Shown here one piece after another: positions 1 through 64,000 of a stretch of DNA of 64,000 nucleotides. The stretch's first letter is position 1. The number at the start of each line of letters is the position of its first letter. The notes beneath the pieces are model-generated. The model worked only from the letters and a program-made list of their open reading frames with translations. It searched no databases and was not told where the DNA came from. Source of the DNA: Ianthella basta (lineage: Eukaryota; Porifera; Demospongiae; Verongiida; Ianthellidae); the NCBI GenBank assembly GCA_964019415.1, contig OZ025873.1, positions 2,474,982 through 2,538,981 of the forward strand. Direction: 5' to 3'. The position numbers and the translations under genes are program-made.

Positions 1-632
1 ATACACATCGGCAGTCATGCATGTATAATCACGTCATGCCAGCTGTTTGTGCTAGTGAAGTTGACAAGATATGGAAGATGAAGAATAATTAATCAACTCA
101 TGTATTACACAAATAAACCATACATCTAACTTTCAGATCACTTCAAGAAGTTCTCTATGTACCTAGCCTTGTACCCAGTCCCTACTTCCTTTCTGACTCC
201 TTGAAAGTCAGAATGGAAACAGGGGCTGGATATGGTATGAAGCTAATATCAAAGTTATGATGTGACATGGACTACTTCTGGATATGGTTAGATAATGACA
301 TCTCATTCTCTGGCCGTTCTGGAAATTATCTAACTGATCACAGAAAGTGGACATTCATCTTTATCATACGACCCCAGGACTATAGGACCTAAATATTTCA
401 AATGACTCTTACATCTCCCAGGTTCTGGAGATCAGCTCAAATATTCATAGCCCATGCATCTATGCAACCACGCTCTAGTAATGTGTATCTCTGATCAAAG
501 TTTCATTCCTTACATTTCATGTAACAAACAATGACTGTGTATATAGCTAGTGACTGAATTATGCAAGCACATGCACAGGGTCAGATGATGCTTGTGCAGG
601 TTGCTATATAATTAATTATTATGTATTCATGG
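1..632. repeat. C-to-A intergenic segment, left edge of the array
   Basis: No gene is seen here. The first 230 bases align by eye with the segments that follow the last exon of gene C in the other cassettes (about 15540-15770, 31020-31330 and 47510-47850), including the shared stretch around the words ccagctgtttgtg and acttcaagaa. This implies a further C gene just outside the left edge. The rest is 3' flank of A1. Confidence 0.7.
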
Positions 633-3600
633 TCACTTGTCACGTCCACGGAGATGTACATGTTGGGGTTGGTACATAGCATGGGAGCAGGCCTGGGTCT
701 GGCCAGACTGGGCATGGGGTGCATGGACCTGGCTGTACACATGTGCAACATAGGCAGGGTTCTCCATCATTGGGACTTCTTCAGCACCATTCACATAGTG
801 ACTCTCAGTTGGAGAGATAGATTCAAACCGGTTCCACCTTTCAGTTGTGGCATAGGCTGGATTCTGCATTATTCTGATGTCATCAGCAGGATTTCCATTC
901 TGAGTCCCAGTTGGAGAACCTCCAGACTGGAATTGGGACCCCATTTCAGAAGTGGTCATTGTATATGTTGGATTGGTGACAGCCCTGGAAGACAAAGGCT
1001 GCCTGTGTTCATCTGACTGCCATTGCTTGGGACCACCTGCACAATAATGAATAGAAGTAGACTAGTACATTAATACTAGGCATAGCTATGTGCACATAGC
1101 TATACACAGTACATGCATGTACACAAGATTTACATGGCAATCACACATTGCATGATGTATAGCTAGCTTGCTATTCAACGTAGGTACTACAATAAGATTT
1201 GATAATAGAATAATTATTATGAGTTGATGTAACATGTGTAGCTGTGTACACACATAGGCAGCAACCTGTTCAATCAATATATATGATATTATACACAGAC
1301 GTAGCTACATGAATAGCCACATACGATACACACACACACACACATATACGTCATAGCCAATTAAAATGGCCTTTGACCTCTGCAGAGATACTTCATAACA
1401 GAATGGGAGTGATACAATTGGTTTGTGCAGATAGTATAGGACTAAGACTTGCATGGAACATAGACAGGCAAGTTACGCAAAATAGACATTATATACAAGT
1501 TAACATAGACAAGTTAAGTTGCAGGAATTAGCAAGGTTGGGTTGAGGATGTGAGTGGTGCAGGGCTTTAATCAATGGGTGGGGACAAGCAAAGTGATCTA
1601 GCTTGCATGGCTTTATAGATGTATAGGGCAGTTTCTTGTACTAGGGCGGGGTGGGGGGTGCGCATCAGGAATGTAAGTTTTTCTTTAGGGGTCAGGTGGG
1701 GGAAACTATGATTTAGGGTGGTTGCTCGTTGTATGAGTGGGAATCTGAGGTCACAATTAATAATAGGAGCCATTGAATAGGATGTGAATTTCATCTTCGA
1801 TCTCTTGATTGTTACAGATTTCACATTGGTGTCCTTCAACCGGTTTGGGGAGGTTAGGGTCACAGTGACAGCCACTTTCAATGTGGAGCTTGTGGTCTGA
1901 TAGTTGAAATTTATTTAATGCACTGCAGGTCCTAGGGTTGGTGATCCGAGTTAGATAAGGCTCACACACTTTGACGTCATGTTTGATCAACCTGTATATA
2001 TGCTCTTAACCTGCTCCCTCCCAACAGGGTTGCCCCTTGGGCGCAGCTTAGGTTGGACTGCAGAGATTGGATGTGTTGATCATGAAGGTGTGTGAGTACT
2101 TCAGTTTTGTCTGGCTGGGTCAAGTTGGGGTTAAATCTGAGGTGTACAAGCTGGTTCCTGATGAGGAAATCCCATGGTTTTACATATAGCTACCGCAGAG
2201 AGAATTCAAACTCTGTGCCCCCCTTCCCCCACAGTTACACTAAGTAACGATCCATGTTCTAGTTGTCATGTATCTACAGATGACACATTTGTCCCATATG
2301 ACTGTCACAACAGCTATAGCTGTATATATAGATGAACTCACTCAGTGCCTCTTTACTCAGTAACTTGGACTGCCTCCTCTTGTTGCGCACTCCAAGACCC
2401 ACGCCCAACAACACCACAAAAAGGATGAAGGCACTGAAGATGCACCCTCCAACCACTGATGAAGCCACAGTGAGAGGGGAGAATTGCTGTGAAGATGCCT
2501 CGCTACCCTCCATCAATGATCCTTCAGAGATAACACCAGTGTTAACACTGCCATTAGCTGCAGCTATTTGAGCATATATGGATGCATGGACCAAGGAAAG
2601 AAAGTATAATTGTAGTAGACTGTTGAGCTAAATTTGCATTTGTGTCTTTCTCTGTTGTATGGTAGCTACAAGCACAAAACTGCACTGTGTAGCCCATGCA
2701 CTGTCATTTCAGGGGTTTTTAGTCCCATCTAACATTTGCGCTCTGTATATCATGTGAGTAAAGTATTGGAAGGTAGATTTGCATGTGCTTCATTGTCGAT
2801 TGACGTCACCACACACAATGGAATGCAATGTTCCAAATACTTTACCCATGATTAAGTACAGAGCGCATTGCACAATCGGGACACGAAACACAAAAATGAC
2901 TGTATCAAAGTTGATCAGGACTCACACACTGCAAGACAGCCTGCAAACCTACAGAAGACATGACTGCATAGTTCTTACATTGAAAGGAGACACTGCCAAT
3001 AGCCAGTACTGTGTCACCCTGAAGCATCTCCACAGAACAGTTGTGCACAAATGAGGGCACCTCAAAGGTCACCTTCTCCTCAGTTGGGGCTACAGTCCTC
3101 AGCTCCTGTGACCTCTCTCCTGATGGATAGCACAGTCGGGTGACTGATATGTTGCTAGGATCCATTGCTGCATTAATCTGAAAATGGAAGCAAGCGACAC
3201 AATTTAGCAATAACTTTGTCAGGATGATATCCATTGTATAATTACCAGCGAGCAGTAATGGTGAAACATGAATGGGTTTGGGGAGGCTGCTTGGTGGTAG
3301 AGTCCATCAGGCCTATAGCTACTATATTTCTGTGTAAAGAATTATTGGAGGGTCGAGGGGGGGGGGCTTAAAGCCCCTAGTCCCCCGTTCCTCTATATTC
3401 TCGCCAGTGGTAAGGTAGACAGACATGTGCATTCAAACATGCACACATGCAGGCAGTGGACCCATTCAAATCTGATCACACCTGAGCCTAATAATGATGT
3501 AAAGGAATGTGCAAAATTAGCTGCCATTTATACAGATACAGATACATTATATAGGCTAGTAGCTATATGTAGATCCATGCATACACTGGTGCAATGCAAT

Positions 3601-6133
3601 GTGCTGTCTCAATCAGGGGCATAGACACAGCTGAACAGGGGGAGGGGGAGGGGAGGGGGGGCTTGTAGATTTGTGCAAGGGCAGTAAGCGAAAAAATCTT
3701 GTAACTACTTTAATTGTTTCTCTCTGAGTAGCTGGAGTCAGTGGTACTTTAATTTCTTGTTGATGGCATGCAGGAGTTCACTGAGTGAGCATTATCCAAC
3801 CTTCATCTGAGATTAATACAAGATAGGCTGATACTTGAAGTCTGGGGGGGGGGGGGGAAGTCCCCACTCCTTTGTGGCATGGATTGACGCCCTACAGCAA
3901 TTTAACTTCTATGTACTATTGGCAGGTACATGAGCATATTACAAAGCAAGCATGACCACCATACAGATGTGTTCCTGTGAAGCTGTATAAATTTAGTTAG
4001 CACATGCCAATTAAATCTATTGGTTTCTGACCACATACAAGTTCATTCCAAGAAGTTCAAGAAACTGAAAGTAAAGCTCAAATCCATATTGACCTGTATG
4101 AAAGGGACAAATACCCTTGACGTAGTTTCTACCCAGGCCATGCAGGTAGACCCTAGACCACACAAGTCCTTTCAATCGGTTGTTGGCTTCTGAATCCAAA
4201 TGCATAAACAGGATGTGTATATACTCAACTATTCTGTCTATTGTTATACTTTATGCGGTCAGCTGTAGGTTCAATCTATGAGCATCAGTTCACACTTTCG
4301 TTATAATAGCCCCAGTTTCTTTAATCTATTTAGCTCCATTAGAATTTATAGATTCATCTCCTTATTTCTATATATACTATGGTTGTTTGTTTGTGCAGTG
4401 CTGCATTTGACCATGTGGTGTCCTAGTACTGATTGATACAGTGCACTCTAATAATGAATTGAACAGAATTGAATGAATTGAGTTATTGAATATGCAGTGC
4501 GGAGGTCAACGCCCCCACCACCACCCCACCCCACTTCTGCCCCCATTCCCCACCTGCATATGTACCCACTCCTTTGGACTATACATTAGGCCACTCTGAC
4601 CTACCTTCCACTGCACATCCACAGACCATGACCCATTCCCTTCACTCCACTGTGCTGTGATGGACATGTTCACTGCAGAGAGCATGCAATGGAATACCCA
4701 ACAGCAGTGCATGTCACATTAGTATATATTGCATGAGATGGATAAGATGCATACACGGTTAATTAACAAACTATTCTGCATGCCATGCATGCATCACGTA
4801 TTAAACTCTTTAACACAATTTGCTATTGTACCACATGCATAATTATGTAGCAGCCAAGAGACAATTTTGATGTGGGTCTCCATATATACGTGTATATTTT
4901 ATGCACAGATGGATTTTATGCAGAAAACTAACATGCACTTGTTATGAATATCATGATGGCTAAGCTGCATACTGCACACATAGTGTTTGTATTACATGTT
5001 TGCCCATTATGCTCACCCAAAGGTGTAAGTGTTGAAGGAAAACAATCTGTGGGAGGAGAATGTGTAGAGTTATAGCATATGAGCTGTGTTCTATATACAG
5101 TGCAGCAATCACTCCTGGCATGCTCCGCCCAGATTGGTGTATGTACGTACTATGATGCCATGCACTCATGCCAGTGATGCTGACATCAGGGTACTGCTGG
5201 GGATGTTGGGGTAGGAAGGCATTCAGTGCTGGCATTTTGAGATCGTATGGAGTATGGAATGATTCAATTAATGTACTTTACGATCATGGAGGAGCTGGAA
5301 TAGCCACTGCACACGGCAGTATTGACACATGATCGTTAAAGAACTTAGCATTGTATTTTCTGCAGTTAGCTAGCTATTGTCTTCTCACCCTGCTAAAAGA
5401 CATGCAACTATGCAGGTTTCAAACCCAGATTTTACAGTGGCCATGTGAATGGGGGGAGGGGGATGGGGCATCAAGTTAGTCAGACCATGCATTCTGGCCC
5501 AGCTCAACTCACCCGTGATCACAAGCTCCTCACTGACAATTGTTCCTTCATCACGGTGCTGAACACAACGGTACCTTGTCCCCATGTGTTCGGCCACATT
5601 CCTAATGGTGACCGTCAGCATTACAGCATTGTTGGGCAGAGGGGCCAGTGACACGTCATAGCTGTCACTGTGATGTAGGTGTGACACAGTACGTTCTACT
5701 GGTTGCTTAAGAGTAGGGCTCAGAACAGTGACCCTCATTTGAGGGCTGACTTGACTCGCTGTGCACGTGAACACTAAAGGTCCCTGACAAGGCTGTGGGG
5801 CGGACGTCAAGGCAACTGCAGCGGAGGAAAGGAGGGATGAAGTATTTTACTTCCGTACGAATTTGTATGCACATGCAGCAAAGACTCGATCTGTGAATTA
5901 AAACACAATCTGTTACGATCTATGGTGAAAAGTACGCAGTGACAACTGTAATCATTTAGCTAGCTACATAGGTGCATTAGCTACAGACAGAGTAGATAAC
6001 AACAGTGCGGGAGAAGTGTTACAGTGCTTGGGGCTTCTCGAGCCGCACGCTGCGGCTCACTGTCGCTTTCCGCGCCCGACAGCACGGCCATCACGCTGAG
6101 TAGAAAGCACAGGAATACCGTGTGCACGCGCAT
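633..6133 (-). CDS. A1: Ig/FN3-like single-pass receptor with tyrosine-rich tail
   Basis: Predicted surface receptor, about 432 residues, seven exons read right to left: 6061-6133 (signal peptide MRVHTVFLCFLLSVMAVLSG), 5513-5815 (Ig-like; cysteines in FTC and YRC but no obvious core Trp), 5017-5046 (hinge mini-exon), 4605-4672 and 2979-3177 (two halves of an FN3-like domain; QW in the first, NCSVEM in the second), 2342-2563 (transmembrane helix, then KRRQS stop-transfer) and 633-1036 (tail). All junctions are GT-AG with consistent phase. The tail has NPTY, NPAY, HYVNG and NPAYV motifs. A net +7 indel near 690-730, relative to A2-A4, shifts the frame, so the conserved C-terminal DHEYI is replaced by HLRGRDK. 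The hinge exon uses a GTGAGC donor because the GTATGG donor of the other copies is mutated. Ligand and function unknown. Confidence 0.75.
1330..1346. repeat. short (AC)n run
   Basis: Short AC dinucleotide run in the last intron of A1. Confidence 0.8.
1567..2250 (-). mobile_element. Relic of a non-LTR retrotransposon 3' region
   Basis: Inside the last intron of A1 the minus strand encodes a fragment with the words LSDHKLHIESG, then CEICNN, then EIEDEIHILFN. This is the cysteine-containing stretch found near the C-terminus of many animal LINE-type reverse-transcriptase proteins (general form CxFCN...VEDExHFL..C). Two overlapping frames carry parts of it, so it is frameshifted and dead. It is absent from the short last intron of A2. 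Assignment to a specific LINE clade is not possible by eye. Confidence 0.55.
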
Positions 6134-6434
6134 CCCTCGTTCCCTCTCGCCAGATCCCATCGTCCAACAGAGGGCCTTAGATAGGACAGCTATTCTGCTT
6201 TATTCCGTTCTACGCTAAAAGCGGTCTGGAGCTAATATTATTATTGAAAGTTATTCGTGCCCGCACGGGAAGCCTACGGTATATATGTACAAGTGCCGCA
6301 CCAGACACAACGGGGGCGTTCTGCAGAGTAATTAAGGAGAAAAACAGGACAAGTGAGAAGCACAACAAATTATGGAGTGTCAAACTGAAGGAAATTAAAG
6401 CACCATCAAGAGTTGAAAGGCTAGCTTGCATGGA
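6134..6434. promoter_or_regulatory. 5' flank of A1
   Basis: Region upstream of the A1 start and downstream of the T-tail relic. The equivalent flanks of A2 (20403-20847) and A3 (36387-36832) are almost identical to each other, A4 (53030-53356) is more divergent, and all four share the word caccatcaagagttgaaagg at the relic end. No clear TATA box was identified. Confidence 0.35.
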
Positions 6435-6614
6435 TCATGTTTCATCGTCCTCAAAGGTCTCCCATGTCAACTCTTCTTCAAACGTCTTCACATTGGACCC
6501 CACCAGCTCCAAGTTCTGACTACCCTCAGGTGGTTCTTCCCCGGCCCTTGACAGCAAAGTTGTCTGCTGTTGCATCCCTTGCAGTGGCTCTGCATCTTTA
6601 CGATATGCTGCAAC
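6435..6614 (-). pseudogene. T-tail relic 1
   Basis: Encodes the last 59 or so residues of the T cytoplasmic tail in an open frame, ending TFEEELTWETFEDDET and stop, like the intact gene at 53357. Upstream, similarity to T stops at the codons for AAY and the sequence changes abruptly. There is no transmembrane or upstream tail part, and the neighbouring L exon ends in a splice phase that would not join this fragment in frame. Read as a truncated duplicate. Confidence 0.7.
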
Positions 6615-6841
6615 AAAATGCACAATTGTGCAATCAGGACATGAAACTACTACACCATTGTGGGAAAGTGTTTCCAACAAAGTGGCCATCCAGCACCATT
6701 GTGCCTATCTTTCCAATTTAATTATAAGATAATTCAATCGATCAGTGCAATGTATTTGAATATACATGCATCACTTGTACAACACACCTCATAATGCGTC
6801 AGCACAACTCCCTCTAGGACCATGTCAGCTCTGTTGTGTAC

Positions 6842-8681
<1,840 letters not shown>

Positions 8682-10271
8682 GACTTCGCAGGAACTTGAA
8701 GCTATAGAGAGCATGCGGGGGAGCAAGAGCAGAATCGTACAGCACCCCACTTGTACAGGTAGCCAGGAATTCATGATTCCATAAAAGGTTTCCGACACAA
8801 ACTACTTCACGTTACACGAATAGCTAGGACTTCAAGTGTTCTCCCACTGTACACAACATACCATCAGGCTAAGCTGTGTCCAGGGTAGCTATGTACTTAT
8901 GTATTCTGTAAATAGATCTTGTAGGATTCATAGCAAAGTCTTGTCTTTGTGTGTATGAAATGCTTTTCTTCATCTATCAGAAATGATGTGAACAACAGTG
9001 TGAATACTGGTGTCAGTGTAAATGTCACACTAAAATATTGGTGTGGCTGATCACACCCTTGCAATTGGTGTGACCACTGGTTGGCAAGACAGTCACACCA
9101 TATTTTAACAGTGATGATTGCAGTACAATAATACTACACAATACACAATGCACAATATACTACACACATACTACACACACATATAATACACACATATTTT
9201 AACAGTGATGATATAATACACAATACACAATACACAATACTAATATATCATGCCAAAGATTATCAATGACCTTGTCACCGGTGATATCCGCTGCATAATT
9301 ACTGGCAAGGCAGGCAGGCTCTTGTATTCACACATGCACACATACAGTGGACCCAATTAAATCTGATCACATGCACCTGTGCCTACTATACATGATGGTA
9401 CCTCTGAAAGTGGTTGCTCATTGTAGAGTTACAAGGGGCAAAGGCATATCAAGACGGCCGCCTAACACAAGGTTGTCATTTTCGCAGCTGAAATCATGAG
9501 GGAAACGATGTACATTTGAATGAAACCTGTCTTCTATAGTGCAACAGCAAAAAAAGGCTAAAAGACTATAGCTTCTTCTCTTCAGTTTCATAGATACTAT
9601 TATTATGAAAGAGGTTTCATGAAACCCATGGAAGCCCCTTCCCTGTGCCCCTGTTGTAACGCTGGGCTTTAGGCACTGACAGCTAGTCGATAAAGCAACA
9701 TAAGGGTGTGAACTGTATCCCCAGTCACGTACACGCGTGCTATTTCCTCCAACTGCATGTGACTGGATTGTAGCGAGTGTACATTGCATAGCTACCAATG
9801 ATTTGCACATTTTACTATTCACCAAACCATGGGGTCAACAATAAGAACACATGGAACAAGTCACATTACACAGATCAAACTCGAGCATGTCCCTCTATGC
9901 ATGGGGCTTATGGTCACAGCAGCCACAAGATTTGCCAAAGTGGATTTTAGAGAGGACTTGACGCTCTCAACACAATGGGACACCCCCAAACTCCTACAGG
10001 GCACTGAATAGAGGCATCTCTCAGATGTTGCAGCATCATTATCACAACACACAGTATAAAATGTTGTGGTGCATGGGACAATGCTATTTGTACAGGTGGG
10101 TGCATATACTACTCTTGTAATAATGTAGAATGTAATAATGTACAGAGTATCCAAAAACGGGTTGAAACACGACACACAATAGTGAAAGGTTACAGTGAAC
10201 ATTACCAAAAGAGTGCTAAAGCACAAGTACATGGATATGAATTCACTGAAATAGTGAACTGAATGACTGAT
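8682..10271. other. Region between L and B1: fragments of other cassette parts
   Basis: No intact gene. 9001-9100 repeats ggtgtg/cacacc words in both orientations, suggestive of a small foldback element. 9121-9240 is low-complexity acaatacaca. 9270-9430 matches an A intron (separate entry). 9430-9830 has a ggtttcatgaaacc palindrome and no recognisable protein. From about 9829 to 10020 the sequence matches the stretch next to the T relics in cassettes 2 and 3 (about 21680-21920). Confidence 0.5.
9270..9430. repeat. Displaced fragment of an A-gene intron
   Basis: This stretch (gataatatcc-like start, then ggcaaggcaggcaggc, cagtggaccca, gatcacatgcacctgtgcctacta, ggtacctctg) matches A2 intron sequence at about 18105-18260, and less closely A1 at 3220-3500. 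No A exon accompanies it. Confidence 0.65.
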
Positions 10272-12787
10272 TTAGGCCACCACCACTCCTTTCTCGCTCT
10301 GTTCGTAGGTGGGTGGCGGAGTCACCTTCAAGAATAGGTATGGGGCAACATGAAGAAAGTGACCATATACTGCAAATGCACACACTAGTTGTTGTTCTAC
10401 CAACCAGTACCACTGCATGGCTGTCACTAATGCTCTTGTCTACGTACTATCACAATCCTCCTTGGTGGTGCCTTACAATAAAAATAGCACTATCTACTTA
10501 TGTAACATGTTATAATCCTATTCAGCAGCTGCTCATCCTTTGGGTCACTCGTGTGCAATTGTTCTTGTACAACAGCTAGTACACGATGAAACAGGTAATG
10601 CAGCAATTTGCCTTCATGCTCAGGGCATGCTTATAAGCAGGAGCATGCAGCGGTGCACACGCCCACTTTTTTGATGTCCTCCACTTGGTAGGATGTGGAC
10701 AGTCTCAAGTATCCGTTGCCCTCCTCCGTAGAGCGGGGCTCAGTCTTGGTAACAGCTACTGCACACACAAGAGTACAAGAGAGATAGAAACATGCAGGTA
10801 AACCAAGCTGCATTGACTACTATAGTGCAGAGCCATCCCAGTAAACAGTGGTGTGAAGGACCATGGAAGGCGTGGTATTAGGCAGCACAGTGGGATGGAT
10901 GTTGAGCACTGGGAATGTGTCCGAACAGTAGATGAAGGCCTTAGAGTGAATTACGATGTGTAAACTACAACATGTCCCAACACACAAGCACTTGATTATC
11001 CTTAATATCAGGTTTTATGCATGCACACTGTGTGCACGACAATATTCCTATAAAGCATGTCAACCACCCTCACCACTCTTCCTCCTCTTCTTCTGCCGCT
11101 TGCAGCACACACAGATCACAACACTGATCAGCAGCACAGTCAGTAGTAGGATAATAGAAGTAATGAGTAGCTGCCCAAAGCCAAAAATCCCACAGCTAAT
11201 TACTTCTTCACCTGTAGAGCAACGTCATTGAGAGGCACATTAAAGGAAGAAAGCACTCCCTAAACATTCAAGTTTAAGATGTTAATCCCACAAGACTGGC
11301 ACAGTTAGTAACTACGTAGTGTCCTATTTATACACTCTAGAATTCTACATCTACATTTGGTGAACATTGTCACAACAACTAACAATCTACACAAACAGAA
11401 CTGTCACTGACTTTGAACAGAAGTGGTTCCCATAGCAATGGTGACTCCCTCCCTGATTGCCTTTACGGTTACATTGCAGTTCTTCAAGTATGACCTCTTC
11501 AGCTTGAAACATGTCTCCCTGGTGGCCACATCCAAATTGTTGCGACTGTCCTCCCAGGTGTGTGTGCTGTTTCCACAACTCAAAATTGCGTTGAATGAAT
11601 CAATGTTCATTGGGGTGTCAATCTGCAAGGGGGCAGGGTGGGGGGGTGGGGTAGGATGGTGGGATATACGCAGTTATGCATTGCAGCTTTGTATACTGTC
11701 TTTAGATCTGTATGCACACTCCCACACATTGGACAGAAGTCATAATGGGGAGTTTTCACCAGACACCAGCCAGCCAATTCAATTTTACACTACAATGTTA
11801 TTAGTGTGTTGTAACTGACTAGGGGAAGGTTACTGTGGTTAACTGGTATGCTAGTAAAAATGTGACTGCAATGTGTGCTATTGCACAATCATGTGACATG
11901 ATGTTCCCACACGCCATAGACACAGTGTCTCTACACACAAGTTGACTCACGTTCCAATTCACGTTGACCTTCATACCACGCCTGGTCCTCTTCATCAAAG
12001 AGCTCACACTCATAGGCTCTGTGTGTGTCGGGGGGGGGGGGGGGGGGGGGAGAAGGAAAGGGAAGGAGGGATCTGTCATATTCATGATTGAAGATTACAT
12101 CAGCCAATTACCATGCCCATGCAGTCTCCCTTCTCCTCTCCTCCCATAACATGGTCTTAGCCATGAAATATATGGATTAACGACACTCACTGGGGACTAC
12201 CAAGTGGAAGGTGTCACTGACAGCACTCTCGTCACTGTCAAAGTACTGGACACAGGTGTATGAGGTCATGTTGTGATCGGTGACCTCCTTGATGGTCACA
12301 GATGCCGAGGTCCCGCTTAAGATACTAACATTGTAGGCGCCACTGGACACCAAACGGGCAAATGTGTTGGCAACGGGATAGATGTCTGTAGGGCGCTGCA
12401 CCAAAACACGCATCTGCGGCCCCAGTGTAGTGGTGACGCAGATCAGTATCATAGGGCCGCATGCTGGTACTTCGGGTGACGGTGAGCGGGAGATGGACAC
12501 TGCGTATAAACAGTGGAAACAATGACGGCATCAGTAAACGTGTCATCACACAAAAGTCAGCCAAACAGAGATCAATCAATCTGAGGACCACGTAGTCAAC
12601 TTCTGTATCGTACTGATAATTAACTACGGATATGTATCTTACTGGCCCGTATCAGTAGCTACTAGTACGAGATCTAGCCCGCCCATTCTAACCAAACACT
12701 GCTACCTTTGGTGGCGTCGCCCAGTGCTCCCAGGGAGGCAATGAAGAGAGCCGAAACAGTGATCTTGGTGACCCAGTCCATGGCCAT
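10272..12787 (-). CDS. B1: Ig/FN3-like receptor with short YxxL/PPxY tail
   Basis: Predicted single-pass receptor in seven exons: 12706-12787 (signal peptide, MAMDWVTKITVSALFIASLG), 12191-12499 (Ig-like; LICVTT and YTCVQY cysteines), 11951-12018 and 11412-11622 (FN3-like halves), 11074-11211 (transmembrane helix, then CCKQQ and a basic run), 10667-10758 (juxtamembrane tail with EEGNGYLRL) and 10272-10325 (PPPTYEQSEKG and stop). Exon phases and the 68-nt first FN3 half equal those of A, so A and B are paralogues with different tails. The last exon is inferred: it has a weak AAG acceptor but is 54 nt in all three B copies. The acceptor of exon 3 follows a run of about 20 C (minus strand). The start codon is 160 bp from that of divergent C1. 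Confidence 0.72.
12030..12051. repeat. poly-G/poly-C run next to a B1 splice acceptor
   Basis: About 20 consecutive G on the plus strand. On the B1 sense strand this is a C run that acts as the pyrimidine tract ahead of the exon at 11951-12018. Confidence 0.9.
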
Positions 12788-12946
12788 GGCGTGAGGTTAA
12801 CTCTTCGCTGTTTCCTACGACTGTTGTAGACGAAATTAGTACAGCATTCACCCCACCCAGCATGCACCATATATGGAATCGCTTGCAATATCCGTATTTT
12901 AAGAAGCGGACGTGCGTGTGTAGGAGGCAGCTGTACGGTGACCACG
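12788..12946. promoter_or_regulatory. Candidate bidirectional promoter B1/C1
   Basis: Only 159 bp separate the start codons of B1 (minus) and C1 (plus), so 5'UTRs and core promoters of both must lie here or overlap the opposite transcript. No TATA box is convincing. The same head-to-head order is kept in cassettes 2 and 3, where transposons have widened the gap. Confidence 0.55.
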
Positions 12947-15386
12947 ATGTTGTTCTTTACCAGTTCTGGCTCAATTCTTATTATTATTACGCTCGCCCTT
13001 GTGAGTTTGTTCTCCCCCGGGGCAGGCGACGACGATTGCAACCCGTCCGCCAACGTCCAGTGCAGTGAAGTCTCCAATGAGCCTGACGGAAGCTGTCGCT
13101 ACAGTGGGCTATATATACCGTGCACCTACTACACACTGTTATTAGTTGCGCGAGTAACTTATATGCAGTCGTCTGATTCTCCACACCAGCAGACATTCAT
13201 TCGTGCGTGGATGATACTGCGTTATCTCGTTTTCTGTCCTCCCGCACGTGCATAGGGAACTGTAGCGACCCAGTACGGAATCTTACTGTCTCCTTCCGTG
13301 CCTGTGAAGTCCCTGGGCCAGCGGAGAGCGCTGGTGCAGTAAGCATCTACGCGTATACGAATGTTACGTGCACCTGTAAAGATGGAGATATTACCATTCA
13401 AGTACTCCTGCCTAACGATGTCACTGTGGACTATCGTTACCTCAATGAAACGCCCCATGCGGGGCTGCTGAACGCCAGCCGATGTGACGATAGCGAAAGC
13501 ACAGGCAGCCAAACCCGCTCCTACTGCATCAAGTTTACTAATTTAACAATGGCAGGACGTAAATGGAAGTGAACTGGTGGCGGAGGTAACCAATGCCTTT
13601 GAGGTGACTTCCAGTAGGACATGTACCATCATCATTGTCGTTCAAGGTAAGGATCCTGCAAGTGCCTTGATCGTCATTTATTTGATCAATAATTGTGTAT
13701 GTGTGTGTCTTTGGCCTGCAGCTCCTCTGACCCCTCCATTGACCACACCCAACCCCACTGATCGTAAGTTGGCAGCTAGACATGCAAAACATGTACTATA
13801 GCCTTATGTGCATGCATCAACCAGCTAGGAGACTTTAAAGTGAATCAACACTACTTGTTGTAGAATTGTTTAGCATTTAATATGAGTTGAGTTTTATGCA
13901 TTGTTGGCTACATTTGGAGTCAGAGTGTAGCCAAGCAGTCTTACAAGTCCCGTCTCGCAACTCTACTAAAACACATTAACTCTGCAGTCCATAGCTCGTC
14001 AGTCACGCTTGACTTTGCAGCTCCAGGGTTTGAAATTTGGTTATAATTATGCACCCATTCACCTCCCACTGGGTTAGATGGGCTGGGAACGCTAGGCCTC
14101 CAGATATAGTAGCCCGAGACTGTTCGCAAACTTATATAGATGAAATATGGTATGTCTGAGCAGAACACCAACTTCAAACATGGGTAACTGGGACAGGGAA
14201 CTTTCCGAGCAGTAAGCATAGCATTAAGGCCATTAAGACGTTTTGGCTGCATAGGCCTTTGTCAGCTGAAACTGATTGAATACATGCAGGTGAGAGTTTG
14301 TCATGTGATTTAGGTATAATGTCAGTTATAGTAATGGTGTGCAGTGACGTCATGTGAAGCCAGAAGTGCATGACATAGGTCAGGATGAGGGTAAGACAGG
14401 TGAATTCAGGTAGCTAGTGTCCAGCCGTGCATTCCACACATCTTCCCAGTCTGGAGCCCACTGCTGGGTGCTAGCTACTTGAACTCCTGTCTTGACCCAA
14501 ATCTGTGAACTATGCTAAGATTTTACTGATTTTTCCCCTCATCTGAACCTATATTGCAGCCATTTTTGCTCCACATGATGTCACTTTGCAGCATCACTAT
14601 GACATTATCCCTTGACCATGCACTTGTATGTAATCAACATCTTCTCACCTGTATTCTGTCAGTTTCAGCTGGCCAAGGTCCAGCCACCGGATGTGATATC
14701 ATTGCAATAATTACCTCCGTGCAATTTTAGAGCGATGTATAACTGAGCTCTAGCGTGTGGTGTAATCTCACACACCAGACGTTCCATGTTCCTACAGTTT
14801 GGGGGTGAAAGGAACATCTAGTGACTTTCACCAGGTACTCATGGAACTTTGGAAAGCATTGACTAAGAAACATGATAGCACTTACAACGGAAGTGGCTTG
14901 CATTGTATGTGTTTTGCCAAGCAGAGGTCCACAGGCGTGTCTTACGAAGTCGGCTTTGTCAGAAAGGACGTTAGTTGTGTTTGCTCTGTCACTGGGCACT
15001 GCAGAGTCAGTTCAAGCTTGCTATACTTCCTGTTGCAAAATAAGATGATCAATCAATCAATCAAAGAAACACGTCTTTGAGTATGTGTGCATGTGTATAT
15101 GTTAACTTGCCACATTCCATGCTGAGCTACATCTTAATTATACTGTAATAGATGGATTAACATTGTAAAGCAACATTTAAACCAGTTGCTCAATCTGCAT
15201 TAATTGGCTGAAGGGGGCGTGGCACTAGACTTAATCAGCATGCTCACATATTTTGCACTCTCCAAACACACATTCCTCTGTACATTCACTGCAGGCTCTT
15301 CAGCCATCATGGCTTCTGACTGGACTTTGGCTGTGTTGTTGCCTATGCTTGGCTACATAATAGTTAGACTGCAAGAAGAAGGATGA
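12947..15386 (+). pseudogene. C1: probable GPI-type surface protein gene, frameshifted
   Basis: Exons 12947-13103 (signal peptide with SILIIITLALVSLF, then NVQCSEVS), 13256-13646 (main domain, CSDPVRNLTVSFRAC, YTNVTCTC, SRCDDS, YCIKF), 13722-13763 (stalk, PLTPPLTTPNPTD) and 15295-15386 (C-terminal hydrophobic exon, WTLAVLLPMLGYIIVRL then QEEG and stop). Exon 2 is 391 nt, against 396 and 408 in C2 and C3, and the frame is lost at about 13556: translation ends at a TGA at 13570-13572 after MAGRKWK, while the homologous continuation (ELVAEVTN) is in another frame. The product would be a truncated secreted protein. GTG at 12938 lies in frame upstream, but ATG at 12947 is preferred. A sequencing error cannot be excluded. 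Confidence 0.65.
13764..15294 (+). other. Last intron of C1 with a repeat shared by C2 and C3 introns
   Basis: The intron holds a segment (about 13940-14370) that recurs in the same intron of C2 (about 28700-28900) and C3 (about 46000-46320). It is recognisable by the words aacttcaaacatggg, cattaagac and ttcatcagcc/tttgtcagct. No gene is seen in it. Confidence 0.5.
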
Positions 15387-16319
15387 CTGTTATTTTGTGC
15401 ATGACGACACCATTGCAATGCATGATATAATTCTCCCTCTATATACATTATTCATCAAAGACCTCATCTCTGTGTTCAGTTCATAGTGTGTGTTGTACAG
15501 GAGGTGTTTACACTGTAGCTATGGGTGTTGTAGCCATGCATGCTCTTGTAGTAGCTACTTGCAGTCATGTACACACGTCACACCAGCTGTTTGTGCAGGT
15601 GAAGTGGATAAGTATATTGAAAATGAAAAGGTCAAGTTTTATGCGGTTTCATGTGTACAAATAAGGCATGCATCTTCCCAGCGATTAGATTCACTTCAAG
15701 AAGTTATATTACCTAGCCTCCTACCCAGTCCCAATTCCATTTCAACTCAGTCTGAAGATTAAGGTAGGAATGGAAATAGGGACTTGACACAGTACATATA
15801 ATTGAGCCAATTATTTATCATTTGATGTGATATGGATTGCATGATTGGATACTTCTGGATATGGCTGGGTATGCATCTAGGTATACTGAGGTATACTGAG
15901 GTATACTGATATCTTATTTCATGGCTGCTTTGGAAACTACTCTAACTAGCTGATCACGGGGAATGGACAAGGTTGTAGTCTTCATCATGTTGATAAGGAC
16001 CATATGGGATTGGGGCCTAAACATTTCAAATGACTCCTACATCTGCCCAGTTCCTGAGATCAATTTGAGTATAGTGTCATGACCCATGCATACAATGAGG
16101 CAATTCAATTCCATCATAATTAGATACTCGCCCCTAAGTATCTGCGGTTCTATATACACGAGATACATGCCATACAATTTGCAACCATGCACAAAATGTG
16201 TATTGTTTCAATAATTACATTATGTTACTGTAATACAAAGTGCAACCACATATACAACTATTTTTCAAATTCGCATGATCAAGAGAAGGTTGTGCGGCAT
16301 GCAGCTGGTTGTTACAAAT
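15387..16319. other. C1-A2 intergenic region (convergent genes)
   Basis: No gene recognised. It includes the block shared with the left window edge and with 31020-31330 and 47510-47850, plus a small tandem of gaggtatact at 15880-15910. Confidence 0.55.
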
Positions 16320-19300
16320 TCATATGTACTCATGATCACTTGTTGAGTCCATGGTGTTGTACACATTGGGGTGGCTGTAGCTAGCCATGGGAGCAGGCCT
16401 GGGCCTGGTCAGACTGTGGTGGACCTGGCTGTACACATGTGCAACATAGGCAGGGTTCTCCATCATTGGGACTTCTTCAGCACCATTCACATAATGACTC
16501 TCAGTTGGAGAAACAGGTTCAAAACGGTTCCACCTTTCAGTGGTGGCATAGGTTGGATTCTGCGTCATTCTGATGTCATCAGCAGGATTTCCATTCTGAG
16601 CCTCAGTTGGAGAACCACCAGACTGGAAGTGGGACCTAAATTCAGAAGTGGTTATTGTGTATGTTGGATTGGTGACAACACTTGAAGGCAAAGGCTGCCT
16701 GTGTATATCTGGCTGCCATTGCTCATGACCACCTGCACAATAATGAGTATAGTATAATTTTATAGTACCAGTTTATTATGCAATAGTATAGGCACATGCA
16801 GGCCTGTACACAAGAGTTGTGCCAATTAGCTACATTGCATGATGCCTGTTAGCCGTACAACTTACAAAATTGATTATAACAACGCTGAGTTATGTGTATT
16901 ATGTGCAGCTGTGTGTACACAGAAGTGGAACTCAAACCTGTCCCAATCAATACACAGACACACATGAATAAACTCATGTGCACGTACACACATTCCACAG
17001 AACCCTGTGTGACACACACCCCCCCCCCCACACACACAGCTACACTACATCACCATCCTATTTTTAGTTGTACAAGGATGACACGTAGGTATCTAAAGGT
17101 GACACAGTGGTGCCATTTGACTCAGTCGCAACAGCTATTAACTCACTCAGTGCCTCTTCACTCCCCGATCTGGACTGCCTCCTCTTGTTGCACACTCTAA
17201 GCCCCACACCCAACAACACCACAAAAAGGATGAGGGCACTGAAGATGCACCCTCCTACCACTGATGAAGCCACAGTGATAGGGGAGAATTGCTGTGAAGA
17301 TGCCTCGCTGCCCTCCATCAATGATCCTTCAGAGATAACATCAGTGTTAACACTGCCAACAGCTGCAGCTATTTGAGCATGCATGGGAAGGGAGAGAAAG
17401 TGATGGACTAGCTGTTGAACGGATTCCCCTGTTGTATAGCTAGCTATAAGGCACAAAACTTGCACTGCAAGGCCCGCACACTGTCATTTAAGGGGTTTCT
17501 AGTCACAACTGACATCTGTGGTCTGCACTCGATCACGTGACTAAAGTGTTGGAACGGTATGGATTTGCATGTACTTCACTCATTGACGCCGTCATCACAC
17601 ACACAAGACTGCAATGTCCACACATATGTTACTCACATGATCAAGCATATTGCACAATCGGGACAAGAAACACAAAAATGACTGTATCAAAGTTGATCAG
17701 GACTCACACACTGCAAGACAGCCTGCAAACCTACAGAAGACATGACTGCATAGTTCTTACATTGAAAAGAGACACTGCCAATAGCCAGTACTGTGTCGCC
17801 CTGAAGCATCTCCACAGAACAGTTGCGCACAAATGGGGGGACCATAAAGGCAACCTTCTCCTCAGTTATGGCCACAGTCCTCAGCTTCTGTGACCCCTCT
17901 CCTGATGGATAGCACAGTCGGGTGACTGATATGTTGCTAGGATCCATAGCTGCATTCATCTAGCCATGAAAGCAAATGGTATATCATGATTCTAATATGA
18001 CAAATTGAATATGTCTGCACACCGGCTGGACTGGGTGCTACGGCCCTGTCAATACATCTGCACAGTGATGTGCAATATTTAGATTACTAACAACCTTGTC
18101 AGGGTGATATCCACTGAATAATTACCGGCAAGGCAGGCAGGCACATGTATTCACACGTGTGCAGATACAGTGGACCCAGTTAAATCTGTTCATATGATCA
18201 CATGCACCTGTGCCTACTATGCATAATGGTACCTCTGGAGGTGGTTGCTTTTTGTATAGTTACACATACAGCATATAGGCTACTAATTCCATGCATGCAC
18301 TGTAGAGTGAGGTGATGCAATGCAGAGTGCTGCCTCTATCAAGTGAATAGGTGGGCCCGGGGTTACAGATTGGTGTGAGTGGATCGAGCTAAAAATGTTA
18401 TAAATAATTATGACTGAACTATTTGCATGCAAGCTAACTTAGGAGCCTCACTAGTGAGCAAAGGGAAGCAGCTGATATACGCAAGGGATGTCAGCTGAAT
18501 CGCATTGGGCATGCATATATAGAGCATTTGTGAGTAGAACCAACTTCAGCAGTTAGCCCTGCTGGCTATGTAACTGAATTTGATGTAATAGCACTAAAGG
18601 AAGCACTATGGAGTGCTTAAGTGTGGGTTTGGATTCACACTGAGGAGACTAGCATAGCTACACTACAATGTGGTATCATGCAGGATCAGATAGAAGTCGC
18701 TATGGGAGGAAGGGCATGTGCCATAGGTCTGACCAGGGCCATGTAATGGATGCATGTATTTCTATGTAAGCAGTTCCAAGCTTTTAGTGTAACATGTATG
18801 CCTGCACACTATGACGGACTGTCCGCATTCTCCACAATACATAGACATAATGACAAACTATACAGCTACTTAGCTAGCTCTTTGATCCAGCCATAACATC
18901 ACATTGGTAAGTGGTGATCTATTAAAAATCCACAAAAGTAGCATGCAGCAGCAGCTTGCTTGGCTATACCTTGTTTCTGACCACAACAATTAGATGGGTT
19001 CCTGTGAAGTTGTATATTTTATTTTAGCCCATGCCCACAGCATCAGTATAAATAGGTTACATGACTACAGTCACTAGAAATTCCTTTTCTATTGAACAGA
19101 CCTAAGAAGTCCAGGAATTTGTGCACTACAAATTTCCTGTATGAAAGGGACAAGTACCCTTGTCCTAGTGTGTACCCAGGTCAGACCCTTGACCACACAT
19201 ACAAGTCCCTATGGCTATTGTCTTCTGAACCCCAATGTAAACAGGATGTGTATGGAGGTGTACCCCCATGCCCACCTGCCCCCTCCTTGGACTAAAAATG

Positions 19301-20402
19301 CCAGGCTACTGTGACCCACCTTCCACTGCACATCCACAGACCAAACCCCATTCCCCTCACTCCACTGTGCTGTGATGGACATGTTTACTGCAGAGAGCAA
19401 TGGAATACCCAACAGCAGTGCATGTCACATTAGTACTGCATTAGACTGACACCTGTAGCTAGCTGACTAAATGTAACTGTTCTGTGTGTTGTAAACTCCT
19501 TAACATTCTACCATAACTACACTGATTAGCTCAACACACAGACGACTTTATGCTGAAGACTGACAGTCCAGTGAAGTATGATAATTATTGATTTCACAAT
19601 GTCATATTTCCTCCTTGTATATGCGATCAATCGCTATAGATGATGGTTATGTTATGCGCTGCACACAACTTCGCATTATACTTACGTGGTTGACCCATAC
19701 CATGCTCATCTAAAAGTTCCAATGTTGAAGAAGAACAGTCTGTGGGCAGATATAGATTGTTCAGAGTAATGGTAATGAGCATCAAGTTACTCAGTTAACC
19801 ATGTATTCTGGCCCAGCTCAACTCACCCATGATCACAAGCTCCTCACTGGCAATTGTTCCTTCATCACGGTGCTGAACACAACGGTACCTTGTCCCCACG
19901 TGTTCGGCCACATTCCTAATGGTGACCGTCAGCATTACAGCATTGTTGGGCAGAGGGGCCAGTGACACGTCATAGCTGTCACTGTGATGTAGGTATGACA
20001 CAGTACGTTCTACTGGATGCTCGACAGTAGGGCTCAGAACAGTGACCCTCATTTGAGGGCTGACTTGACTCGCTGTGCACGTGAACACTAAAGGTCCCTG
20101 ACAAGGTTGTGAGGCAGACGTCAAGGCAACTGCAGCGGAGGAAAGGAGGGATGAAATTACTACTGTATACGAATTTGCATACACAGCAAGGACTCCGTGG
20201 AAGCATCGATCTACGTAGAACGCAGACTATAAATCGTCTATTTAGCTAAGTACTGCGTTTAGCTATAGATAGTGCATGGAGAAGTGTTACAGTGCTTGCA
20301 GGGCTGCTCGGGCCCTTGCTGCGGCTCACTGTCGTTATCTGCGCCGGACAGCACCGCCATCGCGCTGAGCAAAAGGCACAAGCATATCGTGTTCACGCGC
20401 AT
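16320..20402 (-). CDS. A2: Ig/FN3-like single-pass receptor with tyrosine-rich tail
   Basis: Best-preserved A copy, about 438 residues. Exons: 20330-20402 (signal peptide MRVNTICLCLLLSAMAVLSG), 19827-20129 (Ig-like), 19701-19739 (hinge mini-exon, CSSSTLELLDEH), 19320-19387 and 17761-17959 (FN3-like halves), 17147-17368 (transmembrane segment, VVGGCIFSALILFVVLLGVG, then KRRQS) and 16320-16732 (tail). Phases are 1-1-1-0-1-1 throughout. The tail carries NPTYTI, NPTYAT, SHYVNG (YxN type, GRB2-like site), ENPAYV, HVYSQV, NVYNTM (YxxM, PI3K-type site) and C-terminal DHEYI. These assignments rest on short motifs only. No kinase or phosphatase domain is present, so signalling would need partners. Confidence 0.8.
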
Positions 20403-20847
20403 CCCTCGTCCTTCTCGCCAGATCCTACCGTCCAACAGAACACCTTAGATAGATGTTATAGCTATTCTGCAGCCATACTTAGAAAGAAGTGGAGTATGTG
20501 ACTATATATTATATAGCTAATAGCGGTACCCTCGGAAAAGCGGTCGAGCTACACTTATATATATATATAGCAAACAATCCAAAAAAAGCTATTCATGCTC
20601 GCACGGGAAGGTCCCATGTGCAACGATACACAACGGGGGCGTTATGTAGAGGAATGTGTAGGGGAACTTAAGACAATTGCAATTAAAGTACAAAATTCTG
20701 ATATATTTTGCCAGCATCTGGGAGTTCGTTATATCAGTGCACCACTGTACAATTTATGGGATGTCAAACCATAGATACATTCTCCCCTATGGTCAAACAG
20801 AAGAAAATTAAAGCACCATCAAGAGTTGAAAGGCTAGCTTGCATGGA

Positions 20848-21685
20848 TCATGTTACATCGTCCTCAAAGGTCTCCCATGTCAACTCTTCTTCAAACGTCT
20901 TCACATTGGACCCCACCAGCTACAAGTTCCGACTACCCTCAGGTGGTTCTTCCCCGGCCGTTGACAGCAAAGTTGTCTGCTGTTGCATCCCTTGCAGTGG
21001 CTCTGCATCTTTGCGATATGCTGCAACATCTTCTCCCTGCTCTTCATCTTCACTGCCTCCTTCGCTACCAACCACTGATGAGGCACTGGAGATGTCATTT
21101 TGTAGATTGCCAACATGCAGTGCCTTCAACTTCGTCCTCATCACTGAAATTGTCACTGCTGCTGTTGTCAAACCTCTCCCATGCAGGATTACAGTGAGCA
21201 GAAGGTGCATGGTTTGCGTGCACCCTCCTTCCCAGCTGCCAGAGAATGGTATTGGGCATCAGAATAATATTAATACTCTGCTCCAGTTTGAACCTGTGAC
21301 ACTAAGGCTGGGGATGGCCGGCACCCCTTCAATCTCTACTTTAGTGTTACCCATCTTAAACCTATGGGGGCGCTCCCTCTGAACGGCTGTCCTCTCTTCT
21401 TGTGTGGCAGGGTACAAGGCAAGGATTACCAAGGATTAGGTTGTCCTCGAGCTCCTCCCTTCTTCATCCCAAATGCAGGGTTACCAAGGATTAGGATGTC
21501 TTCTTCCTCTAGACTGGTTGCAAGGATACTTAGGTCCTCCTTGGTCACTTGGAAAGGGTTGCCCCAATCTTCAACAGCCATGTCTTGCTCCATATCCTCC
21601 CCGCCATCATATAGGGGGGTGCTACAGTAGGTCCCAGACAGTGTGCGATGCTAGCGCTCTACAATGCTTGGCTGCTGTCTCTAAC
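20848..21685 (-). pseudogene. T-tail relic 2
   Basis: Matches the last exon of T (53357-54104) along most of its length, but is broken. A TAG stop replaces a Glu codon after GSRNL (about 20925), ACTGTAG replaces ACTGGAG near 21625, and extra sequence with frame changes lies around 21190-21330. No ectodomain exons accompany it. It separates A2 from B2. Joining it to B2 was rejected because of the stops and the separate B terminal exon. Confidence 0.75.
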
Positions 21686-22184
21686 AATAAGAATACATGA
21701 GCAAGCTACATTACATGGATCGAACTTGAGCATGCATGCATGTCCCTCCATGCATGAGGCTTACGGCCACAGTATCAACATGGTATGCTGAAGAGGAATT
21801 TATAGAGGACTACTCATTGACAATTAATGTATGTTCTTACCTTGGTAATTCTTAACACAAGGGGGGATGCCCCTAACTCCTGTGCATTGCATGGAGACAT
21901 CTCTCAGATGAAACAGCATCGTTAACCCACCGGAGATCGATACATTATGCTGTAAAATGTTGTGGTGACAGTGCATGGGACAATAGTCAGCATGCTATAT
22001 GTACAGGGGGTGCATTCTAACCTTGTAATAATGTAAAATGTAATAATGTGCATGAGTATCCGACAATGGGTTGAAACATGCAGGAGACACAAAATAGTAA
22101 AAATTATAGTGAAAATCGAGACAAAAATGTTAAGGTATAAGCACATGGGGATGAATCCACTGAACACTGAACTGAATGACCGAT
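21686..22184. other. Gap between T relic 2 and B2
   Basis: No gene seen. The sequence is shared with 37690-38117 and in part with 9830-10270, so it belongs to the duplicated cassette. Confidence 0.5.
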
Positions 22185-24834
22185 TTACACGTCCACCACT
22201 CCTTTCTCGCTCTGTTCGTAGGTGGGTGGCGGAGTCACCTTCAAGAATAGGTATGGGGCAACATGAAGGAAGTGACCATACACTGCAAATCCACACACTA
22301 GTAGTTGTTCTACCAACCAGTACCACTGCATGGCTGTCACTAATGCTCGTGGCGGTGCACATTCCCACCTTTTTGATGTCCTCCACTTGGTAGGATTCAT
22401 TCAGTCTTATGTAGTCATTGCCCTCCTCAGTAGAGCGGGGCTTGGTGGGGGCTACTGCACAGGAAGAGTGCCAGAGAGATACACACATGCAGGTAAACTG
22501 CATTGACTACTATAGTGCAGAGCCATCCAGGTAAACAGTGGAGTGAAGGACCATGGAAGATGTGGTATTTGGCAACACAGTGGGTCCCAACACAGAAGCA
22601 TTTGAGTATCCTTAATATCAGGTTTTATGCATGCACACTGTGTCTAAGCATGTCTACCACCCTCACCACTCTTCCTCCTCTTCTGCTGCTTGCAGCACAC
22701 ACAGATCACAACACTGATCAGCAGCACAGTCAGTAGTAGGATAATAGAAGTAATGATTAGCTGCCCAAAGCCAAAAATCCCACAGCTAATCACTTCTTTA
22801 CCTGTAGAGCAACGTCATTGAGAGGCACATTAAAGGAAGAAAACACTCCCTCAACATTCCAGTTTAAGACATTCATCCCACAAGAGATTGGTACAGTTAG
22901 CAACTATTGTCCTTCTGTATGGTCTAGCATTCTACATCTACATTTGCTACACCACCACAAACATGTATCCCATCATGCTTGGAGAGCAGCTTTTGGACAA
23001 CATACATCTACACAGATGTATCACTGACTTTGAACAGAAGTCCTTCCCATAGCAACGGTGACTCCCTCCCTGATTGCCTTTACAGTAGCATTGCAGTTCT
23101 TCAAGTAAGACCTCTTCAGCCTGAAACATGTCTCCCTGGTGGCCACATCCAAATTGTTGCGACTGTCCTCCCAAGTGTGTGTGCTGTTTCCACAACTCAA
23201 AAGTACATTGAATGAATCGATTTCCAATGGACTATCAATCTACAAAGGGGGCGGGGTGGGGGTGGGGTAACAGCTACACATTGTAGCTACTATCTTTAGA
23301 TCTGTTTGCACTCATTTCCCAAAGGGCTTGCTGGGAAAGTTTTCACTGACCCCAACTATGTAGTTGAAATTCATACTATGATGTAATTAGCGTGTTGTAT
23401 TGCAGCAACAACAACTGACAGACTAGGGGAAAGTTTCTGTGATGATCTTGTTGGGGTTCCTCACGCTTCTCTCACACATGGTACAGAGGTTTGCATACAA
23501 TGTTCTAGCCAGGCTGTTTTTGAAGGGTACAGAACCCTTCTTGCTCCCTTAAGAACCCTCCTTGAGACTGTAAACATGGCACTGTACCCTTCTTGAAAGG
23601 CACAGTCACCACTAGTCATGTGGTGTGGGCAATAGTGTTTGCGTGCATACACACTGTGTCACAAGGCTCTCCCTGTATTCAACTAATGCACTTTGCACGC
23701 GAAAGTGGCACCCTCTCCCACACCCAACCATCCACTAGCCACTCCTCACATGACTGTTGGTCAAGTGTACCCTTTTATATTATTTTCTGGGGAGAACACT
23801 GTTTGCATAATGGTTGTCCTGTGCAATGTCATTGGATTTTAGCTCTCAGCACAAGCCACGCCCCAACAGGATGTTGACTCCAGATTCTAGCCATTGGGGT
23901 GTGACTTGTGCCTAACAGTCCACAACCATTATGCAATCCTCTGTAATAACTGTGACTGCAAGGTGTGCTATTGCACAATCATGTGACATGATGCTCCCAC
24001 AAGCCATAGACAGTGTCTCTACACACAAGCTGACTCACGTTCCACTTCACGTTGACCTTCATACCACGCCTGGTCCTCTTCATCAAAGAGCTCACACTCA
24101 TAGGCTCTGTGCGTGTGTGTGTGTGTGTTGGAGCGAGGGAAGGAGGGAACACATTGAAGATAATGTTACCATGCCCAGCCTCTCTTCTCCTCTTCCTCCG
24201 CATATCTACCTAACACAGTCTAAACCAGTTGACTGATTAGCGACACTCACTGGGGACTACCAAGTGGAAGGTGTCACTGACAGCACTCTCGTCACCATCA
24301 AAGTACTGGACACAGGTGTATGAGGTCATGTTGTGATCGGTGACCTCCTTGATGGTCACAGACGCTGAGGTCCCGCTTAAGATACTAACATTGTAGGCGC
24401 CACTGGACACCAAACGGGCAAATGTGTTGGCAACGGGATAGATGTCTGTAGGGCGCTGCACCAAAACACGCATCTGTGGCCCCAGTGTAGTGGTGACGCA
24501 GATCAGTATCATAGGGCCGCATGCTGGTACTTCGGGTGACGGTGAGCGGGAGATGGACACTGCACAAGAGCAAGATAGTGACGACACCAGTTAATATGAA
24601 ATCACACAAAAGACGTCACGTAATCATCTGAGGACGACGTAGTCAAAACTTTGTACGACTACAAACATTTGAGTATATCCCAATGACCCGAATCTGTACC
24701 AGTTCAAGATCTAGTCCGCCCATCCTCCCACTTCTAAAGATATTCTTACCTTTGGTGGCGCTGTCTAGTGCTCCTGCAGGCGACGCAATGAAGAGAACTA
24801 TAACAGTGATCTGGGCGATCCAGACCGTGGCCAT
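22185..24834 (-). CDS. B2: Ig/FN3-like receptor with short YxxL/PPxY tail
   Basis: About 315 residues. Exons: 24750-24834 (signal peptide, MATVWIAQITVIVLFIASPA), 24251-24559 (Ig-like), 24039-24106 and 23029-23239 (FN3-like; KVNVKWN in the first half, NCNATVKAIREG in the second), 22667-22801 (transmembrane, ITSIILLLTVLLISVVICV then CCKQQKRR), 22369-22454 (tail, EEGNDYIRLNESY) and 22185-22238 (VTPPPTYEQSEKG). EEGNDYIRL is an acidic residue cluster followed by one YxxL, similar in form to the hemITAM of some vertebrate C-type lectin receptors; PPTY is a PPxY motif of the kind bound by WW domains of NEDD4-family ligases. Both readings are motif-level inference. A short GT run forms part of the intron ahead of exon 24039-24106. 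Confidence 0.75.
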
Positions 24835-24968
24835 GGCATAGAGTTATTCGCTGTTTACTACAACTTTCTTATTAGACGAGACTGATTCTTTAAAAGAAAG
24901 AAACGGTGCGACAATAACAGGAATTCGGATTCTCCCGGATACCTGCCCACAACAGCATGAGAGTAGAG

Positions 24969-25066
24969 TAGTCTGGCTCGCTAGACCGTCCCGTAAGCGC
25001 CGGTAGGCGTCCCTCCCCTCGTCGCCCCAAGGCGCTTATTGGGACGGTCTAGCGAGCCAGACTAGG
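24969..25066. mobile_element. 98-bp MITE with 8-bp target duplication (hAT-like)
   Basis: Terminal inverted repeats of at least 24 bp (tagtctggctcgctagaccg and its complement) are flanked by the direct repeat gagtagag at 24961-24968 and 25067-25074. Cassette 3 has the empty site. An 8-bp duplication fits the hAT superfamily. It sits in the B2/C2 intergenic gap. Confidence 0.85.
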
Positions 25067-25088
25067 GAGTAGAGCCGCCCCCTTCCGG

Positions 25089-25112
25089 AGGGGGGGGGGG
25101 GGGGGGGGGGGG
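25089..25112. repeat. poly-G run
   Basis: More than 20 consecutive G in the B2/C2 gap; the corresponding site in cassette 3 has a short G run only. Confidence 0.95.
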
Positions 25113-25130
25113 CGAGTGCCCTTGATATTA

Positions 25131-26922
25131 CTAGACGAATGTAAATCATTGTGGGGGCGAGCGGGAGTATGAAGGGGCACGTTGGCAAATATAATGGTCG
25201 AGACAGCATGATGTGCACTAAGGCGTGCAATGCAGTGTATGTGTCCTGCCATGTAGTGCAAAGTCAGACATCATGGATGAATAGCATGCATATGATAGGC
25301 AGCAGGTCCTGGATAGAGTTATGCTTATAGCCGTCAATGGGTGTGGCTAAGGATATTGCCTACTTGGCACTGTAGTGAGCAATTATTGCTATAGCTGGAA
25401 TGCCCAGACAACAGAGGCTACTATGAGCTGCCTAGCTATGTCATAGAAGGACTCAACGTCAACAAAAGCGATCAAGAGTAAGAGAACTGAAGTATTAAAG
25501 CTACAGCACAGTATGCACCAGGCCCGTGCAGTCCTTGTAGAGCAAACGCTTTCAGTTCACCCGCACTACCCTTACAGGCCCGCCGTCAAGCGGAAGTGTG
25601 TGTGAAACGCTAAAAATCGGCGTCATAGACTGCGCAATTGCAATTGCGAAGTAGAGAGGGGCAAAGTTGGCTACAGCCACAGCAAGCAAGAGAAGGTAAC
25701 TGTCGAAGCAACAACACACTGCGCACCTGGCCCATGGAGTTCTTGAGAGCCAACTGGTCCAGTGCACCCTCACGCGTGATCCTGACGGGCCGCCCTCCAG
25801 CGGAATCACAAGTACGTGAAGTGCTACTGGACCGAGTCAACTTCAACCACAAGGAGCAAGAGCTAGTGGAAAAACGCTAAACGCCGACGACATGGCAGAC
25901 TTGAGCCGATCCGCTAAAGGCAGCATGCACTTGCGCACTATGGATGGTATTGCGCAAGGTAAGCTATTGCGCAATGGTCAGACAAATATTGGTTCCCCGG
26001 GGCCATATACGGCTTACTGCCCATATGTATTAGTTATACCACGGCGCTGAGGTGTATATGGATTTTAGGCGCACGATGCCCGAGGGCGCGAAGCGCCCGA
26101 GGGCGAGTGCGTCTAAAATCCATATACACCGAAGCGCCGTGGTATAAGTGATATATACCCCGCCTAGCGCGTCTAGGCTCTTATTCGAAAGGCTGGCTTC
26201 TTCCAGGACGGCAGCTCCGAAGAGCGGCTGTCAAGTTTTGTTGAATTCGCAAAAGCTGTGAAGTTTTTGCCTTTTGTTAAGCCACTGGAGCAACACTCTA
26301 AAGAAGCCAGTGAAGTGATTGAGGCATCTGCGACGTTTTCGGCCTTCGAGGGTTCTTTGCGCTCGCTGTTCGTATTTCTGTTCTCCGTAAAACAGTGCGT
26401 TCCCACTGCTGCAGTGAGCTTGGGTACCTTTGCGTACGAATTAGTGCACGAGCTTGCTGTTTCTCATTTGTGCACTGTGCGGGTCGCGTACATGGTTTAT
26501 CTAGCTCGGCTACGAACCGCTTTACATTTTTGGCTTGCGTGCATTGGTTGCAGCATGGTGGAGTGAGGTATTCTCCTTTTCAATGCTTTGTGGACTCTCC
26601 CGGAGCCATGCAAAGTTGAAGCTGACTGCAAATTGCTGCATTTCTGTGTGTGCTTTGGTGTGATTTGACACCTTCTTTGTTATCAAAAACAATTTCTTGT
26701 TATCTTTCACACATTCCATATTTGGGCTGGGATATAACAGGATTTAAGCGCCCCTGTGCATATATATGCTTCTTAGCTCCTGTTATATCCCGGCTGGCTT
26801 GTTTACGCGATATATTTTCGCGCGGTTACCATGGCAACGGGGTATATATAGAAATTAAATGACGTATCAAAACTTCCGGTTTTCGCACCACCCAGAAGAG
26901 AGGTTCGCTTCGCTCGCCCAAT
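25131..26922 (+). mobile_element. Repeat element E, left copy, with nested insertion
   Basis: Absent from the equivalent B3/C3 gap, and present again in opposite orientation at 29288-30384. It begins ctagacgaatgtaaa and ends near cgctcgcccaat, with TA on both sides, and no clear terminal inverted repeats. It includes an imperfect direct repeat of about 95 bp (25515 and 25720). No transposase was recognised. It brings new sequence to within about 55 bp of the C2 start codon. Confidence 0.7.
26027..26850. mobile_element. Nested insertion inside element E
   Basis: The right copy of E lacks this block of about 0.8 kb. It contains a 114-bp foldback at 26034-26147 (arms start ttataccacggcgct) and a 63-bp foldback at 26729-26791 (arms gggatataacagga), and gatatataccccg near 26149 pairs with cggggtatatata near 26838. 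No known protein was recognised. Confidence 0.6.
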
Positions 26923-26976
26923 TATACACGAGTGCGCGACCACAAGTCAAGACAGTGAGCAGCCTAAGGTGTCAAG

Positions 26977-28052
26977 ATGCTAGTCGGGTCCGGATCTTTT
27001 CTTCTTTTTGTTGGGCTCGCCCTTGCAAGTTCGTTCCTCCCCGGGACAAGCCAAAGTGATTGCACCATCCCGTCCCCCTACGTCCAGTGCAGTAGCGTCT
27101 CCATTGACGGAAATTGCCGCTACAGTGAGTCGTTGTGCACCTAGTACCACCTAGTCGTTCTTGTTAGTTGCGCCACTAGACTGACTCTACGCACGAGCAG
27201 ACAGTGTCTGTGATTGTCATCCGTGCATGCATGGTAGGCGTCATCTCGTTTTCTGTCTTCCCACACGCACAGGAAGCTGCAGCGACCCAGTGTGGAACGT
27301 TACTGCGTCCTTCCGTTCCTGTCAAGTCCCTTGGCCAGTGGAGCGTGCTGATGCAATAAGCATTGTCACCTACACGAATGTGACGGTCCCCCGTCCTGTA
27401 AGGACTGGGAATATCCTCTATCAAATATTCCTGTCTAATGGGGGCATCTTGGGCTATAATAGTCTCAATGAAACGCCCAATGCGCAGTTCCTGAACGCCA
27501 GTCGATGTGCCAGTGAAAGCGTAGGCGGCCAAACGTACTCCTACTGCGTCAACTTTACAGATTTAACGATGTCAAGCGATGTAGATGGAACCGAACTGAG
27601 GGTGGAGGTAACCCCCGATCCCTTTTCGGCGAATGCCAGCACATCTTGTATCATAATTGTCGTTCAAGGTACGTATCCATAATGCTATGCTACTCTACAA
27701 GCACCTTGATTGTCACGTATTTGATCCAATTAATGATTATGTATGTATATGTATGTGTCATTGATCTGCAGTTCCAATGACTCCACTGACTACACCAAAC
27801 CCCAATGGTGGTAAGTTGATAGCTACATATGCAAAACATACATTGTAACCCTGCATGCATCATGTGTGTGGTGTGTGTGTGTGTGTGTGTGGTGTGTGTA
27901 TGTGGTGTGTGTGTGCATGTGGTGTGTGTGTGTGCATGTGGTGTGTGTGTGGTGTGTGTGTGTGTGTGCGTGCGCGTGTGTGTGTCTCATGTGTCTGGTG
28001 ATAGTGGTGTGTGTGTGTGTGTGCGTGTGTCTCGTGTGTCTGGTGATAGTGG

Positions 28053-28087
<35 letters not shown>

Positions 28088-30842
28088 CTCGTGTGTCTGG
28101 TGATAGTGGTGTGTGCGTGTGTGTGTGTGTTGAAGTTACTGAGGTATTATGACGCGATGTCATGTTTACCTATTGTGAGTGACAGAGCAGCGACCGAAGG
28201 GAGCAAGTATTTCGAGTTGGGGCGGCAGCCCCACGAGTTTTTAACTCGAAATACTTGTTTTAGGGTACATTACTTTTGTCTATGCAACTCTCAAACCATA
28301 AATCCATCAATGATGATTGTTACAAATGTGATAAACAGGTAAATTTCCCATAATTTGGTGTCACTTGTTAATTGATCGGTGATTCCCTTATTGAGATAAT
28401 CTAAGTGAAAGTGAAAAATTATCACCTTGATTGAAGTCAAGCAACTCCAGGGAAATTCTATCTTCTTCTACCCCCAAAGGCTGAGATGGACCAAACCTGG
28501 GATATACAATCTATAGACATGTGTGCACAAACCTATGGCAGCGATTTACTAGTCTCCATCTCGTTGTGGAGTTATTCTCTATCCCTTTTTAACTTACGAA
28601 ATTTGCGATAACTCAATCACAGAAACGATTTTCCGTTATCGCTGCCGACTTGGAACTTTCAGTTAAGACTTCTGATGATGAAGATAACTCAACCACTAAA
28701 AATGAAGGCCAACTGATTTGGTCACTTTAGCCATACCTACTACCTTAAGACAGGACATTTCACTTACATAGGTCTTCATCAGCCAGAACTGATGAGAAGC
28801 TAAAGCGGGTGAGAAGGTGTTGTTTATAGATAAGTAGTTGAGGTATGATGTCATAGTGATGGGTGTGATGTCATGTGGAACAAGTATTTCTAGTAAACAC
28901 ACCCCACTCAAACTACTTGCCCAATAATTGTTATTGTAAGGTAACTATTACACACATACACACACACACACACTGAACACACACACACACATGCACAAAT
29001 GCGCACACACACACACACACAAATGTGTGCACGCGCACACACACACATGCAAGCACAAATGCACACACATGCAATAACCGCAGTCTGTTTTCTCTGTCAG
29101 TGGGTGCTGCAGAGTGCAAGCCAGCCTAAATGCTTTCTGTTGTAAAATACATAATTAAACAAAACACACACACCTTTGTGTCAACTTGCCCTTATCATTC
29201 TGAACTTTAACTGTACAATAATGGTCGGGCTTACATAATGGTTTATATTGTAAACCAACATTACAGCCAGCTGCTCTGCATACTGTAATTGGGGCGAGCG
29301 AAGCAAAGCCCCTCTCTTCTGGGTGGTGCGAAAACCGGAAGTTTTGGTACGTCTCATTTAATTTCCATATATGGGCAGTAAGCCGTTTATGGCCCCGGGA
29401 ACCAATATTTGTCTGACCATTGCACAATAGCTTACCTTGCGCAATACCATCCATAGTGCGCAAGTTCATGCTGCCTTTCGGCTCAAGCCGGGTCAGGAGT
29501 CTGCCATGCCACCGTCGTTTAGCTTTTTGCCCACTAGCTCTTGCTCCTTGTGGCTGAAGTTGACTTGGTCCAGTAGCGCTTCACATACTTATGATTCCGC
29601 TGGAGGGCGGCCAGTAGCGCTTCACATACTTATGATTCCGCTGGAGGGCGGCCAGTAGCGCTTCACATACTTATGATTCCGCTGGAGGGTGGCCTGTCAG
29701 GATCAAGCGTGAGGGTGCACTGGACCAGTTGGCTCTAAAGGACTGCATGGGCCAGGTGCGCAGTGTGCTGTAGCTTCGACAGTTACCTTCTCTTGCTCGC
29801 TGTCGCTGTAGCCGACTTTGCCCCTCGATCCTTTTATTGTCTATTGGGCAATTGCAATTGGGCAAATTACTGTTACTTTCCTGGACATTAATTTCACACA
29901 AGGCCATGCATGTGCTGTTCCTTTTTCCTTTTGACTTTCATGATGTTGAGTTTCGCTTATAATAATTGCTACTCATTCCAGTGCATCTTAACATACACTA
30001 GTCATTTCCACTGACACCTATAACATTGTCCATCACAGTCATCTCGCTTCTTCCTGTATGCTCTCACATTTGCACATAGCTAGGCAGCTCATAATCACCT
30101 CTGTTGTCTCCTCTGGGCATTCCAGCTATAGCAATAATTGCTCACTACAGTGCCAAGTAGGCAAATTCCCTAGCCACCCCCATTGACGGCTAAGCATAAT
30201 TCTATCCAGGACCTGCTGCCTACCATGCTATTCATCCGTCAGTCTGATTTCGCACTTCATGGCAGGACACATACACTGCATTGCACACCTTATAATCAGT
30301 GCACATCATACTGTCTCGGCCATTATTTGCCAACATGCCCCTTCATACTCCCGCTTGCCCCCACAATGTTTTACATTCGTCTAGTATAATTATTGATGCG
30401 TGGCTGGGGTGCTGCAGAGTGCAAGCCAGCCTAGTTTCTTTTTGTTGTAAAATACATAATTAAACAAAACACACACACCTTTGTGTCAACTTGCCCTTAT
30501 CATTCTGAACTTTAACTGTACAATAATAGTTGGGCTTACATATTGGTTTATATTGTAAACCAACATTACACCAGCTGCTCTGCATACTGAAATAATTATG
30601 ACCTGCCGAAGAAGGATGTCTAGATCATCATTCACTATGTGCATAGTGATACCAGTTACTGTTTATATAATTATTGATGCGTGGCACAAGGTTCGATCAG
30701 CATGAGCTCACTTATTTTACACTGTCCATGCATACACACATTCCTCTGTACATTCACTGCAGGTTCTCCAGCCATCTTGGTTACTAACTGGACATTGGCT
30801 GTGTTGCTGCCTATGCTTGGCTACATACTAGTTAGATTGTAA
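26977..30842 (+). CDS. C2: probable GPI-anchored surface protein
   Basis: About 220 residues in four exons with kept phase: 26977-27124 (signal peptide with FLLFVGLALASSFL; YVQCSSVS), 27273-27668 (132-codon domain; CSDPVWNVTASFRSC, NETPNAQFLNASRC, YSYCVNF, STSCIIIVVQ), 27772-27810 (stalk VPMTPLTTPNPNG) and 30763-30842 (GSPAILVTN, then WTLAVLLPMLGYILVRL and stop). The protein ends directly after the hydrophobic stretch, which fits a GPI-attachment signal better than a transmembrane anchor. The main domain has several N-glycosylation sites and paired cysteines but was not recognised as a known family. The last intron is about 3 kb and holds element E (right copy) and GT repeats. Confidence 0.7.
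27862..28132. repeat. GT-rich minisatellite
   Basis: Long GT tract with three copies of a unit that includes tgtctggtgatagtggtg. It lies in the last intron of C2 and produces false Cys/Val-rich frames. Confidence 0.9.
28203..28258. repeat. Hairpin in the C2 intron
   Basis: caagtatttcgagtt pairs with aactcgaaatacttg around a short loop. A related but unpaired piece is found near 46300 in C3. Confidence 0.7.
28950..29068. repeat. (AC)n-rich tract in the C2 intron
   Basis: Interrupted AC repeat; the counterpart in C3 is 46363-46434. Confidence 0.9.
29105..29285. repeat. Direct repeat flanking element E right copy (partner 30410-30589)
   Basis: About 180 bp (gtgctgcagagtgcaagcc to ctgctctgcatactg) occurs immediately before E and again just after it. 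Cassette 3 has one copy. This points to a local duplication linked to the E insertion. Confidence 0.75.
29288..30384 (-). mobile_element. Repeat element E, right copy (inverted relative to 25131-26922)
   Basis: Reverse-complement match to the left copy, without its nested insertion, flanked by TA. It includes three tandem copies of a 41-bp unit (gtagcgcttcacatacttat...) at 29573-29695. The left copy has one related unit. Together the two copies bracket the first three exons of C2. Confidence 0.75.
29573..29695. repeat. 41-bp unit repeated three times
   Basis: Three nearly perfect tandem copies of a unit beginning gtagcgcttcacatacttat and ending ctggagggcggcca, inside element E. Confidence 0.9.
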
Positions 30843-31823
30843 GAAGAAGGATGACTTATTTTGTGCATAATGGCACCATTTTTGTAATGTGTGTTTGTAA
30901 ATTCTTCATCTATACATTATTCATCAAACACCTCTGGTTTAATCTGATTGTGTGTGGTGTATAATAGAAGGATGTGTATAATTCTAGGTAAATATTGTGG
31001 CTATATGCTCTTGTAGTATGTACCTGCAGTCGTGTACATGTATGTCACACCAGCTGTTTTGTGCAAGTGAAGTTGAAAAGATATTGAAGATAAAAGATAG
31101 TCGACTTGGGTATTATGCATCTGGCTGTCAGTTTCACCCCATGCAAGAATTCTTTACAGGCCTGTATGCAGCTCCGAGACCCGGGGGGTTCGATCTGCTC
31201 TCAAAGTGGAACTCATAAATTTTGTCAGTTTCACTTCAAGAATTCTCTATAATATACCTAACCTCGTATATATATGTTCATATACCCAGTCCCTATTTCA
31301 TTCTGATCATGACTCTTCAAAAGTTGGAATGGAATTGGGACTAGGATACAGGGTATCATTTAGCATTTGATGTGATACCATTATCGTTATGTTATATGGA
31401 TTGAGTACTTCTATGCAGATAATGTAATATACGTAAATGTTGTAGTCTGTGGTGTAATTGCAAGCATGACAATCCAACCTTTAGGCTTTAATGATTTGAT
31501 GAGGACCCCTGGATTGGAACCTAAACATTTCAAATAACTCCTATATACATCTACCCAGGTTCAGGGGATCAGCTCATGTGTAGTTTCATATCGCCTACAT
31601 GCAATGAGGCAATTTGCTTCTACACACACAAGATACAAGCCATACCCCCAGGTACTAGTGGTGGGTATTCCGGATCAAAGTTCCATTTCATCCTATGTAA
31701 CAAACAAAACTGTATAAAACCACATGTACAGTGACTGCATAAAGTTTAAGGCATAATAATCATAATTATTATGCCTTTTCAAATGAGCAGGGTCAAAGGA
31801 AGGTTGTGCAGGTTGTTACAAAT
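30843..31823. other. C2-A3 intergenic region (convergent genes)
   Basis: No gene recognised. It is almost the same as 47335-48492, apart from about 160 bp present only in the latter. A palindrome at 31749-31778 (ggcataataatcataattat...) lies about 45 bp after the A3 stop and would form a hairpin in the A3 3'UTR; the same palindrome is at about 48417-48446. Confidence 0.55.
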
Positions 31824-34800
31824 TCATATGTACTCATGATCACTTGTTGAGTCCATGGTGTTGTACACATTGGGGTGGCTGTAGCTAGCCATGGGAGCAG
31901 GCCTGGGCCTGGTCAGACTGTGGTGGATCTCGGTATATGAATGTGTAACATAGGCAGGGTTCTCCATCATTGGGACATCTTCAGCACCATTCACATAGTG
32001 ACTCTCAGTTGGAGAGATAGATTCAAAACGGTTCCACCTTTCAGTTGTGGCATAGGCTGGATTCTGCATCATTCTGATGTCATCAGCAGGATTTCCATTC
32101 TGAGTCTCAGTTGGAGAACCTCCAGACTGGAATTTGGACCTACATTCAGAAGTGGTCATTGTATATGTTGGATTGGTGACAGCATCTGGCTGCCATTGCT
32201 TGGAATCACCTGCACATGCAATAATGAGAAGGTATACCTATGTACAATACAATGTTAGGGACATAGCTACATGCACACACAGCTTAATTATTACTAGTCC
32301 AATGCAAGGCATTGTGGGGGCGAGCATGAAGTTTATTTTGTTTTTGTCCCGAATTAATGGTCTTTATATCAAGAACATACATGGACGCATGTGTACAATT
32401 GCAATCAGGGTATTAGTTGTAATACAATAGCCACTCGTGTATATGTGATTGTATGCAAGATGCGATGATGTATGTGAGCATGAACGTGCATGCATGCACA
32501 TGCATGAATGCAATTAAGGTGTTTGTAGTCAGATGTGTACAGTGAAGGTGACTGCATGCATGATATATAACTAGGTGCATGGAAGAAAGCAGGAGACAGC
32601 ATTCCTGTGGTCATGGGGTGAGGAGGGTCCAGATGTTTGCTCTGTAATGGTACGGCCCCTTGAGCCATAGGGTACCCCTGTTCTTGCCACTCCTCTACAT
32701 ACTTGTGGGGTGCTTGGACATTTGCCTGGGTGATGATTTCCCAGAATGTAGATATATATAGGTGAGGTGTGTCTGCCTTGGACGAACGTGGCTTGTCCTG
32801 AAGCCACCTGAATCTTGCAAACAGGTTAGGTGACTGAAGCCCTAGTTGTGCATGGCACAGCCACGCCATCCAGCCAAATCGTAAGATAAAGAAACAGTCA
32901 AAAAGCTAAGCTTCAGTGGCTACCAGTAATACGAACAACAGGCTAACATCAGGCCAGGTGAACGGTACGTCTGCTCACTGGTCAGTCTGACAGCCACAGG
33001 CGCCAATCCACCTGAACCCTAGTCTTGTACCCAGACCGCTTTCGTTGGTGCCTCCATTTTTATATCCTGACCTTGTAGGGTGGCGCATTAATGTGCTGCA
33101 GTCTCCCAGTGCGCCCAAAATCATTATGCTAAAACTTTCCCCCCGTGGCCCAAATCAGCACAAACAGACAAAATAAGCCCTGCCCAGAGTGTTGAATCAA
33201 GCTACCTACCGATTTGTATAAGGGGACCCACCCTTCTCCCCACACCACTCTGTGTGACCTTCCCCCCTCCCCCACACATTAGTCCCATATCTCAAGAGCT
33301 AGATAGTTACAAATGAACTCACTCAGTGCCTCCTCACTCCCCGATCTGGACTGCCTCCTCTTATAGCACACTCCAAGACCCACGCCCAACAACACCACAA
33401 AAAGGATGAGGGCACTGAAGATGCACCCTCCTACCACTGATGAAGCCACAGTGATAGGGGAGAATTGCTGTGAAGACGCCTCGCTGCCCTCCATCAATGA
33501 TCCTTCAGAGATAACACCAGTGTTATCACTGCCATTAGCTGCAGCTATTTGAGCAAAATTATGTGCAAGTGTGGGAGAATTAAGAAGAGAAAATGACTGA
33601 CTGTCGAGCTGAATTTGCATTCATGTCTTTCTCTGTTTTACTTCTAGCTATAAGCTCACACAACTAGCACTGCATGGCTCATGTGTGGTCAGTTCAGGAT
33701 TGCTATAGTCCCAACTGATATTTCTGCTCTGTACGCAGTCATGTGAACAAATTATTGGAATGGCATGCATATAGTTCGATCATCAATTGATGCCACCACA
33801 CACAAGAGAATGCACTGTACCACATACTATACTCACATGATCAAGCACAGAGCACATTGGGCAATCAGGACAAGAAATTAAATCGTGAAGCACTTGCATC
33901 AAAGTTCATCAGGCTCACAGCATGCATGCAAGGCAGCTTTATATATACAAGCTACATGTTTGTGTATAGCCAAGAGTACATGTACATGAGTACTCTTGGT
34001 GTGGCTCTTACATTGAAAGGAGACACTGCCAATAGCCAGTACTGTGTCGCCCTGAAGCATCTCCACAGAACAGTTGCGCACAAATGAGGGAACAATAAAG
34101 GTCACCTTCTCCTCAGTTGGGGCTACAGTCCTCATCTCCTGTGACCCCTCTCCTGATGGGTGGCACAGTCGGGTGACTGATATGTTGTTAGGGACAATTG
34201 CTGCATTGATCTAACAATGGAAGCAAATACGTAGCATGATGCTAATAAGTATGTTTATACAGACTTTGTGAGTGGAGCAAGCCAAAACATCATTAAAACT
34301 AATTTGATCTTCCTTGAGTAGCTGCATGGAGTCAAATAGCACTTTTTAGCACTGTCAGGCTCAAAATTTGGAGGGGAGCTCAAAGCCAAGTGGCATGGAT
34401 GCCCTACAGCTACTGCCCTTATAGGCAGGTGCAAGGCACACACCACCACAGTGTAGATGGGTCCCTGTGAAGCCGTGTTTAATTCAATTAGCACATGCAA
34501 TTTATGTCTATTGGTTTCCTGACTGCATACAGTTCCTACTAAGAATGGAATTTCCTGTATGAAAGGGACAAGTACCCTTGACCTGGTCAGTACCCAGGCC
34601 AGACCCTTGACCACACAAGGCCCTAGCCGTTTTTGGCTTCTGAATCCCAATGTAGACAGGATGTGTATATAATATGTACAGGTATGGGGTCACCCCCCCA
34701 TCTCACATCTAGCCCCTGTTTCTTCACTGACTTATTTATTATTATGCATCTGGCGCACGAGACTCCCCCACCTCCCCCACCCCACCTGCACTTCCTCCTT

Positions 34801-36386
34801 TTGGCACACTGGCCACTCTGACCTACCTTCCACTGCACATCCACAGACCAAAGCCCATTCCCCTCACTCTGCTGTGCTGTGATGGACATGTTCACTGCAG
34901 AGAGCAATGGAATACCCAACAGCAGTGCGTGTCACATCAGTGCTGCATTAGACTGACACCTGTAGCTAGCTGACTAAATGTAACTGTTCTGTGTGTTGTA
35001 AACTCCTTAACATATACAAACTATTATGTATATATTGACTGTTAGTGTAGGATCAAGTTTAATATCCATGGGCCTCTATACACGTTTATCCACAGATGAC
35101 GATTAGATTGCACATAATATTTCCTCCTTGTACAAATAATATGCAATCAATCGCTATCATGATGTCAATATGTTATGCACTGCACTAGTCCTGCATGAAT
35201 AGCCAGACCACTTTCCAGAAAGTGGTCTGGCTAAGTGAGACTACACTGCACACAACTTCATATTACTTTGTTTGCCCATACCATGCTCATCCGAAGGTTC
35301 CAATGTTGAAGAGCAGTCTGTGGGCAGAGAATTAAGAGTAATTGCAGGCTCATAGTGATGTGTTCTACACTACAGCAACCACTCATGGCATGCTCCCCAT
35401 TCATATGGCCACCTAGCTCAATCACAGATTCACCTGGACTGGTGCGTCCACCATGCGTGATTGGATGTGTGCATGGCATGAGAGTGTACTGCCAGAGTTG
35501 TGGGGGCAGCTGTAGGTGGCAATTAGGGCCAATGTTTTGGGACTGTATGGCCCAAGCATGAAATGATTTAGTGTACTTTACATCATGGAGGAAATGGGAC
35601 AGCAAAGAATTTGCTGCTAATGGCAATTATGACACATGAAGTTTATATCACTTAGTGCTGTACTGCTGTGTAGCAAGCTAGCTAATGCCTTCTCGCCCTG
35701 CTAAACAACCATGCAGGTTTCAAACCCAGATTTTACAGGTGCCATGTGACTGGGGGAGGGGGGCATCAAGTTAGTCAGTTAACCGTGCAGTCTGTCCCAG
35801 CTTAACTCACTCATGATCACAAGCTCCTCACTGGCAATTGTTCCTTCATCACGGTGCTGAACACAACGGTACCTTGTCCCCATGTGTTCGGCCACATTCC
35901 TAATGGTGACTGTCAGCATTACAGCATTGTTGGGCAGAGGGGCCAGTGACACGTCATAGCTGTCACTGTGATGTAGGTATGACACAGTACGTTCTACTGG
36001 ATGCTCGACAGTAGGGCTCTGAACAGTGACCCTCATTTGAGGGCTGACTTGACTCGCTGTGCACGTGAACACTAAAGGTCCCTGACAAGGTTGTGAGGCA
36101 GACGTCAAGGTAACTGCAGCGGAGGAAAGGAGGGATGAAATTACTACTGTATACGAATTTGCATACACAGCAAGGACTCCGTGGAAGCATCGATCTACGT
36201 AGAACGCAGACTATAAATCGTCTATTTAGCTAAGTACTGCGTTTAGCTATAGACAGTGCATGGAGAAGTGCTACAGTGCTTGCAGGGCTGCTCGGGCCCT
36301 TGCTGCGGCTCACTGTCGCTATCTGCGCCGGACAGCACCGCCATCGCGCTGAGCAAAAGGCACAAGCATATCGTGTTCACGCGCAT
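31824..36386 (-). CDS. A3: Ig/FN3-like single-pass receptor, mosaic of A2-like and A4-like parts
   Basis: About 428 residues. Exons: 36314-36386 (signal peptide, same as A2), 35811-36113 (Ig-like), 35282-35317 (hinge mini-exon, CSSTLEPSDEH), 34827-34894 and 34012-34210 (FN3-like halves), 33323-33544 (transmembrane) and 31824-32209 (tail). Exons 1-2 and intron 1 match A2; everything downstream of about 35770 matches A4. The tail lacks nine codons between the QWQPD and AVTNPTY words that the other copies have (EHRQPLSSS in A4), and reads HSYTEI where A2 has HVYSQV. The C-terminal NVYNTM and DHEYI are kept. The last intron carries about 0.7 kb not found in A2. Confidence 0.8.
32410..33120. other. 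Extra block in the last intron of A3 (copy in A4 at 49098-49800)
   Basis: This block is missing from A2. The minus strand has an open frame of about 150 codons with FWEIITQANVQAPHKYVEEW, shared with A4 but shorter there. Because the two are a recent duplicate, conservation says little. No domain was recognised. It could be an old insertion or an unused exon. Confidence 0.35.
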
Positions 36387-36832
36387 CCCTCGTCCTTCTC
36401 GCCAGATCCTACCGTCCAACAGAACACCTTAGATAGATGTTATAGCTATATTCTGCAGCCATACTTAGAAAGAAGTGGAGTATGTGACTATATATTATAT
36501 AGCTAATAGCGGTACCCTCGGAAAAGCGGTCGAGCTACACTTATATATATATATAGCAAACAATCCGAAAAAAGCTATTCATGCTCGCACGGGAAGGTCC
36601 CATGTGCAACGATACACAACGGGGGCGTTATGTAGAGGAATGTGTAGGGGAACTTAAGACAATTGCAATTAAAGTACAAAATTCTGATATATTTTGCCAG
36701 CATCTGGGAGTTTGTTATATCATGCACCACTGTACAATTTATGGGATGTCAAACCATAGATATATTCTCCCCTATGGTCAAACGGAAGAAAATTAAAGCA
36801 CCATCAAGAGTTGAAAGGCTAGCTTGCATGGA
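36387..36832. promoter_or_regulatory. 5' flank of A3
   Basis: Nearly identical to the 5' flank of A2 (20403-20847). AT-rich patches such as tatatatatatag are present, but no defined promoter element can be named. Confidence 0.35.
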
Positions 36833-37685
36833 TCATGTTACAGCGTCCTCAAAGGTCTCCCATGTCAACTCTTCTTCAAACGTCTTCGCATTGGACCCCA
36901 CCAGCTCCAAGTTCTGACTACCCTCAGGTGGTTCTTCCCCAGCCCTTGACAGCAAAGTTGCCTGCTGTTGCATCCCTTGCAGTGGCTCTGCATCTTTGTC
37001 ATATGCTGCAACATCTTCTCCCTGCTCTTCATCTTCACTGCCTCCTTCACTACCAACCACTGATGAGGCACTGGAGATGTCATTTTGTAGATTGCCAGCA
37101 TGCAGTGCCTTCAACTTCGTCCTCATCACTGACATTGTCATTGTTGCTGTTGTCAAACCTCTCCCATGCAGGATTACATGTATAATGTAATCCTGCATGA
37201 AGACAGAAGGTGCATGGTTTGCATGCACCCTCCTTCCCAGCTGCCAGAGAATGGTGTTGGGTATCAGAATAATATTAATACTCTGCTCCAGTTTGAACCT
37301 GTGACACTAAGGCTGGGGATGGCACCCCTTCAATCTCTACTTTAGTGTTACCCATCTTAAACCTATGGGGGCGCTCCCTCTGAACGGCTGTCCTCTCTTC
37401 TTGTGTGGCAGGGGACAAAGCAAGAATTACCAAGGATTAGGTTGTCCTCAAGCTCCTCCCTTCTTCATCCCAAATGCAGGGTTACCAAGGATTAGGATGT
37501 CTTCTTCCTCTAGACTGGTTGCAAGGATATCAGGTCCTCCTTGGTCACTTGGAAAGGGTTGCCCCAATCTTCAACAGCCATGTCTTGCTCCATATCATCC
37601 CTGCCATCATATAGGGAGGTGCTACAGTAGGTCCCAGACAGTGTGCGATGCTAGCGCTCTACAATGCTTGGCTGCTGTCTCTAAC
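36833..37685 (-). pseudogene. T-tail relic 3
   Basis: Copy of the last T exon. The end is open to the stop at 36833 (TFEEELTWETFEDAVT), but upstream the frame is lost near 37150-37200, where a palindrome (gcaggattacat ... atgtaatcctgc) replaces T sequence, and an in-frame stop occurs near 37625 as in relic 2. No ectodomain is attached. Confidence 0.72.
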
Positions 37686-38117
37686 AATAAGAACACATGA
37701 ACAAACCACATTACATGCATGAGGCTTATGGCCACAGTATCAACATGGTATGCTGAAGAGGAATTTATAGACTACTCAATTAATGTATGGGGATGCCCCC
37801 AACTCCTGGGCATTGCATGGAGATATCTGTCAGATGAAACGGCATCATTAATACAACAGAGATCAATACATTATGCTGTAAAATGTTGTGGTGACAGTGC
37901 ATGGGACAATAGTCAGCATGCTATGTGTACAGGGGGTGCATTCTAACCTTGTAATAATTCAAAATGTAATAATGTGCATGAGTATCCCACAACAGGTTGA
38001 AACATGCAGGAGACGCATACACAATAGTAAAAATTATAGTGAACATCAAGACAAATGAATGTTAAAGTACAAGCACATGGGGATGAATTCACTGACACAC
38101 TGAACTGAGTGACCAAT
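37686..38117. other. Gap between T relic 3 and B3
   Basis: No gene seen. It matches 21686-22184 with small deletions. Confidence 0.5.
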
Positions 38118-40032
38118 TTACACCACCGCCACTCCTTTCTCGCTCTGTTCGTAGGTGGGTGGCGGAGTCACCTTCAAGAATAGGTATGGGATGACATGAA
38201 GGAAGTGACCATATACTGCAAATGCACACACTAGTTGTTGTTCTACCAACCAGTACCACTGCATGGCTGTCACTAATGCTCGTGGCGGTGCACATGCCCA
38301 CCTTTTTTATGTCCTCCACTTGGTAGGATTCATTCAGTCTTATGTAGCCATTGCCCTCCTCAGTAGAGCGGGGCTTGGTGGGGGCTACTGCACAGGAAGA
38401 GTGCCAGAGAGATACACACATGCAGATAAACTGCATTGACTACTATAGTGCAGAGGCATCCAGGTAAACAGTGGAGTGAAGGACCATGGACCACAGTGGG
38501 TCCCAACACAGAAGCATTTGAGTATCCTTAATATCAGGTTTTATGCATGCACACTGTGTCTAAGCATGTCTACCACCCTCACCACTATTCCTCTTCTTCT
38601 GCCGCTTGCAGCACACACAGATCACAACACTGATCAGCAGCACAGTCAGTAGAAGGATAATAGAAGTAATGAGTAGCTGCCCAAAGCCAAAAATTCCACA
38701 GCTAATCACTTCTTTACCTGTAGAGCAACGTCATTGAGAGGCACATTAAAGGAAGAAAACACTCCCTCAACATTCCAGTTTAAGACATTCATCCCACAAG
38801 AGATTGGTACAGTTAGCAACTATTGTCCTTCTGTATGGTCTAGCATTCTACATCTACATTTGCTACAACACCACAAACATGTATCCCATCATGCTTGGAG
38901 AGCAGCTATTGGACAACATACATCTACACAGATGTATCACTGACTTTGAACAGAAGTCCTTCCCATAGCAACGGTGACTCCCTCCCTGATTGCCTTTACA
39001 GTAGCATTGCAGTTCTTCAAGTAAGACCTCTTCAGCCTGAAACATGTCTCCCTGGTGGCCACATCCAAATTGTTGCGACTGTCCTCCCAAGTGTGTGTGC
39101 TGTTTCCACAACTCAAAAGTACATTGAATGAATCGATTTCCAGTGGACTATCAATCTACAAAGGGGGGTGGGGGTGGGGTAACAGCTACACATTGTAGCT
39201 ACTATCTTTAGATCTGTTTGCACTCATTTCCCAAATAGGGCTTGCTGGGAAAGTTTTCACTGACCTCAACTTAGTAGTTGAAATTCATACTATGATGTAA
39301 TTAGCGTGTTGTATTGCAGCAACAACTGACAGACTAGGGGAAAGTTTCTGTGATGATCTTGTTGGGGTTCCTCATGCTTCCTCACACATGGTACAGAGGT
39401 TTGCATACAGTGTTCTAGCCAGGCTGTTTCTGAAGGGTACAGAACCCTTCTTGCTCCCTTAAGAACCCTCCTTGAGACTGTAAACATGGCACTGTACCCT
39501 TCTTGAAAGGCACAGTCACCACTAGTCATGTGGTGTGGACAATAGTGTTTGCATGCATACACACTGTGTCACAATGCTCCCCCAGATTTAGCTAATGAAC
39601 TTTGCACGCGAAAGTGACACCCTCTCCCACACCCAACCATCCACTAGCCACTCCTCACATGACTGTTGGTCAAGTGTACCCTTTTATATTATTTTCTGGG
39701 GAGAACACTGTTTGCATAATGGTTGTCCTGTGCAATGTCATTGGATTTTAGCTCTCAGCACAAGCCACGCCCCAACAGGATGTTGACTTCGGATTCTAAC
39801 CATTGGGGCATGACTTGCACTGAACAATCCAAGGCATTGCACAGGGGACAACCATTATGCAATCCTCTGTAATAACTGTGACTGCAAGGTGTGCTATTGC
39901 ACAATCATGTGACATGATGTTCCCACATGCCATTGAGACAGTGTCTCTACACACAAGCTGACTCACGTTCCAATTCACGTTGACCTTCATACCACGCCTG
40001 GTCCTCTTCATCAAAGAGCTCACACTCATAGG

Positions 40033-40094
<62 letters not shown>

Positions 40095-40803
40095 GTGTTG
40101 GAGCGAGGGAAGGAGGGAACACATTGAAGATAATGTTACCATGCTCAGCCTCTCTTCTCCTCTTCCTCCGCACATCTACCTAACACAGTCTTAACCAGTT
40201 GACTGATTAGCGACACTCACTGGGGACTACCAAGTGGAAGGTGTCACTGACAGCACTCTCGTCACCATCAAAGTACTGGACACAGGTGTATGAGGTCATG
40301 TTGTGATCGGTGACCTCCTTGATGGTCACAGACGCTGAAGTCCCACTTAAGATACTAACATTGTAGGCGCCACTGGACACCAAACGGGCAAATGTGTTGG
40401 CAACTGGATAGATGTCTGTAGGGCGCTGCACCAAAACACGCATCTGCGGCCCCAGTGTAGTGGTGACGCAGATCAGTATCATAGGGCCGCATGCTGGTAC
40501 TTCGGGTGACGGTGAGCGGGAGATGGACACTGCACAAGAGCAAGATAGTGACGACACCAGTTAATATGAAATCACACAAAAGACGTCACGTAATCATCTG
40601 AGGACGACGTAGTCAAACTTTGTACGACTACAAACAGTTGAGCATATCCTAATGACCCGAATCTGTACCAGTTCAAGATCTAGTCCGTCCATCCTCCCAC
40701 CTCTAAAGATATTCTTACCTTTGGTGGCGCTGTCTAGTGCTCCCGCAGGCGACACAATGAAGACAACTATAACAGTAATCTGGGCGATCCAGACCGTGGC
40801 CAT
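38118..40803 (-). CDS. B3: Ig/FN3-like receptor with short YxxL/PPxY tail
   Basis: About 315 residues. Exons: 40719-40803 (signal peptide, MATVWIAQITVIVVFIVSPA), 40221-40529 (Ig-like), 39967-40034 and 38945-39155 (FN3-like halves), 38583-38717 (transmembrane and basic stop-transfer), 38302-38387 (tail with EEGNGYIRLNESY) and 38118-38171 (PPPTYEQSEKG). It is nearly the same as B2, including the introns. The acceptor of exon 39967-40034 is preceded by about 60 bp of pure CA on the sense strand in place of a normal pyrimidine tract. The last exon differs only in its final residues (GVAVV against GVVDV in B2 and GVVVA in B1). Confidence 0.75.
40036..40099. repeat. (GT)n microsatellite at a B3 splice acceptor
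   Basis: About 28 GT units start directly after the exon boundary at 40034. The same place has a shorter GT run in B2 and a poly-G run in B1. Confidence 0.93.
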
Positions 40804-41189
40804 GGCGTGGAGTTCTTCGCTGTTTACTACAACTTTCGGATCAACCGGAAATTAACGGACAACGCTGTAGGCGTTTATTGCCTAATATAAACGCCAGCCC
40901 TAACCCTAACCCTAAACCTAATATGCGCTAAGCGACCCGGGCGAATGTATGTCCGTTTATTCCGGTTGAACCCAACTTTCTTATTAGACGAGCGCGCGCG
41001 AGACTGATTCTTTTAAAACATAAACTGTGCGACCATAACAGGAATTCGGTTTCTCCCGGATACCTGCCGACAACAGCATGAAAGTAGAGCCGCCCCCTTC
41101 CGGTGGGGGGTCGGGCGAGTGAGCCTTGATATTATTATACACGAGTGCGCGACCACAAGTCAAGACGGTGAGAAGCCTAAGGTGTCAAG
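40804..41189. promoter_or_regulatory. Candidate bidirectional promoter B3/C3
   Basis: 386 bp between divergent start codons, of which about 143 bp is a transposon insertion with its duplicated target. The last 60 bp before C3 (ttatacacgagtgcgcgacc... ggtgtcaag) are shared with C2 and are the best candidate for a C promoter and 5'UTR. Confidence 0.5.
40838..40972. mobile_element. 135-bp MITE with 8-bp target duplication, carrying telomere-like repeats
   Basis: Imperfect inverted ends (ggatcaaccggaaattaacg / gggttcaaccggaataaacg) are flanked by caactttc at 40830-40837 and 40973-40980; the empty site is in cassette 2. Inside, 40898-40922 reads ccctaaccctaaccctaaac, a (TTAGGG)n-type stretch. It sits between the start codons of B3 and C3. 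Confidence 0.82.
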
Positions 41190-44100
41190 ATGCTGGCCGG
41201 GTCTGGATCTATTCTTCTTTTTGTTGCGCTCGCCCTTGCAAATTCGTTCCTCCCCGGGGCAAGCCAAAGTAATTGCACCCGGTCGTCCCTCTACGTCCAG
41301 TGCAGTAACGTCTCCAGTGTCGGAAACTGCCGCTACAGTGAGCCACCGTGCACCTAGTACCACCTAGTCGTTCTTGTTAGTTGCGCCACTAGACTGACTC
41401 TGCGCACGAGCAGACAGTGTCTGTGATTGTCATTCGTGCATGCATGGTAGGCGTCATCTCGTTTTCTGTCTTCCCGCACGTGCACAGGAACCTGCAGCGA
41501 CACAGTGTGGAACGTTACTGCGTCCTTCCGTTCCTGTCAAGACCCTTGGCCAGCGCAGAGCGCTGGTGCTGTAAGCATCGAAACCTACACGAATGTGACG
41601 TGCCCCTGTCCTGCAGGGGCTGGGGATATAACCTATAAAATACACCTGCCTAGTGAATCGGAACCCTTCGACTATAAAAACCTCAATGAAACGCCCAATC
41701 CAGACTTCTTGAACGCCCATCGATGTGCCAACGAATTCAACAAAAGCGTAGACGACCAAATATACCCCTACTGCATCAGGTTTACAAATATACCAAAGGC
41801 AAGAGAGGTAAATGGTACCGAACTGATGGTGGAGGTAACCCCCGATCCCTTTTCGGCGAATTCCAGCACATCTTGTATCATCATTGTCGTTCAAGGTACG
41901 AATCCATAATGCTATGCTACCCTACAAGCACCTTGATTGTCATGTATTTGATCGAATTAATGATTATGTATGTGTGTGTATGTGTCATTGATCTGCAGTT
42001 CCAATGACTACACCGACTCCAACCCCATCCCCAACTCCATCAATTCCAAGTGGTGGTAAGTTGATAGCTACGTATGCAAAACATGTGTAACTGGTGCGCT
42101 GCATTTCACAAGGCGGACACGGGCCGAACAGTAACACGGAACACAATTATTGACTCCCTCCAAATCTGAGGTCAAAAGCACTGCGCATGCACATACAAAA
42201 ACCAATTATGACATTATAACACCAATAAGGTACAGCAACACAAGGTAAGCACAAGATAAGGGTACAAGAGTATGCACACACTGTTCATACACATGTAACA
42301 GTTCTACACATGCATTGTAACCTTGTGTGCATCAGCCAGGAGACTTTAAAGTGAACACAGAATAAGCTTCCGTCAAGTGACTGAACGTAGCATCAGAACA
42401 AGATTGTCACTGGACATTTTGGTCGCAAAGCCTACTGCTGATGAAGGCCTTCATGGCCAGAACATCCAGTGACAACCTTGTTCTGATGTTGTGTCCAGTC
42501 GCTTGGCAGAAGCATATTTCGTGTTCATCAAAGTATGTTACATACATTTGTTTACCTTTCACTGGGTTAGTAGTGTAAAGGGAAGTAAAAAGTTTTCCCT
42601 AAAAACAAGTGGAGATGTAGGGTAGTCAGGTGTCGCGTGACCCATCCTCACGGAAGGGTCAGGTTAAGTCTAATACATTGACTTGTCCACGCGGAATGCA
42701 ATTATGCGTTGTGGAATGTAATTATTGCGCAACATTATGCCTCGTTTGTGGTCGCAAGTAGGTGCGACGGCTCGCGACACTTGATCTTTCATAATAACCG
42801 TCAAAAGAGTGACAGCAAAGACTATCGATGTCCCTTCGACCGGCAACACCAGGACGAACACTGTCGGCGGGCACGCGTAGCACAGGTTCTTGTCAAAGCT
42901 GGTCGCAAAACAGCGAAAACATCTCTCACAGAAATGATGCCAGACACAACCTGAAGTTGCTCTGACTTCATGGTAGATAACCAAGGCGCTGGGTGGCTTC
43001 CGTCGCAGCGTATAACACTCTCTGGTCCGTCTCTGGTCTGGTGTGATTTGCGAACACGCGAGCGATTAATATTTCACACCTTTTCTGCAATCTGATTGGG
43101 CACGCAACCATTGTGGCGTGCTGCACAAGTCAATGTATTAGACTTAACCTGACCCTTCCGCGAGGAGGGGTCACGCGACGCCTGACTAGATGTAGGGATG
43201 GTGTGCATGTGCATGGAAAAATCAACTGGAGGGAAAACTTTAGAAACAAGAAGGGGTACCATACCATGCTCAACCACTGGGTCAGCATTCCCCTAATTCA
43301 ACCTTCCTGGCTTGACAACAACCTAGGACAACATTCTCTGGGTTTATCTTTCAAAAATGCATTGAATACCTTGTCACTATCCCTACATCGATCTGGAAAC
43401 ATCTGTGGTTGAATAGGCATGTGCACATACTAGCTATAGGAGAGAGTTTGGATAAGCATGTACATGCAATGACGAGTTGAGTATAGCACGAATTGTGTAT
43501 AGGCAAGATCATTATGCATGTTGCCAGTGCTGTGGGTCTTGGAGTTTAGGAACACCAGCTTAGGAATGGCCTGAAGGTATTAAAGTGCCACTGACATGCA
43601 AAATTTTTATTTCATTAAAAGAAAGTGTATTACTAGTGAAGAAGATCTGCGGGTCTTTTAAGTGCATATGGTCCCTACATTGGGGAGAAATTGAAGGTCA
43701 AAGTTTCAAAAATGTGTTATTGTTTAATCGTTGACGTCATCTAAAGTTATATTCCGGGAAATTTCTGTGACGTCACAAGGGGAACGGAAGTGGATAGTTG
43801 CTAGATGGCTGAAGGTAGCGACGTCCTTGAAGTTAGCCTCTCCTGCGACGATTCGTCGTATGACGAACGTAATCCGAGTGGTAACGACAGCGAAGACGAT
43901 ATTTACAGCGGAAGTGATGGCGGGGAAGACAGCGACGGCAGTACAGACGCGCTGGGAATGGAGCCTTACCAGTTCGAACCCGTTGGGAACATCGGCGGCT
44001 CAGAGGACAAACGTAGCTCGGAAGAAGATGAGGAAGAGGCCGAATGGAGACTTAACAACACCAACTGGTGCGCAAATGAAGTCAGAGTATCTTTCGCGTG

Positions 44101-46357
44101 TTTCTTAAGTGCCTTGAATGCCATGTTGGCTACATAGCTACGTGCACTTGCGTAGGTGTGAGTGCGGGAATTGCGAAGTGATGCCTACAGCAGAGGAGAG
44201 TATATGCTGTAGGGAGATGATACAGATTGAGAACAAATTGCAGGAGTCCGATGTTAGTAATGTAAGCTGCATCACAGAGCATGAAGGCCTCCAGTCAGTG
44301 TGCCTGGACCGATGGGTGTTACAGACAGCAGCATCTCAGACTCGCCAGGAGCATGGAAGGCATGCTATAAGTAGACCTGCACATAAATTAGTGCATAAAG
44401 GTAATATAGCTATGTTTCATTTTAGATTCAGTAACATCCTTCTTTCCTACCTAGAACCCTTCACCACATGGCTTATCGTCAACTGGCAAGGTGGTGCTGG
44501 GGATATCTTGGCCGGGAAGTACGTGTTGTGTTACCCTCATGTGCAGTTAGTAGAATACGGTCAACTTTTCCTTCTGACAGCTATGTTGGTTTTAAAGTTT
44601 AATTGCAATGCTACTCTCTTTTTAGCTACAATATTATTATTGTCTACTGCAAACTGAAGCGAGTGCGGTGTTCTTTTATATGGCATCCGCTTTAGTAGGT
44701 CGTTTGAACTGGCTGCACAGTGATGGTGGATGGTTGTCTGCTATCTGGTCTTGTGGCAGATTGACCTCATCCTCTTCCCATGACTCATCACTTTGGTTGG
44801 GAGTTGAAGTAACTAGTGGAATGAGGTTACACTGGACACCCACATCCACACCAGATACAGGGAGGCAAACATTGACTCCTGCAATGGAAGCACACATGCA
44901 CCTTTGTGGACTTGCTGCATGCATGTGGGGGCATGAGCATGAGTATGTTATACTAATACCCTTATTACGTGTTGAGGGCAAAACTCTTGCTTGTACGTGT
45001 TTTGAACTGGTATTGGCAACTGCCTGGCAAGCCACACTAGAGGTGCTGGCATGCTGATGTAGATCACGATCATTGCCTTTCTATCTCCTCCAGAGTCTTT
45101 CCGATGAAATGATATATAGACAAGTTCTTACTGCGACTCATATATTAATTATATATATAACTGTATACCCTATAAGTGTATATGTACATAGCCCACCTGA
45201 GCCCTCTCTCTCTTTATGGTAGCTGATCGGCTGTGTGAGGCACATGCACATGTGGTCAAGCCAACATGTGATTGGGCTGGGGGATAGTGGATAGATCCAG
45301 CTGCCCATTCCATTGATTTTGCTCTTACATCAGCTGCCTTCGGGAAGAATGATGGAACTGCAGAATCCTTCAGCTTTCTCCGTTTTGTAGGTAGCCCCAA
45401 TTCTGCTGTAAGGACAGTGCTGGGCTCAAAACAGTCCTTAGTGAAGTGCAAGCTGCACAAGACCGAATGATCACTTGGTCCTGTCCAGTCCACTCTGGTT
45501 TTGGCCACTTCCTTCAACCATTGTGCCTGTCTCTCAGGATTGTTGGGAAATTTGAACAAGCTGAACTCTCCATCACTTCCCCTATCGCATCCAGCAGCTA
45601 CACATCGCTTAGGCATGGTGCTGCTGACGATTTCAGAACGATTCTACGTCGAGTAGCGAACGAACACGGCGGAATTTCGCTTTCTATCACATATTACGCT
45701 ACGATAGCGTTCCCCTTGTGACGTTATCAACAAAATGGCCGATTTTTGACATCCTGTTCACCGGAAGTTGCGTATAATCGCGGATTTTCTCCCACTTGCG
45801 CGTAATTATACCAATTTAGACTATCACCAATGGTCCTAACTCATCAGACTGCATCCATTAATAAAATAAAAATTTTGCATGTCAGTGGCACTTTAAGTTC
45901 CAATACGGGATTCCATAACAAAGGATAGACATAGTGTGCATGCCAAGTAGTCTTGTGTAAGCAACTGCTGTTTGCTTTGACTTTGCCTCCACAAAAGATG
46001 AACTAGGGACACTAGGCCTCCAGTTTAGTAGCCAAAGACTGAAGTCCAGACTGTTCACAAAATTTGAGGAAACTGTATGTCTGAGCAGAGGGCCAACTTC
46101 AAACATGGGTAACAGGAGCAGGGAGCGTTTTGAGCAGTAAGCACAGCATTGGGTCCATTAAGACAGGACATTTCACTCACATAGGTCTTCATCAGCCAGA
46201 ACTGGTGAGAAGCTAAAGCGGGTGAGAAGATGTTGTTTATACATAAGTGGTTGAGGTATGATGTCATAGTGATGGGGTGTGATGTCATGTGGAACTAGTA
46301 TTTCGAGTTAAACACGCCCCACTCGAACTACTTGCCCAATTGTTATTGTAAGGTAAC

Positions 46358-46437
<80 letters not shown>

Positions 46438-47334
46438 AACACGTACACACACACACATGTACACACATGCACAAACACACACACAAATGTGTGCACGCAC
46501 ACACACATGCAAGCACAAATGCACACACATGCAATAATCGCAGTCTGTTTGCTCTGTCAGTGGGTGCTGCAGAGTGCAAGCCAGCCTAAATGCTTTCTGT
46601 TGTATAGTACATAATTAAACAAAACACACACACCTTTGTGTCAACTTGCCCTTATCATTCTGAACTTTAACTGTACAATAATTATAATCTAGCAACAATC
46701 ACCTCAAGCATGGTTTATATGGGCTGCGAAGTGAGTGGTTGCCAGCGGGCGTCGTAGCTCAGTGGCTAGAGCACTGGCAGCTAAAGCCTGATGTCCTGGG
46801 TTCAATTCCCGGCGGCGCCACTTTCTTTGCAGCCCAAAGTTGTTTCAAAGGTCTACGGACAGTAACGACATCGATTGTGACTTGTTTTGACAGGTTATCT
46901 TAATTAAGGTCTTCGGACCGTAGCTCCTTCCATCGGCTTTGTCTTCAGACGTAGCTTCTTCCATTGGGCCTTGCTGTGTTTACGCTTATGATCCTTTCCT
47001 TCTCGGCTTTAACTGTACAATAACAGTTGGGGTTACATATTGGTTTATATTGTAAACCAACATTACAGCCAGCTGCTCTGTATATAATTATGACCTGCCG
47101 AAGAAGGATGTCTAGATCATCATTCACTATGTGCATAGTGATACCAGTTACTGTTTATATAATTATTGATGCATGGCACAAGGCTCGATCAGCATGAGCT
47201 CACTTATTTTACACTGTCCATGCATACACACATTCCTCTGTACATTCACTGCAGGTTCTCCAGCCATCATGGTTACTAACTGGACTTTGGCTGTGTTGAT
47301 GCCTATGCTTGGCTACATACTAGTTAGATTGTAA
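41190..47334 (+). CDS. C3: probable GPI-anchored surface protein
   Basis: About 230 residues. Exons: 41190-41337 (signal peptide, ILLFVALALANSFL; YVQCSNVS), 41488-41895 (136-codon domain; CSDTVWNVTASFRSC, YTNVTCPCPAG, NAHRCANEF, YPYCIRF, STSCIIIVVQ), 41999-42055 (stalk VPMTTPTPTPSPTPSIPSG) and 47255-47334 (GSPAIMVTN, WTLAVLMPMLGYILVRL, stop). All junctions are GT-AG and in phase. It has the longest stalk of the three copies. The last intron is 5.2 kb and has taken up at least three transposons (42365, 42623, 43584) and a SINE (46682). Family of the main domain not recognised. Confidence 0.72.
42365..42513. mobile_element. Foldback element in the C3 intron
   Basis: gcttccgtcaagtgactg pairs imperfectly with cagtcgcttggcagaagc, and inner arms catcagaacaag.ttgtcactgg / ccagtgacaaccttgttctgatg extend the stem. 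Structure of a small MITE. Confidence 0.7.
42623..43188. mobile_element. 566-bp non-autonomous transposon with long inverted ends and 9-bp target duplication (MULE-like)
   Basis: Ends tagtcaggtgtcgcgtgacc and the complement of ggtcacgcgacgcctgacta, extending to about 70-80 bp, are flanked by gatgtaggg at 42614-42622 and 43189-43197. Long inverted ends with a 9-bp duplication fit Mutator-like elements. No transposase is visible inside. Confidence 0.8.
43805..44602 (+). CDS. Transposon gene with P2X7-C-terminal-like zinc-binding domain
   Basis: Exons 43805-44067 (acidic N-terminus, many Ser/Asp/Glu, ending NNTNW) and 44156-44400. Splicing TG|gtgcgc to gtag|G restores WCECGNCEVMPTAEE, then SICCRE, SCITEHEGLQ and VCLDRWVLQTA: the cysteine pattern of the cytoplasmic domain of vertebrate P2X7 that also occurs alone in many invertebrate proteins. 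A third piece at about 44455-44602 encodes AYRQLARWCWGYLGREVRVV and LPSCAVSRIR, the expected continuation, but the phase does not match the best donor, so there is either another junction or a frameshift. Part of the TTAA element, not of the receptor cassette. Confidence 0.6.
45329..45616 (-). CDS. THAP-domain DNA-binding protein of the transposon (first exon)
   Basis: Starts MPKRCVAAGCDRGSDGEFSL and shows the C2CH zinc module of THAP domains: CVAAGC, then CSLHF, with FKFPNNPERQAQW between, and a terminal AVPSFFP box. A GTAAGA donor at the end (after KAAD) suggests more exons; a minus-strand open stretch at 44676-45035 (with SIAGVNVCLPVSG and DESWEEDE) may be the rest. THAP domains bind DNA and in such elements probably bind the inverted ends. 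Confidence 0.7.
46363..46434. repeat. (AC)n microsatellite, about 36 units
   Basis: Pure AC run in the last intron of C3, followed by an interrupted AC-rich stretch to about 46530. Confidence 0.95.
46682..47006 (+). mobile_element. SINE-like insertion with 17-bp target duplication
   Basis: The direct repeat ctttaactgtacaataa lies at 46665-46681 and 47007-47023; the site is empty in cassette 2 (about 30505-30525). The 325-bp insert contains a tRNA-like structure at 46748-46820 with A and B box equivalents. A long perfect target duplication is typical of LINE-mediated insertion. No poly-A tail is evident. Confidence 0.8.
46748..46820 (+). tRNA. tRNA-like sequence in the SINE (probably not a working tRNA)
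   Basis: A 73-nt cloverleaf can be drawn: 7-bp acceptor stem (ggcgtcg / cggcgcc, one G-T), D arm gctc...gagc, anticodon arm ctggc / gcctg with one T-T mismatch, T arm ctggg ttcaatt cccgg. With this folding position 33 is G rather than T and the anticodon reads CTA (amber). The mismatch, G33 and the SINE context argue for a tRNA-derived promoter, not a functional tRNA. Confidence 0.5.
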
Positions 47335-48492
47335 GAAGAAGGATGACTTATTTTGTGCATGTTTGTAATGTATGTTTGTAAATTCTCCATCTATACATTA
47401 TTCATCAAACACCTCTGGTTTAATCTGATTGTGTGTGGTGTATAATAGAAGGATGTGTATAATTCTAGGTAAATATTGTGGCTATATGCTCTTGTAGTAT
47501 GTACCTGCAGTCGTGTACATGTATGTCACACCATCTGTTTTGTGCAAGTGAAGTTGAAAAGATATTGAAGATAAAAGATAGTCGACTTGGGTATTGTACA
47601 TGCAGATAAGGCATGCATCTGGCTGTCAGTTTCACCCCATGCAAGAATTATTTACAGGCCTGTATGCAGCTCCGAGACCCGGGGGGTTCGATCTGCTCTC
47701 AAAGTGGAACTCATAAATTTTGTCAGTTTCACTTCAAGAATTCTCTATAATATACCTAACCTCGTATATATGTGTTCATATACCCAGTCCCTATTTCATT
47801 CTGATCATGACTCTTCAAAAGTTGGAATGGAATTGGGACTAGGATACAGGGTATCATTTAGCATTTGATGTGATACAATTATCGTTATGTTATATGGATT
47901 GAGTACTTCTATGCAGATAATGTAACATACGTAAATGTTGTAGTCTGTGGTGTAACTGCAAGCATGACAATCCAACCTTTAGGCTTTAATGATTTCAGAC
48001 TACTGCTGATTGTTTAGCTTACTAATAGGAAGTTTAGGAAGTACACTTATCTAGTTCTGTATAATAAGACTGTCTGTATCGCTTGTCTGCTTGCTTGCTT
48101 AGGTTGCGTTTGAGTTGTGAAACTGTAGTGCATGACCATTATTCAGCAATCACCACATAGTCTTCATCATATTGATGAGGACCCCCGGATTGGGCCTAAA
48201 CATTTCAAATAACTCCTACATCTACCCAGGTTCAGGGGATCAGCTCGTGTAGTTTCATATCGCCTACATTCAATGAGGCAATTTGCTTCTACACACACAA
48301 GATACAAGCCATACCCCCAGGTACTAGTGGTGGGTATTCGGATCAAAGTTCCATTTCATCTTATGTAACAAACAAAACTGTATAAAACCACATGTACAGT
48401 GACTGCATAAAGTTTAAGGCATAATAATTATAATTATTATGCCTTTTCAAATGAGCAGGGTCAAAGGGAAGGTTGTGCAGGTTGTTACAAAT
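47335..48492. other. C3-A4 intergenic region (convergent genes)
   Basis: No gene recognised. It is nearly identical to 30843-31823, plus a block of about 160 bp at 47995-48155 absent from that copy. The 3'UTR palindrome of A4 is at about 48417-48446. Confidence 0.55.
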
Positions 48493-51400
48493 TCATATGT
48501 ACTCATGATCACTTGTTGAGTCCATGGTGTTGTACACATTGGGGTGGCTGTAGCTAGCCATGGGAGCAGGCCTGGGCCTGGTCAGACTGTGGTGGATCTC
48601 GGTATATGAATGTGTAACATAGGCAGGGTTCTCCATCATTGGGACTTCTTCAGCACCATTCACATAGTGACTCTCAGTTGGAGAGATAGATTCAAAACGG
48701 TTCCACCTTTCAGTTGTGGCATAGGCTGGATTCTGCATCATTCTGATGTCATCAGCAGGATTTTCATTCTGAGTCTCAGTTGGAGAACCACCAGACTGGA
48801 ATTTGGACCTAAATTCAGAAGTGGATGGATTGGTGACAGCACTGGAAGACAAAGGCTGCCTGTGTTCATCTGGCTGCCATTGCTTGGAATCACCTGCACA
48901 TGCAATAATGAGAAGGTATACCTACAGTATGTACAATACAATGTTAGGGACATAGCTACATGCACCCACAGCTTAATTATTACTAGTCGAATGCAAGGCA
49001 TTGTGGGGGCGAGCATGAAGTTTATTTTGTTTTTGTCCCGAATTAATGGTCTTTATATCAAGAACATACATGGACGCATGTGTACAATTGCAATCAGGGT
49101 ATTAGTTGTAATACAATAGCCACTCGTGTATATGTGATTGTATGCAAGATGCGATGATGTATGTGAGCATGAACGTGCATGCATATGCATGCACATGCAT
49201 GAATGCAATTAAGGTGTTTGTAGTCAGATGTGTACAGTGAAGGTGACTGCATGGATGATATATAGCTAGGTGCATGGAAGAAAGCAGGAGACAGCATTCC
49301 TGCGGTCATGGAGTGAGGAGGGTCCAGATGTTTGCTCTGTAATGGTACAGCCCCTTGAGCCATAGGGTACCCCTGTTCTTGCCACTCCTCTACATACTTG
49401 TGGGGTGCTTGGACATTTGCCTGGGTGATGATTTCCCAGAATGTAGCTATATATAGGTGAGGTGTGTGTCTGCCACGCCGACGACGACATGCCACCTGAA
49501 CCTTGCAAACAGGTTAGGTGACTGATGCCCTAGTTGTGCATGGCACAGCCATGCCATCCAGCCAAATCGTAAGATAAAGAAACAGTCAAAAAGCTAGGCT
49601 TCAGTGGCTACCAGTAATGCGAACAACAGGCTAACATCAGGCCAGGTCAACGGTACGTCTGCATGCTCGCTGGTCAGTCTGACAGCCACAGGCGCCAATC
49701 CACCTGAACCCTAGTCTTGTACCCAGACCGCTTTCGTTGGCGCCTCCATTTTTATATCCTGACCTCGTAGGGAGGCGCATTAATATGCTGCAGTCTCCCA
49801 GTGCGTCCAAAATCATTATGCTAAAACTTTCCCCCCGTGGCCCAAATCAGCACAGACAAAATAAGCCCTGCCCAGAGTGTTGAATCAAGCTACCTACCGA
49901 TTTGTATATAGGGGGACCCTCCCTTCTCCCCACACCACTCTGTGTGACCTTCCCTCCTCCCCCACACATTAGTCCCATATCTCAAGAGCTAGATAGTTAC
50001 AAATGAACTCACTCAGTGCCTCCTCACTCCCCGATCTGGACTGCCTCCTCTTATAGCACACTCCAAGCCCCACACCCAACAACACCACAAAAAGAATGAG
50101 GGCACTGAAGATGCACCCTCCTACCACTGATGAAGCCACAATGATAGGGGAGAATTGCTGTGAAGACGCCTCGCTGCCCTCCATCAGTGATCCTTCAGAG
50201 ATAACACCAGTGTTAACACTGCCATTAGCTGCAGCTATTTGAGCAAAATTATGTGCAAGTGTGGGAGAATTAAGAAGAGAAAATGACTGACTGTCGAGCT
50301 GAATTTGCATTCATGTCTTTCTCTGTTGTACTTCTAGCTATAAGCTCACACAACTAGCACTGCATGGCTCATGTGTGGTCAGTTCAGGGTTGCTATAGTC
50401 CCAACTGATATTTCTGCTCTGTACGCAGTCATGTGAACAAATTATTGGAATGGCATGTATATAGTTCGATCATCAATTGATTCCGCCACACACAAGAGAA
50501 TGCACTGTACCACATACTATACTCACATGATCAAGCACAGAGCCATTGGGCAATCAGGACAAGAAATTAAATCGTGAAGCACTTGCATCAAAGTTGATCA
50601 GGCTCACAGCATGCATGCAAGGCAGCTTTATATATACAAGCTACATGTTTGTGCATAGCCAAGAGTACATGTACATGAGTACACTTGGTGTGGCTCTTAC
50701 ATTGAAAGGAGACACTGCCAATAGCCAGTACTGTGTCGCCCTGAAGCATCTCCACAGAACAGTTGCGCACAAATGAGGGAACAATATAGGTAATCTTCTC
50801 CTCAGTTGGGGCTACAGTCCTCAGCTCCTGTGACCCCTCTCCTGATGGGTAGCACAGTCGGGTGACTGATATGTTGTTAGGGACAATTGCTGCATTGATC
50901 TAACAATGGAAGCAAATACGTAGCATGATTTTAATAAGTATGTTTATACAGACTTTGTGAGTGGAGCAAGCCAAAACATCATTAAAACTAATTTGATCTT
51001 CCTTGAGTAGCTGCATGGAGTCAATAGCACTTTTTAGCACTGTCAGGCTCAAAATTTGGAGGGGAGCTCAAAGCCAAGTGGCATGGATGCCCTACAGCTA
51101 CTGCCATTATAGGCAGGTGCAAGGCACACACCACCACAGTGTAGATGGGTCCCTGTGAAGCCGTGTTTAATTCAATTAGCACATGCAATTTATGTCTATT
51201 GGTTTCCTGACTGCATACAGTTCCTACTAAGAATGGAATTTCCTGTATGAAAGGGACAAGTACCCTTGACCTGGTCAGTACCCAGGCCAGACCCTTGACC
51301 ACACAAGGCCCTAGCCGTTTTTGGCTTCTGAATCCCAATGTAGACAGGATGTGTATATAATATGTACAGGTATGGGGTCACCCCCCCATCTCACATCTAG

Positions 51401-53029
51401 CCCCTGTTTCTTCACTGACTTATTTATTATTGTGCATCTGGCGCACGAGACTCCCCCACCCTCCCCCACCCCACCTGCACTTCCTCCTTTTGGCACACTG
51501 GCCACTCTGACCTACCTTCCACTGCACATCCACAGACCATGACCCATTCCCCTCACTCCACTGTGCTGTGATGGACATGTTCACTGCAGAGAGCAATGGA
51601 ATACCCAACAGCAGTGCATGTCACATCAGTGCTGCATTAGACTGACACCTGTAGCTAGCTGACTAAATGTAACTGTTCTGTGTGTTGTAAACTCCTTAAC
51701 ATATACAAACTATTATGTATATATTGACTGTTAGTGTAGGACCAAGTTTAATATCCATGGGCCTCTATACACGTTTATCCACAGATTGCACATATTTCCT
51801 CCTTGTACAAATAATATGCAATCAATCGCTATCATGATGCCAATATGTTATGCACTGCACTAGTCCTGCATGAATAGCCAGACCACTTTCCAGAAAGTGG
51901 TCTGGCTAAGTGAGACTACACTGCACACAAACTTCATATTACTTATTTTGCCCATACCATGCTCATCCAAAGGTTCCAATGTTGAAGAGCAGTCTGTGGG
52001 CAGAGAATTAAGAGTAATTGTAGGCTCATAGTGATGTGTTCTACACTACAGCAACCACTCATGGCATGCTCCCCATTCATATGGCCACCTAGCTCAATCA
52101 CAGATTCACCTGGACTGGTGCGTCCACCATGCGTGATTGGATGTGTACATGGCATGAGAGTTAACGCCAGAGTTGTAGGGGCAGCTGCAGGTGGCAATTA
52201 GGGCCAATGTTTTGGGATTGTATGACCCAAGCATGAAATGATTTAGTGTACTTTACGTCATGGAGGAAATGGGACAGCAAAGAATTTGCTGCTAATGGCA
52301 ATTATGACACATGAAGTTTATGTCACTTAGCGTTGTACTGCTGTGTAGCAAGCTAGCTAATGCCTTCTTGCCCTGCTAAACAACCATGCAGGTTTCAAAC
52401 CAAGATTTTACAGTACGAGGCCGTGTGAATGGGGGGAGGGGGGCATCAAGTCAGTCAGACCATGCATTCTGGCCCAGCTTAACTCACTCATGATCACAAG
52501 CTCCTCGCTGGCAATTGTTCCTTCATCACGGTGCTGAACACAACGGTACCTTGTCCCCACGTGTTCGCTTACATTCCTAATGGTGACTGTCAGCATTACA
52601 GCATTGTTGGGCAGGCGGGCCAGTGACTCGTCATAGCTGTCACTGTGATGTAGGTTTGACACAGTACGTTCTACTGGATGCTCGACAGTAGGGCTCTGAA
52701 CAGTGACCCTCATTTGAGGGCTGACTTGACTCGCTGTGCACGTGAACACTAAAGGTCCCTGACAAGGTTGTGGGGCGGACGTCAAGGTAACTGCAGCGGA
52801 GGAAAGGAGGAAATAAGTATTTATCTGTACAGCAAGGTAAATGTGAAAAGTGCGCAACGACAACTTAAATCTTCCAGCTCTGCGTTTAGCTATAGACAGT
52901 GCATGGAGAAGTGTTACAGTGCTTGCAGGGCTGCTCGGGCCGTTGCTGCGGCTCACTGTCGTTATCTGCAACGGACAGCACCGCCATCGCGCTGAGCAAA
53001 AGGCACAAGCATATCGTGTTCACGCGCAT
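48493..53029 (-). CDS. A4: Ig/FN3-like single-pass receptor, lacks first NPTY
   Basis: About 433 residues. Exons: 52957-53029 (signal peptide as A2, but ...LSVA), 52488-52790 (Ig-like; differs from the other copies at several sites, for example VSNLHH, DESLARL, RNVSEH), 51958-51993 (hinge mini-exon), 51516-51583 and 50701-50899 (FN3-like halves), 50013-50234 (transmembrane) and 48493-48893 (tail). The tail reads TNPSTSEF where the other copies have TNPTYT[IM]TTSE, so the first NPTY tyrosine is deleted. NPAYAT, HYVNG, NPAYV, HSYTEI, NVYNTM and DHEYI remain. It lies next to the complete T gene rather than to a relic. Confidence 0.8.
51874..51908. repeat. Perfect hairpin in A4 intron (copy in A3 at about 35201-35236)
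   Basis: agccagaccactttc pairs with gaaagtggtctggct. It was inherited by both A3 and A4 and is not seen in A1 or A2. Confidence 0.8.
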
Positions 53030-53356
53030 CCCTCGCTCCCTCTCGCCAGATCCTACCGTCCGACAGAATACCTTAGATGGATGTAATAGCTATTCTGCAC
53101 CCGTTCTCGGAAAGAATTGGAGTACGTGACTATAATACCAGCGGTACGCTGAAAGCGGTCTGGAGCACTTTCAAATGCACACGGGGAGTGCCCATGTAGA
53201 CCACATAACCACAAGCATCATACACAACGGAGATACAGGTATGCAGAGATATAGGGGAATAACAGGACAATTGCAAAGTACAACAAGTTATTTACGGGGT
53301 GTCAAACTGAAGGAAATTATAGCACCATCAAGAGTTGAAAGGCTAGCTTGCATGGA
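53030..53356. promoter_or_regulatory. Gap between A4 start and T stop
   Basis: 327 bp with the A4 promoter region on the minus strand side and the 3' flank of T. The 20 bp nearest the T stop are shared with all relics. Confidence 0.35.
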
Positions 53357-54866
53357 TCATGTTTCATCGTCCTCAAAGGTCTCCCATGTCAACTCTTCTT
53401 CAAACGTCTTCACATTGGACCCCACCAGCTCCAAGTTCTGACTACCCTCAGGTGGTTCTTCCCCGGCCCTTGACAGCAAAGTTGTCTGCTGTTGCATCCC
53501 TTGCAGTGGCTCTGCATCTTTGTCATATGCTGCAACATCTTCTCCCTGCTCTTCATCTTCACTGCCTCCTTCGCTACCAACCACTGATGAGGCACTGGAG
53601 AGGTCATTTTGTAGATTGCCTGCAGTGCCTTCAACTTCGTCCTCATCACTGACATTGTCATTGTCGCTGTTGTCAAACCTCTCCCATGCAGGATTAGAGT
53701 GGGCAGAAGGTGCTTGGTTTGCACTCACTAAGGCCGGCTCCTCTTTGGTCTCCACTTCACTGTTACCCATCTTAAACCTGTGGGGGTGCTCCCTTTGAAC
53801 AGCTGTCCTCTCTTCTTGTGTGGCAGGGGACAAGGCATTCTTCATCCCAAATGCAGGGTTAGCAAGGATTAGGTTGTCTTCTTCATCTGGACTGGTTGCA
53901 AGAATACTCAGGTCCTCCTTCATCACTTGGAAAGGGTTGCCCCAATCTTCAACAGCCATCTCTTGCTCCATATCCTCCTTGCCATCATGTAGAGGGTTGC
54001 TCCAGTAGGTCCCAGACAGTTTGCGCTGCTCCACGATGCTTGGCTGCTGTCTCTGACCCAAGGCAACATTGCCATACACTCCTTGCATTGTCTCACGCTT
54101 TAACCTGCACAGACACAATAACAAAACATGCACACAGAGCAGCAACAAGCCCTCATACGCAGACACAAAAGTACAGTAGTAGTTTTTTGGTCCTGCTCAC
54201 ACAATGCACACCATATGCTATGCACTAGATATATAGTAATAAAAAATTCACTTTACCCTTAAATTTCGCCCACATCATTCTCTCCCACGATTGGGCGGGA
54301 AAAGTGGACACCTTGGTACTTATGATGGGAGAAAGATGTGTATGAAGTGATAATTAGGGCTAACATGTGGTATGTAGATGTTGTGGACCGTGCATCACGC
54401 ACTGTACATTGTACACTCGGGAGAAGAAACTGTGAAACTACTGTAGCCCTGTGGCATAGTGCCTTCAACAAAGCCACTGTCCAATTCCATTTCGCCTATC
54501 AATCCAATGTTTAGAAGAGTCAGCAGCAAACAGACTCTGACAAATACTTTAGCGATGCCGCTTTTAAATACTGTTGAATCAATGTGTCATGTGTCTCCAC
54601 TCAAGTAGATGTTACTGTAGCTCACTCACTTGAGGTAGTACGTGTGTCTGTACTTTTTGTAGCTCTTGTAGCAGAGCACAAATGCCGCTACAATCAGTGC
54701 CACTGCCACTCCTGTGACCACAATGATCAGGAGAATGACCCACCAGTAAGTGCTCAGAAAGGGAAAAGGGGTTGGTGAGAGAGTGGGTCCTATATAAAGA
54801 GGAGAGTACAATGAAGTGTGAAAAATAATAATGAATTAGAAAGACGTACGTTAGTGCTATTACTTT

Positions 54867-54929
<63 letters not shown>

Positions 54930-55421
54930 GGACCAAGACACGCATAACGTTAGACACAATTCACCTTGCCCTGTTACATTGCGCTGTGTTCCAGGCTCGC
55001 ATAGCTCACACACCAGCTGCTCATCTGTCAGCCTCACTGGCACACTCCCAGACACAGGAGTGGCTACCTTAGAGCAAACCTCCAGGCAATACCTCTGTTG
55101 GCAAGGCATGGCTGTGCCGTCCAGAGGTACCCACATGTAAGTGGCTGAAGGAGAGGCATACACATAATATGAGCAGGTGCGCTAAGGATGTGACGACAGC
55201 ACATTACTGCAATAGCACAAATGGGTATAATTCACTGATACAAAGCACCACATTAACCACGCATACACTTGCAAACAAAATCAGGCTCTGCTGGCACTTG
55301 AGCTGTGAGCCAAATACGTATCATCAGGGGAATCAATAGTACGGCAAACAGGGAATAGAGTAGGGGAGTATACCATTTATCCACACACACATGCATACGC
55401 ACACGTGCACACACACGCACA

Positions 55422-55486
<65 letters not shown>

Positions 55487-58400
55487 ACACACACAACGTA
55501 AACACACACATCAGTTCCTGCAGCACAGCAATTGCACACTCACATTGACAGCAGCCAAGCTCCATGTCAGTTTCAGAGGGCTGGCAGAGTTGTACAACAG
55601 TCAGGTTGTCACTGTTGGTTGGCTGCGCACAGACACGTGAACGGGTGCGATAGGTAGCCTCTGAGCAAGGTCGAAGGAAATCTGACCAGGTCCCCCAGTC
55701 ACCCCACCCCTGAATTAGGACTAGGGAGAGGGAAGAGGAGGAGAATGAAGGAAGAAAGAATAAAGAAATGCATGGGATGACAGAGGAAGAAGGGGGAACA
55801 GAGAGAAGGAGAGAGCAGAGTTGAAAGAACAAGGTGAGGACAGAGAGAAAGAGAAGAGACCAACTTGCAACACTGTACCTGTTCTGTTCTCCATTTCATC
55901 TGGGCACTCAGGGCAGTTGCCTCCACCACAGGGTGCTCGACTCCTCCTCCTGGTCTGCTGCATTATGTCCCCACTGCAGCACAAACGTTCAGGTGACCAC
56001 ATGGACCAAGGAAGCCATTCAAACTCTGCATACAAAAGTAATATAGAGAGATTGCATCACAGCTTGCTTTCATGCACATGTCGTTAACAAAGATAACTGA
56101 GGTGAAAGGGTATACTGCCTCAACGAGTAGACATCCTTCTCTTGAAGCTGCAAGTTTTCTGGGTCGAGCTGTACAGCTTCAACCACTCACACTCACAAGG
56201 CAATGAGTGCGTGTTCGGTATTTCTTCTCTCACAGTAGAGATAGTAGTGTGTTTGCTCACAGACACTCCAGCACCCAAGTACTCCAGCACACAAGCACTC
56301 CAGCACACAAGCACTAGCACTCAAGCACTCTAGCACACAAGCACTCCAGCACACAAGCACTCCAGCACACAAGCACTCCAGCACTCAAGCACTCTAGCAC
56401 GCAAGCACTCCAGCACACAAGCACTCTAGCACACAAGCACTCCAGCACACAAGCACTCAAGCACACAAGCACTCCAGTACACAAGCACTCTAGCACACAA
56501 GCACTCCAGCACACAAGCACTCCAGCACTCAAGCCCTCTAGCACACAAGCACTCCAGCACACAAGCACTCCAGCACACAAGCACTCCAGCACACAAGCAC
56601 TCTAGCACACAGGCACTCTAGCACACAAGCACTCCAGCACACAAGCAATTTAGCACACAAGCACTCTAGCACACAAGCACTCCAGCACACAAGCACTCCA
56701 GCACACAAGGACTCCAGCACTCAAGCAATTTAGCACACAAGCACTCCAGCACACAAGCACTCTAGCACACAGGCACTCTAGCACACAAGCACTCCAGCAC
56801 ACAAGCAATTTAGCACACAAGCACTCTAGCACACAAGCACTCCAGCACACAAGCACTCCAGCACACAAGGACTCCAGCACACAAGCAATTTAGCACACAA
56901 GCACCCTAGCACACAAGCACTCTAGCACACAAGCACTCCAGCACACAAGCACTCCAGCACACAAGCACTCTAACACACAAGCAATTTAGCACACAAGCAC
57001 CCTAGCACACAAGCACTCTAGCACACAAGCACTCCAGCACACAAGCACTCCAGCACACAAGCACTCTAACACACAAGCACTATAGCACACAAGCACTCTA
57101 GCACACAAGCACTCCAGCACACAAGCAATTTAGCACACAAGCACTCTAGCACACAAGCACTCCAGAACACAAGCACTCAAGCACTCCAGCATACAAGCAC
57201 TCTAGCACACAAGCAATTTAGCACACAAGCACTCTAGCACACAAGCACTCCAGTACACAAGCACTCAAGCACTCCAGCACACAAGCACTCCAGCACACAA
57301 GCACTCTAGCACACAAGCACTCTAGCACACAAGCAATTTAGCACACAAGCACTCTAGCACACAAGCACTCCAGCACACAAGCACTCCAGCACACAAGCAC
57401 TCAAGCACTCCAGCACACAAGCACTCTAGCACACAAGCACTCTAGCACACAAGCACTCTAGCACACAAGCAATTTAGCACACAAGCACTCTAGCACACAA
57501 GCACTCTAGCACACAAGCAATTTAGCACACAAGCACTCTAGCACACAAGCACTCCAGCACACAAGCAATTTAGCACACAAGCACTCTAGCACACAAACAC
57601 TCCAGCACACAAGCACTCCAGCACACAAGCACTCAAGCACTCCAGCATACAAGCACTCTAGCACACAAGCACTCCAGCACACAAGCACTCTAGCACACAA
57701 GCACTCAAGCACTCACCTTCACAACAAGGCACAAGTGAAGTGACATTACTGCTTGCTTTCTGAGTCGCATTCTGCGTACCACACGAAGAACAATAGAAGC
57801 TGCTGTCTGGGACGGTGCAGGTGCGACGTCTCTCCTGGATTGTCACATTAGAGCCGCAAGTGGGTAACCATGGCGACCAACCAGACCAGTTGATTACTAT
57901 GCAAAGAGAAGTACACAATTCGATGTTCATATACCCAGGATGTCGCTATCTGGCCTCAACAGACAAGGGAGGCCATGACAACTACCATACCACTTGACAC
58001 TTGATATATAGAGCAGTGTGCTAATCCAGAGTGGATACAGCATCAAGATGGCATTGCACTCAATTACAAATACTTGATACAAATGCAAGTGCCAAGGCAC
58101 CCCAGATCTCTTACCTGGTGCCCCATCCATAGTGTCAAGGCACCCCAGATCTCTTACCTGGTGCCCCATCCATAGTGTCAGTGACAACAGTCATGCTACT
58201 GTCATTGCATGTCCCTAGACGAGTCAAGACATTTGTAGTGGTGTTGCAGGTCCACTGAGACCACGTTGCGGTGGAGCCAAGTGGGCACACACCTGCAGTG
58301 GAGCAACCATAGTCTCGAACTAAAGGCTGATGGAGCTACACAACACTCTTCAACAGGTAGCAGAAATTAAACAGGCAGAGCACAGCTTTATGCACTCATG

Positions 58401-58828
58401 CACAAAGAGAAGGAGCTTCAAACACGAGGTGACTTTGGACTGGGTAACACATGAATTTTTGCATGGACTAGATCTGGTACAACTCCAGAAGCTGAATGTT
58501 CGTTTCCGATCTATTCCACACAGCATCAATGCTATCCATTCCGTAGGTAGCCGCTGGTAAGCAAGCTGAGTGCAAATGTACATCTGTTGCTCTTTAACCT
58601 ATACTAAAAGGATTTGTACCAGATGCTAGCTACCCCCACATGAATGGTCTCCTGAGCGACCAGAGTCAGCAGAAAGCGCCCGCCCAATGGCAGCGACTGT
58701 TCATTTATCTGCCAATATGTGCGTGCATGGACTCCTAACTTACTCTGACTAAGGACGGAAGGTAAAAGGAATGCGATGGTGGCAGCGATCCTGCGCACCG
58801 CCCCTTTTCTACTAGTCCCAGAAGCCAT
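53357..58828 (-). CDS. T: thrombospondin-type-1 repeat receptor with long acidic tail
   Basis: About 612 residues, eight exons: 58744-58828 (signal peptide, RRIAATIAFLLPSVLSQ), 58158-58319 (TSP1-like, ATWSQWTC), 57717-57896 (TSP1, WSGWSPWLPTC with RRRTC), 55879-56025 (TSP1, WLPWSMWSPERLCC, RRRSR), 55544-55720 (TSP1, GWGDWGTWSDF, RTRSRVC), 54965-55144 (cysteine-rich, CQQRYCLEVC), 54630-54789 (transmembrane, WWVILLIIVVTGVAVALIVA) and 53357-54104 (tail). Phases are 1 until the transmembrane exon (phase 2 out). The tail contains SNPLHDG, WGNPFQVM (NPF, EH-domain type), LANPAFG, SNPAWERF, a Ser/Glu/Asp-rich acidic stretch and ends FEDDET. The tail exon is the source of the three relics. Intron 3 holds a 1.45-kb minisatellite. 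The transcript probably shares a promoter with TAF8. Confidence 0.78.
54872..54927. repeat. (AC)n microsatellite in a T intron
   Basis: About 28 AC units between the transmembrane exon and the exon at 54965. Confidence 0.95.
55381..55507. repeat. AC-rich microsatellite in a T intron
   Basis: Interrupted AC/GCAC repeat; false Cys/Val frames on the minus strand. Confidence 0.93.
56262..57716. repeat. 16-bp minisatellite, about 90 units
   Basis: Units of the form gcacacaagcactcca, with variants ending ctcta and aattta in an irregular higher order, fill nearly all of the T intron between exons 57717 and 55879. On the minus strand the array starts within a few bases of the splice donor of the 57717-57896 exon (GTGAGTGCTTG). 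It gives open but meaningless frames rich in Leu, Cys, Val and Ala. Confidence 0.95.
58094..58181. repeat. 43-bp tandem duplication that doubles a T splice donor
   Basis: The segment with cagatctcttacctggtgcc and catccatagtgtca occurs twice, 43 bp apart. Each copy contains the end of exon 2 and its donor (CACCAG|GTAAGA). The upstream donor (exon end 58158) keeps the frame into exon 3; use of the second (exon end 58115) would add 43 nt and shift it. Confidence 0.9.
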
Positions 58829-58867
58829 CTTTGAGCTGATCCGGTCGCACGTGATTGATGAAACAAA
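58829..58867. promoter_or_regulatory. 39-bp gap between T and TAF8 start codons
   Basis: T (minus) and TAF8 (plus) start codons are 39 bp apart, with cgcacgtgattgatgaaac between. The promoters must overlap the opposite genes' 5' ends, or transcription starts lie inside coding sequence. CACGTG is an E-box. Confidence 0.6.
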
Positions 58868-60895
58868 ATGGCCGACGGAGATGGTCCCCGAAGTGACGCC
58901 ATCCGAGCAGCCGTGTCGGCGCTGTCATTGGAGAAGGGGTTTGAGTGTGCAGAGAAGAACGCCATAGAAACACTGTCGGAGATTTTGAAAAGTTGTAAGT
59001 GCACGTGATGCACTGAAGTAACTTTCCTGGATAGTAGCTTTTGGTCCTTAGCTTATATTGTGGTTAACTAAATGTTTGAATAGGGGTTCGAGCCATTTAT
59101 AAGGATGTACTTATGTGCACTTTGATGTTAACATTCTGTGAGCCCTATACACGCGCTGCCGGGCGTATGGTATATACAGTACAAACAGTGTATGTACATA
59201 CACATGATGGTGCATATAAATAGGTAACTCTATACTTACCATCATGATTAAACAGCCCTTCAGTATAATTTCTATTATGTATTAAAGCAGTTCCCCTGTA
59301 CAGTGACAATACCGTCAATGGTGTAAATGCATCGTCTTATTACGTGACGGTGTTGCTTGAAGGATCACTCGGTTTATGGGTTTATCTTACTACATGTTGG
59401 GAAGAGGCTGTGACGTCTTCAGTAATGCATGCTCGACAACTTGCTATGTAGTGGCCACTTGTGCTTACACATCTTCCGTGCCAGGCATCACCAGAGTGGG
59501 CCATGTGTCCCGGACATACAGTGAGCTGGCTGGACGCACTGGCCCAACAGCCTCTGACGTGGAAGCCGCTCTGACCGACTGCCAGCTCAGCACACGTGGG
59601 CTGGAGGAGTACGCCAAGAGACCAGAAAGGAGACATGTGCAGAGACGTGAGAAGACTCCCATCCCTCTTCTTCCTCCCCTTCTCTTTGCTGTAAAGCCAT
59701 TCTGTGCTTTGTGTCTTCTGTGTTACCTTTCTAAGCATCAGAACCGTGGGGTTAAGGTGCTATAGTACTCCACCAGTACAGGAGTGAGGGAAAGTAGCCG
59801 TGTTGATGCAGCTTGTAGCACTCTACACATTAAGTGTGCTTGCTATGCATACCCTGCCTAGTACTTTAGCTCCCTCCTTACACGTTGTGTCCAGTTCTAC
59901 ACTGTTTCTACTAAGTTGTTTCTGTCGTGTGCATTGCCTGTATGTGTTGTTAGAGATCTCCAGCCACAACCAGCCTCCTCCTAGGAGCTACCACACGGTG
60001 GGTGTCAAGGCAACACGGCCTCCAAATGTGATGGAGCACTATCCCTCACTGCCGGACCCACACACATTTCAGCGGACATTGGTGAGTGGTGAGAGGGGAG
60101 GGGAGGAGTGATGTGAGGGGTAGGAAATGTGTGTGTGTGTGATGGGGTGTGAGGGTGAGGGTGAGGGTGGGGGAGAGGGTGTTGGGTGATGAGAGAGCAC
60201 GTTTCAGAGGATATGACAGAGATGGGAGGGTGAGGGTGAGGGAGGGTGTGACAACAAGATTGTAGGTGAGTGAAAGACTTCTTCTGAGGGTGAAGAACAG
60301 ATGTGAAGTGAGTCAAAGGCAATACTGCTGGTGCAAGAGCTGAATGCATTGTTGTGTGGCAATGAATGATGAGATTGTACAACACATGACATGACCATGT
60401 AAACACTCCTTCCTCGCCATCTATTCCATGTACATACACTCATGCAGACCTTCCCTAAGCCCGTCAGTGATTACCAGTCCATCAGGGAGAAGATGGCCAC
60501 GGAGATGAGGGACTCTCGTCAGGCCTTGAGCAGGCTCCTTGCCAAAACAAGGACCTCCTCTCCTGTCACTGGCACTGAAGACCCTGGAGGGAACTTCTCA
60601 TGTGAGTGGCAGCAACAAGGGAGAAGCTCTATTTCTTGAGGTACTTCATTTCTTGCTTTCACTCCTTCTAATAGTGGTTTCTCCAGAGTTGCCAAAGGAA
60701 CCTTCATTCTTGCTAGCTCTCACTGCCTCGCCAGACGATCTCCAGGAAGCCGATGAGAAAGAGGAGAACCCTGGTAATAATGAGATGGAAGTGGGACAAG
60801 ATGATGACCCCTCCTCCCTGGCCCGGCCCACTGACCTAGCCGAAGAATGTGCCTACTTGAGACCTCCAAAGAGAGTTAAATTCAAAGGCCTATAG
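58868..60895 (+). CDS. TAF8: TFIID subunit TAF8
   Basis: About 263 residues, five exons: 58868-58994, 59485-59646, 59954-60081, 60448-60601, 60675-60895, all GT-AG and in phase. The N-terminus has the histone-fold region (AAVSALSLEKGFECAEKNAI, then ELAGRTGPTASDVEAAL, and LEEYAKRPERR). The middle has the Pro-rich conserved TAF8 segment with HYPSLPDPHTFQRT, FPKPVSDYQSIREK and ALSRLLAKT. The C-terminus ends in a basic PPKRVKFKGL, a plausible nuclear localisation signal. In TFIID, TAF8 pairs with TAF10 through the histone fold and contacts TAF2; that is family knowledge. Human TAF8 is somewhat longer. Single copy here. Confidence 0.93.
60120..60250. repeat. GGTGAG-rich simple repeat in a TAF8 intron
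   Basis: Repeated gtgagggtgaggg words in the intron between exons 3 and 4. Confidence 0.7.
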
Positions 60896-61684
60896 CCATT
60901 GCATCTGTAGTGCATGAACTCGGTAATGTTTTCATTTATCATCGTATTCACCCATTCTGAGGCGAGGGTATGACTAATGCATGGAAGAGCAGTCTCACCA
61001 GTTGCAGGTGGCAGAACATGGGGTTGGGGGGGATGCTTGGTGGCAAAGATTCCAGTATTATGTCCCCCTCCGCCCTAAAGTTACATCAAGGACATGTTTC
61101 TAGACTGTTTTTGAGGGGAAGGGCAGTCTAGCCAGGTACAGTATGCTTAACTAATGCACCTGATGGGGGCTAGATTGGTATAATATGCTTTGGGTATGTA
61201 AGCTTGCACACAAGTGTGTTTATTCTGAACACTTCAAAGCCATATTACACTGCAGGGTACAATGGCACCTCTCCTGTCTGGACATGCACCTTGGGCGAGT
61301 TCCAAGTATCCTAGCTCAGTAGAGAGGTAGAGAGAGAGAGGTATAGTAGGTGTTGTTATTGCAGATCTTGAGATGAATTAGAGTACACATTTCTATATAC
61401 ATTGTTTGTACAGTAGGCACTGTCCTTGTAAGAGAGATGTCCTTAAAGAGGAGGTCCCACTGTGTAGAGGAGCGTCCAAAGTGCAGTAGGGGCCATATCA
61501 GCTCTAGTTCACTGATATTGTGTGCAAGTGGCAATTTGGACTGTATGAAACAGATATTCACACACCAGTGCAGACATAAATGGTAACCATGACAACAACA
61601 ACAATGAACTTAACTGTATAAATTATTAGGAGGTGAAAACAAGAGACCTAAATGTAAATTAGCTAGTTCCATTCAGTGGCGGAG
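60896..61684. other. Intergenic region between convergent TAF8 and DNAJB11
   Basis: No gene recognised. It should contain both 3'UTRs. A GA-rich stretch lies at 61320-61345. Confidence 0.6.
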
Positions 61685-63463
61685 TCAGAGGCCATTGTAT
61701 ACCTCTTGGCTGGGCTCCTGCTGGAGTAACTTGATGAGATCTGCATGAAGTGTGGGAGGAGAGGAAGAGAGGAGTGTACACAGTGGGTAGTGTGTAGGAT
61801 TAATGTAGACTGTCCTGTGTACACACACACACACACACACACACGTGCACAAACACACACACTACACACACACACACGCATGTACACACACACGCACACA
61901 CACATACACACGCATGCACACACACACGCACACACACACACACACGCACACGCACACTCCACACCAGATACCTCCTATGTACGTACCCTCCTTCTCCTCC
62001 ACTGAGAATGTCCTCTTGGGGAAGTCCACCTCCACTGTCACATACAGTGTGCCTCTTACATTGTTATTGTCATAATTTGGCATACCCTCCCCAGACTTCT
62101 TAATAATAGCACCGTGCCAAGTTACCTTCTCTCTAGAAATATTCACCTGCACAGACAGACAGACGGAGTCCACGAGCAAATTACACACATAGAAATGCAA
62201 AATGGTTGTGTCAGTTAACACACAGATACCAGCTCAACTTCAAAGTGAGGTTATTACAACTTGAGTGAGGCAATTTGCAGAATGATAACAGTTGACTGAC
62301 CATGAACACAGGGAGGGCATTACTGGCACACATGGACAAACAAAACCACTACAGTGCTACCAGTCCAATAGGGATCACTTCATACATGGTCAGGGAAGTT
62401 CTTTCTCAAAGACACACACACGCACACACACACATACACACGCACACACACACCACACACACACATCACACACGCATGCACGCACACACGCATGCACACA
62501 CACACACATTCTCTGTCAATCACTGACTATGGACACGGTATAAACCAACACCTCACAACAACACATGGTATGTGTGTGCATGTGCTTGCACCATCTAATA
62601 CAAGGTGCAGAGTGTCACCTTGTGGCCGTCCAGGTGGGTGATGTCCATAGTAAAGCCTACCAAAGCATCGCGCAAGGAGATAGTCAAGTTTACGTACAGG
62701 TCATCGCCACGGCGCTCAAATACAGGGTGCCTGAGGCATAGGGCAAACACAGGACCATGACGTCCACACTCACACAGGTGGTTAGTGCAGAGAAGACACA
62801 TACATACATAAATAACAACACACAATGTCACAGAGGCTCACTGCTACAGTGTGGTAGTCTGGCTTCCAGCCCCTATTTCTCCATGTGCATATTATTGCAC
62901 AATCACGGAGAAATGAACACATGATTGCTCAATAATAGGGGCTGGCCCGTGAGACCACTGGTGTGTTGTAGGCAAGCGTAAGGATCTTGAGTGAAACACA
63001 TAGCAAACAATGAAATTGCCAGACAATGCAGTCTGTCAGGTACTTTTGACCACAAAGGTCTCTGTCAGTTGTAATAAACTTTGCAACAACCACACATTGT
63101 TGTATTTTGTGTTTCATTCAAGAATCGTTTACCCTTATACTAACACACCATACACACCACCAACCACAGAACGTACATACACACCGACTGGTTAACAGCA
63201 CATCACTGACTTTTTTGTCTGAATCACAAAGATGAGATCACCAGGTTCACCATCAATGTGGGGCTCCCCCTCTGATATAAAGGGATACTCAAAGCCGTCT
63301 GGCATTCCAGGTTCCACTTCAACTTCCAATATCTTCTCCTCATTCACAAATTTAACATTGGGACACTCGTCACATACCTGCTGCTGGAACATCTGCGGAA
63401 CGGTACATGTGGTTGCCATAGCAACAGTGGGGCGGGGACACACACAAACACAACATACATCCA

Positions 63464-63554
<91 letters not shown>

Positions 63555-63790
63555 CCTGGAACTGTCCAGGTCCCATTTGCTGTGTTTTCATTTCTTGCCT
63601 ACAATTACATTTCCTTTTCCCCTGGGCTGCCTTGGGCACTGGTTTGTAGCGAGCTACTTCAATGAAGTTCCCATTGTAGAGGTCTTCTAGCGACACCTCC
63701 AGTGTCATCACTATGGTGCCACCTTTAGGGATGTCTCTGGGGCGTTCATTCCCTGTTGTCCCAAATTTGAAACCAAATCCACCAAAGAAA
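61685..63790 (-). CDS. DNAJB11: DNAJB11 (ERdj3), C-terminal part
   Basis: Five exons in the window: 63556-63790, 63211-63392, 62619-62730, 61987-62146, 61685-61740. Protein words in order: [116 protein letters not shown] and QEVYNGL at the end. These match the substrate-binding domains of ER DnaJ protein B11, including the cysteine-containing insert CNC...CDEC. The J domain lies beyond 64000. The protein is an ER-lumen co-chaperone of BiP. One donor (63205-63210, GTCAGT) is weak but keeps the frame. Confidence 0.93.
61820..61965. repeat. AC-rich microsatellite in a DNAJB11 intron
   Basis: Interrupted AC repeat just upstream, on the plus strand, of exon 61987-62146. Confidence 0.93.
62410..62510. 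repeat. AC-rich microsatellite in a DNAJB11 intron
   Basis: Interrupted AC repeat with ACGC variants. Confidence 0.92.
63465..63556. repeat. (AC)n microsatellite at a DNAJB11 donor
   Basis: About 40 AC units reach the donor of exon 63556-63790 (CAG|GTGTGTG), so the donor itself is part of the repeat. Confidence 0.93.
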
Positions 63791-63814
63791 CTGAAGTGGG
63801 GATAAGAAATATGT

Positions 63815-63960
63815 ACACAGTATTATGAAATAGGTAGACAGCATTGTGGAATATGTACACATTATTGTGAAATATTTACACAGCATTGTGAAATATTTAC
63901 ACAGCATTGTGAAATATTTACACAACATTGTGAAGTATGTACACAATAAGATGAAATACA
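63815..63960. repeat. Tandem repeat of about 24 bp in a DNAJB11 intron
   Basis: Units like acacagcattgtgaaatatt recur about six times with point changes. Confidence 0.88.
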
Positions 63961-64000
63961 TGTGTACAGTGTGAAAGCAGTCACACAGCAATGTGGCTAT

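Follow-up and report, generated by a model that had tools for sequence, protein, structure and literature searches.

The 64-kb stretch of sponge DNA analysed here (the window) contains four A, three B and three C genes, which make up a repeating array with fixed order and canonical splice sites. As judged from sequence comparison, segmental duplication has enlarged this cluster, whose neighbour is a row of EGFR-family receptor tyrosine kinases. The explanation favoured here, at somewhat less than an even chance, is that the genes serve contact recognition in the sponge. A would then be a co-receptor that lacks a kinase and feeds into EGFR signalling, and C a ligand that diverges fast.

Organization and integrity of the array

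Within a unit, A and B lie on the minus strand and C on the plus strand, so that B and C are transcribed away from each other in head-to-head arrangement, and the splice-checked models bear out the number, order and orientation of genes proposed in the preliminary description. The A and B models were built from splice borders and reading frame.

633 to 6133, minus strand: A1, exons 6133-6061, 5815-5513, 5046-4996, 4672-4605, 3177-2979, 2563-2342, 1036-633
10272 to 12787, minus strand: B1, exons 12787-12706, 12499-12191, 12018-11951, 11622-11412, 11211-11074, 10758-10667, 10325-10272
12788 to 12946, no strand: B1-C1 intergenic region, 159 bp between start codons, putative shared promoter
12947 to 15386, plus strand: C1, exons 12947-13103, 13256-13646, 13722-13763, 15295-15386, frameshift near 13555 (exon 2)
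16320 to 20402, minus strand: A2, signal 20402-20330, Ig-like 20129-19827, second domain without family match 19739-19686, 19387-19320 and 17959-17761 (splice model), transmembrane 17368-17147, tail 16732-16320
22185 to 24834, minus strand: B2, signal 24834-24750, Ig-like 24559-24251, second domain 24106-24039 and 23239-23029 (splice model), transmembrane 22801-22667, tail 22454-22369 and 22238-22185
26977 to 30842, plus strand: C2, signal 26977-27124, diverging ectodomain 27273-27668, linker 27772-27810, hydrophobic GPI-like end 30763-30842
31824 to 36386, minus strand: A3, exons 36386-36314, 36113-35811, 35317-35267, 34894-34827, 34210-34012, 33544-33323, 32209-31824
38118 to 40803, minus strand: B3, exons 40803-40719, 40529-40221, 40034-39967, 39155-38945, 38717-38583, 38387-38302, 38171-38118
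41190 to 47334, plus strand: C3, exons 41190-41337, 41488-41895, 41999-42055, 47255-47334
48493 to 53029, minus strand: A4, exons 53029-52957, 52790-52488, 51993-51943, 51583-51516, 50899-50701, 50234-50013, 48893-48493

GT/AG borders were found at every intron of the four A and three B models, and in all seven the reading frame continues to a stop. The preliminary gene set holds for C2, C3 and A2 to A4, which are intact, but A1 and C1 are frameshifted, in the tail and in exon 2, respectively. The last exon of A1 shifts frame near 715, leaving a tail that is readable in two frames and that, because of this change, lacks the YNTM motif and EYI end of its relatives.

Self-comparison of the window, in which only matches of at least 250 bases were kept and 54.6-58 kb against itself was excluded, placed the unit starts at about 568, 16.26 k, 31.5 k and 48.17 k. 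The matched blocks were 68-96% identical, far above chance, and were interrupted by unit-specific insertions (an EGFR fragment in unit 1, a 41-bp repeat in unit 2, and a THAP frame in the C3 intron). The gap between the start codons of B and C is 159 bp in unit 1, 2142 bp in unit 2 and 386 bp in unit 3. Moreover, the array extends past the window, with an extra B and an extra C just upstream.

Placement of the haplotypes of one locus end to end could produce such a pattern as an assembly artefact, and the upstream array does contain a run of 5,000 N. However, the window itself is free of N, its matched blocks are 4-32% different and carry their own insertions, and a genome search in which the best candidates were scored placed none of A, B or C on other contigs (remaining matches at E 0.457 or above). 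An artefact is therefore extremely unlikely, and the array, over which the preliminary description had raised this doubt, is real.

On the mitochondrial contig, assumed to be from the same animal, atp9 is present and COX1 reads TGA as Trp; among animals, mtDNA-encoded atp9 is a sponge marker, and the contig speaks for a sponge and against a cnidarian or tunicate host.

Several fragments and one further gene lie among and beside the units.

6438 to 6614, minus strand: remnant of a t exon (last exon of a TSP1-like gene)
6780 to 8700, minus strand: EGFR-like ectodomain fragment with L1, furin-like and L2 (Recep_L_domain, E 1.1e-20)
20851 to 21683, minus strand: decayed t exon between A2 and B2, with stops and frame changes
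36836 to 37683, minus strand: decayed t exon between A3 and B3
53360 to 58000, minus strand: TSP1-like gene, 5' end approximate (TSP1_CFP_C, E 0.0065, below cut-off)

No match to domain IV, a transmembrane segment or a kinase followed the EGFR-like fragment. The last exon of the TSP1-like gene (54196-53360), an intact relative of the t remnants, is open over 279 aa and preceded by a hydrophobic stretch. The t exon was considered as an alternative B tail and rejected, being broken in units 2 and 3. The decayed t exons of units 1-3, the EGFR fragment at 6.8-8.7 kb and the frameshifts of A1 and C1 would suit ordinary tandem duplicates under relaxed constraint, in which the C copies are decaying and no recognition role exists beyond EGFR modulation; the C genes bear on this explanation below.

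The A and B receptors and their EGFR-family neighbours

A2 is 443 aa and B2 315 aa long, each with an ectodomain of about 230 aa. The two families share 28% identity over 211 aa (E 3e-17) and, on the gene models, are paralogous receptors that span the membrane once, carry one Ig-like domain each and differ in their tails. Every A and B model has one Ig-like exon; Pfam Ig_3 matched all seven of these exons, in each case below the cut-off (best E 0.01). Fold comparison of a modest model also supported an Ig domain, and by the marks of a V/I-type Ig fold with the B-F disulphide and the Y-x-C of strand F, A and B belong, weakly as far as sequence goes, to the immunoglobulin superfamily. The preliminary view of A and B as Ig/FN3-like single-pass receptors thus stands for the Ig-like domain and the single membrane pass, but FN3 finds no support so far: none of the seven second domains matched FN3 in Pfam, and the lone PDB match was the Netrin receptor unc-5 at E 0.78. 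No Pfam family matched A2 at E 1 or below, no sushi domain was found in A2 or B2 at the same threshold, and neither A nor C had a significant sequence relative of solved structure. Ectodomains of about 230 aa in A2 and B2 leave space for two domains only.

The A2 tail carries, in order, NPTY, NPTY, YVN, NPAY, YSQV, YNTM and EYI. The B tails are short, with YIRL or YLRL and PPTY (YIRL and PPTY in B2). ITIM and ITAM patterns occur in none of the seven A and B tails of the window; signalling of the Alr ITIM/ITAM type is accordingly rejected, and with it the ITAM/ITIM comparison made at the outset. In all six pairs compared, the Ig domain of B showed dN/dS of 0-0.21; by this measure it is conserved, under strong constraint, and not hypervariable.

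Upstream of the window, adjoining the array and on the same strand as A and B, at least eight EGFR-family receptor kinases lie in tandem. They matched Recep_L, Furin-like, GF_recep_IV and PK_Tyr in Pfam, and their kinase had its best PDB matches in EGFR and ErbB4. With exon strings joined by eye, these genes show an L-furin-L-IV ectodomain, a transmembrane segment and an ErbB-type kinase; the one at 2436-2445 kb lacks L2 and IV matches, and the sequence there is N over 5,000 bases. According to one survey, Amphimedon queenslandica has a single EGFR and the two cnidarians covered have none, cnidarians being reported to lack EGFR orthologues (PMC4914847), so that an EGFR array beside a receptor cluster was unexpected.

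The last 57 or so residues of A2 to A4 are homologous to the tail exon of these EGFR genes (YVN, NPAY, EYI-stop; E 2e-9). When the genome was searched with the EGFR tail (E 1 or below), all 19 matches fell on the contig of the array, 16 in the EGFR array and three in A2 to A4. The resemblance of A to EGFR/ErbB is confined to this tail end, since A lacks the L domains, the furin domain and the tyrosine kinase; like ErbB3, A would require a partner kinase. The common tail might also be left over from the capture of an exon, with no function in common between A and EGFR.

Within the EGFR array, L1 evolves faster than the kinase core (p 0.007), as measured on two disjoint pairs, E2-E3 and E5-E6, out of 10 L1 and 6 kinase-core pairs. 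For the exon at the kinase end, dN/dS values lay between 0.19 and 2.18, based on 0-5 synonymous changes, which makes the contrast with L1 uneven.

Ig-like receptors that cross the membrane once, bear tyrosine tails and lie in a cluster recall the cnidarian Alr complex, whose homophilic, polymorphic Ig receptors have ITAM/ITIM-like tails and, in Hydractinia, control fusion through allele sharing. Hydractinia Alr genes are likewise clustered single-pass members of the Ig superfamily; their ectodomains contain V-set and I-set domains and are highly polymorphic, and their tails are of the ITAM/ITIM type (PMC11067881, PMC11999971, PMC12065747), whereas in the present array copies of the B Ig domain hardly differ and the tails are of another kind. 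Moreover, only one Ig-like domain was recognised per receptor, the host is a sponge, and the A tail end belongs with the adjacent EGFR-family array. An Alr complex or homologue is therefore very unlikely, and membership is not supported.

Divergence of the C genes

The hydrophobic C-terminal stretch of C2 and C3 reaches to within two residues of the end, and the C terminus is like that of a GPI-anchored protein. No Pfam family matched C2 or C3 at E 1 or below. The structure prediction called for in the preliminary description gave a low-confidence model without clear fold for C exon 2, while the modest model of the A/B Ig exon compared as Ig-like.

Between C2 and C3, exon 2 differs at 68 of 396 positions (17%) and the introns at 15 of 251 (6%; p 1.3e-5). 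C is the most diverged member of the array, its ectodomain differing most between copies. For exon 2, dN/dS was 1.43 in C2-C3 and 0.43-0.71 in the other five pairs (C1 with its first 99 codons only). Taken by itself, the excess of dN over dS in C2-C3 is not significant (p 0.14). Divergence at synonymous sites is likewise above that of the introns (p 0.025), so that an old exon may have been retained while the introns were homogenised. Over the 120 bp that precede C2 and C3, identity is only 70%, and divergence thus extends beyond the coding sequence. The pattern of C0-C1 is the opposite, with 40/379 differences in the exon and 54/138 and 36/69 in introns.

Despite the 17% exon divergence, C2 and C3 have both kept open frames, signal peptide, splice sites and the C-terminal exon, and all eight cysteines of C2 are retained in C3. 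This conservation argues against decay of the C copies, as does the strong constraint on the B Ig domain; furthermore, relaxed constraint alone would not push exon divergence above that of introns. Ordinary tandem duplication without a recognition role is accordingly improbable.

Proposed function and known recognition systems

If the cluster serves contact recognition, the diverging C would act at cell contact as a ligand for A and B or for EGFR-type receptors. A would be brought beside EGFR and then phosphorylated in trans, as the kinase-impaired ErbB3 is. Phosphorylated A would recruit Shc/PTB- and Grb2-type adaptors, as EGFR does, the A tail motifs being presumably sites for such adaptors. 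B may be a conserved partner or a brake, whose PPxY, which we take to be a NEDD4-type ligase site, would call such a ligase. The result would be a choice made at contact, whether between acceptance and rejection, between self and non-self, or between what is microbial and what is the sponge's own.

The same tandem expansion, diverging ectodomains and restriction to one locus would suit immune receptors equally well, and sponges harbour dense microbiota. In an innate immune or symbiont-sensing cluster, microbes would drive the divergence of C and of EGFR L1, and A and B would tune EGFR-type signalling, with no role in self/non-self recognition. However, a GPI-like C head to head with B and its conserved Ig domain fits a host-encoded partner at least equally, and A2, B2, C2 and C3 gave no recognisable microbial-binding domain, although most of their domains had no family match at all. 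We consider this explanation rather unlikely.

A more specific form of recognition, and a decidedly unlikely one, would be a self-recognition supergene, in which the anchored ligand C and its receptors are co-inherited, the EGFR family with its ligand-facing and likewise fast-evolving L1 provides the readout, the kinase-less A, having captured the EGFR tail, is a switchable docking partner and B a conserved brake. Such a locus would be the animal counterpart of the linked ligand/receptor-kinase self-incompatibility loci of plants. The s/v-Themis self-sterility proteins of Ciona belong to families unrelated to A, B and C. Their genes too are linked pairs, multi-allelic and controlling animal self-recognition, but they function in gametes (PMC7018956), and the present array was read from one haplotype.

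Sponge aggregation factors carry Calx-beta or Wreath domains. None of these was found in A2, C2 or C3 (no Pfam match at E 1 or below), nor among the nine weak matches of B2. Aggregation factors, referred to in PMC5450542, are candidate polymorphic cell-recognition genes of sponges, as those of the array would be, but A, B and C are small membrane proteins without their domains.

By analogy, the design resembles that of the fuhc locus of Botryllus schlosseri (fuhc-sec, fester/fester co-receptor). Ligand candidates there adjoin paired, related single-pass receptors in tandem, one ligand candidate diverges and the tyrosine tails of the receptors differ (PMC12065747). The fuhc receptor pairs vary in gene content between haplotypes; A and B are likewise paired in the one haplotype at hand. 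The co-receptor FcoR has a V-type Ig, a sushi and two C2-type Ig domains, ITIM/hemITAM and 520-610 aa (PMC12065747), whereas the array has one recognised Ig-like domain, no ITIM/ITAM, an EGFR-type tail end and, in A2 and B2, no sushi domain. Moreover, the host belongs to a different phylum, and segregation with fusion is reported for fuhc (PMC12065747). The recognition locus first proposed thus keeps its clustered surface receptors and candidate ligand C, the most diverged member, but the comparison with Alr is weak.

To our knowledge, the receptors of sponge self/non-self recognition are unsettled. Sponges discriminate self from non-self grafts with high specificity, from which the authors of a graft-transcriptome study infer a polymorphic genetic system (PMC5450542). 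Among the matches listed from the open-licence literature (titles and openings of abstracts), none described the trio or a sponge Ig receptor that has an EGFR tail but no kinase.

The locus supplies candidates for sponge recognition: C as a diverging, putatively anchored protein, A and B as a pair of Ig-like receptors, and an A tail whose sequence ties an Ig receptor to EGFR signalling. It is a good site to study contact recognition by sponge cells. If true, a kinase-less Ig receptor that captured the tail of a receptor kinase would show a route by which immune-type receptors may gain signalling tails.

Organisation of the array

Self-alignment of the window revealed a repeat unit of about 15–17 kb, present as three repeats and part of a fourth, and gene models for A, B and C were derived from conserved splice borders. 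The A models have seven exons (signal, Ig-like, short linker, two for the second domain, transmembrane and tail), as do the B models (signal, Ig-like, two for the second domain, transmembrane and two for the tail), and the C models have four (signal, ectodomain, linker and hydrophobic end). GT/AG borders were found at every A and B intron. Each unit keeps the order A(-), B(-), C(+), with B and C head to head and their start codons 159, 2142 and 386 bp apart, bearing out the fixed order and orientation proposed in the preliminary description. A1 has a frame change within the last exon and C1 a frameshift in exon 2. One extra B and one extra C lie directly upstream of the window, so that four of each were seen in total. 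The receptor array in this sponge is real and locus-restricted.

An inverted repeat pair (87% alike) occupies 25129-25441, between B2 and C2, and 30074-30386, within the final C2 intron. The corresponding intron of C3, which is long, contains a THAP domain frame (45170-45643, minus strand, E 3.2e-15), which is probably of transposon origin.

One further gene in the window shares an exon with the array:

Window 53360-58000, minus strand: TSP1-like gene

Its last exon frame (279 aa) carries the motifs NPF, NPAF and NPAW; broken copies of this exon lie between A and B in units 1–3, and genome-wide all 11 rows fell on C6, the contig bearing the window. A 16-bp minisatellite of about 93 copies (56264-57712) lies in the gene region. 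A DnaJ C-terminal domain at about 62-63.9 kb (minus strand, E 2.2e-7), resembling ERdj3/DNAJB11, may mark where the array ends.

The mitochondrial contig C96, taken as coming from the same animal as C6, encodes atp9, known among animals as a sponge trait when found in mitochondrial DNA, and its COX1 reads TGA as Trp. tRNA genes were found on both strands near COX1, unlike the one-strand layout of most demosponges.

The upstream EGFR-family array and the receptor tails

A scan of the 80 kb upstream of the window detected genes on the same strand as A and B, with L1, furin-like, L2, domain IV, transmembrane and tyrosine kinase parts. The kinase matched EGFR and ErbB4 best, and all four kinase pieces were present in four copies within this stretch.

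C6:2353282-2463379, minus strand: EGFR-family receptor tyrosine kinase genes in tandem, upstream of the window
Window 6780-8700, minus strand: EGFR-like L1/furin/L2 fragment, ectodomain only

Across the whole genome, GF_recep_IV gave 11 rows. Eight of them, spaced 8 kb or more from one another, fell on the minus strand of C6:2353282-2456644, giving at least eight domain-IV copies in this array; one row was elsewhere on C6 and two were in a single frame on another contig, C21. A run of 5,000 N lies inside the array (G000:C6:2438982-2443981). No domain IV, transmembrane or kinase matches accompanied the 6780-8700 fragment, possibly a pseudogene or soluble receptor. A B-type last exon was located 1.5–3.1 kb 5' of three of the six upstream L1 matches, indicating that the A/B/C and EGFR arrays share a history.

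The EGFR last exon (YVN..NPAY..EYI-stop) matched the end of the A tail (E 2e-9; 53–55% in the genome search). At E <= 1 the exon gave 19 genome-wide rows, every one of them on C6: the EGFR array accounted for 16, and A2, A3 and A4 for the other three; the frameshifted A1 was outside this set. The A tails carry NPxY two or three times together with YVN, and YNTM in A2-A4. The simplest account is that A, an Ig receptor lacking a kinase, would have acquired the EGFR tail by exon capture or shared descent. Similarity of sequence links the array to EGFR signalling, and the neighbouring kinases may phosphorylate A.

The B tails contain YIRL or YLRL, and PPTY. ITIM and ITAM patterns, as generally defined, were absent from all seven A and B tails in the window. 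Homology to cnidarian Alr, against which this absence argues, appears quite improbable.

Divergence among copies

Between units 2 and 3, the B Ig exon had 0 non-synonymous and 4 synonymous changes, and C exon 2 had 58.5 and 12.5. C2 and C3 differed at 68/396 sites in exon 2 and 15/251 in two introns (p 1.3e-5), and at 17/148 in exon 1 (p 0.04); the surroundings of the last exon were 96–97% alike, the 120 bp 5' of the start codon only 70%. However, dN over dS in exon 2 was not significant alone (p 0.14), synonymous sites also exceeded introns (p 0.025), and C0-C1, a comparison involving a further C copy, gave the opposite pattern (exon 40/379, introns 54/138 and 36/69). The data therefore allow either diversifying selection on C exon 2 or an old exon kept in homogenised flanks. 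Drift is an improbable explanation of the array.

In the comparison of units 1 and 2, identity was 98.4% for the B Ig exon and 64, 73, 75 and 91% for four introns, indicating constraint or exon conversion. In 5/6 A and 5/6 B pairs the Ig exon showed less synonymous divergence than the main second-domain exon did, A3-A4 and B2-B3 having the reverse order; this divergence was likewise low in the B transmembrane exon. Exon-wise gene conversion of the A and B Ig exons is possible.

In the EGFR genes, dN/dS was 0.56-1.14 for L1 (10 pairs) and 0.07-0.28 for the kinase core (6 pairs); by these estimates L1 is evolving faster. The exon ending the kinase gave 0.19-2.18, based on very few changes.

A putative recognition system

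In Botryllus fuhc, ligand genes adjoin paired receptors (PMC12065747), and Ciona has linked s/v-Themis pairs (PMC7018956). The A/B/C array is similar to both in design, a likeness that does not establish membership of either. No sushi domain, a Botryllus-type feature, was found in A2 or B2, and the literature matches listed contained no account of the A/B/C trio.

In the proposed mechanism, C would be the diverging partner, B the conserved partner and A an adaptor-type receptor, with a tail able to dock those PTB and SH2 proteins that the EGFRs also dock. Sensing of microbes by the same A/B/C parts is unlikely, if less so than drift or Alr homology. A contact-recognition cluster wired in this manner to EGFR signalling is tentatively favoured, at somewhat below even confidence, and the array merits population and binding tests.
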